Source: Fibrella aestuarina BUZ 2 | Lineage (GTDB): Bacteria; Bacteroidota; Bacteroidia; Cytophagales; Spirosomataceae | Assembly (NCBI RefSeq): GCF_000331105.1 | Contig: NC_020054.1 | Location: forward strand, 3,594,478-3,658,477 | DNA: 64,000 nucleotides | Reading direction: 5' to 3' | The notes under the pieces: model-generated | What the model saw: the letters and a program-made list of their open reading frames with translations, nothing else | What the model was told of the DNA's origin: nothing | Databases searched by the model: none | Made by a program: the position numbers and the translations under genes | Part shown: positions 1 through 64,000 of the stretch, piece by piece | Position numbering within the stretch: position 1 is the stretch's first letter | Layout: each line of letters opens with the position of its first letter

Positions 1-11
1 AACACGCCCCC

Positions 12-524
12 ATGTCCCCTTTACTCGACTCGCCTTTTGTGAGTTCGGCGACGCGTTCGGCCCTGCTGGAACGCTTACAACCAACCACCACACCACCGCG
101 CTACTTCTCCGGCCCGGAACTGACGCTGCTCCAGGCCGTTGCCCTTCGGCTGGCCGGCCCCATGCCCGCCGCCGGGCCGATCGACCTGGCGAGCCCCATC
201 GATGAACGGCTGGCCGACCGAAAATCGAACGGCTGGCGCTACAACGATATGCCCGCTGATGGCGAGGCCTACAAACTAGGGCTGGCGGGCATCGACCAGC
301 ACGCCCAACGGCGATTCGGGCAGACCTTTGTGGCTCTCGCCGATGCCGAAAAAGACACCATCCTGATCGACGTACAACAGGGCGACGTACCTGACGACAC
401 CATCTGGCAACAGGTAGTGCCGAAGCGGTTCTTCGAAGAACTGCTGACCGAAATCACCGAGTACCTCTACGCCCATCCCCACATTCAGGAAGCCATCGGG
501 TACGTTGGTTACGCCGATCTATGA
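12..524 (+). CDS. Gluconate 2-dehydrogenase subunit 3-like small subunit
   Basis: A 170-residue protein resembling the small (gamma, subunit 3) component of membrane gluconate/glucose dehydrogenases. In that family it partners with, and helps mature, a GMC flavoprotein. No signal peptide is visible, unlike many family members that carry a Tat signal. It is cut close to the window edge, so an earlier start cannot be excluded, although the first visible Met gives a normal family length. Its stop overlaps the start of the following GMC oxidoreductase gene as ATGA, so the two are translationally coupled and probably form one complex. The function is inferred from family resemblance plus this pairing. 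Confidence 0.75.
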   Translation: MSPLLDSPFVSSATRSALLERLQPTTTPPRYFSGPELTLLQAVALRLAGPMPAAGPIDLASPIDERLADRKSNGWRYNDMPADGEAYKLGLAGIDQHAQRRFGQTFVALADAEKDTILIDVQQGDVPDDTIWQQVVPKRFFEELLTEITEYLYAHPHIQEAIGYVGYADL

Positions 525-2074
525 AACACTACACCACTGAAGAAACCGTCGACGCCGTTGTCATTGGGACCGGCGCGGGCGGTGCACCGTTGCTGGCCCG
601 GCTGGCCAGCGCAGGCCTGTCGGTCGTGGCGTTGGAGGCCGGCCGGTTCTGGGATCCCAAACGCGATTTTGCCACCGACGAACGCAAGCAGGAATTTCTG
701 TTCTGGAACGACGAACGCCTCAGTGCCGGTAACGATCCCATTGCCTTCGGGCGCAATAACTCGGGCATTGGCGTGGGCGGCTCGACCCTGCACTTTACCG
801 CCTACACGCCCCGCGCCCAACCCGACGATCTGCAACTGCATACCGAGTTTGGCAAGGGCGTCGACTGGCCCCTGGCCTTTGAAGAGATCGAGTCTTACTA
901 CGATGAAATCGAACAGTTTCTGGGCGTGTCGGGGCCGTCGCCTTACCCATGGGGACCAGCGCGGCGGAAGGCCTACGCGCTGCCACCGCTGCCGCTGAAC
1001 AGCGCGGCCGTTCGGATGCAGCGCGGCTGTGCCGAATTGGGCATCCGTACGTCGCCCGCCGCCAATGCGGCGCTGTCGGCGCCCTATTACCAGCCGGGCG
1101 TGGGCTGGCGACCCGTCTGCACCAACCGGGGTTTCTGCCAGGCGGGGTGCAGCGTGGGGGCCAAAGCCAGCATGGACGTGACCTACCTTCCCGTCGCGAT
1201 GGCGAACGGGGCCGAAATCCGGTCGGAGTGCTTCGTGACGGAACTGCCGCTTGATACCCAGGGCCGCATCCGGGAGGTCGTGTATGTGCACAACGGGCAG
1301 ACCTACCGGCAGCGTTGTCGGCACGTCTTCCTATGCGCCGGGGCGCTAGAAACCCCGCGTTTGTTGCTGCTCAATGGGCTCGCCAACAGCAGTGGACAGG
1401 TGGGCCGCAACCTGATGGCCCATACCGGCCCGCAGGTGTGGGGTACGTTCGAGGAGCCTACGTACCCACACCGGGGGATACCCGGCGGGCTGATCTCTGA
1501 AGATACGCACCGCCCCAAAGACCGTAGTGGTAACCCCGTCGATTTTGCGGGCGGGTACCTGCTTCAATCGATCGGTGTGATGCCCGTAACCTATGCCTCG
1601 CAACTGGCCCGCACCAACGGCCTGTGGGGGCAGGCGCTGCACGACGCCATGACGGCCTACAACCACACGGCGGGGATTAATATTCTCGGCGATTGCCTGC
1701 CCTACGATCACAACTACCTCGAACTGTCGGACGAGCTCGACAATCGGGGCGTGCGCAAACCGCGTATTTATTTCACCAACGGGGAAAATGAAAACCGGCA
1801 GATCGACCACGCGCTGGCGCTGATGACCGACATCTGGCAAGCGGCGGGGGCCAAAACAATGTATACGGTGCCCCGGTCGGCCCACGTCATCGGTACGTGC
1901 CGGATGGGCCACAGCGGCGACGCGGCCGTGGTTGACCCCAATGGCCGTTCGTTCGACGTACCCAACCTCTATATCAGTGATAATTCGACGTTTCCGTCGG
2001 CCCTGAGCGTAAACCCCGCCCTGACAATCATGGCGTTGTCGCTCCGAACAGCCGACCAGTTTTTAGCGCGATGA
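521..2074 (+). CDS. GMC-family FAD oxidoreductase with probable 3Fe-4S cysteine motif
   Basis: A 517-residue flavoprotein. The N-terminus has the dinucleotide-binding loop GTGAGG (about residues 13-18) followed by a beta strand ending in E, typical of FAD binding in GMC enzymes. The C-terminus has the GMC substrate region with a His in SAHVIGTC and the NPALTIMAL segment. Cys200, Cys206 and Cys210 (C-x5-C-x3-C) match the spacing of the 3Fe-4S ligands I recall for the bacterial FAD-glucose dehydrogenase alpha subunit (Cys212, 218, 222). The partner small subunit is immediately upstream with a 4-nt overlap. No cytochrome subunit follows, so the electron acceptor is unknown. The substrate is probably a sugar or polyol; this is inference. 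Confidence 0.87.
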   Translation: MKHYTTEETVDAVVIGTGAGGAPLLARLASAGLSVVALEAGRFWDPKRDFATDERKQEFLFWNDERLSAGNDPIAFGRNNSGIGVGGSTLHFTAYTPRAQPDDLQLHTEFGKGVDWPLAFEEIESYYDEIEQFLGVSGPSPYPWGPARRKAYALPPLPLNSAAVRMQRGCAELGIRTSPAANAALSAPYYQPGVGWRPVCTNRGFCQAGCSVGAKASMDVTYLPVAMANGAEIRSECFVTELPLDTQGRIREVVYVHNGQTYRQRCRHVFLCAGALETPRLLLLNGLANSSGQVGRNLMAHTGPQVWGTFEEPTYPHRGIPGGLISEDTHRPKDRSGNPVDFAGGYLLQSIGVMPVTYASQLARTNGLWGQALHDAMTAYNHTAGINILGDCLPYDHNYLELSDELDNRGVRKPRIYFTNGENENRQIDHALALMTDIWQAAGAKTMYTVPRSAHVIGTCRMGHSGDAAVVDPNGRSFDVPNLYISDNSTFPSALSVNPALTIMALSLRTADQFLAR

Positions 2075-2086
2075 GAGGTGGGTTAT

Positions 2087-2174
2087 GAGCTAAGGATGGT
2101 GAATTATGAATTAGATCAAAGCACACAGGTACGTTGTCTGGCTAAGCCAATTCACAATTCATCATTCCAAGCTC
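2087..2174. repeat. Imperfect intergenic inverted repeat (ATG/AAT-rich family)
   Basis: Arms 2087-2114 and 2147-2174 are complementary at 22 of 28 positions, and two of the mismatches would be G-U pairs in RNA. The arms are built from short repeated units such as GAATTATGAATT. The loop contains one copy of the abundant GGTACGT heptamer. It lies between the GMC gene and the GH1-like gene and may act as a terminator or as an mRNA-end structure, although there is no T-run. Confidence 0.7.
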
Positions 2175-2214
2175 GTAGGCCCTCCCGCATCGCTCTTTTT
2201 CCACACAACGTACC

Positions 2215-3546
2215 ATGGATTTTCTGGGACATATTAAGAAACACTTTGGGACTGGGAACTACGAAGGTGACCAGTTTGGCGGGGCTAGCGGCGGCGATGG
2301 CAGCGGTCTCCCGGATGGCTCCCCAACCAATTTTATGTTTGCTACGGGCATCGAATGCTCGTATCCTACCATCAATGGCGGCAAAACCCGCCGCGACCAG
2401 CTGCGCGAATGTGGTCATTATGACCGCTACAAGGAGGATATCGGCCTGGTGAAAGAGTTGGGGCTGAAAGTGTTGCGCTACGGCTTACCGTATCATAACA
2501 TCCACTTGGGGCCGGGTAAATTTGATTGGGAGTTTGCCGATCTGGCGATGGCTGAAATCCGGCGGCAGGGCATCACGCCCATCCTCGACCTGATGCATTT
2601 TGGCGTGCCCGATTGGGTGGGCAACTACCAGAACCCCGAGCTACCGGTGCTGTTTGCCGAGTATTGTGCGGCCGTAGCCGAGCGATACCCCTGGGTACGT
2701 TACTACACGCCCGTCAACGAGATCTACGTGACGGCCCGCCACAGCGCTAAAGACGGTCTCTGGAACGAACAACTCCGCGATGACCGCTCATTTGTGACGG
2801 CCCTGAAGCATACCGTGGCAGCCAGCATTATGGGCACGCAGCAACTGGCCAAACGCCGTAACGACCTGATTATCATTCAGAGCGAAAGCGCCGAGTACAT
2901 CCACGAAGTGCGCGCCGTGCCGTCTGCCGAGATCCGGCTGCACAACGAGCTGCGCTTTCTCTCGCTCGACCTGCTTTACGCCCATGCACCCATCGCCGAC
3001 GTAACGCTGTACCTGCTCGACAACGGCATGACCCGCGACGAATACAACTGGTTTATGGCCGGGCAGCCGCCGGGTTATCAGGTGATGGGTAACGACTACT
3101 ACGGGCGGAATGAACAGATAAAACTGCCTGATGGCAAGCTGTTTAGCTCAATGGATGTGCTGGGGTGGTATCAGATCACCAAAGAGTACTACAACCGGTA
3201 TAAGAAGCCGGTCATGCACACCGAAACTAACGTGTTTGAGGCCGACGATGCGCCCATGTGGCTCTGGAAGCAGTGGATCAACGTGATGCAGATGCGGCGT
3301 GATGGCACACCCGTACTTGGGTTTACTTGGTACAGCCTGATCGACCAGATCGACTGGGATACCGGCCTGGCTGAAGAGAACAACCGCGTCAATGCCTGCG
3401 GGTTGTATGACCTCGACCGCAAGCCCCGCCCGGTGGCCGAAGCCTATAAAATGCTGCTCAAAGAGTTTGGGCAGATTACCATCGTGCCGTATGGGCAGAT
3501 GCTCGAAATCACCGATCGGCCCGCCCGCATCAAAGTCGACGCTTAA
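2215..3546 (+). CDS. Glycoside hydrolase family 1-like protein
   Basis: A 443-residue (beta/alpha)8-type glycosidase. Glu169 in the TPVNE segment corresponds to the GH1 acid/base (usually NEP, here NEI), and Glu337 in HTETN is the expected nucleophile. The N-terminal segment FMFATGIECSYP resembles the start of clan A glycosidases. No signal peptide is seen, so a cytoplasmic beta-glycosidase is most likely. It could act in another clan A family, because the motif neighbours are divergent. The stop codon overlaps the ATG of the following alpha/beta hydrolase (TAATG), implying co-translation. Confidence 0.78.
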   Translation: MDFLGHIKKHFGTGNYEGDQFGGASGGDGSGLPDGSPTNFMFATGIECSYPTINGGKTRRDQLRECGHYDRYKEDIGLVKELGLKVLRYGLPYHNIHLGPGKFDWEFADLAMAEIRRQGITPILDLMHFGVPDWVGNYQNPELPVLFAEYCAAVAERYPWVRYYTPVNEIYVTARHSAKDGLWNEQLRDDRSFVTALKHTVAASIMGTQQLAKRRNDLIIIQSESAEYIHEVRAVPSAEIRLHNELRFLSLDLLYAHAPIADVTLYLLDNGMTRDEYNWFMAGQPPGYQVMGNDYYGRNEQIKLPDGKLFSSMDVLGWYQITKEYYNRYKKPVMHTETNVFEADDAPMWLWKQWINVMQMRRDGTPVLGFTWYSLIDQIDWDTGLAEENNRVNACGLYDLDRKPRPVAEAYKMLLKEFGQITIVPYGQMLEITDRPARIKVDA

Positions 3547-4301
3547 TGAAATTAGTCTTTTTGCATTATTTCGGCGGGTCGGCGGCGTCCTGGCAGTACG
3601 TTATTGACCAGCTTACCCCCGACTTGGCCAGTTACGCGCTCGACCTGCCCGGCTTCGGCGCAGCACCGGCGCTGTCGGCCCATCAGACCGTCGACGACGT
3701 AGCCGACGCCGTGGCCCGCCAAATTGATGGTTGGGTTGGTCAGGAACCCTTTGTGCTGGTGGGGCATTCGATGGGCGGAAAAATCGCGCTGGCGTTGGCG
3801 GCGGGTTCTGCGCAGCGGCCGGCCCTGGCGGGGTTACAGGGGCTGGTCCTGCTGGCCCCGTCACCGCCTAGCCCCGAACCCATTCCCGACGAAACGCGGC
3901 GGGAGATGCTCGCCCGCCCCGATCAGACGCCCGACGAACGCCAGCAAACGGCCGAAAAAACGGCGACGACCATCACGCATCAGGCCATCAGCCCTACCAT
4001 GCGGCAGCAGATCATCGCCGATAACCTGCGGGCCTCCACCGAAGCCTGGGTCGCCTGGGCTGCGGTGGGCAGTCGGGAAGATATCACGAGCCGGATGGAC
4101 CGCATTGCGGTGCCGGTAGCCATTCTGGCCGGCGATCAGGACGAGGCACTGCCGGCCTCGGTGCAGCCAGAGCAGGTGGTGCCCTGGCTACCGCAGACCA
4201 CACTGCGGGTGGTGAGCGGCGTGGGGCATCTGTTACCCTACGAAGCACCGGGCGTGGTGGCGGCCAGCATTCGGGCGATGGCCCTACCGCTCACTAACTA
4301 A
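3546..4301 (+). CDS. Alpha/beta-fold hydrolase
   Basis: A 251-residue single-domain alpha/beta hydrolase. The nucleophile elbow GHSMGG places the catalytic Ser at residue 75. The acid is probably the Asp in AGDQDEALP and the base the His in GVGHLLPYEAP near the C-terminus. The oxyanion region HYFGGSAASW is at residues 7-16. No export signal is seen. Coupled by a one-base overlap to the GH1-like gene, it may remove acyl groups from, or otherwise process, the same substrate. The substrate cannot be read from sequence; esterase is the safest label. Confidence 0.85.
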   Translation: MKLVFLHYFGGSAASWQYVIDQLTPDLASYALDLPGFGAAPALSAHQTVDDVADAVARQIDGWVGQEPFVLVGHSMGGKIALALAAGSAQRPALAGLQGLVLLAPSPPSPEPIPDETRREMLARPDQTPDERQQTAEKTATTITHQAISPTMRQQIIADNLRASTEAWVAWAAVGSREDITSRMDRIAVPVAILAGDQDEALPASVQPEQVVPWLPQTTLRVVSGVGHLLPYEAPGVVAASIRAMALPLTN

Positions 4302-4332
4302 AAGACCAACGCCTGAACAGACGTTGGTCTTT
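4301..4332. terminator. Intrinsic terminator hairpin
   Basis: Arms 4301-4311 and 4322-4332 are exact complements (11 bp) flanked by A-rich and T-rich ends. It lies between the convergent hydrolase and sigma-factor genes and can serve both. Confidence 0.8.
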
Positions 4333-4404
4333 ACGAGTAAACCGAATGCATAAAGGGAAAGGTATTGACAGATGAGGCTGATTAGTGAACGACGACAGGT
4401 TAGG

Positions 4405-4956
4405 TTAATAAGCGATTTCGCAGATGCGCTTCACCCGATCGCGTGACCGCTTCAGGCGCATCTTGACGGCGCTGTCGTTCAGGTTGAGGCGATTCCCGAT
4501 CTGCCGAACATCCAGGCCGTCCTGGTATTTGAGGCGCAGAATGGCGGCATCCTGATCCGAAATGCTTTTCATGGCCCGCCCCAGTTGTTGCAGGGATGGC
4601 TCGAGGCTCTCGGCCGAGTCGTCGGTGTGGTGAAACATACCGTATTCGGTCATTTCATCCATACGGGTGGTCGGAATCCGTTTGGCCAGCCGTAGCTGAT
4701 CCAGGCAATAGTTATAGGCAATGGCGTAGAGCCAGGTAGAGAAGGTAGAACGGCCCTGAAAACGATCGAGGCGGGCAAACATGCGGATGAAAATATCGTG
4801 GGTAAAATCGTGGGCAAGGTCCGCATCTTTTGTCATCGACAAACACCGACGGTATACCTTTTGCATGTAACGATTATACAGGATTTCGAAGCAATAATTT
4901 GGGCGAAGGGTGAAGTACTGCTGGATAACCTCTTCGTCAGATAATAAATGTTTCAT
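4405..4956 (-). CDS. RNA polymerase sigma factor, ECF/sigma-70 family
   Basis: A 183-residue sigma factor. Region 2 includes DLAHDFTHDIFIRMF and FSTWLYAIAYN (core binding and -10 recognition). Region 4 includes the helix-turn-helix DVRQIGNRLNLNDSAVKMRL near the C-terminus. No anti-sigma (FecR-like) gene is adjacent, so the signal is unknown. It is transcribed divergently from the H-NOX operon over a 221-bp gap, which raises the possibility that it takes part in regulating it; this is speculative. Confidence 0.92.
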   Translation of the reverse strand: MKHLLSDEEVIQQYFTLRPNYCFEILYNRYMQKVYRRCLSMTKDADLAHDFTHDIFIRMFARLDRFQGRSTFSTWLYAIAYNYCLDQLRLAKRIPTTRMDEMTEYGMFHHTDDSAESLEPSLQQLGRAMKSISDQDAAILRLKYQDGLDVRQIGNRLNLNDSAVKMRLKRSRDRVKRICEIAY

Positions 4957-5177
4957 AACTTGTTCGTTGATGGCAACGCCTTCACTTTAGGGTTAAGTCA
5001 TTAGCTGCGGATGACGTGACAAAAGTGTGTTACCTTCACGCATTCATATGAATGTATTCGATGAACTGCATATTTTGTCCGTTTTTTGGGAGCGTCTGCC
5101 GGATAGCGATGGCCGACTGGGTTCCGAATCAGCGCGGGCAGGCAGCGACCAGCGTTAGTCTTTCACCTCATTTTTGA

Positions 5178-5726
5178 ATGAAAGGATTTGTTTTTACGGA
5201 GTTTCTGGAGATGGTCGAAGAGGCACACGGCTACGAGTTAGTCGATAAGCTGCTGCTGGAAAGCCATCTGCCGTCAGGAGGGAACTACACCTCGGTTGGT
5301 ACCTACGACCATGCCGAGATGATCGCGCTGGTCAACAAGCTGAGCGAGCACCTCAACCTGCCCACAGGCCAGTTACTACGTACCTACGGCCGGTACATGT
5401 TCGGCTCGTTCAAGCGGGACTATGGCCTGTTTATCGACAAGGCCGATTCGGCATTCAGTCTGCTCAGTTCCATTCAGCAGTACATTCACGTGGAAGTACG
5501 AAAGCTGTATCCCGACGCTGAGTTACCCCATTTTACCATTACACAACCTGCCCCCGACCGTCTGGTCATGCATTATGAATCAGAGCGTAAACTGGCCGAT
5601 TTCGCCCACGGCCTGATCGAAGGCTGTCTGGCCCATTTTGGCGAAGAGGCTGTTGTGACTGAGTCCAGACGGGCTGCTGATGGCAGCGACGTGATTTTTG
5701 AGATTACCAAGAAAAGAAACGAGTAA
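5178..5726 (+). CDS. H-NOX (haem-nitric oxide binding) sensor protein
   Basis: A 182-residue stand-alone H-NOX domain. His104 (in QYIHVEVRKLYP) is the predicted proximal haem ligand. Tyr133, Ser135 and Arg137 form the diagnostic YxSxR motif that holds the haem propionates. The distal position equivalent to Tyr140 of the oxygen-binding Thermoanaerobacter protein is Phe142, which predicts NO rather than O2 selectivity. Length and motif spacing are typical. It is followed after 29 nt by a histidine kinase, the standard arrangement in which NO-bound H-NOX modulates kinase activity. Cytoplasmic. Confidence 0.95.
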   Translation: MKGFVFTEFLEMVEEAHGYELVDKLLLESHLPSGGNYTSVGTYDHAEMIALVNKLSEHLNLPTGQLLRTYGRYMFGSFKRDYGLFIDKADSAFSLLSSIQQYIHVEVRKLYPDAELPHFTITQPAPDRLVMHYESERKLADFAHGLIEGCLAHFGEEAVVTESRRAADGSDVIFEITKKRNE

Positions 5727-5755
5727 ACGGTTCGTAGCAACAGGTACAGGCAGGT

Positions 5756-8590
5756 ATGGAGAATATTGGTATGCTGAAACGGCGATTGGCCCGCGAACGG
5801 GCTGCCCGGCGCGAAGCAGAACGGTTGCTGGAAGTAAAGGCACTGGCGCTCTACGAGGCCAACCAGCAGCTACAGCACCTGAATGAAAATCTTGAGCAGC
5901 AGATTCGGGCCAAGCTGGAAGAGCAGCGCGCCAACGAACTGCACCACCGGCAACTGATTGAGTCGGTACAGGACCTCATTTTCAAAGTGTCGCCGGCGGG
6001 GCGGTTTACGTTTGTGAGTTCGGCCGCCGAAAAAATGCTCGGCTATTCCGAAGCCGAATGCATTGGCATGCGCGCTACGGATCTGGTGCAGCTAAGCCAC
6101 CGGCAGGCCATGGTCGAGTATTATACCGACATGATTGCCCAGCAGCGGGAGAGTAGCTATGACGAATTTCCAATAACCACCAAAGATGGCCGCACCATCT
6201 GGATCGGGCAGTCGGTACGGCTGGTGGCCGAAGCCGGGCAAGTCGTGGAGATGGTGGCCGTTGCGCGCGATATCACCGACCGGAAACTGGCCGAAGTGGT
6301 ACTGAAAACCACCCAGGTACGTTTGTCGACGCTCATCACCAGCCTGCAATCGGGGGTGTTGGTGGTCGACGAGCAGGGCCGGATTCTGCTCATTAACCAG
6401 CTTTTCTGCGACATTTTCAGCCTTGATCTGCAGCCCGATCAACTGACGGGGCAAGACTCAGGTACGTTGTCGGAAGCCTCGATGCGGGCCGTTGAGAACC
6501 CCGAAGACTTTCTTGTACAAACCCGGTTTCTGCTGAGTCAGCGGCAAACGTCGGTGGGGGAGGTGATCAACCTCAAAAACGGCCGGATTCTGGAGCGCGA
6601 CTACATTCCGCTGTTCCTGAATGAGCAGTATCTGGGGCATCTCTGGCAATACACCGACGTCACCGAGAAGCACACCGCCCGCGAGCAGATTCGCCGCAGC
6701 GAAGAGAAGTACCGGGGCATCATGAACAACATGGAGCTCGGCCTGCTCGAGGTAAACAACGAGCAGATTGTCGTGCGGGTCTACGAGCGGTGCTGCCAGA
6801 TGCTGGGCTACCGTGAAGATGAACTGCTGGGGCAGCACCTGTCTGACCTGCTGGTTCCCAAAGAGTTCCGGGAGGTGATCGACCGGCAGCAGCAGCAACG
6901 GCTGCGCGGCGTAGGGGGGTCGTACGAGCTTCAGTTGCTTAAAAAAGACGGCTCCCGCATTTGGGTGCTGGTGAGCGGCGTGCCCATCTACGACGAAGAA
7001 AGTCGATTGGTGGGGTCGATGGCCATTTACTACGACCTGACCGAACGCAAGCTGCTGGAAACGGAGCTGGCCAACGCCAAGCAGGTTGCCGAGGATGCCC
7101 GGCAGGCCGAGAAGCAATTTCTGGCTAACATGAGCCACGAAATTCGGACGCCCCTCAACGCCATCATCGGCATGTCGCACCTGCTGTTCGATACGCAGCC
7201 GACCTCGCAGCAGCGCGAATACATTGATATCCTGAAAACGTCGGCCGACTTTCTGCACGGTCTGATTTCGAACCTGCTCGACATGACCAAGATCGAGGCG
7301 GGGCGCGTGGAAGTAAACCCCCGTCCGTTTGATCTGGCTGGCCTGCTGCGTTCTACGCAGAAGGTGTTCGAGATGAAGCTTCAGGATCGGCCTATCCAGT
7401 TCCACATTATGCTGGATGCCCGCATCAGTGGCAATTTCATGGGCGATGAGGTGATGCTGAACCAGATTCTGACCAACCTGGTCGGCAATGCCGAGAAGTT
7501 CACCGAGGTGGGCAGCATTCAGCTGACGGTACGGATCCGGCACGAAGACGCCAACAATATCTGGGTGGAGTTTGCCGTGGCCGATACCGGCATCGGGATT
7601 CCCGCCGAGAAAATCGGGTTGGTCTTCCAGAAGTTCAAGCAGGTTAACCCGCAGGGCCATAAGCACAAAGGCACGGGGCTGGGGCTGGCCATCACGAAGG
7701 AACTGGTCGATCTGCTGGGCGGCACCATCAACGTAGAGAGCCGCGCCGGGCACGGCAGCACGTTCACGTTTGTGTTACCTTTCCCGAAAATTATGGCGCC
7801 CCTGAACGCCAACCTGATCGACGCGCCGCCGCCCGCCAGCGTTAAGCCGGAGGTGGGGCACGTGCTGGTCGTGGAGGATAACCTGATGAACCAGAAGTAT
7901 ATCGGTAGCCTGCTGCACAAGTGGCAGGTTCGGTACACCCTGGCTTCGGATGGGCGACAGGCCGTGATGGAGGCCCGCCGCCAGCGGTTCGACCTCATTC
8001 TGATGGATATTCAGATGCCGGTGATGAACGGCTACGAAGCCACCGTAGCTATTCGGAACACGCACAACCCCAACCAGCATGCCCCCATCGTGGCGCTCAC
8101 GGCCTCGGCCATGCTCGACCACAAGAACGTGGCGCTGGAAGCGGGTATGACCGATTTCCTGACCAAGCCCTTTGATCCCGGTCAGCTGATGTTGCTGTTG
8201 CGGCAGTATCCGCACAGTGAACCCGGCGAACAAGGCGGTTTCCAACTGGATCGTAACCGGCTGACCGAATTGTATGGCGATGACCGGATCGCGGCCGCCG
8301 AAATGTTCAATACGTTCTTGACCAGTATCGTGCCCGACCTGTTGCAACTACCCGGACTCTGCCGCCAGCAAAATTGGCCTGAGCTGGTGCGACAGGCCCA
8401 CAAACTAAAACCAACCCTGGGTATGGTGGGCCTCACCCGGCTCGAAAACACCATGCACCGCCTGGAGAAAGCCTCCCGGCACGCAGCCGACCCCGACCTG
8501 GTGAATGTATACTGCCAGGAAGTGGTCACGGCGCTGCAAGAGGCGATTCCCCTTTTAGAAGATGAAGTTCAGCTACTTAACGAGACCTAA
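5756..8590 (+). CDS. H-NOX-associated hybrid histidine kinase (PAS x3, HisKA, HATPase, REC, Hpt)
   Basis: A 944-residue soluble kinase with no membrane segment. An Arg/Glu-rich coiled coil (about residues 5-65) is followed by three PAS-like domains (about 65-180, 190-300 and 315-430). HisKA has phospho-acceptor His461 (NMSHEIRTPLN). The ATPase domain has an N box (NLVGNAEKF), DTGIGI and GTGLGLAI. The receiver domain has Asp751 (LMDIQMPVMNG), and a C-terminal Hpt domain has His882 (QAHKLKPTLG). A full internal phosphorelay is therefore present. The adjacent upstream H-NOX is the likely input and the downstream LytTR regulator the likely output. Confidence 0.94.
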   Translation: MENIGMLKRRLARERAARREAERLLEVKALALYEANQQLQHLNENLEQQIRAKLEEQRANELHHRQLIESVQDLIFKVSPAGRFTFVSSAAEKMLGYSEAECIGMRATDLVQLSHRQAMVEYYTDMIAQQRESSYDEFPITTKDGRTIWIGQSVRLVAEAGQVVEMVAVARDITDRKLAEVVLKTTQVRLSTLITSLQSGVLVVDEQGRILLINQLFCDIFSLDLQPDQLTGQDSGTLSEASMRAVENPEDFLVQTRFLLSQRQTSVGEVINLKNGRILERDYIPLFLNEQYLGHLWQYTDVTEKHTAREQIRRSEEKYRGIMNNMELGLLEVNNEQIVVRVYERCCQMLGYREDELLGQHLSDLLVPKEFREVIDRQQQQRLRGVGGSYELQLLKKDGSRIWVLVSGVPIYDEESRLVGSMAIYYDLTERKLLETELANAKQVAEDARQAEKQFLANMSHEIRTPLNAIIGMSHLLFDTQPTSQQREYIDILKTSADFLHGLISNLLDMTKIEAGRVEVNPRPFDLAGLLRSTQKVFEMKLQDRPIQFHIMLDARISGNFMGDEVMLNQILTNLVGNAEKFTEVGSIQLTVRIRHEDANNIWVEFAVADTGIGIPAEKIGLVFQKFKQVNPQGHKHKGTGLGLAITKELVDLLGGTINVESRAGHGSTFTFVLPFPKIMAPLNANLIDAPPPASVKPEVGHVLVVEDNLMNQKYIGSLLHKWQVRYTLASDGRQAVMEARRQRFDLILMDIQMPVMNGYEATVAIRNTHNPNQHAPIVALTASAMLDHKNVALEAGMTDFLTKPFDPGQLMLLLRQYPHSEPGEQGGFQLDRNRLTELYGDDRIAAAEMFNTFLTSIVPDLLQLPGLCRQQNWPELVRQAHKLKPTLGMVGLTRLENTMHRLEKASRHAADPDLVNVYCQEVVTALQEAIPLLEDEVQLLNET

Positions 8591-8593
8591 CCT

Positions 8594-9292
8594 ATGCGTT
8601 TGAGTTGTATCATAGTTGAAGACGAAATCATGTCTCGAAAGCAGCTACAGCGGCTTTGCGAGGAACATGGCAGCTTAGACGTATTGTCCGCTTTCGACAA
8701 CGCCACCAGCGCGTTGGATTTCCTCACCGAACAAGCTGTCGACCTGATCTGGCTCGACGTGGAAATGCCGGGCCTGACGGGCTTCGGCCTGATTGAACAG
8801 TTGCCGGCGATGCCGTATGTGGTGCTAACGACCAGCAAGACAGAATACGCCTTTGAGGCATTCCAGCATCAGGTGACCGATTACCTCAAAAAACCCGTAA
8901 CCCGCCCCCGCTTTAACCTGGCCGTTGAAAAGGTGCTCGAACTGAAAGCGCGGGAGAAAGCCAATGCCCCCGTCGCCAATGAACGAAAAGAGATCTACGT
9001 AAAAACGGAAGGCCGTTACATTCGCCTGCCCTTCGATGCGATCGATTACATCGAAAACACGGGGGATTACGTGAAAATCGTTACCAACGGCCAGACCCAC
9101 ATCGTCTACGCCACCATGAAGTACATGGAGGAAAAACTAGGCGAGCAGTTCCTGCGGGTTCACCGCTCCTTCATCGTGCATCTGGATAAAATCGTTGATA
9201 TCGAGGAGAATACGCTCGTGGTGAAGCAGAAAGTAATCCCCATCAGCCGGGCCAACAAACCGGAGTTGATGAACCGGCTTAATTTGCTGTAA
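8594..9292 (+). CDS. LytTR-family response regulator
   Basis: A 232-residue regulator. The receiver domain has acidic residues Asp10/Glu11, phospho-acceptor Asp55 (WLDVEMPG) and the conserved Lys in YLKKPV. A C-terminal LytTR DNA-binding domain (about 130-232) includes IENTGDYVKI, LRVHRSFIVHLDKI and PISRANK. It starts 3 nt after the kinase stop, so it is in the same operon as H-NOX and the kinase and is the expected transcriptional output. Target promoters cannot be told from this window. Confidence 0.95.
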   Translation: MRLSCIIVEDEIMSRKQLQRLCEEHGSLDVLSAFDNATSALDFLTEQAVDLIWLDVEMPGLTGFGLIEQLPAMPYVVLTTSKTEYAFEAFQHQVTDYLKKPVTRPRFNLAVEKVLELKAREKANAPVANERKEIYVKTEGRYIRLPFDAIDYIENTGDYVKIVTNGQTHIVYATMKYMEEKLGEQFLRVHRSFIVHLDKIVDIEENTLVVKQKVIPISRANKPELMNRLNLL

Positions 9293-9306
9293 CGCGTTCT
9301 GCGTGT

Positions 9307-9375
9307 AAAGTTTGAGGTGTAAAGTTGGCCGATGCAAGCAACATATGCGTCGGCCAACTTTACACCTCAAACTTT
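9307..9375. repeat. Long inverted repeat between lytTR and fumC
   Basis: Arms 9307-9335 and 9347-9375 match at 28 of 29 positions with an 11-nt loop. The arm itself contains two variants of a GTGTAAAGTT-like unit. It probably ends transcripts of the H-NOX operon, but it has no T-run. It sits directly upstream of the fumC promoter. Confidence 0.85.
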
Positions 9376-9387
9376 AAATGCGAAACT

Positions 9388-9395
9388 TAACTTTG
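9388..9395 (+). promoter_or_regulatory. Bacteroidetes-type -7 element for fumC
   Basis: TAACTTTG is an exact match to the Bacteroidetes consensus TAnnTTTG, 30 bp before the fumC ATG. A clear -33 TTTG is not seen; that region lies in the hairpin arm. Confidence 0.55.
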
Positions 9396-9424
9396 CGCCG
9401 TAACGAACGTGTTTAAGAGTCAAC

Positions 9425-10828
9425 ATGGAATACCGCATAGAGAAAGACACGATGGGACAGGTGCAGGTGCCTGCTCACGTGTATTGGGGTGCCCAAACCC
9501 AACGCTCCATTGAAAACTTCAAAATCGCGCAGGACATCAACAAAATGCCGCGCGAGATTATTCAGGCCTTTGCGTACCTGAAAAAAGCCGCCGCCCTGAC
9601 CAACCTCGACGCGGGTGTGCTCTCCCAGGAGAAATGCGACCTGATCGGGCGCGTTTGCGATGAACTGCTGGCGGGCGAACTCGCCGATCAGTTTCCGCTG
9701 GTGGTCTGGCAGACGGGCTCCGGCACGCAGAGCAACATGAACGTCAACGAGGTGGTGGCCTACCGGGCGCACGTGCTCAACGGCGGCTCGCTCACCGACG
9801 AAAAGAAGGCGCTGCACCCCAACGACGACGTAAACAAGTCGCAGAGCAGCAACGACACCTTCCCGACGGCCATGCACATTGCGGCCTACAAAATCCTGCT
9901 CGACGTCACGATTCCCGGCATCAAGAAACTGCGCGATACGCTCGACGCTAAAGCGAAGGAATTTATGCACGTGGTGAAGATCGGACGTACTCACTTCATG
10001 GACGCGACACCGCTGACGGTAGGGCAGGAGTTTTCCGGGTACGTGTCGCAGCTCGACCACAGCCTGCGGGCGATCAACAACTCGTTGGCGCACCTGAGCG
10101 AACTGGCGCTGGGGGGTACGGCGGTGGGTACGGGCATCAACACGCCCCCTAACTATGCCGAAAACGTAGCCAAACACATCGCCAGCCTGACGGGACTCCC
10201 CTTCGTTACGGCCGAAAACAAGTTTGAAGCCCTGGCCGCCCACGATGCCATTGTGGAGGCCCATGGTGCACTGAAAACGGTAGCCGCCAGCCTGATGAAA
10301 ATCGGCAACGACATCCGCATGTTGTCGAGTGGTCCACGGGCGGGTATTGGTGAGCTGTTTATCCCTGACAATGAGCCAGGCAGCAGCATCATGCCGGGTA
10401 AGGTCAACCCCACGCAGTGCGAAGCCATGACGATGGTGGCCGCGCAGGTGATGGGTAACGACGTCGCCATCAACATCGGCGGCATGACCGGCCACTTCGA
10501 GCTGAACGTGTTCAAGCCGGTGATGATCTATAACTTCCTGCACTCGGCCCGCCTCATCGGCGACGTTTGTGTGTCGTTCAACGACAAATGTGCGGTAGGG
10601 ATCGAACCGATTCGGGCCAATATCGACAAGCACGTGCAGAATTCGCTTATGCTGGTAACGGCGCTGAACACGAAGATCGGTTATTACAAAGCGGCCGAGA
10701 TTGCGCAGACCGCCCACAAAAACGGCTCGACGCTCAAAGAAACGGCCGTGCAATTGGGTTACCTCACCCCCGAAGAATTCGATCAGTGGGTGATTCCCGG
10801 CGACATGGTAGGTACGTTGCCGGCCTAA
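9425..10828 (+). CDS. fumC: Class II fumarate hydratase
   Basis: A 467-residue homotetrameric TCA-cycle enzyme that hydrates fumarate to L-malate. The family signature [11 protein letters not shown] is present, as are the active-site segments [25 protein letters not shown] and [12 protein letters not shown]. Length is normal. It is monocistronic, with an exact TAnnTTTG promoter element upstream and an intrinsic terminator downstream. The product would feed malate to the quinone oxidoreductase and malic enzyme encoded elsewhere in this window. Confidence 0.98.
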
Positions 10829-10851
10829 CATAGCCAATCTAATTTCAATGG

Positions 10852-10893
10852 AGTGCTGATGCGAAGTTCATGGCTTCGCATCAGCACTTTTTT
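10852..10893 (+). terminator. Intrinsic terminator of fumC
   Basis: Arms 10852-10866 and 10874-10888 are exact 15-bp complements with a 7-nt loop, followed by a T6 run. Confidence 0.92.
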
Positions 10894-10958
10894 ATGGTAT
10901 TAGGGCCGCGGAAATAAAAAAAGGATATATTGGTTACATGCTCAAGGGTGAAAAGCGA

Positions 10959-10966
10959 TATTTTTG
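10959..10966 (+). promoter_or_regulatory. Bacteroidetes-type -7 element
   Basis: TATTTTTG matches TAnnTTTG exactly, 48 bp before the ATG at 11015. No convincing -33 element is seen at standard spacing. Confidence 0.45.
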
Positions 10967-11014
10967 TAGGATAGGATAACGTATACGGGCGGTACAGGCT
11001 GAAGCGAAAAGAGT

Positions 11015-11824
11015 ATGAATGCGAGTTTATTGGGCGTAATTGGTTGTATATGGAGTGTAGCCGTGCACACAGCCACTGCCCAGACTAAGGCAGTTGACCC
11101 GCCTGGAGGCCAGGTAGAATACCGTGACAAAGGGTTGTATTTTGAAAAAATCGTCTACGCTGATAAGCCAAGGACCTATTTTACGATCAATACGTACCTG
11201 AAAGACAGCACATTATACAGTATCGAAACGTATAAATATGTTGAACGAGAAGGGCCAACTGGGTTTTCGGAATATGGAACAGTCCGGCATGGCATGACAA
11301 AAATTCTGTATCCAGATGGGCGCCTGCATGTGGTCCGTAACTATAAAAAAGGCCGTCTGGACGGACCGTTTATCGTGCATTATCCGTCGGGCGTAATCAA
11401 ACGAAAAGAATTCTATCGGCGGGGCGAATTGCAGAAGGGTACGTGCTATGATTCAGTAGGCGTACCTACGTCGTATGAACCGTTTCTCAAGCCACCCACG
11501 CCGACGGCGAGCTTGAATCAGCTCCGGGTGTATTTGGAAGAACGACGATTGCCCATTTTCAACCGATACACCATGCAGGGGCTGGTGCAACTGGCAATCA
11601 ATCAGGCGGGCGAAGTTGCCACGACGACGTGCCACTTAACCAAGAGAGACCCACTGATTGCCAGACAAGTTAAGGACGTAATCAGCGCAATGCCGCGTTG
11701 GGACGAACAGAAGCCGAACTGGAATCCAGGCACCGTGGATGGCACGCCTATGGCCTCAGAATGGGTGATACAGATTTATAAACAAGATAATGGGCTGAAA
11801 ATGGTGCTGCCCGTCCCTGACTGA
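11015..11824 (+). CDS. Exported YwqK/MORN-like repeat protein with TonB C-terminal-like domain
   Basis: A 269-residue protein with a probable cleavable signal peptide (residues 1-22, ending TATAQ). Residues about 95-150 hold antitoxin/MORN-like units (YPDGRLHVVRNYKKGRLDG, then HYPSGVIKRKEFYRRGEL), a pattern also annotated as the YwqK-family repeat. The last 100 residues resemble the TonB C-terminal fold seen in exported Bacteroidetes proteins (LVQLAINQAGEVATT and a terminal VIQIYK). The role is unknown, probably envelope-associated. Base composition here is visibly more AT-rich than that of neighbouring metabolic genes. Confidence 0.7.
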   Translation: MNASLLGVIGCIWSVAVHTATAQTKAVDPPGGQVEYRDKGLYFEKIVYADKPRTYFTINTYLKDSTLYSIETYKYVEREGPTGFSEYGTVRHGMTKILYPDGRLHVVRNYKKGRLDGPFIVHYPSGVIKRKEFYRRGELQKGTCYDSVGVPTSYEPFLKPPTPTASLNQLRVYLEERRLPIFNRYTMQGLVQLAINQAGEVATTTCHLTKRDPLIARQVKDVISAMPRWDEQKPNWNPGTVDGTPMASEWVIQIYKQDNGLKMVLPVPD

Positions 11825-12016
11825 TTGGTTTGCATGCCTACAAGTGCCAACCTATGGATTGTAGGTAGCCAAGCTCGATAGAGGGGCCATTTTACACGTA
11901 CGCCACTCCTACTAAATTCGATCTTACCAGTCGTTAGCTAACTAGCCAGATCCCGTTGTTCGCAACAGGATGCCCTTAGGCCAGAACAGGACAGATTTAT
12001 GTAATTTCCCTGAAAA

Positions 12017-12601
12017 TCAGGGTATTACGAAAACAGGCGCCGATACACTTGTCAGTTGTCTTCCGTTGTCGAGTTCAACCGTTATCGTAAAACGATGCCG
12101 GACTATCTGATCCGGGGCTACCTGTAGTTGCAAGATGATGCGGTCATTGGCAAAGCGTGCAGCTGTCGCTAAATAATTGGTTACCGATTGGGTATATGCA
12201 CCATCGTACGGAAAAATGTGGATGAATGGGGCCAGGTTTGTACCCGCAGGTAGGCCCGCGCTGTATGGCTGGTCGCTAGTGATGGTCATAGCTTTCAGTT
12301 TATCCAATGGACTATTGACAGGATCGCAGGCCATCAAACTACTGCCCCCCGCTGTTACCTGACTAACAAAGATTGGCTTGGCCAACAGTTGTAACTCAAG
12401 CTTCTGATAGGGTATCGTATCATTGGCCGATACCCGGCTAACCGTTGATTGGTCGGGACGTGTTTTCTCGTTACGGAATAAATCAAGTTGATAGGTATCA
12501 ATACGATACGAAGAGCCGCGGCAACCGTCCCCGCAGCCGATGAGGCCCGTCAACAGGGCGGGACCAAGTGCGAGCATCATGAAAAGGACAACGCGCTTCA
12601 T
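12017..12601 (-). CDS. Putative lipoprotein of unknown function
   Basis: A 194-residue protein with a hydrophobic N-terminus ending in the lipobox-like GLIGC (Cys23), so probably lipidated and attached to the outer or inner membrane. The mature part is mostly beta-predicted with no motif I recognise; there are Cys residues in GCRGS and MACDP. It is monocistronic, with the gene behind it (the YwqK-like protein) convergent. No function is assigned. Confidence 0.65.
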   Translation of the reverse strand: MKRVVLFMMLALGPALLTGLIGCGDGCRGSSYRIDTYQLDLFRNEKTRPDQSTVSRVSANDTIPYQKLELQLLAKPIFVSQVTAGGSSLMACDPVNSPLDKLKAMTITSDQPYSAGLPAGTNLAPFIHIFPYDGAYTQSVTNYLATAARFANDRIILQLQVAPDQIVRHRFTITVELDNGRQLTSVSAPVFVIP

Positions 12602-12750
12602 AAGCTGATAGTATGTTTAAAGTACACCCGGTTAGGACCTCGTCACGTTCCTAACCGTTGTAACCTGCGACTGTATTTAGGGCACGATTTTTTGATAAGA
12701 CAGATAATATAGCCTGTATGAAATAACAATCATTGATGAATTGATTCTTC

Positions 12751-12815
12751 AAAAAAAGCCCGGCCCCTTCACTATCGATGATTTTGCACGAATCACTGCT
12801 GGTAAAAGGGCCGGG
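12751..12815 (-). terminator. Terminator downstream of the RidA gene
   Basis: CCCGGCCC at 12759-12766 pairs with GGGCCGGG at 12808-12815. On the minus strand the stem is followed by a T7 run (A7 at 12751-12757). The loop is long, about 40 nt. Confidence 0.7.
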
Positions 12816-12820
12816 TTTCC

Positions 12821-13288
12821 TTACTCTGCTAGTTCAAACATCGCTTCGATTTCAACGGAGATGTTGCCGGGCAGCGAGCCCATCCCGACGGCGGAACGTA
12901 CCCCGACGCCGTTTTCTTCGCCCCAGATCTGTAGGAAAAGCTCGCTACAGCCGTTGATGACTTTGGGGTGTTCGCCAAACTCGGGTACGGCATTCACCAT
13001 GCCCAGTACTTTTACCACGCGTTTGATGCGGTTGAGGCTGCCGAGCGCCGCCTTGAGCGTAGCCAGAATGGCCAGGCCCGTTTGCTGCGCGGCCGCTTTT
13101 CCGAAGTCCATGTCCACGTCGGAACCCACGCGACCGGTCATCAGACTGTCGTCGGGCATGTACGGGCCATGCCCCGATACGTAAATGAAATTGCCGACGA
13201 TCAGGCAGGGTTTGTAGACGCCCTTGGGTGCTGGAGCAGGTGGAAGCTGGAGGCCGAGGGCCGCGAAATTTTCGTCTGGAGTAGTCAT
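12821..13288 (-). CDS. RidA/YjgF-family protein (enamine/imine deaminase-like)
   Basis: A 155-residue RidA-like protein. The C-terminal region VRSAVGMGSLPGNISVEIEA contains the Arg that in RidA binds the carboxylate of 2-aminoacrylate, and the N-terminal FIYVSGHGPY strand is typical. It belongs to the longer subgroup, about 150 residues, rather than the classical 128. It is the last gene of a minus-strand run that includes a serine hydrolase (48-nt gap). The activity of this subgroup is uncertain. Confidence 0.9.
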   Translation of the reverse strand: MTTPDENFAALGLQLPPAPAPKGVYKPCLIVGNFIYVSGHGPYMPDDSLMTGRVGSDVDMDFGKAAAQQTGLAILATLKAALGSLNRIKRVVKVLGMVNAVPEFGEHPKVINGCSELFLQIWGEENGVGVRSAVGMGSLPGNISVEIEAMFELAE

Positions 13289-13336
13289 AATGCGTTTGAC
13301 GGTTGTGGTGTAAAGTTGGTTGGTGTGTACGGGCTA

Positions 13337-14587
13337 CTAATCGATGGCTGCTAAAACCCGCTTTACCATGCCATCCAGGGCTTTATTGTCGATCCAGCGG
13401 ACCACCATCACCAGGTCATGTTCGGCGTCGACGTAGACCATGTTGGTGCCATTGCCGAGGTGGTAAAAACTGCTGGCCGGCGCCGAGGGAAGCAGCTTGC
13501 GATCGGTATTCAGGAAGTAGTTCATGTAGCCGTAAGTGGGTTGGGCCGGTGTCGGTGTCGTGGCCTGCGCGATCCACTGCGCCGACAGCAGCTGCCGGCC
13601 GTTCCAGTTGCCTTTGTGTAGGGTGAGCAAGCCAAAACGGGCCATGTCGTAGGCGTTGATGAACAGTCCGCCGCCCCAATGCCCGCCGCCACTCACCGAC
13701 TGTACCGGTTGCCCGTCGAGCACAATCCAGGCGTTGCGGTAGCCCGTCCAGCGCCAAGTGGTCGACGCGCCGATGGGGTCCATGATTTGCTCTTTCAACA
13801 CCTGCGGCAGCGGTTTTCGCCAGACGCTGGTTGCTGCCAGGGCGAGCGCATTAACGCGCACGTCGTTATACTCGTAAACCGTGCCAGGTACGTTGCGCGG
13901 ACGGTTGAGCCACTTGGCCGGGTCGGGGTCGGGGCGGTCGGCCCAGTCGGGTTTGCCCCAGAGCGTACCTTCCCAATCGCTGGTCTGGCGGAGCATGTGG
14001 TCCCAGGTAAGCGTGCGGTTGTGAGGCGTCTCGAAGGGCGTAAGCAACTCGGGCTGGCCGAAGTCGTCGGCGGGCCGCGCTACCGGTTGGCCGTACAGTT
14101 CAATGGGCGGCACGTACGGGGCTACGGTGTCGGTTACGCTGCGGATCAGCCCCCGATCGACGGCCAACCCGACGACCGTTGAGAGAAAACTCTTGGTCAC
14201 GCTATGGGTGATGTCGCAGCGGTGTGGTTCGCCCCATTCCGCCACGATATAGCCTTTGTACACGATCACGCCCGACGGCTCGCCCCGGTCGGCAAAGGGG
14301 CCAATCGCGTAGCCGTAAGGCTCTTTACCAAACGTCTGGTAGTGCGACTGCTCCATGCTGCGCGGGTTTTTGATCTCGTTGGCCCGATGGAACGCGATTG
14401 CCTCCTGAATGGCGCCGGTGCTCAGCCCCAGTTGGGAGGGAAGCTTATGCTGCCAGACCTGCGCCGTGGGGAAATAGGGGGTTTCTTTCTGGGCTGTTTT
14501 GCGCTGGGCGACCGCTAGCGTCACGCAGGTCAGCCCCAACAGCAGCGTTGTGTTGATGGTAGCGGGTAAGGTCATAACTCGAAGCAT
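13337..14587 (-). CDS. Exported serine hydrolase, beta-lactamase class C fold
   Basis: A 416-residue protein with an N-terminal signal peptide (cleavage near residue 28, AVAQ). The catalytic SxxK motif is Ser129-Val-Thr-Lys132. The second motif is Tyr240-Asn-Asp242, and the third is probably HLGNG near the C-terminus. It belongs to the broad beta-lactamase/D-aminopeptidase/esterase group; the substrate is unknown. It starts 18 nt after the MG2-like gene stop, so it is part of the TonB-receptor operon. Periplasmic. Confidence 0.88.
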   Translation of the reverse strand: MLRVMTLPATINTTLLLGLTCVTLAVAQRKTAQKETPYFPTAQVWQHKLPSQLGLSTGAIQEAIAFHRANEIKNPRSMEQSHYQTFGKEPYGYAIGPFADRGEPSGVIVYKGYIVAEWGEPHRCDITHSVTKSFLSTVVGLAVDRGLIRSVTDTVAPYVPPIELYGQPVARPADDFGQPELLTPFETPHNRTLTWDHMLRQTSDWEGTLWGKPDWADRPDPDPAKWLNRPRNVPGTVYEYNDVRVNALALAATSVWRKPLPQVLKEQIMDPIGASTTWRWTGYRNAWIVLDGQPVQSVSGGGHWGGGLFINAYDMARFGLLTLHKGNWNGRQLLSAQWIAQATTPTPAQPTYGYMNYFLNTDRKLLPSAPASSFYHLGNGTNMVYVDAEHDLVMVVRWIDNKALDGMVKRVLAAID

Positions 14588-14605
14588 TAGTCGGTAGCCG
14601 GGCTT

Positions 14606-17011
14606 TCAGTGCGCCACGTCCTGCACCGTAAAGGTATGGCTGGCGGTCGTAAAGCGGCCATCGGCGGTGAGGGCCTGCACCACTACCAGATAACGCCCCG
14701 CCTGATCCGACGTGTAAAACGTGAGGCCCGCTTTCCCGGCCGCCTGCGTGGTTACCTGCGGGTTCCAATAGAGCAATTGCCGGAGATCGGGAAGGCGGCT
14801 GGCCTGCTGCGCGGCGGTGCTGTAGCTGGGGGCGGCAAATTCGCGGCGGGCCTGAAGGCCATCGTAGTCGAGCACCACCGCTTTGGGGTCGAGACGATAA
14901 CCCGCCAGATCCTGCTTGTAGGAGTTGAGGCTCAGCACGCCCGAATAAGCCAGTGGTCCCAGAAAGTAGCGGCTCGTCATGACGTCGATGGTCCGGAATT
15001 TGAGCGGGCTAATGGCCATAAGCTGATCGGTATCGAAAACAGGTACCCCGTCGATCAGCATCAGCGGTGGCTCGTCGAAAAAGGCTTTGCCGGGCAGGTT
15101 GTTGGCCCGTAACGCGAACCGTCCGCCTGATAGTCGTTTCACCGCTATCCCCGGTACGTATTCGCTGAACACTTCTTCCATCGTCTGAAACCGCGTGTAG
15201 GCGTCCAGCCGGTAGTGTTCGTCGGGGCGGCCGTAGAAGGTGCTGCTGTCGGCTGCCGGGAGGGGCGGCGTTGTAGCAAAATAATGATTCTGAACCTGCA
15301 TGGCCAGGCTGCGGGTCGTCAGGGCGTCGCGCATGGTGGGGGGCAGGTCGAATAGGGGTAGGGATGAGGCCGTCGCCGGTTCAGCATAGGGACTGAGTAG
15401 GTCAACCCGGTAGCTGCTATCTACTTGTGCGGGTTGTAGCACCAGTTCGTGCGGCCCCACCAGTTGGGGTAGTTCATACCGAACGTACCCAGCCGCATCG
15501 CTGCGGCGACTATAGAGGCGGCTCCCCTGGCCCGGCACCGAGAGGTAAGCCGGTACGTCGGCAGCGGGTTGGCCGGTGCGGGCGTTCAACACCCGCCCCC
15601 GGACGGTCAAGCCTCGTGACTCGGGTAGGATGGGGATGGCACTGGGTGTCGGGTTCAGCACGTTGTCCCACCGGAAACGGCGCCAGCCGTGGGTCAGCAT
15701 CAGGTTGTTGCGGGCCAGATCGGCGTCGGGGCCGGACTGCGTCAGGTAGTAAGCCGGGTTCTCGACCGCACCCCGCAGGTCGGAGGCGAGCCAGAGGTAC
15801 TCTGGCAGGTTGACCGGATCGAGTGGGGCGAGCGAATCGAGTTGAAACACCGCAACCGACGCATCGGCTGTAGCGGTGGTGCCACTGGGCAGGCTGGTGG
15901 CGAGCGTCAGGGCCACGGGCGTGCGCGCGGCGTAGGTGCTTTTGTCGGTGGTTAGCCGGGCCGTGAGGCTGGCGCTAGGCTGGCGGAACCAGAGCCGTTC
16001 ACAAACGGGCTGCCCCGCGGCCGTGAACACAGTAAGGTGCGACACGCCTTCGCCCAACTGCTGCACGGGCACCGTGAACGTGGCCTGTCCATCGCGCAGC
16101 ACCTGCCGATCACTCACCCCAATCACCTGCCGCGTGTGGCCGAGCAGATACACCTCGGCGTTGGTCTGGCCAGGTACGTTGCTCCGTACCGTAACCTGAA
16201 GCTGCTCGTTCGGCCCCGCTTCGACCTGCATGGTATACCCTTCTGGCGTGACGGCCGGCGTGATGGGCCGAACCACACTGCGCCCCCGCACATCCGTGAG
16301 CCGGAGGCGGTAGGTGGTGTTGGCCGTGGGTGTCAGCCGGAACGTACCGATCCCGAATCGATGCGTGGTAAACCGGGCCACGGTGTCGTTGGTCTGCGTC
16401 AGCACAACGCCCCGATAGGCCGCGCCGCGCCCCGTCTTGAGGTCGGTAGCCTGCACCGCCACGGTGGCTGGCAGGCCTGCCACCAGTTGCCCACCTTCGG
16501 GGTAGCTCTGCACCGACCAGGAGAGGGTATCCGCCGGGAGTGGCAGCTCGGGTTTACGAAACGGGTTGACGAGGGTAATGACCTTTTCGAAGAAAAAATC
16601 GGGGCTGGTTCCCCGCATCCACTGGGTATAGGCCCGCAACACATACGTACCCGACGGCATCGACACGGGCAGCGCCATGGCCCCGTTGCCGCCTTTGTCG
16701 CCCAGCGCAACGGTATGTTGAAGCACCGCCCGCTGGTCAGTATTGATCAGCTCGATATAGGCTACCTTGCTTACTGACAGGGGTTGGTGCGCCGACCCAT
16801 CGACGTAGAACAGCCGGAACCAGAGGGTTTCGCCGGGCAGGTAAACCGACTGATCGGTGTGCACATATAGTTTCTCCTGAAGGTGTTGTTTCCGGTACGT
16901 GTCGAACCGCGCCTGGATCTGCGGCAGGGGTTGCGCCAAGACCGACCGGATGGTGAGACACAGGCCCAGCCAACCCAGGTAGTTACGGTGATTCAGGAAA
17001 ACGTGCAGCAT
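14606..17011 (-). CDS. MG2-domain-like exported protein with TonB plug-like C-terminus
   Basis: An 801-residue exported protein with a signal peptide (residues 1-26, ending SVLAQ). An N-terminal macroglobulin (MG2-like) domain has the hallmark EKLYVHTDQSVYLPGETLWF. Several Ig-like/MG repeats follow, then a carboxypeptidase-regulatory-like segment (about 465-530). The C-terminal part, with LRANNLPGKAFFDEPPLMLIDGVPVFD, resembles a TonB-receptor plug. This architecture is common in Bacteroidetes beside DUF4249 lipoproteins and TonB receptors, as here. Likely a periplasmic or surface accessory of the receptor complex; its precise role is unknown. Confidence 0.75.
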   Translation of the reverse strand: MLHVFLNHRNYLGWLGLCLTIRSVLAQPLPQIQARFDTYRKQHLQEKLYVHTDQSVYLPGETLWFRLFYVDGSAHQPLSVSKVAYIELINTDQRAVLQHTVALGDKGGNGAMALPVSMPSGTYVLRAYTQWMRGTSPDFFFEKVITLVNPFRKPELPLPADTLSWSVQSYPEGGQLVAGLPATVAVQATDLKTGRGAAYRGVVLTQTNDTVARFTTHRFGIGTFRLTPTANTTYRLRLTDVRGRSVVRPITPAVTPEGYTMQVEAGPNEQLQVTVRSNVPGQTNAEVYLLGHTRQVIGVSDRQVLRDGQATFTVPVQQLGEGVSHLTVFTAAGQPVCERLWFRQPSASLTARLTTDKSTYAARTPVALTLATSLPSGTTATADASVAVFQLDSLAPLDPVNLPEYLWLASDLRGAVENPAYYLTQSGPDADLARNNLMLTHGWRRFRWDNVLNPTPSAIPILPESRGLTVRGRVLNARTGQPAADVPAYLSVPGQGSRLYSRRSDAAGYVRYELPQLVGPHELVLQPAQVDSSYRVDLLSPYAEPATASSLPLFDLPPTMRDALTTRSLAMQVQNHYFATTPPLPAADSSTFYGRPDEHYRLDAYTRFQTMEEVFSEYVPGIAVKRLSGGRFALRANNLPGKAFFDEPPLMLIDGVPVFDTDQLMAISPLKFRTIDVMTSRYFLGPLAYSGVLSLNSYKQDLAGYRLDPKAVVLDYDGLQARREFAAPSYSTAAQQASRLPDLRQLLYWNPQVTTQAAGKAGLTFYTSDQAGRYLVVVQALTADGRFTTASHTFTVQDVAH

Positions 17012-17050
17012 GGTCGAAATAGGGTACGTTGGGTATGTGGCTAAACAGGA

Positions 17051-18193
17051 CTAAGGCCAGTAGGCCGGTTTGACAATGGTGCCCCGATCCCGGCAATCGG
17101 TACAGGCCACCCCCGTGGCGATGTAGCTGCCTTCGCTGCCCGGCACGGGGGCAACCACCGCGTAGCCGCCCACCTGCCCCAGAAAATTGGCCAGGGGCTG
17201 GCGTGGTTTGGGAATGGTGTCGAGAAAACAGCCTTCATAACCCGTGCGAACCAGATCAAGCGAGAGCGCAGCGGGGCGGTCGATGAAGACGCGGCGCTCT
17301 TCAATCGTGCGGCCTTCCAGAAAGCCCAGCACCGGCTCGGTGGGGTTGGTCAGGCAGGTGAAATTGCCCCCCACCTGCGACGGGAGCGGATCGAAGAGGC
17401 TACCCAGTTGCTCGGTCGTTTTTTGCAGGTTGTCCCAGTACGCGTAGGCTTCGGGCGATAGCGCAAACTGCCGCACCAGCAGGCTATAGCGGATGGCCAG
17501 TTTGGGCGAACTGCCCGGAATGAAGAGCAGCGGCGCCCGCTGCACGACATCCTGCGACAGCCGGGCCGTGGAGCCCAGCAGAATGCGGGTCGACGCTTCG
17601 GTGCGCCAGCAGTGGTTCAGGTCGGGGCCTTCTCGCTGTACCACTTTATTGTTCACAAAGGCGTAGGGTGACTGATAAGGCGTGCGGAATTCGAAGGTGT
17701 CTTCGTAGTTCCAGCGATAATAGCGCGTCTTATTGGCCGGGTCGTGGGTGTTGACGTAAATCTGCAACCCGTTGTTTTCGACGGACCAACTGATGCTATC
17801 GATTTTCGGCGTGGGCTGAATGGTGATGAGCTCCGACTGGTACTCGCTGCCCCCCGTCGTTTTGATCCGTACCCGGTACGTCTTGCCCTGCACCAGCGAG
17901 GTGGACTCGAGGGCGTAGGTGCCCTGCCCTCGTTCGGTGAAGGCGTAGGTAGCCCCGTCGGTGGCCTCGACCCGGATCGTCGCCTTGAGTTCGGGCGACG
18001 GGGTGCGGGGCTCTTCCAGGTTTTGCGTGCGCGACAGCTTGATTACGCTGACGCCGTTGGTCAGCGCCCCGTCGACCACCAGATAGCGGTTCGGGGCCGT
18101 AATCTCGGGCGGCCGGTAGGGGTCTACGCAGCTGTCGAGCAGGATCGGTAGGAACAGGGCCAGCAGGCGGCAGGCATCCCAGGTAAGGCGCAT
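17051..18193 (-). CDS. DUF4249 family lipoprotein
   Basis: A 380-residue lipoprotein with a lipobox ending at Cys22 (LLDSC). The start of the mature protein resembles the DUF4249 family (VVDGALTNGVSVIKLSRTQ). In Bacteroidetes this family is encoded next to a TonB-dependent receptor and is thought to act as its surface partner. Here the ATG lies one base from the TonB receptor stop and the MG2-like gene follows after 39 nt. Substrate unknown. Confidence 0.88.
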   Translation of the reverse strand: MRLTWDACRLLALFLPILLDSCVDPYRPPEITAPNRYLVVDGALTNGVSVIKLSRTQNLEEPRTPSPELKATIRVEATDGATYAFTERGQGTYALESTSLVQGKTYRVRIKTTGGSEYQSELITIQPTPKIDSISWSVENNGLQIYVNTHDPANKTRYYRWNYEDTFEFRTPYQSPYAFVNNKVVQREGPDLNHCWRTEASTRILLGSTARLSQDVVQRAPLLFIPGSSPKLAIRYSLLVRQFALSPEAYAYWDNLQKTTEQLGSLFDPLPSQVGGNFTCLTNPTEPVLGFLEGRTIEERRVFIDRPAALSLDLVRTGYEGCFLDTIPKPRQPLANFLGQVGGYAVVAPVPGSEGSYIATGVACTDCRDRGTIVKPAYWP

Positions 18194-18194
18194 A

Positions 18195-20957
18195 TCAGAA
18201 GCGAAAGTTGTAGGTCAGCGTTGGAATGGGCTGGCCAAAGATGGAAAGTTGATACCCCCGGATGCGCCCGTTTGCCGACGTGAAATAAACCGAATAGGCG
18301 TTGCGACGGCCCGTCAGGTTATACACGCCCAGCGTCCAGGAGCTGTGCGCCAGCTTCCTGATTTTGTGGTTGCCTTCGATGTTCAGCGACAGGTCGGTGC
18401 GGAAATAGTCGGGAATACGATACTGATTGCGTTCCGAATAAAAGACCCGCTCGGTGCCGTCGATCACGTACCGGGCCAGTGGGAGCGTAATGGGCCGGCC
18501 GGTGCTGTAGGTGGCATTGACCGAGATGCTCAGCCGCCGGTTGATCTTGTAATTGCCAATCAGCGTGACGTCGTGGGGTTTATCGTAGCTGCTCGGGTAA
18601 TAGCTGCCGTTGTTGACCGATTCGGCCGTGTAGGGCGTCACAGTGCGCAGGAGCGAGCGGGCGTAGGTGTAGCTGAGCCAGCCGTTGAGTTTGCCGCTTT
18701 GCTTTTTGAGCATCACCTCCACACCATAAGCCACCCCCTCAGCGCTTACCAGATCGGTTTCCAGGTGTTGGTTGAGCAGCAACGTACCCCCGCTCCGGAA
18801 ATCGAGCTGGTTTTGCAGGGTGCGGTAATACCCCTCCACCGACAGCTCGATGGTGCTGGCCCGCAGGTTCTGGTAAAACCCAAGCGAATACTGATCGCCC
18901 ACCTGCGGTTTCAGGTACGTGTCGCTCAGCTTGTAGATATCGAGCGGCGAAACGGCTACGGTATTCGACAGCATGTGCAGGTACTGGCGCATGCGGTTGT
19001 AGCTGGCTTTCACCGACAGGTTATCGGTGATCAGGTAGCGCACGCCCAGCCGGTATTCGAGCCCCCCGTTGGTGGATACCGTACTTCCCGCCCCATACTG
19101 GAGCGTGTCGGTGATGGTGCGTTCGGTGCGGGCCTGGTTGGGGGCGTAGGTAAAGACGCGGCTTGGGCCAAGGTTCATGAACAGCGAATAGCGCAGCCCC
19201 CCGTTGATCGACAGCCGGGGCGTCACGTCGAAACGGTCGTTGATGTACACCGCGTTTTCGAGGCCCTGTTCGTTGGGTACCACCGACGGCTGAATGAGCG
19301 AGGCCTCGCCGGTGGGTTGCAGGTTGCCGGGCCGCAGGCTGTAGTGCGTGGTGCCAATACCGAAATCGACCACGTGACTGGGATTCGGGAAGTAGGCAAA
19401 GTCGATCTTAGCCGCACTCTGCCGAATGTCGAACCCGAAGCGGAAACCCTCCGTCGGCTTTTTGTCGCTCGACACGCCGTAGTTGTAGCGGCTGTAGGTG
19501 CCCGTCGTGACCGCGTACAGCTTGTTGGAAAAGACGTGCTTCCATTTGGCCGAAACAACCTGGTTCTGATAGGTATACAGGCTGTCGCCGCCAATTTTGA
19601 ACTGATCGCGGCTGAGGTAGGCAGTCAGGTAAAAGCTGTTTTTGTCGCTGGCTTCGTGCGTAATGCCCAGATTCACGTCGTAAAAAGCGGCCTGGCCGTT
19701 GTTATAGGTGCCGTTGGGCAATTGGCGCAGCAGCCAGTCGGAATAGGTAGTGCGCCCGCCAATCAGAATGGACGTTTTGTCGGTTACCAGTGGTCCTTCG
19801 AGCGTAAGCCGCCCCGTGACGGGACCAACGCCACCCGCGCCGACCCATTTTTTCTTGTTGCCGTCGCGGGTCGTGATGTCGAGTACCGACGACAGCCGAC
19901 CCCCAAACCGGGCCGGAATGGCACTTTTATACAGATCGACACTTTTGATGATGTCGGGGTTGAAGGCTGAAAAGAAACCGAACAGGTGCGACGGGTTGTA
20001 GATGGTGGCGTCGTTGAACAGGATGAGGTTTTGCCCCGCCGAGCCGCCCCGCACGTTGAACCCAACGGTGCCTTCGCCCACCGATTTAACGCCCGGCAGG
20101 GTCAGCACCACCCGGATGAGATCCGCTTCGCCCAACACGGTGGGTACCTGTTTAATGGTCTTGATGTCGAGCCGTTCGGAGCCCATCTGGGTGCTGGCTA
20201 CGTTTACGTCTTTGCGGGAGTTGATAGTCACCTCGCGCAGGGGCACCACGACCTCGTCCATGTCGAGGTCGAGCTTGCCATCGCTCCAGATCACGACCTG
20301 CCGCTTCGTGTCGAGCAGGCCAATGCTCCGAAACGTCAGCTCGTGTCGGCCACGCGGCATGGGCAGGCTATAGTAGCCGTAGGCGTCCGTGACCACGCCC
20401 GTGCGCGGTTTGTCGAGCATGACCGTTACGCCCACGGCCGGTTCTCCCGTGGTGGCGTTGCGGATCCGTCCCGCCAGGGTGGCATTGCCCCCGCGTCCGG
20501 CGTTGGCCCGCTGCCCAATCTCCACGACTCGCGTTTCCAGGGATAACCGGGCTTTGTCGCGAACGGCCCCAAATTCGACCGCCACCGTGTCGCCCGGCCC
20601 ATTCCCCGCCCCCCGATCAAAGTAATTAGGCGGTAGTTCAGTGCGGATGGCCTGGTCGGCCGTGATGAATACGCGCTGTTTCTGGTCGATGGCAAAGCGC
20701 AGGTTCGTACCCGCCAACACCTGATTGAGTACGGGCGCCAGCGGCTGATTGGTCGCCTGCACACGTACCTGAAGGCTGTCGACGTCGCGGCGGGCGTAGA
20801 AAAACCGGTAGGGCGTCTGGGCCTCCACCTGCTTCACAAACTGCTCAAAAGGCACACCGGCAAACGATCCGCTGACCGTGGGCTGGGTCTGGGCACAGGC
20901 CCAGCCACTCACCCCCAGGTAAACGACGACAAGAAAGAGACGGTAGAGGTTGGTCAT
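18195..20957 (-). CDS. TonB-dependent outer-membrane receptor with STN and carboxypeptidase-regulatory domains
   Basis: A 920-residue protein with a signal peptide (residues 1-22, ending WACAQ). The STN domain spans about 30-105, which in other receptors allows signalling to a FecR-type anti-sigma factor. A carboxypeptidase-like regulatory domain is at about 160-235. The plug (about 265-375) contains FNVRGGSAGQNLILFND, and the remaining 540 residues form the 22-strand barrel ending in LTYNFRF. No FecR or sigma gene is adjacent. It overlaps the upstream hypothetical gene by 4 nt and precedes DUF4249. It takes up an unidentified ligand across the outer membrane. Confidence 0.95.
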   Translation of the reverse strand: MTNLYRLFLVVVYLGVSGWACAQTQPTVSGSFAGVPFEQFVKQVEAQTPYRFFYARRDVDSLQVRVQATNQPLAPVLNQVLAGTNLRFAIDQKQRVFITADQAIRTELPPNYFDRGAGNGPGDTVAVEFGAVRDKARLSLETRVVEIGQRANAGRGGNATLAGRIRNATTGEPAVGVTVMLDKPRTGVVTDAYGYYSLPMPRGRHELTFRSIGLLDTKRQVVIWSDGKLDLDMDEVVVPLREVTINSRKDVNVASTQMGSERLDIKTIKQVPTVLGEADLIRVVLTLPGVKSVGEGTVGFNVRGGSAGQNLILFNDATIYNPSHLFGFFSAFNPDIIKSVDLYKSAIPARFGGRLSSVLDITTRDGNKKKWVGAGGVGPVTGRLTLEGPLVTDKTSILIGGRTTYSDWLLRQLPNGTYNNGQAAFYDVNLGITHEASDKNSFYLTAYLSRDQFKIGGDSLYTYQNQVVSAKWKHVFSNKLYAVTTGTYSRYNYGVSSDKKPTEGFRFGFDIRQSAAKIDFAYFPNPSHVVDFGIGTTHYSLRPGNLQPTGEASLIQPSVVPNEQGLENAVYINDRFDVTPRLSINGGLRYSLFMNLGPSRVFTYAPNQARTERTITDTLQYGAGSTVSTNGGLEYRLGVRYLITDNLSVKASYNRMRQYLHMLSNTVAVSPLDIYKLSDTYLKPQVGDQYSLGFYQNLRASTIELSVEGYYRTLQNQLDFRSGGTLLLNQHLETDLVSAEGVAYGVEVMLKKQSGKLNGWLSYTYARSLLRTVTPYTAESVNNGSYYPSSYDKPHDVTLIGNYKINRRLSISVNATYSTGRPITLPLARYVIDGTERVFYSERNQYRIPDYFRTDLSLNIEGNHKIRKLAHSSWTLGVYNLTGRRNAYSVYFTSANGRIRGYQLSIFGQPIPTLTYNFRF

Positions 20958-21673
20958 TGGGGCTTGTTTAGTTCGTCGTAACGTTGAGCCAGTGCCTGTA
21001 GGGCTAGTTCCGGGTCTTCCTTGAAACGAGCCTTCTGCTCGCGGGCATAGGCCGTTAGTTCTTTCCGCCGATCGGCCAGTAGTTTCACCAGCGCTTTTCG
21101 GGAGCCTACTTTTACATACTCACCCTGTCGGTAGACGTAGTAGGTGGTGGTCAGCAGGTATTCGCCGAAGTTGTTCGGCACGGAGCCAATCAGGATTTTC
21201 TTCGTGTGGCGCGCCAGCAGGCGGGAGGGACCGTCGTAGAGCAGATCGTAATAACCGGCGGGCAGGCGCGATTGGGTGGTGTCGGTGAGCCGGATGAAGG
21301 TGTGGTTCAGCAGGTGAAACGACTGAATGGTTTCGCCGCGGGGCACCATCCAGTACCCCGCCCGGTGGTCGGCTACCAGCGCATCATCGACCAGATCGTA
21401 ATGGATTGGCAATGTATAGGACTTGCCACCTGCCTCAACGCGGCCTCGGACGGCGCTGTCGGTGCCAAAGTAAGCGTGACCCCGTAGCCGCCGGTCGTGG
21501 CTAATGTACTGAACGCCATTAAAGAGCCCGTCCGTAGTGGAGTCGGCCCGCTCCGCCCGTTGCAGGGCAAACTGAATGGCGTCGTGGCGGAAGGCCGTGT
21601 CGGGGCGGGCCGTCTGTCCAAAACCAGGAATAAGCTGTTGAGTAAGGCAACACAGAAAAAAGAGGAAGCGCAT
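20954..21673 (-). CDS. Exported protein of unknown function, first gene of the TonB-receptor operon
   Basis: A 239-residue protein with a signal peptide (residues 1-20, ending PGFGQ). The mature part has no motif I recognise; the last 40 residues are charged and probably helical. Its stop overlaps the TonB receptor start (ATGA), so it is co-translated and probably shares the receptor's function. Confidence 0.7.
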   Translation of the reverse strand: MRFLFFLCCLTQQLIPGFGQTARPDTAFRHDAIQFALQRAERADSTTDGLFNGVQYISHDRRLRGHAYFGTDSAVRGRVEAGGKSYTLPIHYDLVDDALVADHRAGYWMVPRGETIQSFHLLNHTFIRLTDTTQSRLPAGYYDLLYDGPSRLLARHTKKILIGSVPNNFGEYLLTTTYYVYRQGEYVKVGSRKALVKLLADRRKELTAYAREQKARFKEDPELALQALAQRYDELNKPQ

Positions 21674-21714
21674 AGTGGTCCAAATACCGAAACAACGGGC
21701 GCTAAAACAAGTAA

Positions 21715-21742
21715 AACCCCGCCGGATTTACTCGGCGGGGTT
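21715..21742 (-). terminator. Terminator of the ice-binding-type gene
   Basis: 10-bp GC-rich arms at 21715-21724 and 21733-21742. On the minus strand the stem is followed by a short T-run. Confidence 0.8.
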
Positions 21743-21852
21743 AACAAAGTTGCCATTTGCGTAAACGTTGCGCTGTGGAGCGTGTACTCAATCGGATTTG
21801 ACTCCGTACAGGCACGTACCTGAAGTTGGGTTGGTGGGGTTTCGGGCCGCAG

Positions 21853-24039
21853 CTACCGGACGCCGGAACCCTTCGTCTTGTGCAGGACAATCGGTACGCA
21901 GATTTGGGTTGGACAATCACAGGTGGCCGGGAACAAGGTCACGGTAACGTCGGTAAAACAACCGCCGCTGTTGGTAACCCGAACGGTATACGCCTGCGCC
22001 GTTACCGGATTGGGCAGGGTGGTCGCGATCAGGCCGTTGGCCGGAATCAGCTGGGGAGCGCCTGAGAGTACATTGGCGGCGTCGAACGTAGCCCCAGCCG
22101 AATATTGAAACGTGTGGGTCGTATCGAACCCGCTCAGCACAAGCCGCCCGTTTGCCTGAACACTATTGCCGATGCAGGTGGCTGCAATGGTAATTGCCTG
22201 AAAGACAGGTGCGGTGTCAGCTTCAACGATAAACGGACAGCACGAAAAGTTGGGGCACTGGCTACCGGCTTGGTCGATACCGAGGCTGTACGAACCTGGC
22301 TCACTGACGATCAGTTCATTCGTGGTTTGGCCCGCAATCAGTACCCCGTCTTTAAACCAGCGGTAACTGGCGCTGCCCGCTGGCACCGAAAGCAAATACC
22401 GGTCGCCCGCGCAAAGCTTAACCGGTACCGACGTACACACCCGAACGGTATCGCCCGGAATAAACGCGGTGTTGTACAGAATGCCGGGCTGGTCGGCGGT
22501 AGCCTGGAAGGTAAGGCTCAGACTCTGCCCGGCCGCTAGGGTCGCAATGAGCCAGCTGCTGATTGGTGAGCCGGGGGTAAACGTGGTACCGGCGGGTACC
22601 GTGGCGGAATTGGGTACGTAGGTGAGGCCCGCAGTGGTCGAATCGCGGACCAGCACGTTGCTGGCCGGGCCATTCCCCGTATTAGACAGCACAAGGGTAT
22701 ACGTGAGGGTGTTGCCCTGCCGGATGACCGAGCGATCGACCGATAGGCTGAGCGTCAGGCTGGGGGCCACCACAACGTACCCGGCGTTGACCGTTGTGTT
22801 GCCCGGCGCCAGGGTCAATGGGCCCGAAACGCCGCCCGACGGGGCCGTGACCGAATAACCGGTTGGCGTGGTGAAGCTCAGCGAGTAGACACCGCCAGCA
22901 GTGAGGCCGCTGAAACTGTAAACGCCGGCTGCGTTGGTCGTGGTCGATTCCACGGCGGTACCGCTGCTATTGAGCAACGAGACCACGACCCCGGCAAGTG
23001 GTGGTTCGCTTCCGTCCCGAACCCCGTTTGCGTTGCTGTCGGTGTAGGTAAGGCCGCTCAGACTGGCCGGCGATGAAGGAGCCGACGTGCAGGAGGCCGG
23101 GGCGGTGTAGGTAACACTGGCCGAGCTACAGCCCGGACCGGTTACCACGACGGTGCGCGAACCCATTCCCGACAGCAGGGCTGGCAGACCAAACGCAACG
23201 GACGATTGCCCCGTCGCGACCGAAACCGTGGTCGTGCTGCTGCCGTCGGTGATGGTGAACGTACCTGCCACGGCGGCTGTGAGCGACAGGGTGCCTGTCA
23301 GGTCGTAGGTATTCGTGGCTGTATTGCAGGTGGGTTGCGAGGTTATGGCCACCGATACGCCTGTAGCGTAGTTGGTTACGCTATTATCGCTGATGGAAAT
23401 AGCCCCGGCAACGGATAGGGCCCTGCCCTCAAGGGTAGCCCCTGCCAGCAGGCTGATGGCACCGTTGGCCAGAATAGTCCCCCTGAACAGAGAGCCAACG
23501 CCGAGGTCAACCGCACCATTGACCTGAAAATAAACGTCATTGAGACAAGCTCCATTCGTCAGCGTAATGGTTGAACCCGTGTTGGTTGTCAGCGCGCTGT
23601 TGAGTTTAATAATGTACGTACCTGGCCCATTCAGCGTCAGCGTACCGTTGATCGACGAGGGCGAGGCGGTAGGCTGGCAGTAGATGCCCGGCGTCAGCAC
23701 CTGCCCGTTGCCCAGCGTTGCCCCGATGACCGTGCCGCAGCCAAGCGCCGCTACCGAAGCATAGGCGGCCGTAATGTCGGTGGCTGCCTGATTGGCCTGC
23801 GTGCTACCCGGCAGCCGTATTTGTCCAACCACCGACCCCGGCGGGAAGGCGGTAAACGAACCCACGTTCGTGCCCACATCGCCGATCACGGTGGCGGCAC
23901 CTGTGCTGGAAAAAGCGCCGTTGGCCGTAAAAAGCGCAAACGTCGACGCCGTGCCCAGGTTGGGTGCCTGCCCAAACCCGAGTGCGGGCAACACCAGCAG
24001 GAGCGCATGCGTGAGAAGCGAGCGTAGTTCTTTCTTCAT
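21853..24039 (-). CDS. DUF3494 ice-binding-type protein with SdrD-B-like and DUF11-like repeats
   Basis: A 728-residue secreted protein. The signal peptide is residues 1-24 (ending GFGQ). Residues about 27-215 match the DUF3494 ice-binding beta-solenoid family, with LGTASTFALFTANGAFSSTG, VIGDVGTN and GTYIIKLNSALTT. An Ig-like segment (about 230-325), a SdrD B-like domain (about 335-425, SGLTYTDSNANGVRDGSEP), a DUF11-like domain (about 430-520) and Cys-rich Ig-like modules follow. The short tail CPTQICVPIVLHKTKG is reminiscent of other Spirosoma-type surface proteins; no standard T9SS domain is visible. It may bind ice or act as an adhesin; DUF3494 proteins need not all bind ice. Confidence 0.83.
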   Translation of the reverse strand: MKKELRSLLTHALLLVLPALGFGQAPNLGTASTFALFTANGAFSSTGAATVIGDVGTNVGSFTAFPPGSVVGQIRLPGSTQANQAATDITAAYASVAALGCGTVIGATLGNGQVLTPGIYCQPTASPSSINGTLTLNGPGTYIIKLNSALTTNTGSTITLTNGACLNDVYFQVNGAVDLGVGSLFRGTILANGAISLLAGATLEGRALSVAGAISISDNSVTNYATGVSVAITSQPTCNTATNTYDLTGTLSLTAAVAGTFTITDGSSTTTVSVATGQSSVAFGLPALLSGMGSRTVVVTGPGCSSASVTYTAPASCTSAPSSPASLSGLTYTDSNANGVRDGSEPPLAGVVVSLLNSSGTAVESTTTNAAGVYSFSGLTAGGVYSLSFTTPTGYSVTAPSGGVSGPLTLAPGNTTVNAGYVVVAPSLTLSLSVDRSVIRQGNTLTYTLVLSNTGNGPASNVLVRDSTTAGLTYVPNSATVPAGTTFTPGSPISSWLIATLAAGQSLSLTFQATADQPGILYNTAFIPGDTVRVCTSVPVKLCAGDRYLLSVPAGSASYRWFKDGVLIAGQTTNELIVSEPGSYSLGIDQAGSQCPNFSCCPFIVEADTAPVFQAITIAATCIGNSVQANGRLVLSGFDTTHTFQYSAGATFDAANVLSGAPQLIPANGLIATTLPNPVTAQAYTVRVTNSGGCFTDVTVTLFPATCDCPTQICVPIVLHKTKGSGVR

Positions 24040-24671
24040 GATTGCAGAAATTGGTAAGCAGGACGCCTACTGTAATACGGTTAACTGGCTAGTGACTGAG
24101 TACCGGCTTCATGCAGAACGCAAGCGTTTTGCTTGTATACACCAGCCTAAATGAGCCTGGGTTGGGCCTGTATCAACGTGAAAAAGGAACTGAAGAAAGA
24201 AAGGAAGACCACCAAAATGAGGTGCCAAAAACAAGGTGCCAGCAAAGAAGAAACTAGTGGCGTACAGGGAAATAGCCTAGTAATGCTATGTATAATGTAA
24301 CCTCTACAAAAGTCAGGCCGCAATTGATTTACAGTTAAGAATGATGCGTAAACGTTGTTTAGGCTTATAAATTCTGATAGAATCTTATGGGTAACGAATC
24401 CTTTTCTATGTGTACAACAGGTAAAAAGTATTGTGCCAAAGAACCCGCGCCGATAGCCTTATCAGCCTGACGCGGCCGCTCATGCCGCCGGGCTCAACTA
24501 AACTGCTGGCATTGGGTATGGGTAAATACAGGCACCAAACAGAGACACGAGCAGCGGCCGAATCAGAATGATGGCATAAATCGCCGCTGACCGGCTAGCG
24601 GAAGGCGTTGTCACAAAAAAAGCCTGCCCCGCTAGCGGAACAGGCCTTTCTGGTAACTGTAAAAAGTAAGG
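24040..24671. other. 632-bp intergenic region without a recognisable gene
   Basis: This is the largest gap in the window, between the start of the ice-binding-type gene and the end of mqo. It is AT-richer than its surroundings between 24180 and 24440. I see no ORF of credible composition, no tRNA and no exact TAnnTTTG element on the minus strand. The mqo terminator occupies its right end. It presumably holds the promoter and leader of the ice-binding-type gene. Confidence 0.6.
24615..24645 (-). terminator. Terminator of mqo
   Basis: A GC-rich hairpin centred on GCTAGC. On the minus strand it is followed by a T7 run (A7 at 24615-24621). Confidence 0.75.
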
Positions 24672-26192
24672 TTATGTCGTGTACTCAAACTGGCTCAGGC
24701 CCAACACCTGCCCCGTATGCTGACGTACCTGCTGAAGCAGGGCCGCATCCTTGGCCAGCGACTGCCCAAAGCTCGGGATCATCTCCCGGAATTTGGCCTG
24801 CCAGGCTTCGGTTTGCATCTGTTCGGGGAAGCATTTGTTGAGCAGATCGATCATGATCGAAACGGCGGTTGACGCACCCGGCGAAGCCCCCAGCAGGGCC
24901 GCGATGCTGCCATCGGCGGCATTCACTACTTCGGTACCGAATTCGAGCACACCACCTTCTTCATCGTCTTTCTTGATGACCTGCACCCGTTGCCCGGCTA
25001 CTTCCAGTTCCCAATCGCCCATCTGAGCGTCGGGGAAATACTCGCGCAGGGCCGCCAGCCGGTCGTCGGGTGATTGCATCACCTGCTGAATCAGGTAGCG
25101 GGTCAAGGCCAGGTTGTGCATCCCGGCCATCAGCATCGGCGCGAGGTTGCTCATCTGAATCGACTTGGGCAGATCGGCATACGACCCGTTCTTCAGGAAC
25201 TTGGTCGAGAAACCGGCATACGGCCCAAACAGCAGTTCCTGTTTCCCGTCGATCATGCGCGTGTCGAGGTGCGGCACCGACATTGGCGGCGCCCCCACCG
25301 ACGCTTTGCCGTAGACTTTGGCGTGGTGCTGATCGATGATTGCCCGGTTGGTGCAACGCAGCCACTGCCCGCTGACGGGGAAGCCACCGTAGCCCTTGCT
25401 TTCGGGAATATTTGATTTTTCGAGTAGCCGCAGCGAACCGCCACCGGCACCGATAAAGACAAAATTGGCGTGCACGTCGCGCTCGGCCCCGGTCGTCACG
25501 TTTTCGACGCGGATCTTCCAGCCACCCAGCGTTTTCGACCGCCAGATTTCGCTCACATCGTGCGCAAAGTGCATCGACACGCCCGGCATTTCTTCCAGCC
25601 GCCGGAACATCGCCCGCGTGAGCGCCCCGAAGTTTACGTCGGTGCCAATCTCCATGCGGGTTGCCGCCACGGGCTGCGCCGGATCGCGGTGCTGCATCAC
25701 CAACGGCGTCCATTCGGCAATCTGCGCGGGATTTTCGCTGTACTGCATGCCCGCAAACAGGTGCGACTGTTGCATGGCCTCGTAGCGGCGGCGCAGGTAA
25801 CTGACGTTGTCATCGCCCCAGACAAAGCTCATGTGCGGAATCTGACGGATGAAGTTGGGGGCATCTTTCAGAAAACCTTCCTCGACCAGATGCGCCCAAA
25901 ACTGCTTCGACTGCTCGAACGACTCGGCGATTTTCACCGCCTTCGAGGTTTCGATGGTGCCGTCCTGCCGTTCGGGTGTGTAATTGAGTTCGCAAAAAGC
26001 CGAGTGGCCCGTGCCTGCGTTGTTCCAGGCGTCGGAGCTTTCTGCGGCGGCCTGATCGAGCCGCTCATAAATTTGGATGGTAATGTTGGGGTTAAGCTCT
26101 TTCAGCATTACCCCCAGGGTGGCACTCATGATACCCGCCCCGATTAAAATGACGTCAGAAGATTGAACGTGAGCGTCTTTACGTTTTCCCAT
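24672..26192 (-). CDS. mqo: Malate:quinone oxidoreductase
   Basis: A 506-residue peripheral membrane flavoprotein that oxidises L-malate to oxaloacetate and passes electrons to quinone. The FAD-binding N-terminus (VILIGAGIMSATLG) and family segments such as NNAGTGHSAFCELNYTP and GQRVQVIK are present. The open frame extends 87 codons further upstream, but that stretch overlaps the response-regulator gene at 26375-26824 and lacks family similarity. The ATG at 26192 gives the usual length. It complements fumC and may replace NAD-malate dehydrogenase; mdh is not in this window. Confidence 0.96.
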   Translation of the reverse strand: MGKRKDAHVQSSDVILIGAGIMSATLGVMLKELNPNITIQIYERLDQAAAESSDAWNNAGTGHSAFCELNYTPERQDGTIETSKAVKIAESFEQSKQFWAHLVEEGFLKDAPNFIRQIPHMSFVWGDDNVSYLRRRYEAMQQSHLFAGMQYSENPAQIAEWTPLVMQHRDPAQPVAATRMEIGTDVNFGALTRAMFRRLEEMPGVSMHFAHDVSEIWRSKTLGGWKIRVENVTTGAERDVHANFVFIGAGGGSLRLLEKSNIPESKGYGGFPVSGQWLRCTNRAIIDQHHAKVYGKASVGAPPMSVPHLDTRMIDGKQELLFGPYAGFSTKFLKNGSYADLPKSIQMSNLAPMLMAGMHNLALTRYLIQQVMQSPDDRLAALREYFPDAQMGDWELEVAGQRVQVIKKDDEEGGVLEFGTEVVNAADGSIAALLGASPGASTAVSIMIDLLNKCFPEQMQTEAWQAKFREMIPSFGQSLAKDAALLQQVRQHTGQVLGLSQFEYTT

Positions 26193-26374
26193 GCGATTAG
26201 TTGACCGGCCGTGGCCCGTCAGCATAAAGACCAAAATCAGGGTCGGCTTGTTCCTAAAAAAAGCAGTTTCTGCGGATTTCATTTCCCGATAGCAACCTGT
26301 CGAGAAGAAGTTGGACGATGGGCAGGTTTGCCCTTTAAAAGCAACGGGAAATGGACCTAACAGCGTCGCTGCTG

Positions 26375-26824
26375 TTACCACAAGCTCGTCAGCGTATTGC
26401 AGTAGGCTTGCCAGCCCACGGTGGTTGTGGGCTTGATCAGGTACGTTAGGCAACCGCGCCGGTACGCTGCGCGGATATCGTCCTGATCGTTGGAGGCGCT
26501 GAGGATAATCACGGGAATACGGTTGAAGGGCGGCGGCAGTTGCTGAATGCCCAGCAGGGTGTGCCAGCCATCTTCGCGGCGGGGCAGGTACAGGTCGAGC
26601 AGAATGAGTTTGGGCATTGCCCAGGGCTGATGCGCATGCGACTCCAGGTAAACGAGCGCTTCGACGCCCGTAGCGGCCGGGATGACTTTCAGGTTGGGCA
26701 ACCCCCGCCGGATAGCCTGATGCAACAGGGCGAGTTGATCGATATTATCGTCAATGAGCATAACCTGCGTCTGCCGGACGTCAGGCTTAGGGTGGAAACC
26801 AGGGTTATTGAGGGAAGGTGTCAT
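26375..26824 (-). CDS. Single-domain response regulator (receiver only)
   Basis: A 149-residue receiver domain with an acidic pair in MLIDDN, phospho-acceptor Asp in ILLDLYLP, a Ser in the ILSAS strand and Lys in LIKPT. There is no output domain. The insertion RREDGWH after the phospho-acceptor strand is typical of receiver proteins of the Rcp/CheY-like cyanobacterial-phytochrome type. No kinase gene is adjacent, so the partner is unknown. Confidence 0.92.
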   Translation of the reverse strand: MTPSLNNPGFHPKPDVRQTQVMLIDDNIDQLALLHQAIRRGLPNLKVIPAATGVEALVYLESHAHQPWAMPKLILLDLYLPRREDGWHTLLGIQQLPPPFNRIPVIILSASNDQDDIRAAYRRGCLTYLIKPTTTVGWQAYCNTLTSLW

Positions 26825-26992
26825 TACGAAACTGGGTTGCTGGGTTTCGCAATTAAACTATGGGCTTTGTCTAGTAATACCAATAAATTAAGTGTACTGG
26901 CCAAAAAAATGATCGACTGGTACGTCTGTATCTAATTGATAGATTGGCTGTTGCTGCTTACATATTGGTTGGAATAGGCCCAGCCAAGTTTA

Positions 26993-28114
26993 TCACATGG
27001 ACCAGTTGAGCCAGTTGATCGTGAGGCCGTCGATGAGCAGGCAACCGACTTCGCCCCGAGTGTCGGCATAGTTGATCAGCGTATAGCGTCCGTAGGTGGT
27101 CGTGATGGGGTTATGGGCGTAAAACGGCTTGAACAGAAGGGGGTAAACCAGTTTGAACACGTCACCATCGCGCTCTGCCAGCAGCGTATTCCCGAGCCAG
27201 CGCAGTAGATAGAGCGGCCGGTCCTGGACAGAAAACATAGACCAGAGTTGAATGCCGTCATACCGAAAGCGGATATCGGATGGCGCGGGTGGGGGTGCTG
27301 TATTGCCCAGCGCATAGCCCGCCACCATATCGTTTTTATCGGCCAGGGTGGTTACGGGCAACGTATTTGGCGCGCTAATCTGTCTAAGGAATGCCCCACC
27401 AACGCCATGCCCGGAGCTGCTCAGGACCAGGTAGGTATCGCCTTCTTTCCGGATCGTGTTGGCCTCACTGCTACCGGTTAAGTGGACTTCGCGGCTCGCT
27501 TTGTCGTAAAAATAAAGCGTACCGCCCCACTCGCCGTGGCTCCGCCCGAAGACAATATAGCGGTCGTCTTCGGCGAGTTTGGGTTGCCGACCCATAGGTA
27601 CGTTGTCGGCGTAGGGACGCCATTTGCCCTTGCTGTTCAGGGCGTAATAGCGGCCATTCGAGAAGCCAACCAACTGCCCGTTGAGCAGGCAGTGGTACTG
27701 GAAAGACTTCGTGTTGAGGCGCTTCTCATAGTCCCGGTCGCGCACCAGAGTGGGCAGCGTCAGGCAGATAAAGCCTACCGAATCGAAGAGACTCACCAGC
27801 CGGTTCTCATAAATAACTGAGTAGGAAGCGGCGTGGGCTCGATCAGCGCCGGTTTCGACCGTCGTCTGTTGGACGGTAAACGGTATGGGATTCGGACTAA
27901 GCTCAATCCGGTAACCCCGCCCTTCATACAGCACCGGTAGGCTTAGGCTGTCCTTTTGTCTTAATAGCCGCCTTGTCTCGGTGATTTCCTTGATGAGCGG
28001 CTCGAAATCGACGGATTGGGCTTTCACAGCGGGAGTCAGTAAACCGGTGATCAGGCAGATAGCCGTGGCGAACAGTAGCCCAAATGGTCTGGTTGGTAGC
28101 CTGTTTTGTAGCAT
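26993..28114 (-). CDS. Exported protein of unknown function
   Basis: A 373-residue protein with a signal peptide (residues 1-32, ending AVKAQ). The body has repeated short beta segments (for example YIVFGRSHGEWGGTLYFYD and YTLINYADTRGEVGCLLI) that could form a propeller, but I recognise no family. It starts 13 nt after the lipoprotein gene at 28128, so it is the last gene of a three-gene unit with that lipoprotein and the ABC permease fusion. Confidence 0.7.
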   Translation of the reverse strand: MLQNRLPTRPFGLLFATAICLITGLLTPAVKAQSVDFEPLIKEITETRRLLRQKDSLSLPVLYEGRGYRIELSPNPIPFTVQQTTVETGADRAHAASYSVIYENRLVSLFDSVGFICLTLPTLVRDRDYEKRLNTKSFQYHCLLNGQLVGFSNGRYYALNSKGKWRPYADNVPMGRQPKLAEDDRYIVFGRSHGEWGGTLYFYDKASREVHLTGSSEANTIRKEGDTYLVLSSSGHGVGGAFLRQISAPNTLPVTTLADKNDMVAGYALGNTAPPPAPSDIRFRYDGIQLWSMFSVQDRPLYLLRWLGNTLLAERDGDVFKLVYPLLFKPFYAHNPITTTYGRYTLINYADTRGEVGCLLIDGLTINWLNWSM

Positions 28115-28127
28115 CGAAATTGGCTAA

Positions 28128-28967
28128 TTATAGATGGCTGGCGGTTTCGTTGAGGACGGTCGAAAAACCCAGTGCGAAGGAACGCCGGTGACGGAACCGG
28201 CCATTTTTGGCGACGGCCTCTTCCAGCAGAGCGTAGGCTTTGGCGGCGTCATCGGGGGTGGCGTATAGCGTCGCCCAGGCGTCGGTAGCGGAGAAGGGCG
28301 TGAGCGCAATTGCCCCGTAGTAAAAGTTGATGGGCAGGTTGACGATGCCCGGCTTGAACAGGATGATGTGGCTGTCGTGGATGGCTCGAAAAAAGAGCGC
28401 GTAAAAGGTCAGTGTATGCTTTACCCGTTGCCGAATCTGTTCGTCGGATTGGGGGGCGGCGGGCTTCCTGAAAATGGTGTTGGCCAGTTCGAGAAATCGG
28501 TTAGCGTCCTTACCCAGATTCAGCCGGTAGGCACGGTATTCCAGATCGACGGGTTTACCGTTGACCCGTTTGCCCAGCCGCATGGAAAACCCATTTGGTC
28601 TCAGGTCCAAATCGCGAAAGGTGCTGTCCCGAATAGACAGGTTTGTGCCCTGCACCAGGTAGCGGTCTCGGGTGTAGCGCCCGTAATAAATAGACTGGCA
28701 AAACCCCGTCGAGTCAAAATGCAGCAAGCCGTGGCCCAGGGTGGCGGCCAACTGCTGAATCGCGGCGTTTTCAGCATCGGTCATCCCGCGGGCTTTGTTA
28801 TACACGTTGATGCGGGCCACATAGAACGTACCCAGTATTGATGACTGCGCTGCGCTGATGGCGGCACGCGATTGCTCGGTCGGTTCGCGCCAACAGCCTG
28901 TCAGCAGCAACAGCCCAAGAAGGCTCAACAGGCCAAGCGAGGCAGGTTTTGTGCGTCTGTTGCTCAT
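28128..28967 (-). CDS. Putative lipoprotein of unknown function
   Basis: A 279-residue protein with a clear lipobox (LLTGC, Cys25) after a hydrophobic stretch. The mature region is helical and basic with no motif I recognise. It lies 72 nt after the ABC permease fusion and 13 nt before the exported protein gene, on the same strand, so these three are probably cotranscribed. Confidence 0.72.
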   Translation of the reverse strand: MSNRRTKPASLGLLSLLGLLLLTGCWREPTEQSRAAISAAQSSILGTFYVARINVYNKARGMTDAENAAIQQLAATLGHGLLHFDSTGFCQSIYYGRYTRDRYLVQGTNLSIRDSTFRDLDLRPNGFSMRLGKRVNGKPVDLEYRAYRLNLGKDANRFLELANTIFRKPAAPQSDEQIRQRVKHTLTFYALFFRAIHDSHIILFKPGIVNLPINFYYGAIALTPFSATDAWATLYATPDDAAKAYALLEEAVAKNGRFRHRRSFALGFSTVLNETASHL

Positions 28968-29039
28968 AGGGATGATTGACCGATTCGATCCGAAACGGCC
29001 CGAAAAGGTAAGTGGAGAACGGGTTAAACCAGAACCGGC

Positions 29040-31991
29040 TCAGCGGCGAACGAGGATTTTGCGGTTATCGAATCGGTTCACATCCGACCAGGCCCCCAGT
29101 GGGTCGATCACAACGGCAACAGCGTTGTCGGGACGGGGTAGCCAGAAGGCCTTATCCTCACGCCCGGCGGTGGAGGGTTTCACCAGTTGCCGGTGGATGA
29201 CCTGCCCGCGGTTGTCGAGCAGGGCCAGCGGTACGTAGTCGTTGAGGAGCCGCTCCTGCATAGCGCCGAGCCCATCGTCGAGGTATTTGTGAGCGACGAT
29301 GTGTACACCAAGGCGGTCGTCATAATGCCCGATTGCGCCCACGGCCATACTGAAACCAGGGCGCTCGGTCAGGTACGTGGTGGCGTATCGGAGCGAGTCG
29401 GGGAGGGCGTTGTGCAGGGCAGCTACGTACCCAGCCGGATTGCCCGCCGGGTGCTGCTGATGGTACTGCCCAATCTGCCGACAAAGCGACTCGTGTCCCC
29501 AGACTTCGCCGATGCAGGTAAGCGAAAGGGGAGCTTTGGCCGTCGCCACATACGAGGCGGCGGGGGCGTCGCTCACGGTCGGCTCCCGCTTGAGCTGTTG
29601 ACCACGCCCGCGCCGGTAGAGGGCGTCGAACTGCGCCAGCTGGATAGTTAGCCAGTCGTCGCCGCGGTGTTGCTGCACAATGCGGGTAGCCAAGTACGTG
29701 GCGAGCCCGTCGGTCAGCAGGCCATTCGGGTGGGGGGTCGGTTTCAGGCCAGCGGCGAGCCATTGGTTCAGCACCTGTTTGGTCACGGCCATATCGAGCC
29801 AGCCAGCGTCGGTGAGCCGGGCGGTGTTAGTCATCCAGCCCTCACGCTCCGACAGCCGAATCTGGCCGCGACGTGGGAGCCCGGCAACAGGCCCTGCCAT
29901 CGGCGTCGTAAAGGGCGTTTCCGTAACATGCAGCGTCTCGGTCGGGAACGTACCCAGCCAGCGTGACCCCTGTTGCAAGGCCCGCCTAACGGCCAGCTGA
30001 ATGGCCGCGCGGTTTTGCGGATGTACGTAATGATACTGCACGTTGATCCGCTGCGCGCCCACGCTCACCTGCTCCGTTGTGGTGGTGTAGGGTGTAATGC
30101 GTGTATTGGTAGTTGTCTGATTGTCAAGAGTATATAGCCAGTCGATGCAGCCGATGGTTGCCAGAACGACAAGCGTCAGTATGGTCAGGTACGTTGGGGT
30201 CAGGCTGGCCCGAAAGCGAGTGAGCAACCGGGGCAGACCCACCCATTCGCCGCGTTGCGCGAGCCGGGTCGCCAGCAACAGCAACCCCGCGCCCACCACC
30301 GACCACAGCACCGCCAGCCCGTTGCGAACAGCGGATAGACCTCGGTAGCCCGTCAATTCGGAATACTGGTCTGAGCCGGGCAGGTAGCTATACAGCCATT
30401 GCCCGTTGGGCCACACCGTTGCCGCCGTTGAGCTGTTGAGGTAGGCCAGACTGCCTAAACCGATGAGCAGCACCAGATGACCCGCAAACCGGTTGGGTAC
30501 GATGCTTTGCACCAGCACCGCCAATGCAATAAGCTGGGCGTAGCGAAGTAGCCCATCGGCCAGCAAATCCGTGGCATACAATCGCCAGTCGATGGGCGTT
30601 TGCCCGTTGGACCATTGGAGGTAAACGCCCGTCAGAAAAATCAGGACCGTCAGGGCCGTTGCCAGTACAAACAGCGCTCCGGCTTTGCCCAGCAGCCGTA
30701 TCCAGTTGGGCTGGGGCGTGGCGTCGGTGAGCAGCCAGAGGTTGGTGGTCCGTTCCCGATGCAGTAGTTCGCCCGTAAAAACGACGAGAAACAGGCTGAT
30801 ATACAGGTGCATGGGTATGCGAACGAACGTCATGCGCGAGGTGAACGGAAGTAACCGTTGGCCGCTGGCCAGCGCATCGGTGGGGACATCGCCCAGCCCA
30901 TTGGCGTAGCCCAGAATGCCCAGCACGAGCAACAGCAAGGCCACCAGCAAGGCCGGTTGGCGGACCAGCCAGCGTACATCGGTCCAGGCCAGCCGCACCA
31001 CGATGCGCCACGAAACCAGCAGGCCCGCCACTTCGGGTTTGACGATGGGTAGTGGAGCCGAAGCAAGGAACGAGGTGTCGGCAACGACGCCCTGATCAGC
31101 CTGTTTGTTCGTGTTGTTCCAGCTTTTCATCAGCTGCATCCAGCGGCGCGATAAGTTGGGAAACACAGGCCCCTGATCGAGCCAGTAGGGGAAGGAGAGC
31201 CGGGCGTCGGCGCGGGTCAGCAGCCAGCCGCTAAGGCCCAGCCAGAGCAGGCGGTTGATGAACAGCAACGCCGGCCAGCCGGGCAGGGTGGTGTTCTTGT
31301 CACTGATTGGGAGGTTCTCTACCGCCTGCCGGATCGCCAGCATCCCGAACGGGTCAAGCACCTGCATCCAGTCGAGGTCGACAACGGCCGAATAGCCCAA
31401 CTGCAACAGCGTCGATCCCAGCGTGAGGGCAAGCAGGGTGAGGTAAGCGCCGGCAATGTGCCGCAACAACGCAGTCAGGGCAAACGAAAGGCAGGTAATG
31501 ATCAACACGTTGGGCAGTAGTAGCCAGCCGAAGCCGTCGAGCAGAGCCAGTAGCGGGAAGTCCGTCCAGGTGGTGTTCGCCGCACCCACCGGCGTGTTGA
31601 TCCAAATCGGCAGGGTTAGCACACCGAGCGTGTAGCTAAGCCCCAGCAATACCCCCACGGCCAACGTACCCAGAAAGTGCCCCAGGAAGTAGGTTCGGGC
31701 CTGAAGGGGTAAGGCATACAGGTACGTACCTACGCGATGCTCGCGGTCGCGGAGCAGGGTTTGCCCCGTCAGCAAGGCCACCGAAGTAATCAGCAGCGGC
31801 CCCAGGTTGGTAAAGGCTCCGTAGAACAAGACTGGCGCGTTGGTCAACAGGCGTACGTCGGCCAGTTGGTGGAAGGTGAGCAGCGCCGTCAGCGCCCCCT
31901 GCGCCAGCATCAGCGCGAGCAAGGCCCAAAACAGGGGTTGACGGAACTGGTAGCGAAGCGCAAAACGGACGGGAATAAGCCAATCGTACAT
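29040..31991 (-). CDS. ABC-2-type permease fused to degenerate M1-peptidase-like domain
   Basis: A 983-residue protein. The N-terminal about 600 residues hold two sets of transmembrane helices like the ABC-2 permease half of known Bacteroidetes 'ABC permease/M1 aminopeptidase' fusions. The C-terminal 330 residues resemble an M1 (gluzincin) domain, but the zinc site is lost. Where HExxH-x18-E is expected, residues 738-742 read KQVLN and residue 761 is Asp (TDGLATYLA), with exact 18-residue spacing. It is therefore probably a non-catalytic periplasmic or membrane domain. The ATG at 31991 is preferred to one 11 codons upstream. No ABC ATPase gene is adjacent. It leads a three-gene unit. Confidence 0.82.
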   Translation of the reverse strand: MYDWLIPVRFALRYQFRQPLFWALLALMLAQGALTALLTFHQLADVRLLTNAPVLFYGAFTNLGPLLITSVALLTGQTLLRDREHRVGTYLYALPLQARTYFLGHFLGTLAVGVLLGLSYTLGVLTLPIWINTPVGAANTTWTDFPLLALLDGFGWLLLPNVLIITCLSFALTALLRHIAGAYLTLLALTLGSTLLQLGYSAVVDLDWMQVLDPFGMLAIRQAVENLPISDKNTTLPGWPALLFINRLLWLGLSGWLLTRADARLSFPYWLDQGPVFPNLSRRWMQLMKSWNNTNKQADQGVVADTSFLASAPLPIVKPEVAGLLVSWRIVVRLAWTDVRWLVRQPALLVALLLLVLGILGYANGLGDVPTDALASGQRLLPFTSRMTFVRIPMHLYISLFLVVFTGELLHRERTTNLWLLTDATPQPNWIRLLGKAGALFVLATALTVLIFLTGVYLQWSNGQTPIDWRLYATDLLADGLLRYAQLIALAVLVQSIVPNRFAGHLVLLIGLGSLAYLNSSTAATVWPNGQWLYSYLPGSDQYSELTGYRGLSAVRNGLAVLWSVVGAGLLLLATRLAQRGEWVGLPRLLTRFRASLTPTYLTILTLVVLATIGCIDWLYTLDNQTTTNTRITPYTTTTEQVSVGAQRINVQYHYVHPQNRAAIQLAVRRALQQGSRWLGTFPTETLHVTETPFTTPMAGPVAGLPRRGQIRLSEREGWMTNTARLTDAGWLDMAVTKQVLNQWLAAGLKPTPHPNGLLTDGLATYLATRIVQQHRGDDWLTIQLAQFDALYRRGRGQQLKREPTVSDAPAASYVATAKAPLSLTCIGEVWGHESLCRQIGQYHQQHPAGNPAGYVAALHNALPDSLRYATTYLTERPGFSMAVGAIGHYDDRLGVHIVAHKYLDDGLGAMQERLLNDYVPLALLDNRGQVIHRQLVKPSTAGREDKAFWLPRPDNAVAVVIDPLGAWSDVNRFDNRKILVRR

Positions 31992-32011
31992 GACATAATT
32001 GCCGGTTAGAG

Positions 32012-32053
32012 CCGTTATCGCCAACTAGGTACGTGCCCAGTTGGCGATAACGG
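32012..32053. repeat. Perfect 15-bp inverted repeat
   Basis: Arms 32012-32026 and 32039-32053 are exact complements. The 12-nt loop contains GGTACGT. It lies upstream of the ABC permease fusion and downstream of the Gfo/Idh/MocA gene, both on the minus strand. Confidence 0.85.
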
Positions 32054-32153
32054 ATTCATTGATCGCAAAATAGTCACTGGATAAGTTCGATCGGTTTACC
32101 TTTTCTTCGTTGAGAGTGGTAATCGACCAGCCGTCACGTAGTGATGGAAAAGG

Positions 32154-33377
32154 CTACAGGCGGGCGTACTGGCGGATGTATTGCTGATCGACAACGGGCT
32201 GTATGTGGCGGGTGGCTACTTTTTTGCCGGTTCGGGCCGCCTCGTAAATCGCTTCGATCAGCTGCACGTCGCGCAGGCCCAGTTCGCCGGGTAGGGTCGT
32301 GGGCGTGCCATTCAGTACGCACTGCGCAAAGGCATCCATCTGTCGGGCTTGCTGGTTCACATTGTCCAGCTTCATGTTGCCCCGGCTCGTTTTGCCCCGA
32401 ATGCCCCCGTAGCCGTAGGCCGGTTCCAGTTCAAACCAGCCCTTGGCCGCTTCGGCGCGAAGTTTATTGTAGGTATCGTTGTAGCTGGTGCGGCAGTCGG
32501 CCACTGTGCCATCGGCAAACTGAAGCTGAAACGTCATGCCTTCTTCCACCTCCGTGAACTTCTCCCGGTCGGTGATGGGGTGAAACCGGGCCGTCACCGA
32601 CACGGGTAACTGCCCTTTCGTATAGAGGGACCCTTGTAGGCAATAAATGCCCACATCGGGCAGCGGGCCGCCACCCGCCAGGGCCTTATTGAGCCGCCAG
32701 GGCGTGTCGTAGCCTTCTTTCTGACCGTTTTCAGCGACGAGGTGGCGAACCGGCCCAAAAAGCTGCCGTTGGCCCAACTCCATCATGTTCTGGTTGTGCG
32801 GCTCAACGTGCAGCCGGTAGCCCACCGACAGTTGCTTGCCCGCAGCTTTGCAGGCGGCAATCATGCGCCGGGCGTCGGCGGTGGTGGTAGCCATCGGTTT
32901 CTCGCAGATCACGTGCTTCCCCGCTTTTGCCGCCCGCACCACAAAGTCGGCGTGTAGGGCATTGGGTAGCACCACATACACAATGTCGATGGCGGGGTTA
33001 GTCGCGATCTGGTCGAACGTCTGGTAGGTATAGATGTTTTTGTCCGGGATGTTGTAGGTCTGCTTCCAGGTTTTAGCCTTGTTGGGCGTGCCCGTCACGA
33101 TGCCCGTGAGGCGGCAGTACTGGGTTTCCTGGAGGGCGGGTCCCAGCTGGCCTTCGCTGTATTTGCCTAGCCCAACCAGCGCAATCCCTAGCTTTTTTAT
33201 CGTCTGCCCCGCTGCTGTCTGCGTAGTCGAATCGGTAGATTCGCCGTTGCTGTCAGCGCTGCTACCGGCGCAGTTATAGAGACTCAACGAAGGCAACGTG
33301 AGGGCAGTGAGGCCCATTCGCTGCAAAAACGCCCGACGGGCCTGCGGGCTTTCGAACAGAGGCTTGGCTTGTTGCAT
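32154..33377 (-). CDS. Exported Gfo/Idh/MocA-family oxidoreductase, probable Tat lipoprotein
   Basis: A 407-residue protein. The N-terminus carries a twin-arginine motif (RRAFLQ) and a hydrophobic stretch ending in YNCAG, suggesting Tat export and lipidation. The Rossmann part is GIALVGLGKYSEGQLGPAL, and the family catalytic-type motif ICEKPMATT is present. It is probably an NAD(P)-binding sugar oxidoreductase in the periplasm or at the membrane. The ATG at 33377 is chosen because the upstream 33 codons of the open frame carry no export or family features. It lies on the same strand as the aldo/keto reductase upstream. Confidence 0.88.
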   Translation of the reverse strand: MQQAKPLFESPQARRAFLQRMGLTALTLPSLSLYNCAGSSADSNGESTDSTTQTAAGQTIKKLGIALVGLGKYSEGQLGPALQETQYCRLTGIVTGTPNKAKTWKQTYNIPDKNIYTYQTFDQIATNPAIDIVYVVLPNALHADFVVRAAKAGKHVICEKPMATTTADARRMIAACKAAGKQLSVGYRLHVEPHNQNMMELGQRQLFGPVRHLVAENGQKEGYDTPWRLNKALAGGGPLPDVGIYCLQGSLYTKGQLPVSVTARFHPITDREKFTEVEEGMTFQLQFADGTVADCRTSYNDTYNKLRAEAAKGWFELEPAYGYGGIRGKTSRGNMKLDNVNQQARQMDAFAQCVLNGTPTTLPGELGLRDVQLIEAIYEAARTGKKVATRHIQPVVDQQYIRQYARL

Positions 33378-33478
33378 AAAAAGAGGCGTTTGCGCCGCAT
33401 CCGGCTTTCCTCTCTTTACGCATAACCTAGCCGACCGGTCTTGATTTTCTATCCAGCGGCGGGGGAACTGAACCACCC

Positions 33479-34297
33479 TTACAAATAATCCATCGGGTGG
33501 TCGGCGATGCGGGTGTTGTCGAAGAAGGTATTGAGTTGCTGGAAGTCGGCCTCGGTGAGTTCGAAGTCGAACACGTCGAAATTCGCCCGGATCCGGTCTT
33601 TGTGAACCGACTTCGGGATGGTCACCACGCCGTGTTGCACCGACCAGCGCACCAGGATCTGGTAGGTACTCTTTCCGTAGCGTTCGGCGATAGCGACCAG
33701 CCGCGGGTCGTGCTGCTTCTGCCCCCGCACCAGCGGCGCGTAGCCTTCCAACTGAATGCCCTTCGCCCGGCAGTAGTCGAGCACCTCAGGTACGTAGCAG
33801 TAGGGGCTGAACTCGATCTGGTTGACGGCGGGCGTCACGGTAGCGGTCTCGAAGAGTTCGTCGAGGTGGGGCGGGTAATAGTTGGAGACCCCGATGGCCC
33901 GGGTACGTCCCTCGGCGTAGAGCCGTTCGAGTGCCCGCCAGGTATCGCGCCGGTGTTCGCGGATGGGCCAGTGAATCAGGTACAGGTCGACCACGTCGAG
34001 ACCCAGCTTGGTCAGGCTCTCGTCGAACGCGCGCAACGTGCTGTCGAAGCCATGATCGGCGTTCCAGACTTTGGTGGTGATGAAAACCTCGTTTCTGGGT
34101 ACGTTGCTGGCCGCGAGCGCGGCGGCTACGTCGCGTTCGTTACCGTAGATCGCCGCCGTGTCGATGAGGCGACAGCCCAGCGCAAGGGCATCTTCCACGG
34201 CTTGCTGGACGTCGTTACGCTGCTTCGGCGCATACACACCCAGGCCCAGCAACGGCATCGTAACGCCGTTATTTAAGGTAACGGAAGGAATGGTCAT
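33479..34297 (-). CDS. Aldo/keto reductase
   Basis: A 272-residue TIM-barrel NADPH-dependent carbonyl reductase. The catalytic tetrad is visible: Asp and Tyr in LIDTAAIYGNERD, Lys in ITTKVW and His in YLIHWP. The cofactor signature IPKSVHKDRI is near the C-terminus. The longer open frame starts inside the intergenic hairpin; ATG 34297 gives the usual family start (TLNNGVTMPLLGLG). It lies between two exported Gfo/Idh/MocA genes. Substrate unknown, cytoplasmic. Confidence 0.93.
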   Translation of the reverse strand: MTIPSVTLNNGVTMPLLGLGVYAPKQRNDVQQAVEDALALGCRLIDTAAIYGNERDVAAALAASNVPRNEVFITTKVWNADHGFDSTLRAFDESLTKLGLDVVDLYLIHWPIREHRRDTWRALERLYAEGRTRAIGVSNYYPPHLDELFETATVTPAVNQIEFSPYCYVPEVLDYCRAKGIQLEGYAPLVRGQKQHDPRLVAIAERYGKSTYQILVRWSVQHGVVTIPKSVHKDRIRANFDVFDFELTEADFQQLNTFFDNTRIADHPMDYL

Positions 34298-34318
34298 GGT
34301 AGGGGAGGTGGATAAATA

Positions 34319-34404
34319 ATGAATAATGTACGATGTACAATGCACAATGAGGCCGGGCGGCGGACTGCTAACGTAAACTCATTGTGCATCGTACATTATT
34401 CATT
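34319..34404. repeat. Intergenic inverted repeat with internal ATGTAC/ATGCAC units
   Basis: Arms 34319-34350 and 34379-34404 pair almost perfectly if a 7-nt unit (TGTACAA-type) in the left arm is bulged out. The extra copy suggests that units are gained or lost within an arm. It lies between the GH109-like gene and the aldo/keto reductase. Confidence 0.75.
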
Positions 34405-34413
34405 TAAATTCAT

Positions 34414-35844
34414 TTAAAAGGCATCGTTTAGGGCGAAGATGGGGGCGTTGGTTTTCCACTTGCCGCGGGTGAAATCGGGGACCTCGACGAGCTGCCCGCC
34501 TTTGGCGATGCTCTTTTCCGATAAGGGGCTGATGGCGCTCCAGACGGCCGCGTCGTAGACGTCGATGGGGGGCTGGGTTTTGTATTTCACCGCTTCGATA
34601 AACGCCCGCATCACGAAGAAGTCGATCCCGCCGTGGCCCGCTTTGTCGGCATTGGCGGCGTGTTTCTTCCAGAGCGGATGATCAAATTCGGCTTCGTAGG
34701 CCGCAAACGGTTCCCAGCTATGGGCTTTGGGCTTGTCGCCTTTGGCCGTGCGGTTCTGAAAAAACACACTGTCGTTATCGTCCATCCAGATGCCTTCGGT
34801 GCCCTGCGCCCGGAAACCCAGCGAGTAGGGGCGGGGCGAATTGGTGTCGTGGATAATCACGATGGTTTCGCCGTTGGCGCACTGGAGCATGGTCGTGACC
34901 ACATCGCCCAGCTTGAAGTTGACGTTGGCATTCGGGTGATTGGCCCCGCCATTGTCGACGACGTATTTGTGCAGGCCCCGGCTCTTGGTAGCGGTGCTGC
35001 TCAGGGCCGTGAAGCGGTTGCCCCGGTTGATGTTGAGCCAGTGCGCCACCGGCCCCAGCCCGTGGGTGGGGTAGATATCGCCGTTGCGGTCGACGGAGTG
35101 CTGCGTGCGCCAGCGGGCCTCCGCGTAGCCCTTCGCGCCAAACTCGACACCCCCGCCGGCATAGTGTTTGCCGTCGTTGAACTTCACCGCCCGCAGGTCG
35201 TGCTGGTAGCCGCAGTGGGCATACGTCATTTCGCCAAACAGCCCCTGTCGGATCATGTTCAGCACCATTAGCACATCGCGCCGATAGCAGACATTCTCCA
35301 GAATCATGCAGGGCGACCCCGTTTTCTCAAACGTATTCACCAAATCCCACGACTCGTTGAGCGTGACCGTCGCCGAGACTTCCACGCCAGCGTATTTGCC
35401 GGCTTTCATGGTTTCGACGGCCATTGGCGTGTGCCACTCCCAGGGCGTAGCGATCACCACCCCATCGATATCGTCGCGTTTGAGCAGCTCTTTGAAGGCT
35501 TCATCCCGGCGAGCGCCCCCACCGTTGCCGTACACGACCGGGCGGGGTTTGCCGAGCTTATCGAACAGGGCAAGGGTTTGCTGTATGGCCTCGTCGCTGG
35601 TATCGCAGATGGCGGGAATCTGCACGTCGGGGCGGTAGAGCGCCTGCTGGATGTGGTCGCGGCCGCGGAAGCCCGTACCGATGAAACCGAGCCGAACGGG
35701 CTTGTCGTCGGCCATAAGTGAACCGGGCCTTGCGTTAGTCAGCAGGCTGGGTACCCCGCCAAAACCAGACAGGCTACTGGGGACGAGGGCGGCCGCAAAA
35801 GCGGCATCACGCAGGAAAACACGGCGCGTAGAACGGTTCGGCAT
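34414..35844 (-). CDS. Exported Gfo/Idh/MocA-family oxidoreductase, GH109-like
   Basis: A 476-residue protein with a Tat-type N-terminus (STRRVFLRDAAF) and a Rossmann start LGFIGTGFRGRDHI. The long form with GVVIATPWEWHTPMAV and HCGYQHDLRAVKF resembles the NAD-dependent GH109 glycosidase group (alpha-N-acetylgalactosaminidase-like), though simple dehydrogenases share the fold. Periplasmic. It is probably first in a unit with the aldo/keto reductase and second Gfo/Idh/MocA gene, separated by a hairpin. Confidence 0.86.
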   Translation of the reverse strand: MPNRSTRRVFLRDAAFAAALVPSSLSGFGGVPSLLTNARPGSLMADDKPVRLGFIGTGFRGRDHIQQALYRPDVQIPAICDTSDEAIQQTLALFDKLGKPRPVVYGNGGGARRDEAFKELLKRDDIDGVVIATPWEWHTPMAVETMKAGKYAGVEVSATVTLNESWDLVNTFEKTGSPCMILENVCYRRDVLMVLNMIRQGLFGEMTYAHCGYQHDLRAVKFNDGKHYAGGGVEFGAKGYAEARWRTQHSVDRNGDIYPTHGLGPVAHWLNINRGNRFTALSSTATKSRGLHKYVVDNGGANHPNANVNFKLGDVVTTMLQCANGETIVIIHDTNSPRPYSLGFRAQGTEGIWMDDNDSVFFQNRTAKGDKPKAHSWEPFAAYEAEFDHPLWKKHAANADKAGHGGIDFFVMRAFIEAVKYKTQPPIDVYDAAVWSAISPLSEKSIAKGGQLVEVPDFTRGKWKTNAPIFALNDAF

Positions 35845-36150
35845 GGGGAGGGTAGTGAGTCGTTACCTAGAGGTAAACATACGACGAAGCGCCGAGGTTT
35901 TAATGAACGATTTGAGCGGAGGGTCCGTTACGTTACTGCCCAGATAGAACCCGTATTTTGTTTAATCTTTGTGAGTAAAAGTTGAACAAGATCAGCGCGC
36001 GGCGGGTTATCTATCTGACCATTGCACGCCTGTGAGCGACGAATTTTGGCCGGTGACGATCAGTACGAAGTGACCCCGCTCTAAGGTCTGCCTGTGTTGA
36101 AGACATACTTTCTTACGACAGGTTGAACCGATTTTGATTAGAAACCTACC
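35845..36150. other. 306-bp divergent intergenic region
   Basis: It separates the minus-strand GH109-like gene from the plus-strand PTPS gene. A near-match -7 element (TATGTTTA on the minus strand, 35874-35881) may drive the former. No clear consensus element was found for PTPS. I see no ORF or RNA gene. Confidence 0.5.
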
Positions 36151-36585
36151 ATGATGGATCCCAACGGAGCCGAGGCTCCACGGGTAGCTGTGTTCCGGAA
36201 GGAGCATTTCAACGCCGCCCATCGCCTGAACAATCCAAATTGGTCAGACGAGAAAAATACCCGTGTCTACGGCAAGTGCAACAACCCCAATTACCACGGC
36301 CATAACTACGAACTGACCGTGCAGGTGGTTGGCCCGATTGACCCGGAAACGGGCTATGTGATCGACATGAAAGTGCTGGGTGACCTGATAAAGACGCAGG
36401 TAACCGACCGCTTCGATCACAAAAACCTGAACCTCGACACCGACGAGTTTCGCGACCTTAATCCGTCGGCCGAAAACATCGCCATTGTCATTTACACGAT
36501 TCTAAGAAAACACATTGAGCCGTCGCTCGATCTGAAAATTCGTCTGCATGAAACCGAACGGAACTTCGTTGAATACCCCGTCTAA
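36151..36585 (+). CDS. 6-pyruvoyl-tetrahydropterin synthase / 6-carboxytetrahydropterin synthase family
   Basis: A 144-residue enzyme acting on 7,8-dihydroneopterin triphosphate. Zinc ligands are His24, His49 and His51, the catalytic Cys is 43, Asp89-His90 complete the relay and Glu134 anchors the pterin. The segment YGKCNNPNYHGHNY and RFDHKNLNLD are close to animal PTPS, more so than to typical QueD. It could make 6-pyruvoyl-tetrahydropterin (biopterin branch) or the queuosine precursor. No queC, queE or queF is nearby. The folE gene overlaps its 3' end by 38 nt. Confidence 0.88.
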   Translation: MMDPNGAEAPRVAVFRKEHFNAAHRLNNPNWSDEKNTRVYGKCNNPNYHGHNYELTVQVVGPIDPETGYVIDMKVLGDLIKTQVTDRFDHKNLNLDTDEFRDLNPSAENIAIVIYTILRKHIEPSLDLKIRLHETERNFVEYPV

Positions 36586-37315
36586 TGGTGCCGCTTCCAA
36601 CGGCATCCACCTTAACGGCCACAAAAACGGCCATGCTACCCACGGTTTGTCGGACGAACTGGTTGACGAAATGGGGGATAATCACGCCCTGGCCAATCTG
36701 GAAACGCCTTTACGCCCAGACGCTTTCGATCTGGACGACGACCTGAAAATCGATCTGATTGAAGCCCATTTTCGCGAAATCATGACCATTCTGGGCCTCG
36801 ACCTGACGGACGACAGCCTGAAAGGAACGCCGCGCCGGGTGGCTAAAATGTACGTCAACGAGACGTTCAAGGGCCTCAACCCCGCCAACAAACCCAGCAC
36901 GACGCTCTTCGACAATAAGTACCAGTATAACCAGATGCTGGTGGAGCGCGACATTACGGTGCAGTCGTATTGCGAGCACCATTTCGTGCCCATTATTGGA
37001 AAAGCACACGTGGCGTATATCAGTAGCGGTAAGGTAATCGGCCTGTCGAAACTGAACCGGATTGTGCAGTATTACGCCAAACGCCCGCAGGTGCAGGAAC
37101 GCCTGACAATGCAGATTGCCGACGAACTGAAGCGGGCGCTGCAAACCGACGACGTGGCCGTCATTATCGACGCGGCCCACCTGTGTGTATCGACCCGCGG
37201 GGTCAATGACACGGCTTCGTCGACGCTGACGGCTGCCTACAGTGGCAAGTTCGAGGACGAAGCCACGAAACAGGAGTTTTTGAAATACGTAGGCATGGCC
37301 AAGCCAACAATGTAA
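36548..37315 (+). CDS. folE: GTP cyclohydrolase I
   Basis: A 255-residue enzyme converting GTP to 7,8-dihydroneopterin triphosphate, the substrate of the upstream PTPS and of folate synthesis. Zinc ligands are Cys142 and His145 (SYCEHHF) and Cys213 (HLCVSTRG). The core begins near residue 60. The first 45 residues are an Asn/Gly/His-rich extension with no family similarity. The ATG at 36548 lies inside the PTPS gene; an alternative ATG at 36671 would remove the extension. The overlap implies translational coupling. Confidence 0.95.
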   Translation: MKPNGTSLNTPSNGAASNGIHLNGHKNGHATHGLSDELVDEMGDNHALANLETPLRPDAFDLDDDLKIDLIEAHFREIMTILGLDLTDDSLKGTPRRVAKMYVNETFKGLNPANKPSTTLFDNKYQYNQMLVERDITVQSYCEHHFVPIIGKAHVAYISSGKVIGLSKLNRIVQYYAKRPQVQERLTMQIADELKRALQTDDVAVIIDAAHLCVSTRGVNDTASSTLTAAYSGKFEDEATKQEFLKYVGMAKPTM

Positions 37316-37408
37316 GGGCGTTTAGGGTTTGAGGGATAAGGTGTAAGGCCGCTCCGCAGGTCGGAAGTACCACGGTAAGCCTTACCAATCAAACCTCACA
37401 CGCACTTT

Positions 37409-38116
37409 ATGCAAGGCAAACATATTCTCATCATTGGAGCCAGTTCGGGCATTGGGCACGCACTGGCTCTTTTGTTGCAACAGCAGGGCGCGACCCTTTA
37501 CACGGCGGGTCGGCGGCAACCCGAAGGCATCACGTCCACGCACATGACGTGGGATGTAACGACGCAACCCGCCGCTGAGGCGCTAACCCAACTGCCCGAA
37601 GTCCTGCACGGGCTGGTGTATGCACCGGGTACCATTAACCTGAAACCATTTCAGCGCCTCCAACCTGCCGATTACCAGCACGATCTGCAGGTAAACGTGC
37701 TGGGAGCTGTCTCGGCCATCCACGCTACGCTGGGCAGTCTGAAAAAATCGAAATCGGCAAGTATTGTGCTGTTTAGTACGGTAGCCGCCAAGCTGGGCAT
37801 GGGCCTGCACTCGTCGGTATCGGTGGCCAAGTCGGCCGTTGAAGGGCTGACAAAGTCGCTGGCGGCTGAGTTTGCGCCCTCCAACGTGCGGGTCAATGCA
37901 CTGGCCCCATCGCTGACCGACACGCCACTGGCCGAAACGCAGGGCCTGCTGGGTACGTCGGAAAAGCGCGAGGCGGCCAATAAACGCCACCCGCTCAACC
38001 GCGTGGGTACTCCCGAGGACATTGCCCAACTGGCGGCGTATCTGCTCGGCGATCAGGCCAGTTGGATCACGGGCCAGATCATCGGTGTCGATGGGGGCAT
38101 GGGGAGTCTGAAATAA
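37409..38116 (+). CDS. SDR-family protein lacking the catalytic Tyr
   Basis: A 235-residue classical-type short-chain dehydrogenase fold. The cofactor loop GASSGIG is at residues 10-16, the catalytic-type Ser at 123 and Lys at 141, and the PGG-like end is DGGMGSLK. The Tyr expected four residues before Lys141 is Val137 (HSSVSVAK), so ordinary reductase chemistry is doubtful, although this variant occurs in a recognisable SDR subgroup. It lies 93 nt after folE and could be related to pterin reduction (sepiapterin-reductase position), but the missing Tyr argues against a simple assignment. Confidence 0.88.
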   Translation: MQGKHILIIGASSGIGHALALLLQQQGATLYTAGRRQPEGITSTHMTWDVTTQPAAEALTQLPEVLHGLVYAPGTINLKPFQRLQPADYQHDLQVNVLGAVSAIHATLGSLKKSKSASIVLFSTVAAKLGMGLHSSVSVAKSAVEGLTKSLAAEFAPSNVRVNALAPSLTDTPLAETQGLLGTSEKREAANKRHPLNRVGTPEDIAQLAAYLLGDQASWITGQIIGVDGGMGSLK

Positions 38117-38140
38117 TGCATTGCCTACAGGGCAGTACAG

Positions 38141-38219
38141 AAAAGCGGGCTCGGCAGGTTTTCCTGTCGAGCCCGCTTTTTAATGTACGTGGTGTCAGAG
38201 ATCCGGTCTGACACCACGT
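38141..38219. terminator. Two consecutive hairpins between convergent genes
   Basis: The first hairpin, 38141-38153 with 38168-38180, is a perfect 13-bp stem with T-runs on both strands. The second, 38187-38199 with 38207-38219, is also a perfect 13-bp stem. They terminate the SDR gene and the large nuclease gene. Confidence 0.88.
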
Positions 38220-38255
38220 GAATAGAAGCTGTCGTTAACTACCGTTCAGCTGGGC

Positions 38256-41200
38256 TTATTGCCGAATCAGCTTCACCGTTTTAGCCTGCGAGGGCGTACT
38301 CACGTGTAGCAGCAACAGGCCAGCAGGCTGGTTACCCAGCTTCAGTGTTTGGCGTTCGGTTGCCGTGGCTTTCTCCACCTGATGCTCTGTGATGGTCCGG
38401 CCGTTTACGTCGGTCAGCACGAAACGGAGGGGTTGCCCTTGTGCGCCCAGTACGTCGACTTGCACATCGTTAGTCAGCACGGGGTTACCCAACACCGATA
38501 CCTGTAGGTCGGTGCCCGGCTCGTCGGCCCCGATGCGTCCGTTGGCGGTACCCGGCTCCTGCCCGTATACCAGCGACCCGTTCAGGTAGGCCGTGATCTT
38601 GGGGTTGGCTACAGCCGAACCCGCCGGGAGGTACGAGTAGTCGTTGGCTTCGTTGAAATTCGACCAGTCGTTCTTGTTGATGCGCTGCTGAATCTCGCCC
38701 GTTGAACTCAGTGGATACAACGTACCCAGCGTGGGCGAGAAGCTCAGCTCCAGGTACGTATCGGCACCCGTGCGATTCACTTTTACAAACCGGCCCGTCA
38801 CCTTGCTGTTGCCCAGTTCGGCGTAATCGACCGTGTAGACCAGCGGCTGGTTGCCTTCCGCCGTAAACCAGTAACGCACCGTCAACTGGCTGTAGTCGAC
38901 CGGCAGGTTGCCCTCGTTGGCTACGTTCAGATACGGTTTGATCTGGTTGCCCGTGGTGTTGCGGTTCTTGTTTTCGGCGTACACCGTCAACGTCCGCGTG
39001 GGCGTCACCAGCGCCGGTTCAACCCCGCTTACCAGCACGCCATTCCGATACACCGTGATCTTGGGATTGATGGCGTAGTTGGTGTTGCTGCTATACGAGT
39101 GGTCGTCGGCTTCGTTAAAATCCGTCCAGTTTTGCTTGGCCACCCGGCTCTGAATTTCGCCAGACGTGCCGTTCGGCGCGAGGCTACCAGCCGAGGCATC
39201 GAAGCTGTATTCTACGTACCCGAGTGCACCCTGGCGAGGCTGCGGCAGCGCTACGTATTTCAGCTTCACCTTGTTGGTGCCCAGTTGCGCCCAGTCGATG
39301 TACAGGTTGGTCATGGGCGCGAAATCCTCCACGGTCAGCCAGTAACGCACCGTCAGCTCACCATACGGAATCGCGGCCGTACCCCCATTGTTCAGCTTCA
39401 GATACGGCCGGATGGTGTTGACCTTCTTGGTATTGTTGTTGCCATTTTTGTGCAATATCGTCAGGGTCAGGCCCTGCACCGTAACGGTTGCCGAAACAGG
39501 CGCACTTACGCAGCCCGCCGCCGACTGGCATACGGCCGTGTACACGAACGTACCCGGTACGTTGGTCGAAACCAGAATGGTGTTGGATGTACCTGCGCTG
39601 TTGTTCGGACCCGTCCAGCTCAACGTACCTGAGCAGCCACCGCCCACGAGCGTTACGTCGCCCGAGGCCTGCGCGACCGTCACCGCCGACTGACCGCCCT
39701 GCGTGAGCAGCGTTGGCGTGGCGGGTGTGGGAAGTTCCGTTACGGTAGCCGTTGCGGTAGCCGTGCACTGGTTGGCGTCCGTTACCCGTACCGTGTACGT
39801 ACCGGCACCCACGGCGATCGCTGCCGTCGTCGCGTTTGTCGACCAGGCATAAGCTGTGCCGCCCTGCGCCGTCAGCGTTGTGGTTTGCCCCGTACAAACC
39901 GTCAACGTACCTGCGACAGAGGCCGTTGCCCGGTTAACCGTTACCGTTGCCGTGCCCGTCAGGTTGGTCGACGCCAGCCCGTTGGCGTCCGTTGCCGATA
40001 CCAGGCTGTAGGTCGTCGTCTGGCTGGGAGCCACCACGATGGGGCTGCCCGTGGTGTAGCCGGTGAGTGTGCTGCTCGACTGCCCGTCGGTATACACAAC
40101 CGTGTAGGGGCCCGTGCCGCCGCTAGTGGCAATGCTCAGCGTAGTCGTCGTTCCGGCGCAAATGGCCGCGCTGCCCGTCAGGGTAGCAACTACCGGCTCG
40201 ATGACCGTCACGCTCACCGTCGTTGAGGTAACCTGCTTAGTCGGAGCCGTGGCGTCACCCGCCGTAATCGTGAACGTTTGAACCCCCGCTGGCAGGCTCG
40301 ATACCGTAGCGGTATTGCCGCTTGGCGTGATTGTGCCCGGCCCGCTGAACGTGTAGCTGTAAGGCGTAGTACCGCCCGACACCGTGGCCGACAGGGTGGT
40401 GGTGCCCGTTGTCAGCAGTTGGGTTGGCGTGGCTGTGGCCGACAGTACGAGCGGGGTTACCGGTGGTGCGAAGGTGAAGCGGGCTACGCTCGGGTCGTGG
40501 TCGCTGTCCGGGTCGGTAAATTCGGCGTTGATGTGCACCACGTCATACTGGTCCAGCTTGCCGAGCAGGCTGTTGCTGACCAGAATGTGGTCGATCGTCT
40601 GCGAGTTGCCTTCGAAGTTATACGTGTACCGCTCGTTGGCCGGCAGGGTTTCGATCAGGGCGTTCAGCGGCGCTCCTTTCAGGATGTTGACCGGGGCCGA
40701 AAACTCAAAATCATTGAGGTCACCCAGCGCAATGACGTTGGCGTTGGGGTCGACGGCCAGGATGCTCTGCACGAAATTCCGCACCACCGTGGCCTGCTCG
40801 CGGCGCTGTGCCTCGCTAAAGAGCGTGGCGGGCTGATTCACACCGAACAGAATGTCATCGGGGATTTTCGAGCTGAAGTGGTTACCGATGATGAAGACCG
40901 GCTGTCCGTTGAACAGAAATTCACCCGCCAGCGGTTTGCGGCTGTTGCTTGCCGGGCCCGACCCGTCGTTGTTGGCAAAGGCCGGGTTGGTCGGGTCGAC
41001 GCGGCCGGGGTTAAACGACAACTGTGGCACCCCGTTGACGTTGTTGACGGTCGTAGCGGCGGTTGAGGTGCCACCCGGCCGGTCGACGAACGACACCCGG
41101 TTGGGGTTGAACAGGAAGCCCACCCGAATGTTGCCCCCCGCCTGACCACCATCCTGGTCATCGACCGGGTTGATCTGACGATACTGGTACGTGGGCCCAC

Positions 41201-43208
41201 CGGCTGCCGTGATCGCGTTGATGAGCAGGCCGAACGTGACGTTAGCGTCGACAACGGCGTCGTTGGTCGCGCCGTTATTGTCCTGAATTTCTTCCAGCAG
41301 CAGAATATCGGGGGCCTTCAGGTTCTCCACGATCCGGCTCGCGAGGTTGTTGAACTTGCTGCTGGGATCGCCCGGCGCCAGGTTCTCCACGTTGAACGTC
41401 GAAACGGTCAGTTTGTTGGCCGTGGGGGCCAGCGTCGTGCTTTCTTTGGTTAGTCCGTTTGAAATAACCGTGGGGGCTGAGGTAACCAGTACTTCGTAGT
41501 TATCGGCTACCCAGTTCACAATTCCGACTACGGTGCTCAGCTGAGCGCCCACGTTGACGGTTGGTGTGAGGTAGCCACCGCTGGGCGGGTTCAGCATCGT
41601 ATCGTCGAGTTGAATGCGTTCCGGGTTGAAGTCGTTGGCGCTGACGATGACGCCGCCGCGCGACGATTTAATGGTGGCGTTCGCGCCGTTGTCGGCCACG
41701 ACCCAGATTTCACCGGCCCCGGCCCCAGACCGCACCGTTGGGCTCACCGCCAGCGGGTTGTTGATCTGCACCAGCATTCCTTCCACGCTTTCGTAAAAGT
41801 CGATGCCATCCGTCGCCGGGTCAAACGCCAGTCCACCCGTTTCGACGTTGCCCGTCTGATCTTCTATAATCGTGTTCGGGATGGTGCGGCCCCCGTTGCC
41901 CAGTACGGTAGGCGCCGGCAGCGCGTTGCCCGTCGACACCGTCACGAGGGTGGGCGTCTGAATCTGCGTGATGGTCAGGTTGTTGGAACCCGCGCTACCC
42001 CCCGACCGGAATTCGGCCACGGTGCCACTTACCAGCAGCGACGTACCCACGGCTACGGTCGGGGCAGTGCTGGTAAAGACAAAAATGCCCTCCGAGGTAC
42101 GTTCGTCCGCGTCGGGATTGGGATCTTGCAGGTAAAACCCGTTCGACCGCAGGCCCGTCACGATGCCGGGTACGTTGTTGACCACCTGACCCAGCAGGGG
42201 CGAGATGTGGGCCGCGCCCTGAATATCGTGAATCCGCTGGCTGGGCGTAATCTCATCATCGGCGATGAGGGCCGTGGCCGACGCCGAACTGATGGTATAG
42301 GCGGCGTTGGTCGCGATGGTCAGGATGATGGTTTCGTTGGCATCGATCACCGCGTCGTCTACGGGCGTCAGCGTGAGCACGATCGACGACTGCCCTGCAG
42401 GGATCGTCGCTACGCCGCTGAGCGCGGGCGTGTAGTCGGTGCCGTTGGTGGCCGTACCGCCTACGGTGTAGTTGACCGTCAGGGCCGCGTCCGTGCTACC
42501 GGTGCGCGCGAGGGTGAAGGTGATGGGGTCTGTTCCGGCCTCAGCACCATTGGCATCGGTGGCCGTTATGCTGACAGACGGCAACGTAGGCGTAGTGCCG
42601 CCGCAATCCGTGGTGTGCGAACCCAGCCCGTCGAACGTATCAATGGCGAAGCCCTCCCATTGCTGACTCGGATCGAAAGCATCGCTGATGTTGACGTCGC
42701 CGCTACAAAACGCCGCTTTCCGGCGGATGGTGTTATCGGCCGTCGAAGTCAGGCCGGTGCCCCATTCGGTGCCGGGATCAAAACCCACCTGCCCGATAGC
42801 ATCGACAATGGTTCCCGACGTACCGCCTTTCCGCAGCACGATGGCATCGTCGCCGTTGTAGAAGGAGGCTCCGCTTGTCTGGTTGGCTTTGGCCAGAATG
42901 GTCGCGTTGGCCGCCGATGCTGCCAGTACGAAGGTGCTACCCGGGGCAATGGTGCCCGTGAGTGAAACGTTGGTGCTGGCCGTGACACCGCCGTTGAAGT
43001 ACATCTGCACGACGTATTGCCCGGCCGCCAAATCGATGGGGGCACCCGTACCGTTGTAAAGTTCAAGCGCTTTGTTGTTGCTGCTTCCTTCGATGTATTC
43101 GGAGAAAAACAGATCTGTGGGGGCTTGTGCCCAAACGGCCGACGGGAGCGCACAGAGCATGAGCATCCCTAGCCAGGCAAAAAAAGCTCGCTGTAGATAT
43201 GAAGTCAT
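38256..43208 (-). CDS. T9SS-secreted nuclease with lamin-tail, Calx-beta, EEP and two CBM3 modules
   Basis: A 1650-residue surface protein. A signal peptide (to about residue 28, VWAQ) is followed by a lamin-tail domain (about 32-195) and a Calx-beta domain (about 205-310). ExeM/NucH-like OB and endonuclease/exonuclease/phosphatase regions follow (about 320-915; STFNVENLAPGD, ALGDLNDFE, DSDHDPSVARF). PKD/Ig-like repeats (about 920-1240) precede two CBM3 cellulose-binding modules (about 1248-1400 and 1407-1550; LTVRYW, STGEIQ, DWSNFNEANDYSY). A C-terminal type A sorting domain (about 1570-1650) ends the protein. It probably degrades extracellular DNA while bound to polysaccharide. ATG 43208 gives a clean signal peptide. 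Confidence 0.9.
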   Translation of the reverse strand: MTSYLQRAFFAWLGMLMLCALPSAVWAQAPTDLFFSEYIEGSSNNKALELYNGTGAPIDLAAGQYVVQMYFNGGVTASTNVSLTGTIAPGSTFVLAASAANATILAKANQTSGASFYNGDDAIVLRKGGTSGTIVDAIGQVGFDPGTEWGTGLTSTADNTIRRKAAFCSGDVNISDAFDPSQQWEGFAIDTFDGLGSHTTDCGGTTPTLPSVSITATDANGAEAGTDPITFTLARTGSTDAALTVNYTVGGTATNGTDYTPALSGVATIPAGQSSIVLTLTPVDDAVIDANETIILTIATNAAYTISSASATALIADDEITPSQRIHDIQGAAHISPLLGQVVNNVPGIVTGLRSNGFYLQDPNPDADERTSEGIFVFTSTAPTVAVGTSLLVSGTVAEFRSGGSAGSNNLTITQIQTPTLVTVSTGNALPAPTVLGNGGRTIPNTIIEDQTGNVETGGLAFDPATDGIDFYESVEGMLVQINNPLAVSPTVRSGAGAGEIWVVADNGANATIKSSRGGVIVSANDFNPERIQLDDTMLNPPSGGYLTPTVNVGAQLSTVVGIVNWVADNYEVLVTSAPTVISNGLTKESTTLAPTANKLTVSTFNVENLAPGDPSSKFNNLASRIVENLKAPDILLLEEIQDNNGATNDAVVDANVTFGLLINAITAAGGPTYQYRQINPVDDQDGGQAGGNIRVGFLFNPNRVSFVDRPGGTSTAATTVNNVNGVPQLSFNPGRVDPTNPAFANNDGSGPASNSRKPLAGEFLFNGQPVFIIGNHFSSKIPDDILFGVNQPATLFSEAQRREQATVVRNFVQSILAVDPNANVIALGDLNDFEFSAPVNILKGAPLNALIETLPANERYTYNFEGNSQTIDHILVSNSLLGKLDQYDVVHINAEFTDPDSDHDPSVARFTFAPPVTPLVLSATATPTQLLTTGTTTLSATVSGGTTPYSYTFSGPGTITPSGNTATVSSLPAGVQTFTITAGDATAPTKQVTSTTVSVTVIEPVVATLTGSAAICAGTTTTLSIATSGGTGPYTVVYTDGQSSSTLTGYTTGSPIVVAPSQTTTYSLVSATDANGLASTNLTGTATVTVNRATASVAGTLTVCTGQTTTLTAQGGTAYAWSTNATTAAIAVGAGTYTVRVTDANQCTATATATVTELPTPATPTLLTQGGQSAVTVAQASGDVTLVGGGCSGTLSWTGPNNSAGTSNTILVSTNVPGTFVYTAVCQSAAGCVSAPVSATVTVQGLTLTILHKNGNNNTKKVNTIRPYLKLNNGGTAAIPYGELTVRYWLTVEDFAPMTNLYIDWAQLGTNKVKLKYVALPQPRQGALGYVEYSFDASAGSLAPNGTSGEIQSRVAKQNWTDFNEADDHSYSSNTNYAINPKITVYRNGVLVSGVEPALVTPTRTLTVYAENKNRNTTGNQIKPYLNVANEGNLPVDYSQLTVRYWFTAEGNQPLVYTVDYAELGNSKVTGRFVKVNRTGADTYLELSFSPTLGTLYPLSSTGEIQQRINKNDWSNFNEANDYSYLPAGSAVANPKITAYLNGSLVYGQEPGTANGRIGADEPGTDLQVSVLGNPVLTNDVQVDVLGAQGQPLRFVLTDVNGRTITEHQVEKATATERQTLKLGNQPAGLLLLHVSTPSQAKTVKLIRQ

Positions 43209-43235
43209 GAAAAATTGGGAATTGGTTTTAACCCC

Positions 43236-43243
43236 CAAAACTA
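43236..43243 (-). promoter_or_regulatory. Bacteroidetes-type -7 element for the nuclease gene
   Basis: On the minus strand this reads TAGTTTTG, matching TAnnTTTG, 28 bp before the chosen ATG. No clear -33 element is seen. Confidence 0.45.
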
Positions 43244-43349
43244 TCATATCTATCACGCATGTGGTGTTAGCTGATTATTATTAAATAAAATCCGTCACAA
43301 GAAAGAATTGGCTATCTCGAGGATGGAACTTGCATGTATACAGTTCAAA

Positions 43350-43371
43350 TTAGTTAGTCGATACTAACTAA
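43350..43371. repeat. Short perfect palindrome in the nuclease upstream region
   Basis: Arms 43350-43358 and 43363-43371 (TTAGTTAGT and its complement) have a 4-nt loop. It could be an operator or a weak terminator of an upstream transcript; nothing decides between them. Confidence 0.4.
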
Positions 43372-43493
43372 TAAGTGTGCTAGTCGGTAGGCTGTTACCT
43401 GAAAATGTCAAGTAAGTACTATGCTTGAATTGGTTGCTTACATGTGTCCTATAGCTAAGTCGCTTTTGTCGAGCCGTTTGCCTGCTATACACA

Positions 43494-44111
43494 TCAGTCA
43501 TTAGAACGGAATCGCTGGAATAACAACGTACCCAGCACCAATACAACCACGCCCAGAAAGATATATTGGACGTATTGTCCCAGCTCCGGAAACCGCTGCC
43601 CCAGCACGTACCCAGCCAGTACCAGCGCTGATACGTAGGCGAGGCAACTGATCGACGTCAGCACTAAAAAGCGGGGGAGGGGCAAGCCGCTACTGGCCGC
43701 CAGCAAGGGGTTAAACGTGCGGATAATGGGCAGGAAACGGCCAATCAGCAGAGCGCGCCGGGGGTGTTTGCTATAGAAGGCGTCTGACTGTTCCAGGTAG
43801 CGCCGTTTGAAGAAAAAGGTGTCGGGCAGTTGGTGCAGCCGGTTCCCCAGCCGACGGCCAATCAGGTAGCCGGTGAGGTCGCCGGCAATGGCCGCGCCGG
43901 TAAGCAGGGCAATCAACCCCACTACCGATACATGCAGCGTCTGAATGCCCGTAAGCAAGCCCGCCGTAAACAGCAGCGTTTCGCCACCGGGCACGACCAG
44001 CCCCAACAGAAAACCCGTTTCGATAAACACCAGCGCGGCAATGAGCGTGGTGCCGCCCCACTCAATCCAGTTGGTGTTGAGCAGCAGCGGATAGCTAAGC
44101 AAAACGTCCAT
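43494..44111 (-). CDS. DedA/VTT-domain membrane protein
   Basis: A 205-residue inner-membrane protein with 4-5 hydrophobic segments. The DedA/SNARE-associated features are present: FIETGFLLGLVVPGGETLLF, then GDLTGYLIGRRLG and GRFLPIIRTFNPLLA, including the conserved Gly and Arg residues. Family members are undecaprenyl-phosphate or phospholipid flippases/transporters. The start is either ATG 44111 or one 6 codons earlier. It is downstream of the ammonia-lyase gene on the same strand. Confidence 0.92.
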   Translation of the reverse strand: MDVLLSYPLLLNTNWIEWGGTTLIAALVFIETGFLLGLVVPGGETLLFTAGLLTGIQTLHVSVVGLIALLTGAAIAGDLTGYLIGRRLGNRLHQLPDTFFFKRRYLEQSDAFYSKHPRRALLIGRFLPIIRTFNPLLAASSGLPLPRFLVLTSISCLAYVSALVLAGYVLGQRFPELGQYVQYIFLGVVVLVLGTLLFQRFRSND

Positions 44112-44197
44112 GCGGTTGTCGGGTAGCACAGACTACCCGACCTGATAACCCGGCCCAGCCGCCGTAGTTTTACCGACAGACCGGGTGACCCCGTCAA

Positions 44198-45148
44198 CTA
44201 GGAAGCAAACTGCTTCGTAAGGTCCACGTTGCCACCCGTCAGAATGATGCCAACCGTCTGATCGGCGAAGTCGGCTTTGTAACGCAGCACCACGGCCAGC
44301 GGCACGGCGCAGGATGGCTCGATGATGAGTTTCATCCGCTCCCAGACCAGCCGTTGCGCCGCCCGGATTTCGTCGTCGTTAACCAGCCGGATGTCGCTCA
44401 CATACTGGCGGATAATGGCCAGCGTCCGTTCGCTAAGGTTCGTCATCAGCCCATCGGCGATGGTATCGATGTAGGGTGCTTTTTCTACCCGCCCGCTCCT
44501 GAACGACAGTACGGCGTCGGCGGCCCCTTCGGGTTCACAGCCCACCACGCGCGTATTGGGGGCCAGATAGTGTACAGCGAGGGCTGTGCCACTGAGCAGC
44601 CCGCCGCCGCCCACGGGGGCCAGCACGGCATCGAAAGGTAGCCCGGTCGGGTTGTCGGCGAGGAGTTCGATGGTGGCCGTGCTTTGGCCGGCAATCACAC
44701 GGTCGTCGTCGAACGGATGAATCAGTGCCGCCCGGGTCCGCAGCATCACATCCCGAACGCCCTCTTCCCGCGCCTGCAAGGTGGGTTCGCACTCGATCAC
44801 GGTGGCGCCGTAGCCACGCACAGCGTTTTTTTTCACCTGCGGGGCCGTGCGGGGCATCACAATGTAGGCGGGTATCTGCAACTGCCGGGCGGCATAAGCC
44901 AGCGCCTGCGCGTGGTTGCCCGATGAGTGGGTGGTGACGCCATAAGCGCGCTCGGCTTCGGTGAGTTGCAGGGCGGCATTCATCCCCCCGCGTGCCTTGA
45001 AGGCCCCGATCTTCTGGAAATTTTCGCACTTGAAAACCAGCCGTGCCCCAGCCATCTGGTCGATAGTCTGGCAGGTCAGAGCGGGGGTGCGGTGGATGTA
45101 CGGGCGAATGCGATCGTGAGCGTCGCGCAGCGTTTGCAGGGTCAACAT
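44198..45148 (-). CDS. PLP-dependent threonine/serine ammonia-lyase or racemase
   Basis: A 316-residue fold-type II enzyme without the ACT-like regulatory domain of biosynthetic IlvA. The PLP lysine is Lys51 (FKARGG). SSGNHAQALAYAA binds the substrate carboxylate and GGGGLLSG the cofactor phosphate. The best match by layout is catabolic threonine dehydratase, hydroxyaspartate ammonia-lyase or serine racemase; these cannot be separated by eye. The longer open frame starts in the intergenic repeat, so ATG 45148 is preferred. Confidence 0.9.
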   Translation of the reverse strand: MLTLQTLRDAHDRIRPYIHRTPALTCQTIDQMAGARLVFKCENFQKIGAFKARGGMNAALQLTEAERAYGVTTHSSGNHAQALAYAARQLQIPAYIVMPRTAPQVKKNAVRGYGATVIECEPTLQAREEGVRDVMLRTRAALIHPFDDDRVIAGQSTATIELLADNPTGLPFDAVLAPVGGGGLLSGTALAVHYLAPNTRVVGCEPEGAADAVLSFRSGRVEKAPYIDTIADGLMTNLSERTLAIIRQYVSDIRLVNDDEIRAAQRLVWERMKLIIEPSCAVPLAVVLRYKADFADQTVGIILTGGNVDLTKQFAS

Positions 45149-45205
45149 GGGGTCATTTGGTTGCGATTGCGCCCCAAATCTAACAAATTGCCACCCCGTG
45201 GGTAG

Positions 45206-45316
45206 TGTAGAATAAATAATGCACGAAGGGGAATGAACAATGAGTGATGTAAAATGTACAATGAGGCTACGCCATCGCAAACCATTGTACATCGTTCATT
45301 TTACATTATACATTAG
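45206..45316. repeat. Quasi-palindromic region with ATG/TAC repeats
   Basis: The inner arms around 45257-45272 and 45282-45292 pair (CATTGTACAT-type), and the outer parts match imperfectly with shifted copies of ATGAACAATG-like units. Same family style as 34319-34404 and 63874-63975. It lies between the divergent ammonia-lyase and zwf genes, so it is not simply a terminator. Confidence 0.6.
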
Positions 45317-45356
45317 TCACGCTCTCCCCCGGTAGAATTCTTTCTCGTACAACAGA

Positions 45357-46865
45357 ATGACAACCTCTTCGACTACACAGCGTCCGCCTGCGACGATTGT
45401 CTTTATTTTCGGTGGTAGCGGCGATCTGAATTACCGCAAACTGACCCCGGCGCTCTATAACCTCTTTCTGGACAACTACTTACCGGAGCAGTTCGAGGTG
45501 GTCGGCATCGGACGTACCCAATACACCGATGACTCGTTCCGGGAGCGGCTGCTGGAAGGGATTCAGGAGTTTTCGCGCCGGAAAAATGGCCCGGAAGACA
45601 GTTGGAAAACCTTTTCGCCGCACATCCGCTACCTGAAGCTGGACGGCGGCGATGCCAGCGCATACCACCTCATCGGCGATCTGGTGAGCGAGCGCGAAGC
45701 CGAGTGGAACACCCACGCTAACATTATTTTCTACATGTCGGTCGCGCCGCAACTTGTGCCCGACATTGCCAATAACCTGAGCCAGCTGTCGTTCTGCGGG
45801 GATAAATCGCGGGTGCGCATTGTAGTTGAAAAGCCGTTTGGGCATGACCTGCAAAGCGCCCGTGAGCTGAACGCGCTGCTGCTGACTCACTTTGCCGAAG
45901 AGCAGATTTACCGCATCGACCACTACCTGGGCAAAGAAACGGTGCAGAACCTGCTGGCGCTGCGGTTTGCCAACACGCTGTTTGAGCCGATCTGGAACCA
46001 CAATTACGTCGAATACGTGCAACTGACCGCCGCCGAAACGGTTGGCCTGGAAGGGCGCGGCGGCTACTACGAAGGTTCGGGGGCGCTGCGCGACATGATC
46101 CAGAATCACCTACTGCAACTGCTCTGCATGGTGGCGATGGAACCACCCACCTCGTTTGAGGCCGATGAAATCCGCAACAAGAAAGTCGACGTGCTCCGGG
46201 CTATGCGTCGCGTGGCCCCCGATCAGGTCGATCAGGTGGCGGTGCGGGCACAGTACGGAGCCGGTAAAAAAGGCGACAAAGAAAGCCCGGCCTACCGCGA
46301 GGAAGAAGGTGTGAACCCCGAATCGATGACCGAAACCTTTGCCGCCGTGACGTTCTTCTGCGACAACTGGCGGTGGGAGGGAACCCCCTTCTACGTCAGA
46401 ACGGGTAAGCACCTGGCTGAAAAATCGTCGGTCATCACGGTACAGTTCCGGCCCGCGCCGCACTATGCGTTTCCCAACGAAGCTACCAAAACGTGGCAGC
46501 ACAATTGCCTGATCATCAGCATTCAGCCCGACATGAACATCCGGCTGCGCTTCCAGGCCAAACGCCCCGGTCAGCAACTGGCCCTCGACCCGGTCGAGAT
46601 GGAGTTCAACTACAACACGGCTTTTACCGAACAGCAGCCCGAAGCCTACGAAACGCTGCTGCTCGACGTGATGGCGGGCGATGCGACTCTGTTCATGCGG
46701 GCCGATCAGGTCGACGAGGCGTGGCAGATTGTGATGCCGATTCTCGACCATTGGGCGTCGCAAACCGACCCGGCGTCGATGCCGACCTACGCGCCGGGCT
46801 CGTGGGGGCCCGCCGAAGCCGACAAACTCATCGCCCAGCAGGGGTTTAGCTGGAATAATGAATAA
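45357..46865 (+). CDS. zwf: Glucose-6-phosphate 1-dehydrogenase
   Basis: A 502-residue first enzyme of the oxidative pentose phosphate pathway (G6P + NADP+ to 6-phosphogluconolactone). The Rossmann start IFGGSGDLNYRKLTPALY and active-site signature RIDHYLGKETVQN are complete, and VRTGKHLAEK is present in the C-terminal domain. Normal length. The pgl gene follows after 133 nt that hold an inverted repeat, so the pathway steps are encoded in order. Cytoplasmic. Confidence 0.98.
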   Translation: MTTSSTTQRPPATIVFIFGGSGDLNYRKLTPALYNLFLDNYLPEQFEVVGIGRTQYTDDSFRERLLEGIQEFSRRKNGPEDSWKTFSPHIRYLKLDGGDASAYHLIGDLVSEREAEWNTHANIIFYMSVAPQLVPDIANNLSQLSFCGDKSRVRIVVEKPFGHDLQSARELNALLLTHFAEEQIYRIDHYLGKETVQNLLALRFANTLFEPIWNHNYVEYVQLTAAETVGLEGRGGYYEGSGALRDMIQNHLLQLLCMVAMEPPTSFEADEIRNKKVDVLRAMRRVAPDQVDQVAVRAQYGAGKKGDKESPAYREEEGVNPESMTETFAAVTFFCDNWRWEGTPFYVRTGKHLAEKSSVITVQFRPAPHYAFPNEATKTWQHNCLIISIQPDMNIRLRFQAKRPGQQLALDPVEMEFNYNTAFTEQQPEAYETLLLDVMAGDATLFMRADQVDEAWQIVMPILDHWASQTDPASMPTYAPGSWGPAEADKLIAQQGFSWNNE

Positions 46866-46870
46866 ATGAA

Positions 46871-46983
46871 GTCTGGACAGTCGGTTTAGAAGAGAAGTCC
46901 GTAGTCTGGAAAGTCAATTAGTTGGGGCAGTTTAATACAGCTACACACGTTCCAGACTTCTTTTCTAAACCGACTGTCCAGAC
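46871..46983. repeat. Inverted repeat between zwf and pgl
   Basis: Arms 46871-46899 and 46955-46983 match at 28 of 29 positions, with the single difference allowing a G-U pair. The loop is 55 nt. It interrupts a same-strand gene pair, so it may tune expression or stabilise the upstream mRNA rather than end the operon. Confidence 0.88.
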
Positions 46984-46998
46984 GCTGAGCACCGTTTT

Positions 46999-47718
46999 AT
47001 GACTATCAACCTCGTTAACGACCCGACCGAACTGGCGCAACGGGCGGCTGAATGGATAACCGAGCGCATCGAACAGACGCTGGCCACGCGCCCGCGTTTT
47101 ACCATCGCGCTATCGGGTGGCAGCACGCCCAAGGCGTTGCACCTGCTGCTGGCACAACCACCCCTGCGCGACCGCATCGACTGGGCGCGGGTGCACGTCT
47201 TCTGGGGCGACGAACGCTACGTACCCCTGACCGACGAGCGCAATAATGCCCGCATGGCCTACGATACGCTGCTCGACAAGGTGCCCATCCCCGCCGACAA
47301 CATCCACGTGATGCGGACCGATCTGCAACCCGACGCGTCGATGGAAGAATACGCCCAGATTCTGCATCGCTACTTCGATGGTCATGAGCAGACGTTCGAT
47401 CTGGTGCTGTTGGGCATGGGCGACGACGGCCACACGCTGTCGCTGTTTCCGGGCACGGAGGTGGTGAGCGAAGACGTTGCCTGGACGAAAGCCTTTTTCC
47501 TGCAACAACAGGATATGTTCCGCCTCACGCTGACAGCCCCGGTGGTCAATCAGGCGGCGACGGTGGCGTTTCTGGTGGCGGGCGACAACAAAGCCGATGC
47601 CCTGCATGGCGTACTGAAGGGCGACTATCAGCCGTACAAATATCCATCGCAGCGTATCAAACCCATCACCGGTGAGCTGATCTGGTTTATCGACGAAGCG
47701 GCCGCCAAACGGCTGTAG
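46999..47718 (+). CDS. pgl: 6-phosphogluconolactonase
   Basis: A 239-residue DevB-type lactonase that hydrolyses 6-phosphogluconolactone. Family motifs are ALSGGSTPKALH, VHVFWGDERYVP and LLGMGDDGHTLSLFPG. Length normal. Encoded just downstream of zwf and followed by a strong terminator at 47730. The gene for 6-phosphogluconate dehydrogenase is not in this window. Confidence 0.96.
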   Translation: MTINLVNDPTELAQRAAEWITERIEQTLATRPRFTIALSGGSTPKALHLLLAQPPLRDRIDWARVHVFWGDERYVPLTDERNNARMAYDTLLDKVPIPADNIHVMRTDLQPDASMEEYAQILHRYFDGHEQTFDLVLLGMGDDGHTLSLFPGTEVVSEDVAWTKAFFLQQQDMFRLTLTAPVVNQAATVAFLVAGDNKADALHGVLKGDYQPYKYPSQRIKPITGELIWFIDEAAAKRL

Positions 47719-47729
47719 AGCTGAAATGA

Positions 47730-47757
47730 GCGCCGGGCTAGCCCGGCGCCCGTTTTT
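47730..47757 (+). terminator. Intrinsic terminator after pgl
   Basis: A perfect 9-bp GC stem (47730-47738 with 47741-47749) precedes a T5 run. Confidence 0.88.
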
Positions 47758-47855
47758 GTAAGGGCAATTACTTAAAAAAGATTAAACCTAAACTACCCGG
47801 CGCACTCTAACGTTCTGGATGCACAATCAGCATTCGGTTCATCTTGAGAAAAACT

Positions 47856-49118
47856 ATGCGCCTTTTTGGGGTATTGGGTATGGGGCTACTGCTGGCCTTT
47901 GGTGCCACAGCCCAAACGGTAGAGTACTCGACGCCGAAGCCCCGCGTCGATGACGTAAATGACCTCGACGTGGTCATCAGCCGGGTTGATTTGACGGCAC
48001 AATACACCATCATTTACATGCGGTTCCGTGATGGTTCCGATGAGAAACCGTCACGCTCGCCCCTGAAGATTCCGGGCATTCCGTATCCCATTCCTGACCG
48101 TGTTGGTTCGGGTGATGGGGGGCACACCATTACGTTTGTGCCCACAGCGCGGCTGTATGCTAACGGTGGTGCCCGGACGTTTAAATTTATTCGCGCCGAA
48201 AATATCCCGACCGATAAGCGGCGCGACGTGCGCCCGGGTGAGACGGTTGACTTTGTGGCCTATTTCGAACGGCTCGATCCGGGCATTGAAACGTTTGACC
48301 TCTTTGAGTGCTCAGATCGAAACCGACCCGGTGAAATCTGCTTTAACTTCTGGGGGGTGCACATCACCAACCCGTCCAAACGTACCCAGCCGCCGCGACC
48401 ACGTACCCAGCCCCCGGCACAAACACCCGCGCCAACAAGACCGCGCCCTGCACCCCCAGCTCCCGAACCGGCTCAGACCCCGCTGCCGCCCAACCCGACG
48501 CTGGCGGTTAAAGGCACGGTGCGCGACGCCAAGACGGGTAAACCCGTAGCGGCCATGCTGACGTACCGGATGCTGTCAGGTGCTGAATCGAACGGGGATG
48601 AACCCGCCGACTCGACGCGCGCCAAAGCCGCCGACGGTACGTATCGTTTTCCCGGCGATCCGCTGACGGTTTGGGAGGTAAGCGCCACCGCCAAAGGCTA
48701 CTTCGGGAAGCGCGACACCGTCGCCATCGCCCGCACCGAGAAAACGGCCAACTTCGATCTGGTGCCCATCGCCGTTGGCACGAAGGTGACGCTGAAAAAC
48801 ATCTATTTCGCCCAGTCGAAATACGAGCTACAGGCCGAATCGTTTCCCGAACTCGACAAGCTGGTGGAGGTGATGAAACTGAACCCGGCCATGCAGATCA
48901 AGCTGGAAGGACATACCGATATCATCGGTGATTTCGATGCTAACCTCGAACTGTCGCGCAACCGGGTTTTTGCCGTGAAGCGCTACCTGATGAGCAAAGG
49001 CATTGCCGAAGCCCGCGTGGAAGCCGTCGGCTACGGCCACTCGCGCCCCATCAACAGCACCCGTGGCACCCCCCACCCGGAGAACCGGCGCGTGGAGATG
49101 GTGATAACAAAAGCGTAG
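47856..49118 (+). CDS. OmpA-family outer-membrane protein with proline-rich linker
   Basis: A 420-residue protein with a signal peptide (residues 1-20, ending GATAQ). An N-terminal domain of unknown fold (about 25-170) is followed by a Pro/Thr/Arg-rich linker (about 172-215). A carboxypeptidase-regulatory-like domain (about 218-300) precedes the OmpA peptidoglycan-binding domain (about 305-420; LEGHTDIIGD, LSRNRVFAVKRYL). It anchors the outer membrane or a bound complex to peptidoglycan. ATG 47856 is preferred to an in-frame TTG four codons upstream. Confidence 0.93.
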   Translation: MRLFGVLGMGLLLAFGATAQTVEYSTPKPRVDDVNDLDVVISRVDLTAQYTIIYMRFRDGSDEKPSRSPLKIPGIPYPIPDRVGSGDGGHTITFVPTARLYANGGARTFKFIRAENIPTDKRRDVRPGETVDFVAYFERLDPGIETFDLFECSDRNRPGEICFNFWGVHITNPSKRTQPPRPRTQPPAQTPAPTRPRPAPPAPEPAQTPLPPNPTLAVKGTVRDAKTGKPVAAMLTYRMLSGAESNGDEPADSTRAKAADGTYRFPGDPLTVWEVSATAKGYFGKRDTVAIARTEKTANFDLVPIAVGTKVTLKNIYFAQSKYELQAESFPELDKLVEVMKLNPAMQIKLEGHTDIIGDFDANLELSRNRVFAVKRYLMSKGIAEARVEAVGYGHSRPINSTRGTPHPENRRVEMVITKA

Positions 49119-49210
49119 GTTCAAGGTTCAATGTCCAACGTTCAATGTGTTAATGCGTAGCCTGCTTGGACGGCAAAGCGCCATTGGACGTTGGACATTG
49201 AACCTTGAAC
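49119..49210. repeat. Inverted repeat abutting the OmpA-like stop and nth start
   Basis: Arms 49119-49147 and 49182-49210 match at 28 of 29 positions. The left arm starts at the base after the stop codon and the right arm ends 7 bp before the nth ATG. Each arm carries TTCAAGGTTCAATGTCCAACG-like units in tandem. Confidence 0.9.
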
Positions 49211-49216
49211 ACACAA

Positions 49217-49870
49217 ATGTTTCCCCTCGACACGGTACTGGATCTGATTGAACCGGCGATTGCGCCGTACCCCAAAGCGGCGATGTTCGAGCTGGCCGAA
49301 CGGGGCTACAACAGCCTGTTTGAGCAACTGATTTCCTGCATTATCTCGATTCGGACGCTCGACGAGACGACCATTCCCGTGTCGCTGCGTTTATTTGAGA
49401 TCGCCCGGACACCCGCCGACATCGCCGCCCTCTCGCCCGACGAACTGACGCCCCTGCTCTATGGCAGCAGCTACCCCGACCAGAAAGCCAACACCATGAT
49501 CGGGATTGCCCAGCGGGTGATGACGGAGTTTTCAGGTACGTTGCCGCCCGACTTCGACGTGCTGACCTCGTTCAAAGGCGTGGGGCCGAAGTGCGCTAAT
49601 CTGGCGTTGGGCGTGGCGGCGGGGCAGGCGGCCATCAGCGTGGATATTCACGTGCACCGGGTCACCAATCGGTGGGGGTTCGTTCAGACCAAAACACCCG
49701 AGCAAACACTGGCGGTGTTGGAAAAGCAGGTACCCGTAGCGCAATGGATCAACATCAACCGGCTGCTGATGCCCTTCGGTAAACACATTTGCACCGGTAC
49801 GCTGCCGCACTGCTCCACCTGCCCCGTGCTGGCCCATTGCGCGCAGGTCGGCGTAACCAAACACCGGTAA
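49217..49870 (+). CDS. nth: Endonuclease III-family DNA glycosylase/AP lyase
   Basis: A 217-residue base-excision repair enzyme for oxidised pyrimidines. The helix-hairpin-helix FKGVGPKCAN carries the catalytic Lys, the catalytic Asp is in SVDIHVHR, and the 4Fe-4S ligands C-x6-C-x2-C-x5-C are at the C-terminus (CTGTLPHCSTCPVLAHC). ATG 49217 is chosen; an in-frame TTG at 49205 lies inside the inverted repeat arm. Same strand as the J-domain gene, which starts 44 nt downstream. Confidence 0.95.
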   Translation: MFPLDTVLDLIEPAIAPYPKAAMFELAERGYNSLFEQLISCIISIRTLDETTIPVSLRLFEIARTPADIAALSPDELTPLLYGSSYPDQKANTMIGIAQRVMTEFSGTLPPDFDVLTSFKGVGPKCANLALGVAAGQAAISVDIHVHRVTNRWGFVQTKTPEQTLAVLEKQVPVAQWININRLLMPFGKHICTGTLPHCSTCPVLAHCAQVGVTKHR

Positions 49871-49914
49871 TTCGGGCAACACAAGACCCAAAACGCCAAA
49901 CCTCAAACGACTTC

Positions 49915-51000
49915 ATGAGCAAGCAGCCGCTGGTCTGGATTGAGTCAGCCAATAAAACGGTGCCGCTGTCGAAACAGCAAAAACGGCTCAACCAACTGAC
50001 GAGCCGGATTACGGAGCAGGAGGAGCAACTGGCTGAACTGCGGGCGGCGACCGAGCAGGTGAGGCAACGGATTCAGGGCGAACTGGTGCCTTTGCAGCGA
50101 AAGCAGCAACAGGCGCGCGCCGATCTGGTGCGGCTGCTCGATCAACTACACGAACGATACGCGTGGAGCAACGCCGAAAGCCGCAAACTGCGCCACCTGA
50201 TCACCAGCCTCGCCTACGACCTGATTCAGCAGGGCTATGGGGAGCTAAAGCCGATCTATGACCGCTACGACGAAGCCGGTTTCGAAGCGGTGTTGGCTGA
50301 AACCGACGCCGTCAGCATGGCGCAGATCCGTCACATTGCCGAAGCCCGATATGGGTTGCTGATCGACCCGGCGCAGTCGTTTGCGACGCCCGACGAGCTG
50401 CTGGCGCATGTGCAGGGCCTGCTTCGCGAACGGGCGCTGGCCGAACAGCAGCGGCAGCAGGAAGCCGCCGACCGCCGGGCGCAGGAGCCCAAAACGGAAA
50501 AGCAACAGGCTCGCGAGGCCCGGGCGATTAAGGTGACGAAAGCCGTACGGGCGCTTTACCTCGATCTGGTGAAGGCTTTCCACCCCGACCGGGAGTTGGA
50601 ACCCGCCGAAAAAGAACGCAAAACGGCGATTATGCAACGCGTGACGGAGGCCTACGAGAAAAGCGACCTGATGGGCCTATTCCGGTTGCAACTGGAATTT
50701 GACCGCATTGACCAGAAACAACTCGCCGCGCTGGCCGATAGTCAGTTGCAGCATTACAACAAAATCCTGACGCAGCAGGTCGAGGAACTGGACGGACAAC
50801 TGGCCACCCTGACCAACGAGCTCAAGGCGATGCTTGGTAGCTCGGCACCGGGGCCGATCGCGGTGCGCAGTCTGGACTATGTGATCAGCGGCGAAATCAA
50901 GGCGGCAAAGGCGGATACCAAGTCACTCAGAGCGCTTGTGAAGGCGCTGGCCGATCCCGCCCAACTGAAAGTCTGGCTGTCGGCCTACCCGAATCCGTAG
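49915..51000 (+). CDS. Coiled-coil protein with C-terminal J-like domain
   Basis: A 361-residue cytoplasmic protein. Residues about 18-75 form a Gln/Glu-rich coiled coil. A middle helical region follows. Residues about 205-270 look like a J domain, with the diagnostic His223-Pro-Asp225 in LVKAFHPDRE. The tail (270-361) is helical. The J domain would stimulate a DnaK-type Hsp70, with the coiled coil for assembly or client contact. No Gly/Phe region or zinc fingers, so it is not a standard DnaJ. It follows nth closely; any functional link is unknown. Confidence 0.8.
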   Translation: MSKQPLVWIESANKTVPLSKQQKRLNQLTSRITEQEEQLAELRAATEQVRQRIQGELVPLQRKQQQARADLVRLLDQLHERYAWSNAESRKLRHLITSLAYDLIQQGYGELKPIYDRYDEAGFEAVLAETDAVSMAQIRHIAEARYGLLIDPAQSFATPDELLAHVQGLLRERALAEQQRQQEAADRRAQEPKTEKQQAREARAIKVTKAVRALYLDLVKAFHPDRELEPAEKERKTAIMQRVTEAYEKSDLMGLFRLQLEFDRIDQKQLAALADSQLQHYNKILTQQVEELDGQLATLTNELKAMLGSSAPGPIAVRSLDYVISGEIKAAKADTKSLRALVKALADPAQLKVWLSAYPNP

Positions 51001-51065
51001 GCCGGTCATTTTGAGTTGGCGGCAGGATTCCGTTAGTTCACGGTTCAATGCACAGGCCATTCTTC

Positions 51066-52370
51066 ATGACCAAACTGTTTTCCAACCTTACGTTCTGGGT
51101 GCTGACGGCCATCACCCTCGGCATTTTACTGGGCCACTTCCGGCCCGATCTGGCCCTGCTACCCGTACTCGACAAACCGCTCAAAGCTCGCTTTCTCGGG
51201 CAGGAACTGAGTGTTGGCGTTACCATCAGCGAGTTTCTGAGCGGTATTTTCATCAGTACGGTCAAGCTGTTCATCAACCCCATCATCTTCCTGACCATCA
51301 CGCTCGGCATCGTCAGCATGGGTGATCTGAAAAAAGTGGGCACGGTGGGGGCGAAGGCGTTGCTTTACTTTGAAGTCGTCACGACGATGGCACTGCTGAT
51401 TGGCGTGCTGGTGGCCAATATTATCCGGCCGGGTGAGGGCGTTGTGACATCGGCCTTGAAAGGGGGCGATATTTCCAAATACACTAAAACCGCGACGGCG
51501 TTTAGCTGGTGGCAATTTTTTCTCGACAACGTGACGTTGCAGGTGCTGCTGGGGGCAATCCTGGCGGGTATTCTGCTGAGTCAGTATGCCGGGCGTGACC
51601 GGATCGTCGCGGGGCTGAATCAGGCGTCTAAAATTATCTTCAAGGGGCTGCACCTGGTGATGCGGCTGGCGCCCATCGGGGCGTTTGGCGGGATGGCCTA
51701 CACCATCGGCAAATACGGGCTGGGTACGTTGCTGCCCTTGGCGAAACTCATGGCAACGGTATACACCACGATGGCGGTCTTCATCTTTGTGGTACTGGGT
51801 GGCATTCTGTACACGTGCCGGGTGCCGCTGCTGGGCTACCTGCGCTACATCCGCGAAGAGCTGCTGATCGTGCTGGGTACGTCGTCGTCGGAGGCGGGCT
51901 TGCCCTCGCTCATGGAAAAGCTCGAACGGATGGGCTGCGCCAAATCGGTGGTGGGGCTGGTGGTGCCCGCGGGCTACTCGTTCAACCTCGATGGCACCAC
52001 AATCTACCTGTCGATGGCCACGATCTTTTTGGCGCAGGTCTTCAATGTCCACCTCGACTGGAGCCAGCTACTCACCATTGTGGGGATTCTGATGGTCACC
52101 TCCAAAGGCGCGGCGGGCGTAACGGGCAGCGGCTTCGTGGTGCTGGCGAGCACGCTCACGGCCATCAACGTGATTCCGGTGGAAGGGCTGGCCCTGCTGC
52201 TGGGCGTCGACCGGTTTATGTCGGAAGCGCGCAGTATCACCAACTTTATCGGCAACGGCGTCGCCACGATCTGGCTAGCCAACAACGAAAAAGCCTTTGA
52301 CCGCACGGCCATGCAGCGGGCGTTCGGCGAAAAGGAAAATGCGCTAACCACCGGGACAGAGCCAACGTAG
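51066..52370 (+). CDS. Dicarboxylate/amino acid:cation symporter (DAACS, DctA/GltP-like)
   Basis: A 434-residue inner-membrane secondary transporter of the glutamate/C4-dicarboxylate family, with about 8 hydrophobic segments plus re-entrant loops. The signature loops SSSEAGLPSLMEK and FNLDGTTIYLSMATIF, and KGAAGVTGSGFVVLA, are present. The neighbouring malic enzyme fits C4-dicarboxylate uptake better than glutamate, but this is inference. Start may be 51048 or 51066; the latter gives the usual family N-terminus. Confidence 0.93.
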   Translation: MTKLFSNLTFWVLTAITLGILLGHFRPDLALLPVLDKPLKARFLGQELSVGVTISEFLSGIFISTVKLFINPIIFLTITLGIVSMGDLKKVGTVGAKALLYFEVVTTMALLIGVLVANIIRPGEGVVTSALKGGDISKYTKTATAFSWWQFFLDNVTLQVLLGAILAGILLSQYAGRDRIVAGLNQASKIIFKGLHLVMRLAPIGAFGGMAYTIGKYGLGTLLPLAKLMATVYTTMAVFIFVVLGGILYTCRVPLLGYLRYIREELLIVLGTSSSEAGLPSLMEKLERMGCAKSVVGLVVPAGYSFNLDGTTIYLSMATIFLAQVFNVHLDWSQLLTIVGILMVTSKGAAGVTGSGFVVLASTLTAINVIPVEGLALLLGVDRFMSEARSITNFIGNGVATIWLANNEKAFDRTAMQRAFGEKENALTTGTEPT

Positions 52371-52397
52371 CGTTAACTTTGAGGCGCTACTATTTTT

Positions 52398-52527
52398 TAA
52401 ACGCAAAGACGCAACGCAAATCGCGAAGAACGCAAAGCGTCTGATAGCCTGTTGAACGCTTCTCTAATCATGGTTAGCTAATCGTTGCTTTGCGCCCTTC
52501 GCGATTCGCGTTGCGTCTTTGCGTTTA
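52398..52527. repeat. Long inverted repeat of GCAAAGACGCAACG-like units
   Basis: Arms 52398-52438 and 52487-52527 are complementary at 38 of 41 positions around a 48-nt loop. The arms contain near-tandem ACGCAAAG and ACGCAACG units. It lies between the symporter and malic enzyme genes, 8 nt before the latter's ATG, so it would fold in the mRNA leader. Confidence 0.9.
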
Positions 52528-52535
52528 ATTTACGT

Positions 52536-54803
52536 ATGAACACTCCATCTAATAAACTGCGCGAGGACGCGCTCAACTACCACGCTAAGGGGCGTCCTGG
52601 TAAAATAGAAGTAAACCCCACCAAAGAGACGGAGAATCAGCGGGATCTGTCGCTGGCTTATTCGCCGGGGGTGGCCGAGCCCTGCCTCGCCATCGCCGAC
52701 GTACCCGAACGAGCCTACGACTACACGGCCAAAGGCAACCTGGTGGCCGTCATCTCCAACGGCACCGCCGTGCTGGGGTTGGGCAACATCGGGGCGGTGG
52801 CCTCGAAGCCCGTTATGGAGGGAAAAAGCCTGCTGTTCAAGATTTACGCCGACATTGATGCCTTTGATATTGAACTCGATACGACCGACGTCGAGGAGTT
52901 TATCCGGACGGTGAAGATCCTCGAACCGACGTTCGGCGGGGTCAATCTGGAAGACATCAAAGCGCCCGAATGCTTCGAGATTGAACGGCGGCTGCGGCAG
53001 GAGCTGAACATCCCCGTCATGCACGACGATCAGCACGGCACGGCCATTACGTCGGGAGCCGCGCTGCTCAACGCGCTCGAACTGGCGGGTAAAGAAATCG
53101 ATCAGATCAAGCTGGTGGTGAACGGCGCCGGGGCGGCCGCCATTGCCTGCCTCGACCTGTACGTCGACCTGGGCGTGTCGCCCGACAACATTACGGTGTT
53201 CGACAAAGACGGCCTGCTCAGTAAAGACCGCACCAATCTGGTTGGTAATCAGTATAAATACACCACCGACCGCCACCCGGCCGGTTACGTCCTGGCCGAC
53301 GCGATGGTAGGGGCCGACGTCTTCCTGGGCCTCAGCGTAGGGGGCGTGGTTACCCAAGATATGATTCGGAGCATGGCTCCTGATCCGGTGGTGTTTGCCA
53401 TGGCTAACCCGAACCCCGAAATCACTTACGAAGACGCCACCGCCGCTCGCCCCGACATCATCATGGCGACGGGCCGGTCTGACTTCCCGAATCAGGTGAA
53501 CAACGTGCTTGGTTTCCCCTACATCTTCCGGGGCGCGCTCGACGTGCGGGCCACCGAGATCAACGAGGCCATGAAACTGGCTGCCGTGCGGGCGCTGGCC
53601 GAACTGGCCAAAAAGCCCGTTACCGACGTGGTAAGCCGCAGCTACGGCACCGACGGGCTGGTGTTTGGACGTACCTACATTCTGCCCAAACCCACCGACC
53701 CGCGCCTGCTGATGACCGTAGCTCCGGCCGTAGCCAAAGCCGCCATGGACTCGGGCGTGGCCCGGCGCGCCATCACCGACTGGGCCGACTATGACCTGCA
53801 ACTGTCGCGGCGGCAGGGTCAGGATAACACCTTCATCCGCCGACTGACCCGGCAGGCCCAACAGTCGCCTAAGCGGATCGTTTTCACCGACGGCGAAAAC
53901 CTGACGGTGCTGCGGGCCGTGGCGCAGGTGATCGAGCAGCGCATGGCCGTGCCCATTCTGATTGGCAACGAGGCGGTGGTGCAACGGATGCTCGACGACC
54001 ATAACATGGACCTCGGCGACGTGCAGATCATCGACCACCGCTCGCCCGAACAGGAGTCGTTGCGCGAAGCCTACGCGCAGGTGCTGTACGAAAAACGCAA
54101 ACGAAAAGGCCTCACGCTCACCGAAGCCCGCAACCTGATGCGCGACCGTAACTATTTCGGGTCGGTATTGCTGGAGCAGGGTGTGGCCGACGTGCTGATT
54201 TCGGGCCTCACGCGCAACTACCCGGAAACCTTACGCCCAGCGCTGCAAGTGATTGGCCGACAGCCGGGCATCCAGAAAGTGTCGGGCATGTATGTGCTGC
54301 TGTCGCGGTTCGGGCCGCTGTTCCTGTCGGATACCACGGTGAACATGAACCCGACGACCGCCGAGATTGTCGAGATTGCCGAAACGACCGCCAACGCGGT
54401 ACGTCGGCTGGGCATCGACCCCCGCATTGCGCTGCTGTCGTATTCGACCTTTGGCAGCGCCACCGGCGACGATGCCGTGAAGATGCAGGAAGCCACGGCG
54501 ATTCTCCAAAAGAAGCACCCCGACTGGGTGGTCGACGGCGAAATGCAGGCTCACCTGCCCTTCAATCAGGAGCTCATGCAGGCGTCGTATGGTTTCTCGT
54601 CGTTGGCCGATCAACCCGCCAACGTGCTGATCTTCCCGAACCTGTCGGCGTCGAACATTGCGTATAACCTGCTGAAAGAGATTGGCCGGATCGAGAAAAT
54701 CGGGCCGGTACTGATGGGGCTCCGCAAGCCTGTTCACGTGCTGCAACTCGGTAGCTCGGTGCGCGAGGTCGTGAATATGGTCGCCATCGCCGTAGCCGAT
54801 TAA
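52536..54803 (+). CDS. maeB: NADP-dependent malic enzyme with phosphotransacetylase-like C-terminal domain
   Basis: A 755-residue large-type malic enzyme converting L-malate to pyruvate, CO2 and NADPH. The malic N-terminal domain ([24 protein letters not shown]), the metal site in HDDQHGTAI and the NAD(P) fold [11 protein letters not shown] occupy residues 1-420. A phosphate acetyltransferase-like domain, usually regulatory, spans about 430-755. The start is moved to ATG 52536, because the longer frame begins inside the inverted repeat. Linked with the dicarboxylate symporter upstream. Confidence 0.96.
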
Positions 54804-54810
54804 AGTGCTT

Positions 54811-54853
54811 TTTCCAGATCGATAAGGTTTTTGAAACCTTATCGATCTGGAAA
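54811..54853. terminator. Perfect 20-bp hairpin, bidirectional terminator
   Basis: Arms 54811-54830 and 54834-54853 are exact complements with a 3-nt loop, and T-rich ends flank both sides. It lies between the convergent maeB and lipoprotein genes. Confidence 0.9.
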
Positions 54854-54864
54854 TCTTGCCGGGT

Positions 54865-55581
54865 TTACAGCGCGGTGACTTTGATGCGGCTGTAATACAG
54901 CGTCTGGTCGCCTTCGAAGCCCGAATCGGTGCCCACGAAAATCCACAGTTCGCCTTTGTCGTTGGTGCGGGCTTTCAGTGGCTGCCCTTCGTTTGATCGT
55001 TGGATGAGCGTGTATTCCTCCGTCTCCTTGCCGTTGGCCAGATTACCCAACAACACCGACTGCGTGCCGGCCTCCGACTGACTGCCTTTGTCGACGCTCA
55101 GCGTGTAAAAGTCGCCCTGGAGCTTCTTCTCGGGCTTAGTGGCCGAGGCGCCCGCTTTCAGGAACACACTGGTGGCCGGTGAGCCGCCGATGCCGATGCT
55201 GCCCGCCGGGTGCGGCGAGGCCAACTCCACGTCGAAATCAAGCGTGTACTCGGTGTTGGGTGCCAGGCCCGTAAGTTGCTTGCGGACGAACATAAAGAGG
55301 TCGTCGCTGCGGTTGCGGCCACTCACGCGCAGCGCTTTCTTCGTGGTGTCGAGCGGGGCGGGCAGGGGCGCATACGAAAACGAAAATTCGATCAGGTCCT
55401 GCTGGGCCGTGCCGTAATCGGTGGCTTCGCCTTCCCAGCCCGCATTGCTGCTGGCCAGATTGGCGTCGAGCAGTACGCCTTTGTTGATGATGGGGGTTGG
55501 TGTCGAGAGGAAATTCGAACTACAACTGGCAAGCGGCAGAGCCAGCACCAAAAGCGCCAGGCGTTTCACGGTACGTTTCAT
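54865..55581 (-). CDS. Putative lipoprotein of unknown function, lectin-like beta domain
   Basis: A 238-residue protein with a lipobox (LASC, Cys20). The mature part has jelly-roll-like segments (WEGEATDYG, YTLDFDVELASP, LWIFVGTDSGFEG, YYSRIKV), similar in pattern to carbohydrate-binding or discoidin-type domains. No catalytic motif is visible. It is convergent with maeB. Function not assigned. Confidence 0.7.
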   Translation of the reverse strand: MKRTVKRLALLVLALPLASCSSNFLSTPTPIINKGVLLDANLASSNAGWEGEATDYGTAQQDLIEFSFSYAPLPAPLDTTKKALRVSGRNRSDDLFMFVRKQLTGLAPNTEYTLDFDVELASPHPAGSIGIGGSPATSVFLKAGASATKPEKKLQGDFYTLSVDKGSQSEAGTQSVLLGNLANGKETEEYTLIQRSNEGQPLKARTNDKGELWIFVGTDSGFEGDQTLYYSRIKVTAL

Positions 55582-55713
55582 ACGTTGATCAGATTTGGTA
55601 AAGCAGGGGATGTATTAACCCTCTTTTAACGACACATTTTGGCGTCGGAGGGTTGGAACGGCTGCCGAAATTGCGGCTGTCATGTACTTTTACAGGTCTA
55701 CCAGAAAGCCCCC

Positions 55714-56778
55714 ATGACACCCACAGACAAACTCATTTACAAATTTCACCGCATCTTCGGCCTCGTTGGCGGCCTCTTCATCCTGATGCTGAGCCTGACG
55801 GGTTGCATCCTCCTCTTCGATAACGCCATCGATGGCCTGCTGAACCCCGACACGGTGGCCGTGCAGCCGGGTCCGCAACGCCAGCCCTACGACAAGGCCA
55901 TCGCCACCCTGAAACAACACTACCCCGACGCCCAACTGCGCAACCTGGTGCTGTACAGCAGCCAGCCGAACCGCGCCCTGCGGGCCGACGTGCAGAAAGG
56001 CAAGCAGCGCCTGTGGGCTTACGTCAACCCCTACACGGGTACGTTCTTGGGTGAGCGCGACGCCGAACGGGCGTTTGTGCGCCAGGTACGTCAGCTGCAC
56101 GAACACCTGCTAATGCCGCCCGTTGGCGACTGGATTCTGTTTGTGGTGGGGCTGTGCCTCGTCGGGTCGGTGCTGACGGGTACGTGGTATTACCGGAAAT
56201 CGCTGTTGAGCGTGTTCAAGATTGGGGTTCGCTGGAACAAGCCCAAACGGCTGGTCTACGGCGATTTGCACAAATACCTCGGCGTGGTAGCGCTGCTGTT
56301 TCTGCTGATTATTGGCGCTACCGGTACGTTCTTCCACTGGGAACACATCGAACGGTCGCTGGGCGGTGGCCCCCGGCGGCCCGGTCCGGGCGAGGCTCGG
56401 CCCCCCGTGGCGATGGTCGCAAGTGTCGATGCGCTGCTGGCGAAGAGTGCCAGCAACGTACCTGGCTTTGTGGCTGATGTAGTGAACTTCCCCGATGAAC
56501 CCGGCAAGCCGCTTGTGGTGCGGGGCAACGGCGCCGACGCCAATCCGTTTCTGGGCAAGTTCACCTCGTCGGTTGAATTCGATGCGCAATCGGGCGACGT
56601 AACCAAGGTGTTTCGGGCGGGCGAGGCCGATGTCGAATACAAAGTCGAGCACGTTTTCGAGGAACTGCACTTCGGCCGATTCGGTGGCGTGGCGACCAAA
56701 GTCCTGTATTTCGTACTGGCCCTGTGCATGACTGTCGTGACGGCCACGGGCCTGCTGGTCTGGTGGGTGAAGCGCTGA
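55714..56778 (+). CDS. PepSY-associated transmembrane protein
   Basis: A 354-residue inner-membrane protein with four predicted helices: residues about 15-35, about 145-165, about 195-215 and the C-terminal about 325-350. The N-terminal FHRIFGLVGGLFILMLSLTG and DLHKYLGVVALLFLLIIGATG repeats, each with a His before a helix, are typical of PepSY-TM proteins, often linked to iron uptake or reductase activity. PepSY-like periplasmic segments lie between helices. Start at ATG 55714; the longer frame begins at a TTG. Confidence 0.88.
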   Translation: MTPTDKLIYKFHRIFGLVGGLFILMLSLTGCILLFDNAIDGLLNPDTVAVQPGPQRQPYDKAIATLKQHYPDAQLRNLVLYSSQPNRALRADVQKGKQRLWAYVNPYTGTFLGERDAERAFVRQVRQLHEHLLMPPVGDWILFVVGLCLVGSVLTGTWYYRKSLLSVFKIGVRWNKPKRLVYGDLHKYLGVVALLFLLIIGATGTFFHWEHIERSLGGGPRRPGPGEARPPVAMVASVDALLAKSASNVPGFVADVVNFPDEPGKPLVVRGNGADANPFLGKFTSSVEFDAQSGDVTKVFRAGEADVEYKVEHVFEELHFGRFGGVATKVLYFVLALCMTVVTATGLLVWWVKR

Positions 56779-56806
56779 TAGAAAAAACGGCAAGTCTTTC
56801 GCTTTT

Positions 56807-56840
56807 TAAGCCTATTCTTAGTGAGAATAGGCTTATTTTA
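56807..56840 (+). terminator. Intrinsic terminator after the PepSY-TM gene
   Basis: A perfect 12-bp stem (56807-56818 with 56824-56835) precedes a T-rich end. Confidence 0.85.
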
Positions 56841-56876
56841 TGCCTTTAAGTGCATAAGCTATTTTGTCCCTACTTT

Positions 56877-59800
56877 ATGAATAAACATACTTTTTTGTGT
56901 GGTATGGCTCTGGCCGGTGGCCTGCTGACGACACTGGCCGATGGGTCGGTGCTGGCGCAGGTACGTGCTACCACCGCCGCGCCAGCCACCGCCGGAGCCG
57001 CCACGAAGCGGATTCTGGTTTTCTCGCGAACGAAGGGCTTCCGGCACACGTCGATTCCGGCCGGGCAGCGGGCGTTGATGGCGATGGGTCAGCAGAACGG
57101 GTTTGCCGTTGACACGACCGAAGACGCCGCCAAGTTTACCGAAGCCAACCTGAAACGCTACAATGCGGTGGTCTGGCTGTCGACGACGGGCGACGTGCTC
57201 GACGACGTGCAACAGGCCGCTTTTGAACGCTACATTCAGGCTGGTGGTGGGTACGTGGGTATCCACGCGGCCACCGACACCGAATACGGCTGGGCCTGGT
57301 ACAACAAGCTGGCGGGCGCGCAGTTTGCGTCGCACCCTGGTAACCCCAACGTGCAGGAGGGCGAAGCCTACGCTGTGAATAAAAACCACGCGTCGATGTT
57401 TGGCTTCCCCGATCGCTGGAAGATCAAGGATGAGTTCTACGACTTCAAGAACTTTAACAAGGCGGTGAACGTGCTTGTCAAGATCGACGAGAAAACGTAC
57501 AAAGATGGCAAAATGGGCGACGACCACCCGATGTCGTGGCAGCATGACTTCGACGGAGGGAAAGCCTTTTACACCAACTTCGGCCACCCCGACGAGACGT
57601 TTACCAACCCGGTGTTTATGAAGCACCTGCTGGGCGGTTTGCAATCGGTAATGGCCGAACGCCTCGACTACGCCAAAGCTAAAACGCAGCCGTTCCCTGA
57701 AGAGAACCGCTTCGAGCGTAAAGTGCTGGTCGACAAGCTCGATGAGCCCACGGAACTGGTGGTGCTGAAGAACGGGAAGGTGCTGTTTGGCGAGCGCAAA
57801 GGCCTGCTGAAAGTGTATAACCCCACCACCGGCAAAACCAAGATCGCGGCCCGCATGCCCGTGTATACCAAGCACGAATACGGCCTGATGGGTGTCAATG
57901 CCGACCCGAATTTTGCGGCCAACAAACGGTTGTACCTCTATTACTCGCCTGATGCGGCGGTGTTTGGTACCGATACCGCTCAGCACCTGTCGGAGTTTAC
58001 CTACGACGATGCCCGCGATACGCTGCTGATGAATACCGAAAAAATCCTGCTGCGCGTGCCCGTGAAGCGGACCGACTGCTGCCATACGGGCGGGTCGATC
58101 GCCTGGGACCGGCAGGGTAACCTCTACCTCTCGACCGGCGATGATACCAACCCGTTTGCCTCGCAGGGCTTCGCGCCCATCGACGATCGGCCGGGGCGGG
58201 GTGGCTGGGATGCCCGCATGACCAGCAGCAACACCAACGACCTGCGCGGTAAGATTCTACGCATCAAACCCAACGGTGGCGGTGGCTATAGCATTCCGAG
58301 TGGTAACCTCTTTCCGGAAGGCACTGCCAAAACCCGTCCCGAGATTTATGTGATGGGCAACCGCAACCCGTACCGTATCTCAGTGGATCAGCGCACGGGT
58401 TTCTTATATTGGGGCGAAGTGGGCCCCGACGCGGGTGAGAACCGGGAGAACCGCGGGCCGCGCGGGCACGACGAAATGAACCAGGCCCGCAAAGCCGGTT
58501 ATTATGGCTGGCCGCTGTTTGTGGCCGACAACCGGCCTTACCGCGCCTTTGCCTTTGCCGACAGCACCGTGGGCGCACCCTTCGACGCGATGAAGCCCAT
58601 CAACAATTCGCCCCACAACACCGGGCTGACCGAGTTGCCACCGGCGCAGAAAGCCTACATCTACTACCCCTACGCCGACTCGCCTGAATTTGGTGCGATT
58701 GTGGGCAAAGGTGGCCGTAACGCCATGGGTGGCCCCGTTTATTACTACGACGACTATCCGGAAACAAAAGTGAAGTTCCCGCGCCATTACGACGGTAAGT
58801 TCTTCGCCTACGACTGGATGCGCGACTGGATTAACCCCGTGACGATGACGCCCGAGGGCGACTTCGTGCAGATGGAGCGCTTCCTGCCCAACACGAAGTT
58901 TTCGCACACCATCGACATGCAGTTTGCGGATGATGGCAGCCTTTACACCCTCGAGTATGGCCAGAACTGGTTTGCCCAGAACGATGATGCACGCCTGTCG
59001 CATATCACCTACAACGCCGGAAACCGTCGGCCCGTAGCCGTGGTCGCTGCCAGCAAACAGGTTGGTGCTGCACCGCTGAAAGTGACCTTCGATACCAAGG
59101 GTACGATGGATTACGATGGCGATGCGGTGAAATACGCCTGGAATTTTGGTCCGGGCATTCCGGCCAGTACGGCGGCTAACCCGAGTGTTACGTTCGCCAA
59201 GCCGGGCATTTACACCCCCACGCTGACCGTAACGGATGCCGCCGGTAACCGCACCACGCAGACCGTGACCATCAAAGTAGGGAACGAGATGCCAACGGTC
59301 AATGTGGCGGTGAAGGGCAACAAAACCTTCTATTTCCCGCAGAAACCCATTGCCTATCAGGCGAGCGTAATGGATAAGGAAGACGGTGCCCTCGACAAAG
59401 GCATCAGCGCTGAGGATGTCACGATGACCATCAACTACATCGAAGGCTTCGACAAGACGGTACTGGCACAGGGTCATCAGGCCAATCTGGGCTTTTCGAC
59501 GGGTAAACGCCTGATCGAACTGAACGACTGCAAAGGCTGCCACGCTATCGACAAAAAGTCGATTGGGCCTGCCTATATCGACGTAGCTCGCAAGTACAAA
59601 GGCCGCACCACACGGTTCGGGGCGCTGGCGCAGAAGATCATCACCGGCGGCGGCGGCGTCTGGGGCGAGCAGGCCATGAGCGCCCACCCGCAGGTGAAAC
59701 GCGAAGAAGCTGAGGACATGGTGAAATACATTATGTCGCTGGCCGACGAGAAGATGGCTAATAAACAGCCGCTGGCCGGTACGTATGCTCCTGAAGCACA

Positions 59801-60293
59801 GAAGAAAGAGGGATCGTACGTATTAACGGCGACCTATACCGACCGTGGCCACGGCCCGATTGGCCCGCTGACAAGCACGTCGACGCTGGCCCTGCGCAGC
59901 CCCAATGTGAAAGCGGTTAGCTTCGACGATAAGAAGGGCATCATGACGTTCAAGCTCCCGACGGGGTCAGAAGCGGCGGTTGGCCTGGCCAACGGCAGCT
60001 ACCTCGCCTACAACGACATCGATCTGACTGGTATTTCGGGTATCAAAGCAACGGTGTTTGCCTCGGCAGCCCGGTCGGCTGGTGGTAAGTTGGAAGTACG
60101 GGTCGACTCGCCCACCGGCCCCTTGCTGGGTGATGCCGATGTGAAAGCAGGCGATACGGGTCCGGTGAACATCCCGTTCAGGAAGCCTGAAGCAGGCATG
60201 CACAAGCTGTATCTGGTCTTCGTCAACCCCAACGCTGGCTCAAAAGCGTTAATGGCCGTGGACGCCATGACGTTTGAGACATCGGGGATGTAG
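56877..60293 (+). CDS. ThuA-glucose/sorbosone dehydrogenase-PKD-cytochrome c fusion protein
   Basis: A 1138-residue exported protein with a signal peptide (to about residue 28, VLAQ). A ThuA-like domain (about 40-260; ILVFSRTKGFRHTSI, IHAATDTEYGW) is followed by a glucose/sorbosone dehydrogenase-like propeller (about 275-710; TDCCHTGGSIAWD, PDAGENRENRGPRGHDEMNQ). A PKD domain (about 715-800) and a cytochrome c domain with haem motif Cys885-x2-Cys888-His889 (DCKGCHAID) come next. A C-terminal carbohydrate-binding-like domain (about 970-1138) ends the protein. It is likely a periplasmic PQQ-type sugar oxidation enzyme that passes electrons through its own haem. ATG 56877 preferred over GTG 56850. 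Confidence 0.92.
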   Translation: MNKHTFLCGMALAGGLLTTLADGSVLAQVRATTAAPATAGAATKRILVFSRTKGFRHTSIPAGQRALMAMGQQNGFAVDTTEDAAKFTEANLKRYNAVVWLSTTGDVLDDVQQAAFERYIQAGGGYVGIHAATDTEYGWAWYNKLAGAQFASHPGNPNVQEGEAYAVNKNHASMFGFPDRWKIKDEFYDFKNFNKAVNVLVKIDEKTYKDGKMGDDHPMSWQHDFDGGKAFYTNFGHPDETFTNPVFMKHLLGGLQSVMAERLDYAKAKTQPFPEENRFERKVLVDKLDEPTELVVLKNGKVLFGERKGLLKVYNPTTGKTKIAARMPVYTKHEYGLMGVNADPNFAANKRLYLYYSPDAAVFGTDTAQHLSEFTYDDARDTLLMNTEKILLRVPVKRTDCCHTGGSIAWDRQGNLYLSTGDDTNPFASQGFAPIDDRPGRGGWDARMTSSNTNDLRGKILRIKPNGGGGYSIPSGNLFPEGTAKTRPEIYVMGNRNPYRISVDQRTGFLYWGEVGPDAGENRENRGPRGHDEMNQARKAGYYGWPLFVADNRPYRAFAFADSTVGAPFDAMKPINNSPHNTGLTELPPAQKAYIYYPYADSPEFGAIVGKGGRNAMGGPVYYYDDYPETKVKFPRHYDGKFFAYDWMRDWINPVTMTPEGDFVQMERFLPNTKFSHTIDMQFADDGSLYTLEYGQNWFAQNDDARLSHITYNAGNRRPVAVVAASKQVGAAPLKVTFDTKGTMDYDGDAVKYAWNFGPGIPASTAANPSVTFAKPGIYTPTLTVTDAAGNRTTQTVTIKVGNEMPTVNVAVKGNKTFYFPQKPIAYQASVMDKEDGALDKGISAEDVTMTINYIEGFDKTVLAQGHQANLGFSTGKRLIELNDCKGCHAIDKKSIGPAYIDVARKYKGRTTRFGALAQKIITGGGGVWGEQAMSAHPQVKREEAEDMVKYIMSLADEKMANKQPLAGTYAPEAQKKEGSYVLTATYTDRGHGPIGPLTSTSTLALRSPNVKAVSFDDKKGIMTFKLPTGSEAAVGLANGSYLAYNDIDLTGISGIKATVFASAARSAGGKLEVRVDSPTGPLLGDADVKAGDTGPVNIPFRKPEAGMHKLYLVFVNPNAGSKALMAVDAMTFETSGM

Positions 60294-60398
60294 AAAAGTA
60301 GTTTAACGTTAAAGGTCCAAGGTCCAACGTGGCTGACGCTTGTATAAACTCGCGTCAGCCACGTTGGACCTTGGACCTTTAACGTTAAACTACTTTTC
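60293..60398. repeat. Perfect 47-bp intergenic palindrome
   Basis: Arms 60293-60339 and 60352-60398 are exact complements with a 12-nt loop. The left arm includes the last base of the ThuA-gene stop codon. The right arm supplies the final four codons and stop of the convergent TMEM220 gene. It contains GGTCCAAGGTCCAACG tandem units and a GGCTGACGC apex. It would act as a bidirectional terminator. Confidence 0.95.
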
Positions 60399-60738
60399 TC
60401 CCTAGCCACGCCATCAGGCCCATCGCCAGTGCGCAAATTGCCAGACCACCCGATTCGCGGGCCAATTCGATGTTCATTGTTTTCATGCCGACTTCGTTCA
60501 GCAGAAAGCCCTCGAAGGCCGGTGGCCATTGGCTGATGGCAGCACCCAAGTAAACGACGGTCATCAGCCAGTAAAACCACGACGGCACGGGCCGACCGCC
60601 AAAACCGACAACAGCAAGCAGACAGGCTAGGGCGGCGAACCCATAGATGGGCACCCATACCTGCGGGTCGGGGTCGTTGTATTGAACCGCCGCGAATACG
60701 ACGAAGAGGAGCGCGAAACCAAGGGCGAGGTATTTCAT
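60385..60738 (-). CDS. TMEM220-family membrane protein
   Basis: A 117-residue protein with about four transmembrane helices. The segment VQYNDPDPQVWVPIYG is the diagnostic TMEM220 motif. Function is unknown in any organism that I know of. The start is moved to ATG 60738, because the longer frame is translated through a hairpin. The last four codons and stop lie inside the 47-bp palindrome arm, so its C-terminus is shaped by the repeat. Confidence 0.88.
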   Translation of the reverse strand: MKYLALGFALLFVVFAAVQYNDPDPQVWVPIYGFAALACLLAVVGFGGRPVPSWFYWLMTVVYLGAAISQWPPAFEGFLLNEVGMKTMNIELARESGGLAICALAMGLMAWLGRKVV

Positions 60739-60751
60739 GGCAGGAGCAAGG

Positions 60752-60803
60752 GGCAGGCAAGGAGGTCGATCGGCACGCGTGTCGATCGACCTCCTTGCCT
60801 GCC
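60752..60803. repeat. Perfect 21-bp inverted repeat
   Basis: Arms 60752-60772 and 60783-60803 are exact complements with a 10-nt loop, followed on the plus strand by a T5 run. It lies between the TPR gene and TMEM220 gene (both minus), just after the TPR stop. Confidence 0.92.
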
Positions 60804-60806
60804 TTT

Positions 60807-61535
60807 TTAGTTGGCACAATACGACGCTACGGCGTTGGCGGCATCGGGATAGCCGAGTTTCTGCGCCTGTTTGAGGCTAAGGCAGGCGGCGTCGCGCTGT
60901 TCGGCCAGTAGCTGAGCCAGACCTAGTCCGTAGAAGGCTTTGCCGAAACTCGGATTGGCGGCCACACAAGCCTGAAAATCGGCGATGGCACCGGGCAGGT
61001 CCTTCTGGTTGAAACGCAGATTCCCCCGGTTATACAGCGCCAACGCGTTGCGCGGATTCAGCTTGATAGCCTGATCGAAATCGGTGAGGGCGGGCTGGGT
61101 CTGGCCTTGTAGCGCAAACAACTGTCCCCGGTTCAGGTACGTGTCGGACGTCGAGTTTTTGGCCGTGTCGGGTGCCAGCCGAATGGCCTCCGAATAATCC
61201 TTAAGAGCCCCCGGGATGTCGCCCTGACTCGTTTTCAGCAGCGCCCGGTTGTAATAGGGCCGGTAGAAGTCGGGCTTTAGTTTCAGTGCCTGCTCGTAGT
61301 CGAGTTGGGCATTGGCGTATTCTTTCAACTCGAAATAAGCCGCGCCACGGGTAACGAAGGCGTCGGCATTGTCGGGATCCGACTCAATGGCGGCATTTAG
61401 CGCCTGCACGGCCTCGCGCGATTTTCCTTCCCGCAGCAGCTGACGCCCCTGCTGAAGTTGCTCGTCGGAGGCGTTACAGGCAAAAAGAATCAATAGGGTA
61501 CTTTGTATGAGAAGTGACGAAAAAAACGAGCGCAT
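60807..61535 (-). CDS. TPR-repeat lipoprotein
   Basis: A 242-residue protein with a hydrophobic N-terminus and lipobox-like LFAC (Cys21), so probably lipidated. Residues about 28-225 form five to six tetratricopeptide repeats (for example AFVTRGAAYFELKEYANAQLDYEQAL). It is a protein-interaction scaffold, partner unknown. The start is ATG 61535; the longer frame would put a 27-residue extension before the signal. Confidence 0.87.
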   Translation of the reverse strand: MRSFFSSLLIQSTLLILFACNASDEQLQQGRQLLREGKSREAVQALNAAIESDPDNADAFVTRGAAYFELKEYANAQLDYEQALKLKPDFYRPYYNRALLKTSQGDIPGALKDYSEAIRLAPDTAKNSTSDTYLNRGQLFALQGQTQPALTDFDQAIKLNPRNALALYNRGNLRFNQKDLPGAIADFQACVAANPSFGKAFYGLGLAQLLAEQRDAACLSLKQAQKLGYPDAANAVASYCAN

Positions 61536-61689
61536 GGCGTACTGAGAGTAGAGTAAAAAGCTGAATGATAAGGTGTCACGGGGCAAGAGGTGGCCCATGA
61601 CGGGCGCAAGACACATTGTGCCTGCTTTCCTAGGCCGTCGAAATCGCTCAAAATTACCGCTAAGGGCTTTACAAATCCGTAATGTTTCT

Positions 61690-61697
61690 TACTTTTG
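61690..61697 (+). promoter_or_regulatory. Bacteroidetes-type -7 element of the SRP RNA gene
   Basis: TACTTTTG matches TAnnTTTG, placed so that transcription would begin at about 61701, the first base of the terminal stem. A weak -33 (CTTTAC, 61667-61672) lies 18 bp upstream. Confidence 0.7.
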
Positions 61698-61700
61698 CAG

Positions 61701-61793
61701 CGGCAAATCGGTGCTACCAGCTCCTGCTGAATCCCCCAGGTCTTGACGGAAGCAAGGGTAGGTGGTCGTAGCGGTGAGACATTCGATTTGCCT
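61701..61793 (+). ncRNA. ffs: Signal recognition particle RNA, small bacterial type
   Basis: A compact hairpin RNA that binds Ffh and guides co-translational insertion. The terminal stem is exact: 61702-61710 pairs with 61784-61792. The conserved domain IV region CCAGGTCT...GGAAGCAAGGG is present at 61737-61757. The apical loop TGAC (61744-61747) belongs to the URRC tetraloop class known for SRP RNAs. It is followed by a T-run, preceded by a consensus-like promoter element and sits in a gap between divergent TPR and galK genes. No ORF competes. Confidence 0.93.
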
Positions 61794-61801
61794 TTTTTTT
61801 T
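61791..61801 (+). terminator. T-run terminator of SRP RNA
   Basis: The end of the terminal stem runs into about nine consecutive T. Confidence 0.75.
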
Positions 61802-61906
61802 GCCCAAAAGTCAACAGTCAAGGTCCAATGTTCACGATTGCTATGCCTGAGGTATACTATCCTGAGCCTTGGACTTTGGCCGTTAAACCCAGTACCCAAT
61901 TCCTAG

Positions 61907-63082
61907 ATGAACCTTCCCGAATCGCTCTCCGCCCAGTTTGTGCAACGTTTTGGAGAACAGCCCACGTTGCTCAAATCACCCGGTCGGGTAAACCTGATTG
62001 GCGAACATACCGACTATAATGGTGGCTTCGTGCTGCCCGCAGCCATCGACAAAGGCATCTATATGGCCGTTGGCCCGCGCTCTGACCGGCAACTCCATTT
62101 TACGGCGGCTGATCTGAATAGCACCTACACCGGCTCCCTCGATCAGGTGAAACCCGCCTCGAAAGGCTGGGCCAATTACCTCCTCGGGGTTATCGAGCAG
62201 GTGCAACGGGATCAACAACTGCCGGGCGGCCTGAACGTCGTTTTTGGTGGTACGATCCCCATTGGGTCGGGGCTGTCGTCGTCGGCGGCGCTGGAAAACG
62301 GCGTGATTTTCGCCTTAAACCACCTCTACAAGCTGGGTATGGAGCGCGTGCCGATGGCCCTGCTGTCGCAACGGGCCGAGAATCAGTTTGTGGGCGTGCA
62401 GTGTGGCATCATGGATCAGTTTGCGTCGATGATGGGCCGAGCCGGTAACGTGATCAAACTGGACTGCCGTTCGCTTGAGTACGCCTACGCGCCACTGAAC
62501 ATGACGGGCTTCCGCATCGTGCTGTGCGACTCACGGGTGAAACACTCGCTCGCCTCGTCGGAATACAACACGCGCCGGGAAGAATGCGAAGCTGGCGTCG
62601 CGATCATCCGGACCAACGAGGCCGACTCGGGTAGCAGCGACCACATTCGCAGCCTGCGCGACGTAACGATGCCCATGCTCGACACGTACCTGCGCGATCA
62701 GAACCCGCTGCTTTACCGCCGCTGCGCTTACGTGGTGCAGGAAAACCAACGTCTGCTCGATGGCGTGGCCGATCTGGAAGCGGGTGACATTGCCGCTTTT
62801 GGGCAGCGTATGTACGGATCGCACGAAGGACTAAGCCACTGGTACGAAGTAAGTTGTCCCGAGCTGGATGTGCTCGAAGACATTGCGCGCAATCACCCCG
62901 GCGTGCTGGGCGCACGTATGATGGGCGGCGGCTTTGGTGGCTGCACCATCAACCTGGTTCGCGAGGAGGCGCTGGCTGACTTTGAAGACACCATCCGGCA
63001 GCAATACCTGGCCCGCACCGGCAAAGAGACCCTGATCTACAGCACCGTCATCGAAGACGGCACGCATCTGATAGAGGTATAA
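61907..63082 (+). CDS. galK: Galactokinase
   Basis: A 391-residue GHMP kinase phosphorylating galactose at C1 for the Leloir pathway. The galactokinase signature GRVNLIGEHTDYNGG, the ATP loop PIGSGLSSSAALE and the third motif GGGFGGCTIN are complete. Normal length. Other gal genes are not in the window; the flanking gene is a transaldolase-like aldolase after a hairpin. Start at ATG 61907, after a quasi-palindromic leader (61812-61884) that has GGTCCAA/TTGGACTT units. Confidence 0.97.
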   Translation: MNLPESLSAQFVQRFGEQPTLLKSPGRVNLIGEHTDYNGGFVLPAAIDKGIYMAVGPRSDRQLHFTAADLNSTYTGSLDQVKPASKGWANYLLGVIEQVQRDQQLPGGLNVVFGGTIPIGSGLSSSAALENGVIFALNHLYKLGMERVPMALLSQRAENQFVGVQCGIMDQFASMMGRAGNVIKLDCRSLEYAYAPLNMTGFRIVLCDSRVKHSLASSEYNTRREECEAGVAIIRTNEADSGSSDHIRSLRDVTMPMLDTYLRDQNPLLYRRCAYVVQENQRLLDGVADLEAGDIAAFGQRMYGSHEGLSHWYEVSCPELDVLEDIARNHPGVLGARMMGGGFGGCTINLVREEALADFEDTIRQQYLARTGKETLIYSTVIEDGTHLIEV

Positions 63083-63101
63083 GTTTCCTTCAGCGTTCAA
63101 G

Positions 63102-63151
63102 GTTTTCAGTTGGCTGACGCGCCAGCAATCACGCGTCAGCCAACTGAAAAC
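63102..63151. repeat. Perfect 20-bp inverted repeat sharing its apex with the 60293 palindrome
   Basis: Arms 63102-63121 and 63132-63151 are exact complements. The apex-proximal GGCTGACGC and GCGTCAGCC are identical to those of the palindrome at 60293-60398, although outer arms differ. It lies between galK and the aldolase gene. Confidence 0.9.
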
Positions 63152-63208
63152 TCAAAACTCTAAACGGAAAACTCTATTTTTACCCCCAACACAATTCCAC
63201 TTTAGCAC

Positions 63209-63868
63209 ATGAAATTCTTCATTGATACGGCCAACCTCAACGACATTCGGGAGGCACAGGACATGGGTATCCTCGACGGCGTCACCACCAATCCGTCCCT
63301 GATGGCCAAAGAAGGCATCACGGGTAAAGACAACGTACTGCGCCACTACAAGCAGATTTGCGAAATCGTGGAAGGCGACGTAAGTGCGGAGGTGATCGGG
63401 ACGACCTTCGACGAGATGATCCGCGAAGGTGAAGAACTGGCCGAACTCGATGATAACATCGTGGTGAAGATTCCGATGATCAAGGATGGCGTGAAAGCGC
63501 TGAAATACTTCTCGGAAAAGGGCATCCGTACCAACTGCACGCTGGTGTTCTCGGCGGGGCAGGCGCTGCTGGCCGCCAAAGCCGGGGCTTCGTATGTGTC
63601 GCCGTTCGTGGGTCGCCTCGACGACGTGTCGACCGACGGGATTGAGTTGATCGAGCAGATTGTGACCATCTACCGCAACTACGGGTTCACCACCGAAGTG
63701 CTGGCGGCGTCCATTCGCCACCCGATGCACGTAATTCAGTGTGCCGAAATCGGGGCCGACGTGATGACTGGTCCGCTGAGCGTGATGACGGCGTTGCTCA
63801 ACCACCCCCTCACCGATATCGGCCTGGCCAAATTCCTCGCCGACCACAAGAAAGCAGGTACGTTGTAG
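63209..63868 (+). CDS. Transaldolase-like / fructose-6-phosphate aldolase family protein
   Basis: A 219-residue short transaldolase (TalC/FSA type). The start [17 protein letters not shown] and loop DGVTTNPSL are characteristic. The Schiff-base Lys is Lys87 (VVKIPM), and the phosphate site is in the strand [12 protein letters not shown]. Length equals that of the small subfamily. It is either a pentose-phosphate transaldolase or a fructose-6-phosphate aldolase; the sequence alone does not settle which. A near-consensus -7 (TATTTTTA) is about 30 bp upstream. Confidence 0.93.
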
Positions 63869-63873
63869 CCTAT

Positions 63874-63975
63874 CTAATGTATAATGAAGGATGTATAGTT
63901 TATAATGTATTTTGCTCAGATATATACGTTTGGCAAACACTCATTATACATCATGCATCCTTCGTTATACATTAG
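63874..63975. repeat. Inverted repeat with ATGTATAATGAAGG units
   Basis: Arms 63874-63893 and 63956-63975 match at 19 of 20 positions. Further AATGTATAATG-like copies continue to the window end (63990-64000), so the element may extend beyond it. Confidence 0.8.
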
Positions 63976-64000
63976 CTTACTCGTCGTTCATTATACATTA

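What the first reader, a model, noticed from the sequence alone, without database searches (positions are those of the whole stretch)
1..64000. GGTACGT/ACGTACC heptamer is strongly over-represented on both strands
By hand I count about 90 copies of GGTACGT or its complement over 64 kb, whereas base composition (about 58% GC) predicts about 8. Copies occur in both strands, in several reading frames of coding genes (as VP, GT and VR codon pairs) and also in intergenic regions (for example 2128, 17001, 32031), so codon preference alone does not explain them. There is an extended preference for C[AT]GGTACGT[TA] or ACGTACC[CT]. One perfect palindrome (GGTACGTACC) is at about 31725. Such a dense short motif is the pattern expected of a DNA-uptake, replication-orientation or recombination signal, or of the recognition site of a maintenance system. 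The count is manual and approximate.
Basis: seen in the sequence. Interest (0 to 1): 0.72.

Follow-up and report, generated by a model that had tools for sequence, protein, structure and literature searches.

The report
Genome-wide TACGT signature of Fibrella relatives
A bacterium of the Fibrella group carries the seven-letter DNA word GGTACGT about 8,200 times, keeps it where other words drift, and has relatives with variant forms of it, which looks like a self-recognition signal such as those used in DNA uptake, but its reader is unknown.

Summary
The window has 93 GGTACGT (51 +, 42 -) against 8.4 expected from base composition and 16.5 from a third-order Markov model. The genome has 8,209 against 686 for the reversed control, and the 162-kb second contig is enriched too. 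The excess appears in all six coding frames after synonymous shuffling, and between genes. There is no replication-strand skew: 258 leading, 267 lagging in 23 stretches.

The word is actively maintained. Between two high-copy relatives, codons overlapping the word with the amino acid unchanged are kept 97/130 against 60 expected. In two sister species with low counts it is 15/25 against 15. Gene trees place the loss in that low pair.

Some Spirosoma-group genomes are rich in a variant, YRNTACGT, up to 39,401 copies. The Fibrella form is YRGGTACGT: same TACGT core, same YR step, spacing shifted by one base.

In four methyltransferase families searched, none was found in all three high genomes of the genus and missing from the two low ones. 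Best reading: an uptake-sequence-like self-DNA signal with dialects in Bacteroidota. HIP-like and other binding-site readings remain open.

The parts
499..505 (+). GGTACGT copy
1442..1448 (+). GGTACGT copy
1892..1898 (+). GGTACGT copy
2128..2134 (+). GGTACGT copy, intergenic
2694..2700 (+). GGTACGT copy
6316..6322 (+). GGTACGT copy
6461..6467 (+). GGTACGT copy
10038..10044 (+). GGTACGT copy
10811..10817 (+). GGTACGT copy
11438..11444 (+). GGTACGT copy
13887..13893 (+). GGTACGT copy
15153..15159 (+). GGTACGT copy
15552..15558 (+). GGTACGT copy
16173..16179 (+). GGTACGT copy
16894..16900 (+). GGTACGT copy
17023..17029 (+). GGTACGT copy, intergenic
17875..17881 (+). GGTACGT copy
18914..18920 (+). 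GGTACGT copy
22613..22619 (+). GGTACGT copy
26440..26446 (+). GGTACGT copy
26919..26925 (+). GGTACGT copy
27597..27603 (+). GGTACGT copy
29230..29236 (+). GGTACGT copy
29372..29378 (+). GGTACGT copy
30188..30194 (+). GGTACGT copy
31721..31727 (+). GGTACGT copy, left half of the palindrome 31721-31730
32028..32034 (+). GGTACGT copy, intergenic
33789..33795 (+). GGTACGT copy
33902..33908 (+). GGTACGT copy
34098..34104 (+). GGTACGT copy
37952..37958 (+). GGTACGT copy
38753..38759 (+). GGTACGT copy
39556..39562 (+). GGTACGT copy
41186..41192 (+). GGTACGT copy
42096..42102 (+). GGTACGT copy
42169..42175 (+). GGTACGT copy
48636..48642 (+). GGTACGT copy
49535..49541 (+). GGTACGT copy
51723..51729 (+). 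GGTACGT copy
51876..51882 (+). GGTACGT copy
54398..54404 (+). GGTACGT copy
55570..55576 (+). GGTACGT copy
56038..56044 (+). GGTACGT copy
56085..56091 (+). GGTACGT copy
56179..56185 (+). GGTACGT copy
56323..56329 (+). GGTACGT copy
56960..56966 (+). GGTACGT copy
57250..57256 (+). GGTACGT copy
59778..59784 (+). GGTACGT copy
61136..61142 (+). GGTACGT copy
63857..63863 (+). GGTACGT copy
385..391 (-). GGTACGT copy (ACGTACC on +)
1460..1466 (-). GGTACGT copy
1956..1962 (-). GGTACGT copy
2208..2214 (-). GGTACGT copy
5378..5384 (-). GGTACGT copy
11192..11198 (-). GGTACGT copy
12896..12902 (-). GGTACGT copy
15483..15489 (-). GGTACGT copy
16342..16348 (-). GGTACGT copy
16645..16651 (-). GGTACGT copy
18466..18472 (-). 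GGTACGT copy
18782..18788 (-). GGTACGT copy
20763..20769 (-). GGTACGT copy
21814..21820 (-). GGTACGT copy
22775..22781 (-). GGTACGT copy
23259..23265 (-). GGTACGT copy
23616..23622 (-). GGTACGT copy
24723..24729 (-). GGTACGT copy
28826..28832 (-). GGTACGT copy
29425..29431 (-). GGTACGT copy
29948..29954 (-). GGTACGT copy
31664..31670 (-). GGTACGT copy
31724..31730 (-). GGTACGT copy, right half of the palindrome 31721-31730
38720..38726 (-). GGTACGT copy
39214..39220 (-). GGTACGT copy
39548..39554 (-). GGTACGT copy
39623..39629 (-). GGTACGT copy
39797..39803 (-). GGTACGT copy
39905..39911 (-). GGTACGT copy
42041..42047 (-). GGTACGT copy
42818..42824 (-). GGTACGT copy
43526..43532 (-). GGTACGT copy
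43606..43612 (-). GGTACGT copy
45512..45518 (-). GGTACGT copy
47219..47225 (-). GGTACGT copy
48380..48386 (-). GGTACGT copy
48401..48407 (-). GGTACGT copy
48561..48567 (-). GGTACGT copy
52699..52705 (-). GGTACGT copy
53669..53675 (-). GGTACGT copy
56456..56462 (-). GGTACGT copy
62684..62690 (-). GGTACGT copy

Best explanation
GGTACGT (in full YRGGTACGT, often followed by T and G) is a self-DNA signal that works like the DNA uptake sequences of Neisseriaceae and Pasteurellaceae. A DNA-binding component of the cell prefers DNA carrying the word. Because such DNA, mostly from kin, is taken up and recombined more often, alleles with the word spread over alleles without it, and copies build up and are kept wherever the coding sequence permits. 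Shown here: the excess, its DNA-level nature, its maintenance in two high species and the end of maintenance in two low sisters, and a related variant in Spirosoma-group genomes.
For: Density: 8,209 copies in 6.94 Mb, one per 845 bases, close to the roughly one per kb of known uptake sequences (recalled; passages of PMC3630211, give 5,918 in 2.4 Mb for Kingella oralis as the densest then known). Strand symmetry, no replication skew (258 against 267), near-random spacing with mild clustering, all six coding frames plus intergenic DNA. The second contig carries it at about 1 per kb (79 in four 20-kb stretches). Maintenance, in one 48.7-kb region aligned between G001 and G003: 36/52 and 36/55 copies kept against 22-23% of permuted words; best kept of 58 common heptamer classes (72/107, both directions of the same alignment; median 0.32); synonymous codons overlapping the word kept 97/130 against 60.2 and 100/125 against 59.9. 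Loss in the low sisters G002/G004: 15/25 against 15.2 and 16/25 against 15.0, all copies 14/33 against a median of 0.42. Variants with a shared core: in G197, TACGT after YR-N 1,871 against 308 expected, in other contexts 905 against 656; the base before GGTACGT is A/G in 595 of 697 G000 copies but C/T in 236 of 302 G197 copies. A dialect made by a one-base insertion exists among Neisseriaceae uptake sequences (PMC3630211, passages). ComEC is present in 60 of 60 relatives searched and in G000, HhH-domain proteins in 14 of 14. In low-copy F. rubiginis comEC is split by a frameshift. Preferential uptake of own DNA is reported in the Bacteroidota member Riemerella columbina (PMC7965970, passages).
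Against: I found no uptake experiment for this family and no receptor. Members of this family are not known to make the type IV pili that read known uptake sequences (recalled, not tested). Competence genes do not track the word: comEC is intact in the other low species F. aquatilis, and ComEC and HhH proteins occur in high and low species alike. Unlike Haemophilus and Neisseria, intergenic DNA is not richer in copies (0.78 against 1.23 per kb) and there is no excess of spaced inverted pairs: of 56 neighbours within 50 bases 30 are inverted, 15 of these being the overlapping palindrome. Codon-atypical genes are not poorer in copies. G197 has 4.5 copies per kb of its variant, above the densest uptake dialect I read of. 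For R. columbina the passages I saw give only putative words from a k-mer count, with function untested, so self-preference in this phylum need not rest on such a word.
Confidence: 0.45

Rival explanations
1. A HIP1-like motif: an orphan DNA methyltransferase marks the word, and selection or methyl-directed repair keeps it, as proposed for GCGATCGC in cyanobacteria.
For: Degree of excess, occurrence in coding and intergenic DNA, patchy loss and replacement by other words resemble HIPs (PMC4390886, passages). Every genome searched has some methyltransferase-like match (PF07669 in 14 of 14), and G000 shares a PF00145 enzyme (60% identity) with G003.
Against: The word is not palindromic. G001 (7,042 copies) has no match of PF01555 or PF02384. 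Among the compared proteins of PF01555, PF02384, PF00145 and PF07669 the only G000 protein with a G001 relative (thresholds) is one of about 1,700 aa on contig 1, which the low species G002 and G004 have as well. Five of the six YRNTACGT-rich genomes searched have no PF00145 match. PF02086 and other families were not searched.
Confidence: 0.18
2. Binding site of a chromosome-organising, xenogeneic-discrimination or nuclease-control protein (not uptake): the cell recognises its own chromosome and plasmid by the density of the word.
For: Presence on both contigs, very high density in G197, maintenance at synonymous sites, small effect on protein sequences.
Against: No candidate protein; nothing here tests it directly; spacing is near random.
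Confidence: 0.2
3. A Chi-like recombination signal read by AddAB or RecBCD.
For: Short, asymmetric, over-represented, with variants between species (Chi words also vary: recalled; PMC8022716 seen only in a search listing).
Against: No leading-strand preference (258 leading, 267 lagging); one per 845 bases; the second contig is enriched too. AddAB/RecBCD genes were not searched.
Confidence: 0.08
4. Mutation or repair bias that keeps creating the word.
For: The variant in G197 reaches 39,401 copies, which a mutational engine could do fast. Several one-base neighbours of GGTACGT are low: GGGACGT 20 against 78.5, GGCACGT 51 against 108.7, CGTACGT 40 against 83.2, GGTCCGT 38 against 74.8.
Against: No one neighbour supplies the excess: the two largest deficits are about 58 each against an excess of 432, deficits lie at several positions, and some neighbours are raised (GCTACGT 96 against 59.1, GTTACGT 56 against 31.4). 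The excess needs seven defined bases plus a YR step. Conservation covers the whole heptamer (0.86-0.93, against a mean near 0.78 beside it, single columns up to 0.90).
Confidence: 0.06
5. Codon-pair or composition artefact.
For: The frames reading TY and VP are among the commonest; under the strictest shuffle the antisense excess shrinks to 279 against 163.
Against: Excess in all six frames after synonymous shuffling (2.2 to 12.3 fold); between genes 48 against 7.3 (order 0) to 10.5 (order 3).
Confidence: 0.01

Closest known systems
DNA uptake sequence (DUS) of Neisseriaceae and its dialects
   Same: Short asymmetric word at about one per kb or more, both strands, inside genes, related species with variants sharing a core, one dialect differing by an inserted base (PMC3630211, passages).
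   Different: Bacteroidota host; core of 7 bases plus weak flanks instead of 10-12; no enrichment between genes or as spaced inverted pairs; no ComP-type reader known.
Uptake signal sequence (USS) of Pasteurellaceae
   Same: Density, weak flanking preferences (recalled), one orientation commoner in genes (here 278 antisense, 208 sense; PMC2346458, first of three parts read).
   Different: Different word; no clear bias to gene ends (quintile counts); receptor and competence unproven.
HIP1 (GCGATCGC) of cyanobacteria
   Same: Extreme over-representation in coding and intergenic DNA, loss and replacement in some lineages (PMC4390886, passages).
   Different: HIPs are palindromes linked to methyltransferase targets; this word is asymmetric and no co-varying methyltransferase was found in four families.
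Chi and KOPS
   Same: Short, asymmetric, over-represented.
   Different: Those are oriented with replication (recalled); this is not.

Membership tests
DNA uptake sequence / USS | Strong genome-wide excess of a short word over composition and codon expectation | tested here: met
DNA uptake sequence / USS | Both strands, no replication orientation | tested here: met
   258 leading, 267 lagging in 23 stretches
DNA uptake sequence / USS | Variants with a shared core in related species (dialects) | tested here: met
   clearest in G197, less clear in g10
DNA uptake sequence / USS | Enrichment between genes, inverted pairs as terminators | tested here: not met
   (0.78 against 1.23 per kb); with 72 (30 of 56 close pairs inverted, half of them the overlapping palindrome)
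DNA uptake sequence / USS | Competence genes present | tested here: met
   ComEC; HhH; both also in low genomes, so not discriminating; DprA, ComF not searched
DNA uptake sequence / USS | Loss of competence goes with loss of the word | tested here: inconclusive
   comEC frameshifted in low species F. rubiginis, intact in low species F. aquatilis
DNA uptake sequence / USS | Preferential binding or uptake of word-bearing DNA | not testable with these tools
   needs an experiment
DNA uptake sequence / USS | Type IV pilus receptor of the ComP kind | not tested
HIP-type motif | Palindromic word around a methyltransferase target | tested here: not met
   GGTACGT is asymmetric
HIP-type motif | Methyltransferase present in high and absent in low genomes | tested here: not met
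   four families, 14 genomes; other families not searched
Chi / KOPS | Leading-strand orientation | tested here: not met
Restriction-modification site | Avoidance in the host genome | tested here: not met
   12-fold excess over the reversed control

The most novel reading that the evidence does not exclude
The family of Fibrella and Spirosoma carries a dialect-forming self-DNA code built on TACGT with an upstream YR step. It would be the first such system in Bacteroidota, at up to 4.5 copies per kb, read by a factor that is neither a type IV pilin nor a methyltransferase, and it would act as a sequence barrier to gene exchange between lineages.
Probability: 0.38. Interest if true: 0.86.

Novelty: new variant of a known kind. 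Interest (0 to 1): 0.74.

Why it matters
Uptake sequences are textbook for two families of Proteobacteria. A word with many of the same hallmarks, with variants and a within-genus loss, in Bacteroidota would give an independent origin, a natural comparison of high and low sister species, and a way to find the unknown outer-membrane DNA receptor of that phylum. If it is not uptake, it is a large unexplained genome-wide signal (39,401 copies of the variant in one genome) whose reader can now be sought by pull-down.

Tried and rejected
Codon or codon-pair artefact: rejected by synonymous shuffles. Replication orientation: rejected (the window itself was not in that count). Single-base conversion of the Vsr kind: disfavoured, deficits are spread over several neighbours. 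Restriction site: rejected, excess not avoidance. Palindrome as the unit: 15 in 524 kb against about 5.6, a mild excess only; a first rough estimate of mine (about 12) was wrong and is dropped. Gene-end bias: none clear in quintile counts. Poverty of the word in atypical genes, expected for uptake words: not seen (lowest decile of coding score, 47 genes, 1.11 per kb, obs/exp 4.94), although one low-GC stretch (L059) has only 4 copies in 20 kb. Amino-acid level effect: small. ComEC and HhH presence do not separate high from low. The two G216 stretches sampled were poorer in YRNTACGT (1.5 per kb) than that genome as a whole (2.7 per kb). In g10 (G114, G115) the best word after codon shuffling was TACGGTC (27 against 6.4), not YRNTACGT.

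Methyltransferase comparison: searches list 124 match rows (pieces of one gene counted apart); proteins from 86 loci were compared. One search had missed minus-strand genes, so searches are superseded. Several rows had no locus or were left out, among them one G001 row (945 aa, PF07669) and one sub-threshold G000 row. PF02086 and other methyltransferase families, AddAB, DprA, ComF and type IV pilus genes were not searched.

Literature: ten searches. One search found the letters in 1,790 papers and listed 20, none of them about this; one search found nothing. No listing shows a report of such a word in this family; the held library is partial and most hits were not opened. Papers of which passages or parts were read: PMC4390886, PMC7965970, PMC8459023, PMC5217627, PMC3630211 (passages), PMC2346458 (first part).

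Dropped before counts: genes with N (1 of 357); HSPs under 250 bases; gapped sites; codons with changed amino acid, Met and Trp. My gene calls come from a simple dicodon script, not from annotation.

Full report
OBSERVATION. The window holds 93 GGTACGT, 51 on + and 42 on -, against 8.4 from base composition and 16.5 from a third-order Markov model; it is the top 7-mer of the window. The window is G000:C2:3594478-3658477. The whole genome (6,937,263 bases, two contigs) has 4,149 + 4,060 copies, while the same word read backwards has 336 + 350. In a 464-kb sample (window plus 20 stretches) the word has 536 counts against 113 expected at order 3. Contig 1 (161,819 bases) has 79 copies in four stretches of 20 kb.

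FORM. Two bases upstream there is a pyrimidine-purine step: CA 189, TG 148, CG 59, TA 39, together 435 of 536. Downstream T and then G are the commonest. Copies occur in all six coding frames, 208 sense and 278 antisense, and between genes. Synonymous shuffling within genes gives 34 and 73 against 207 and 279 observed; a stricter shuffle gives 52 and 163. Under the first, each frame keeps an excess of 2.2 to 12.3 fold; intergenic DNA has 48 against 7.3 (order 0) to 10.5 (order 3). Spacing is close to random with mild clustering: 136 gaps of at most 150 bases against 103 expected. C2 begins with a gene that looks like dnaA by eye; with the terminus taken as the midpoint, 258 copies lie on the leading and 267 on the lagging strand in 23 stretches. 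So this is a DNA-level signal without replication orientation.

DISTRIBUTION. In the genus (5 genomes) three are high (G000 8,209; G001 7,042; G003 8,083) and two low (G002 1,784; G004 1,845), against reversed controls of 626-756. The low genomes keep a weak excess (41 against 22.5 and 32 against 16.8 in genes), which fits a remnant. Of 222 genomes of the family, by my reading of the table, 9 have at least four times the control (G000, G001, G003, G114, G115, G197, G204, G214, G216).

VARIANT. The named Spirosoma endophyticum locus L024 shows the same form at about 2.9 per kb. Genome-wide YRNTACGT counts are G197 39,401 (control 3,143), G214 22,928 (2,638), G216 22,187 (2,862), G186 18,007 (3,056), G114 11,939 (2,552), G115 11,914 (2,501) and G204 10,207 (1,770); by my reading 9 of 222 genomes reach three times the control, the others being G200 and G209. 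The two forms differ in where the YR step sits: the base before GGTACGT is A/G in 595 of 697 copies in G000 but C/T in 236 of 302 in G197. So the core TACGT and the YR step are shared and the spacing differs by one base. In g10 the form is less clear; there TACGGTC stands out more in the 60 kb sampled. On the ComEC tree the four rich g33 genomes included (G186, G197, G214, G216) lie among poor ones, several forks being unsure.

MAINTENANCE AND LOSS. G001 and G003 are 78% identical over 48.7 kb. Copies are kept in 36 of 52 and 36 of 55 cases, permuted words in 22-23%. The word is the best kept of 58 common heptamer classes (72 of 107, both directions of one alignment; median 0.32); in the low pair it is 14 of 33, the median being 0.42. 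Restricting to codons whose amino acid is unchanged, codons overlapping the word are kept 97 of 130 against 60.2 expected from the same codons elsewhere, and 100 of 125 against 59.9 in the other direction. In the low pair G002/G004 the numbers are 15 of 25 against 15.2 and 16 of 25 against 15.0. G000 shares sites with G003 (7 of 9 and 6 of 10) and G001 (6 of 16 and 6 of 10; permuted words 12-15%) but hardly with G002 and G004 (2 of 16 and 2 of 15; permuted words 19%) (fractions converted to counts). Two gene trees put G000 either next to the low pair (ComEC, support 88/59, weak) or outside both pairs (window gene 56850-60293, 100/99). In neither do the three high species form a group, so one loss in the F. 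aquatilis/F. rubiginis lineage is the simplest history. These facts show active upkeep in the G001/G003 pair and none in the low pair.

MECHANISM. What keeps the word? Methylation: PF01555 is absent from 5 of 14 genomes searched, among them the rich G001, G197, G186 and G114; PF02384 is absent from G001; PF00145 is absent from five of the six YRNTACGT-rich genomes; PF07669 is in all 14. Among the compared proteins, the only G000 match related to a G001 match is one of about 1,700 aa on contig 1 that both low species also have. So no enzyme of these families co-varies in what was compared; other families were not searched. A site-specific repair bias would draw on one neighbour word; the largest deficits are about 58 counts each (GGGACGT, GGCACGT) against an excess of 432. 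Chi and KOPS are oriented (recalled); this is not. Uptake sequences share most of its traits: density, symmetry, occurrence in genes, dialects with a fixed core including one made by an inserted base (PMC3630211, passages), and maintenance by biased recombination (recalled theory). Bacteroidota can be competent, and Riemerella columbina prefers its own DNA (PMC7965970, passages). Its relative R. anatipestifer needs ComEC, DprA, ComF and unfamiliar envelope proteins (PMC8459023, passages). ComEC exists in 60 of 60 relatives and in G000. In F. rubiginis comEC is split by a frameshift, whereas F. aquatilis has it whole, so loss of competence is suggestive only. HhH proteins are in all 14 genomes.

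AGAINST. No receptor; no experiment; no pilus known in these bacteria (recalled). Intergenic DNA is not favoured, spaced inverted pairs are not in excess, and codon-atypical genes carry the word as often. G197's density (4.5 per kb) is above the densest uptake dialect I read of (about 2.5 per kb). A chromosome-marking protein other than an uptake receptor explains these points as well. I therefore give the uptake reading 0.45.

NOVELTY. My ten paper searches brought no report of this word or of an uptake-like word in the family; the library is partial and most hits were not opened. As a phenomenon it belongs to a known kind (over-represented self words), in a phylum and with a spacing-type variant that I have not seen described: a new variant.

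Noticed in passing
G197 loci L135, L136, L164-L183: GCGGCG occurs once in genes where 219 are expected and GAGGCG once where 120 are expected: near-total avoidance of GMGGCG, as from an active restriction enzyme.
   Followed up: no
window 34318-34404, 45246-45314, 63986-63999: Intergenic runs of seven-base repeats of the AATGTAC / AATGAAT kind, some in facing pairs; in 464 kb of the genome 23 of 23 ATGTACAATG copies counted are intergenic.
   Followed up: partly
G137 loci L160, L161; Larkinella sp. C7 locus L017: Another word, AAACCGG, is in excess in all six coding frames in G137 (53 in genes against 16 expected) and raised in L017 (22 against about 11, not in every frame); possibly another self word of the family.
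   Followed up: partly
L130 10645-12756 (F. rubiginis, G004:C33): comEC is split into two overlapping frames by a frameshift; the genes around it keep the order seen in F. aquatilis. A sequencing error is not excluded.
   Followed up: partly
L053 1672-3801 (G000 comEC): The ComEC protein of this genome sits on a very long branch (0.73 changes per column; median 0.17) compared with its relatives.
   Followed up: no
G004 loci L074-L077: GGCGTAGA is 19 against 2.1 expected in 80 kb of low-copy F. rubiginis; it may be chance, a repeat or a different word.
   Followed up: no
genus g8 rows: The control pattern (YRNTACGT read backwards) is itself about 1.5 to several times commoner than YRNTACGT in g8 genomes, so the control is not neutral there.
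   Followed up: no
L063 (G000:C2:6270001-6290000): 5,000 bases of this stretch read N.
   Followed up: no
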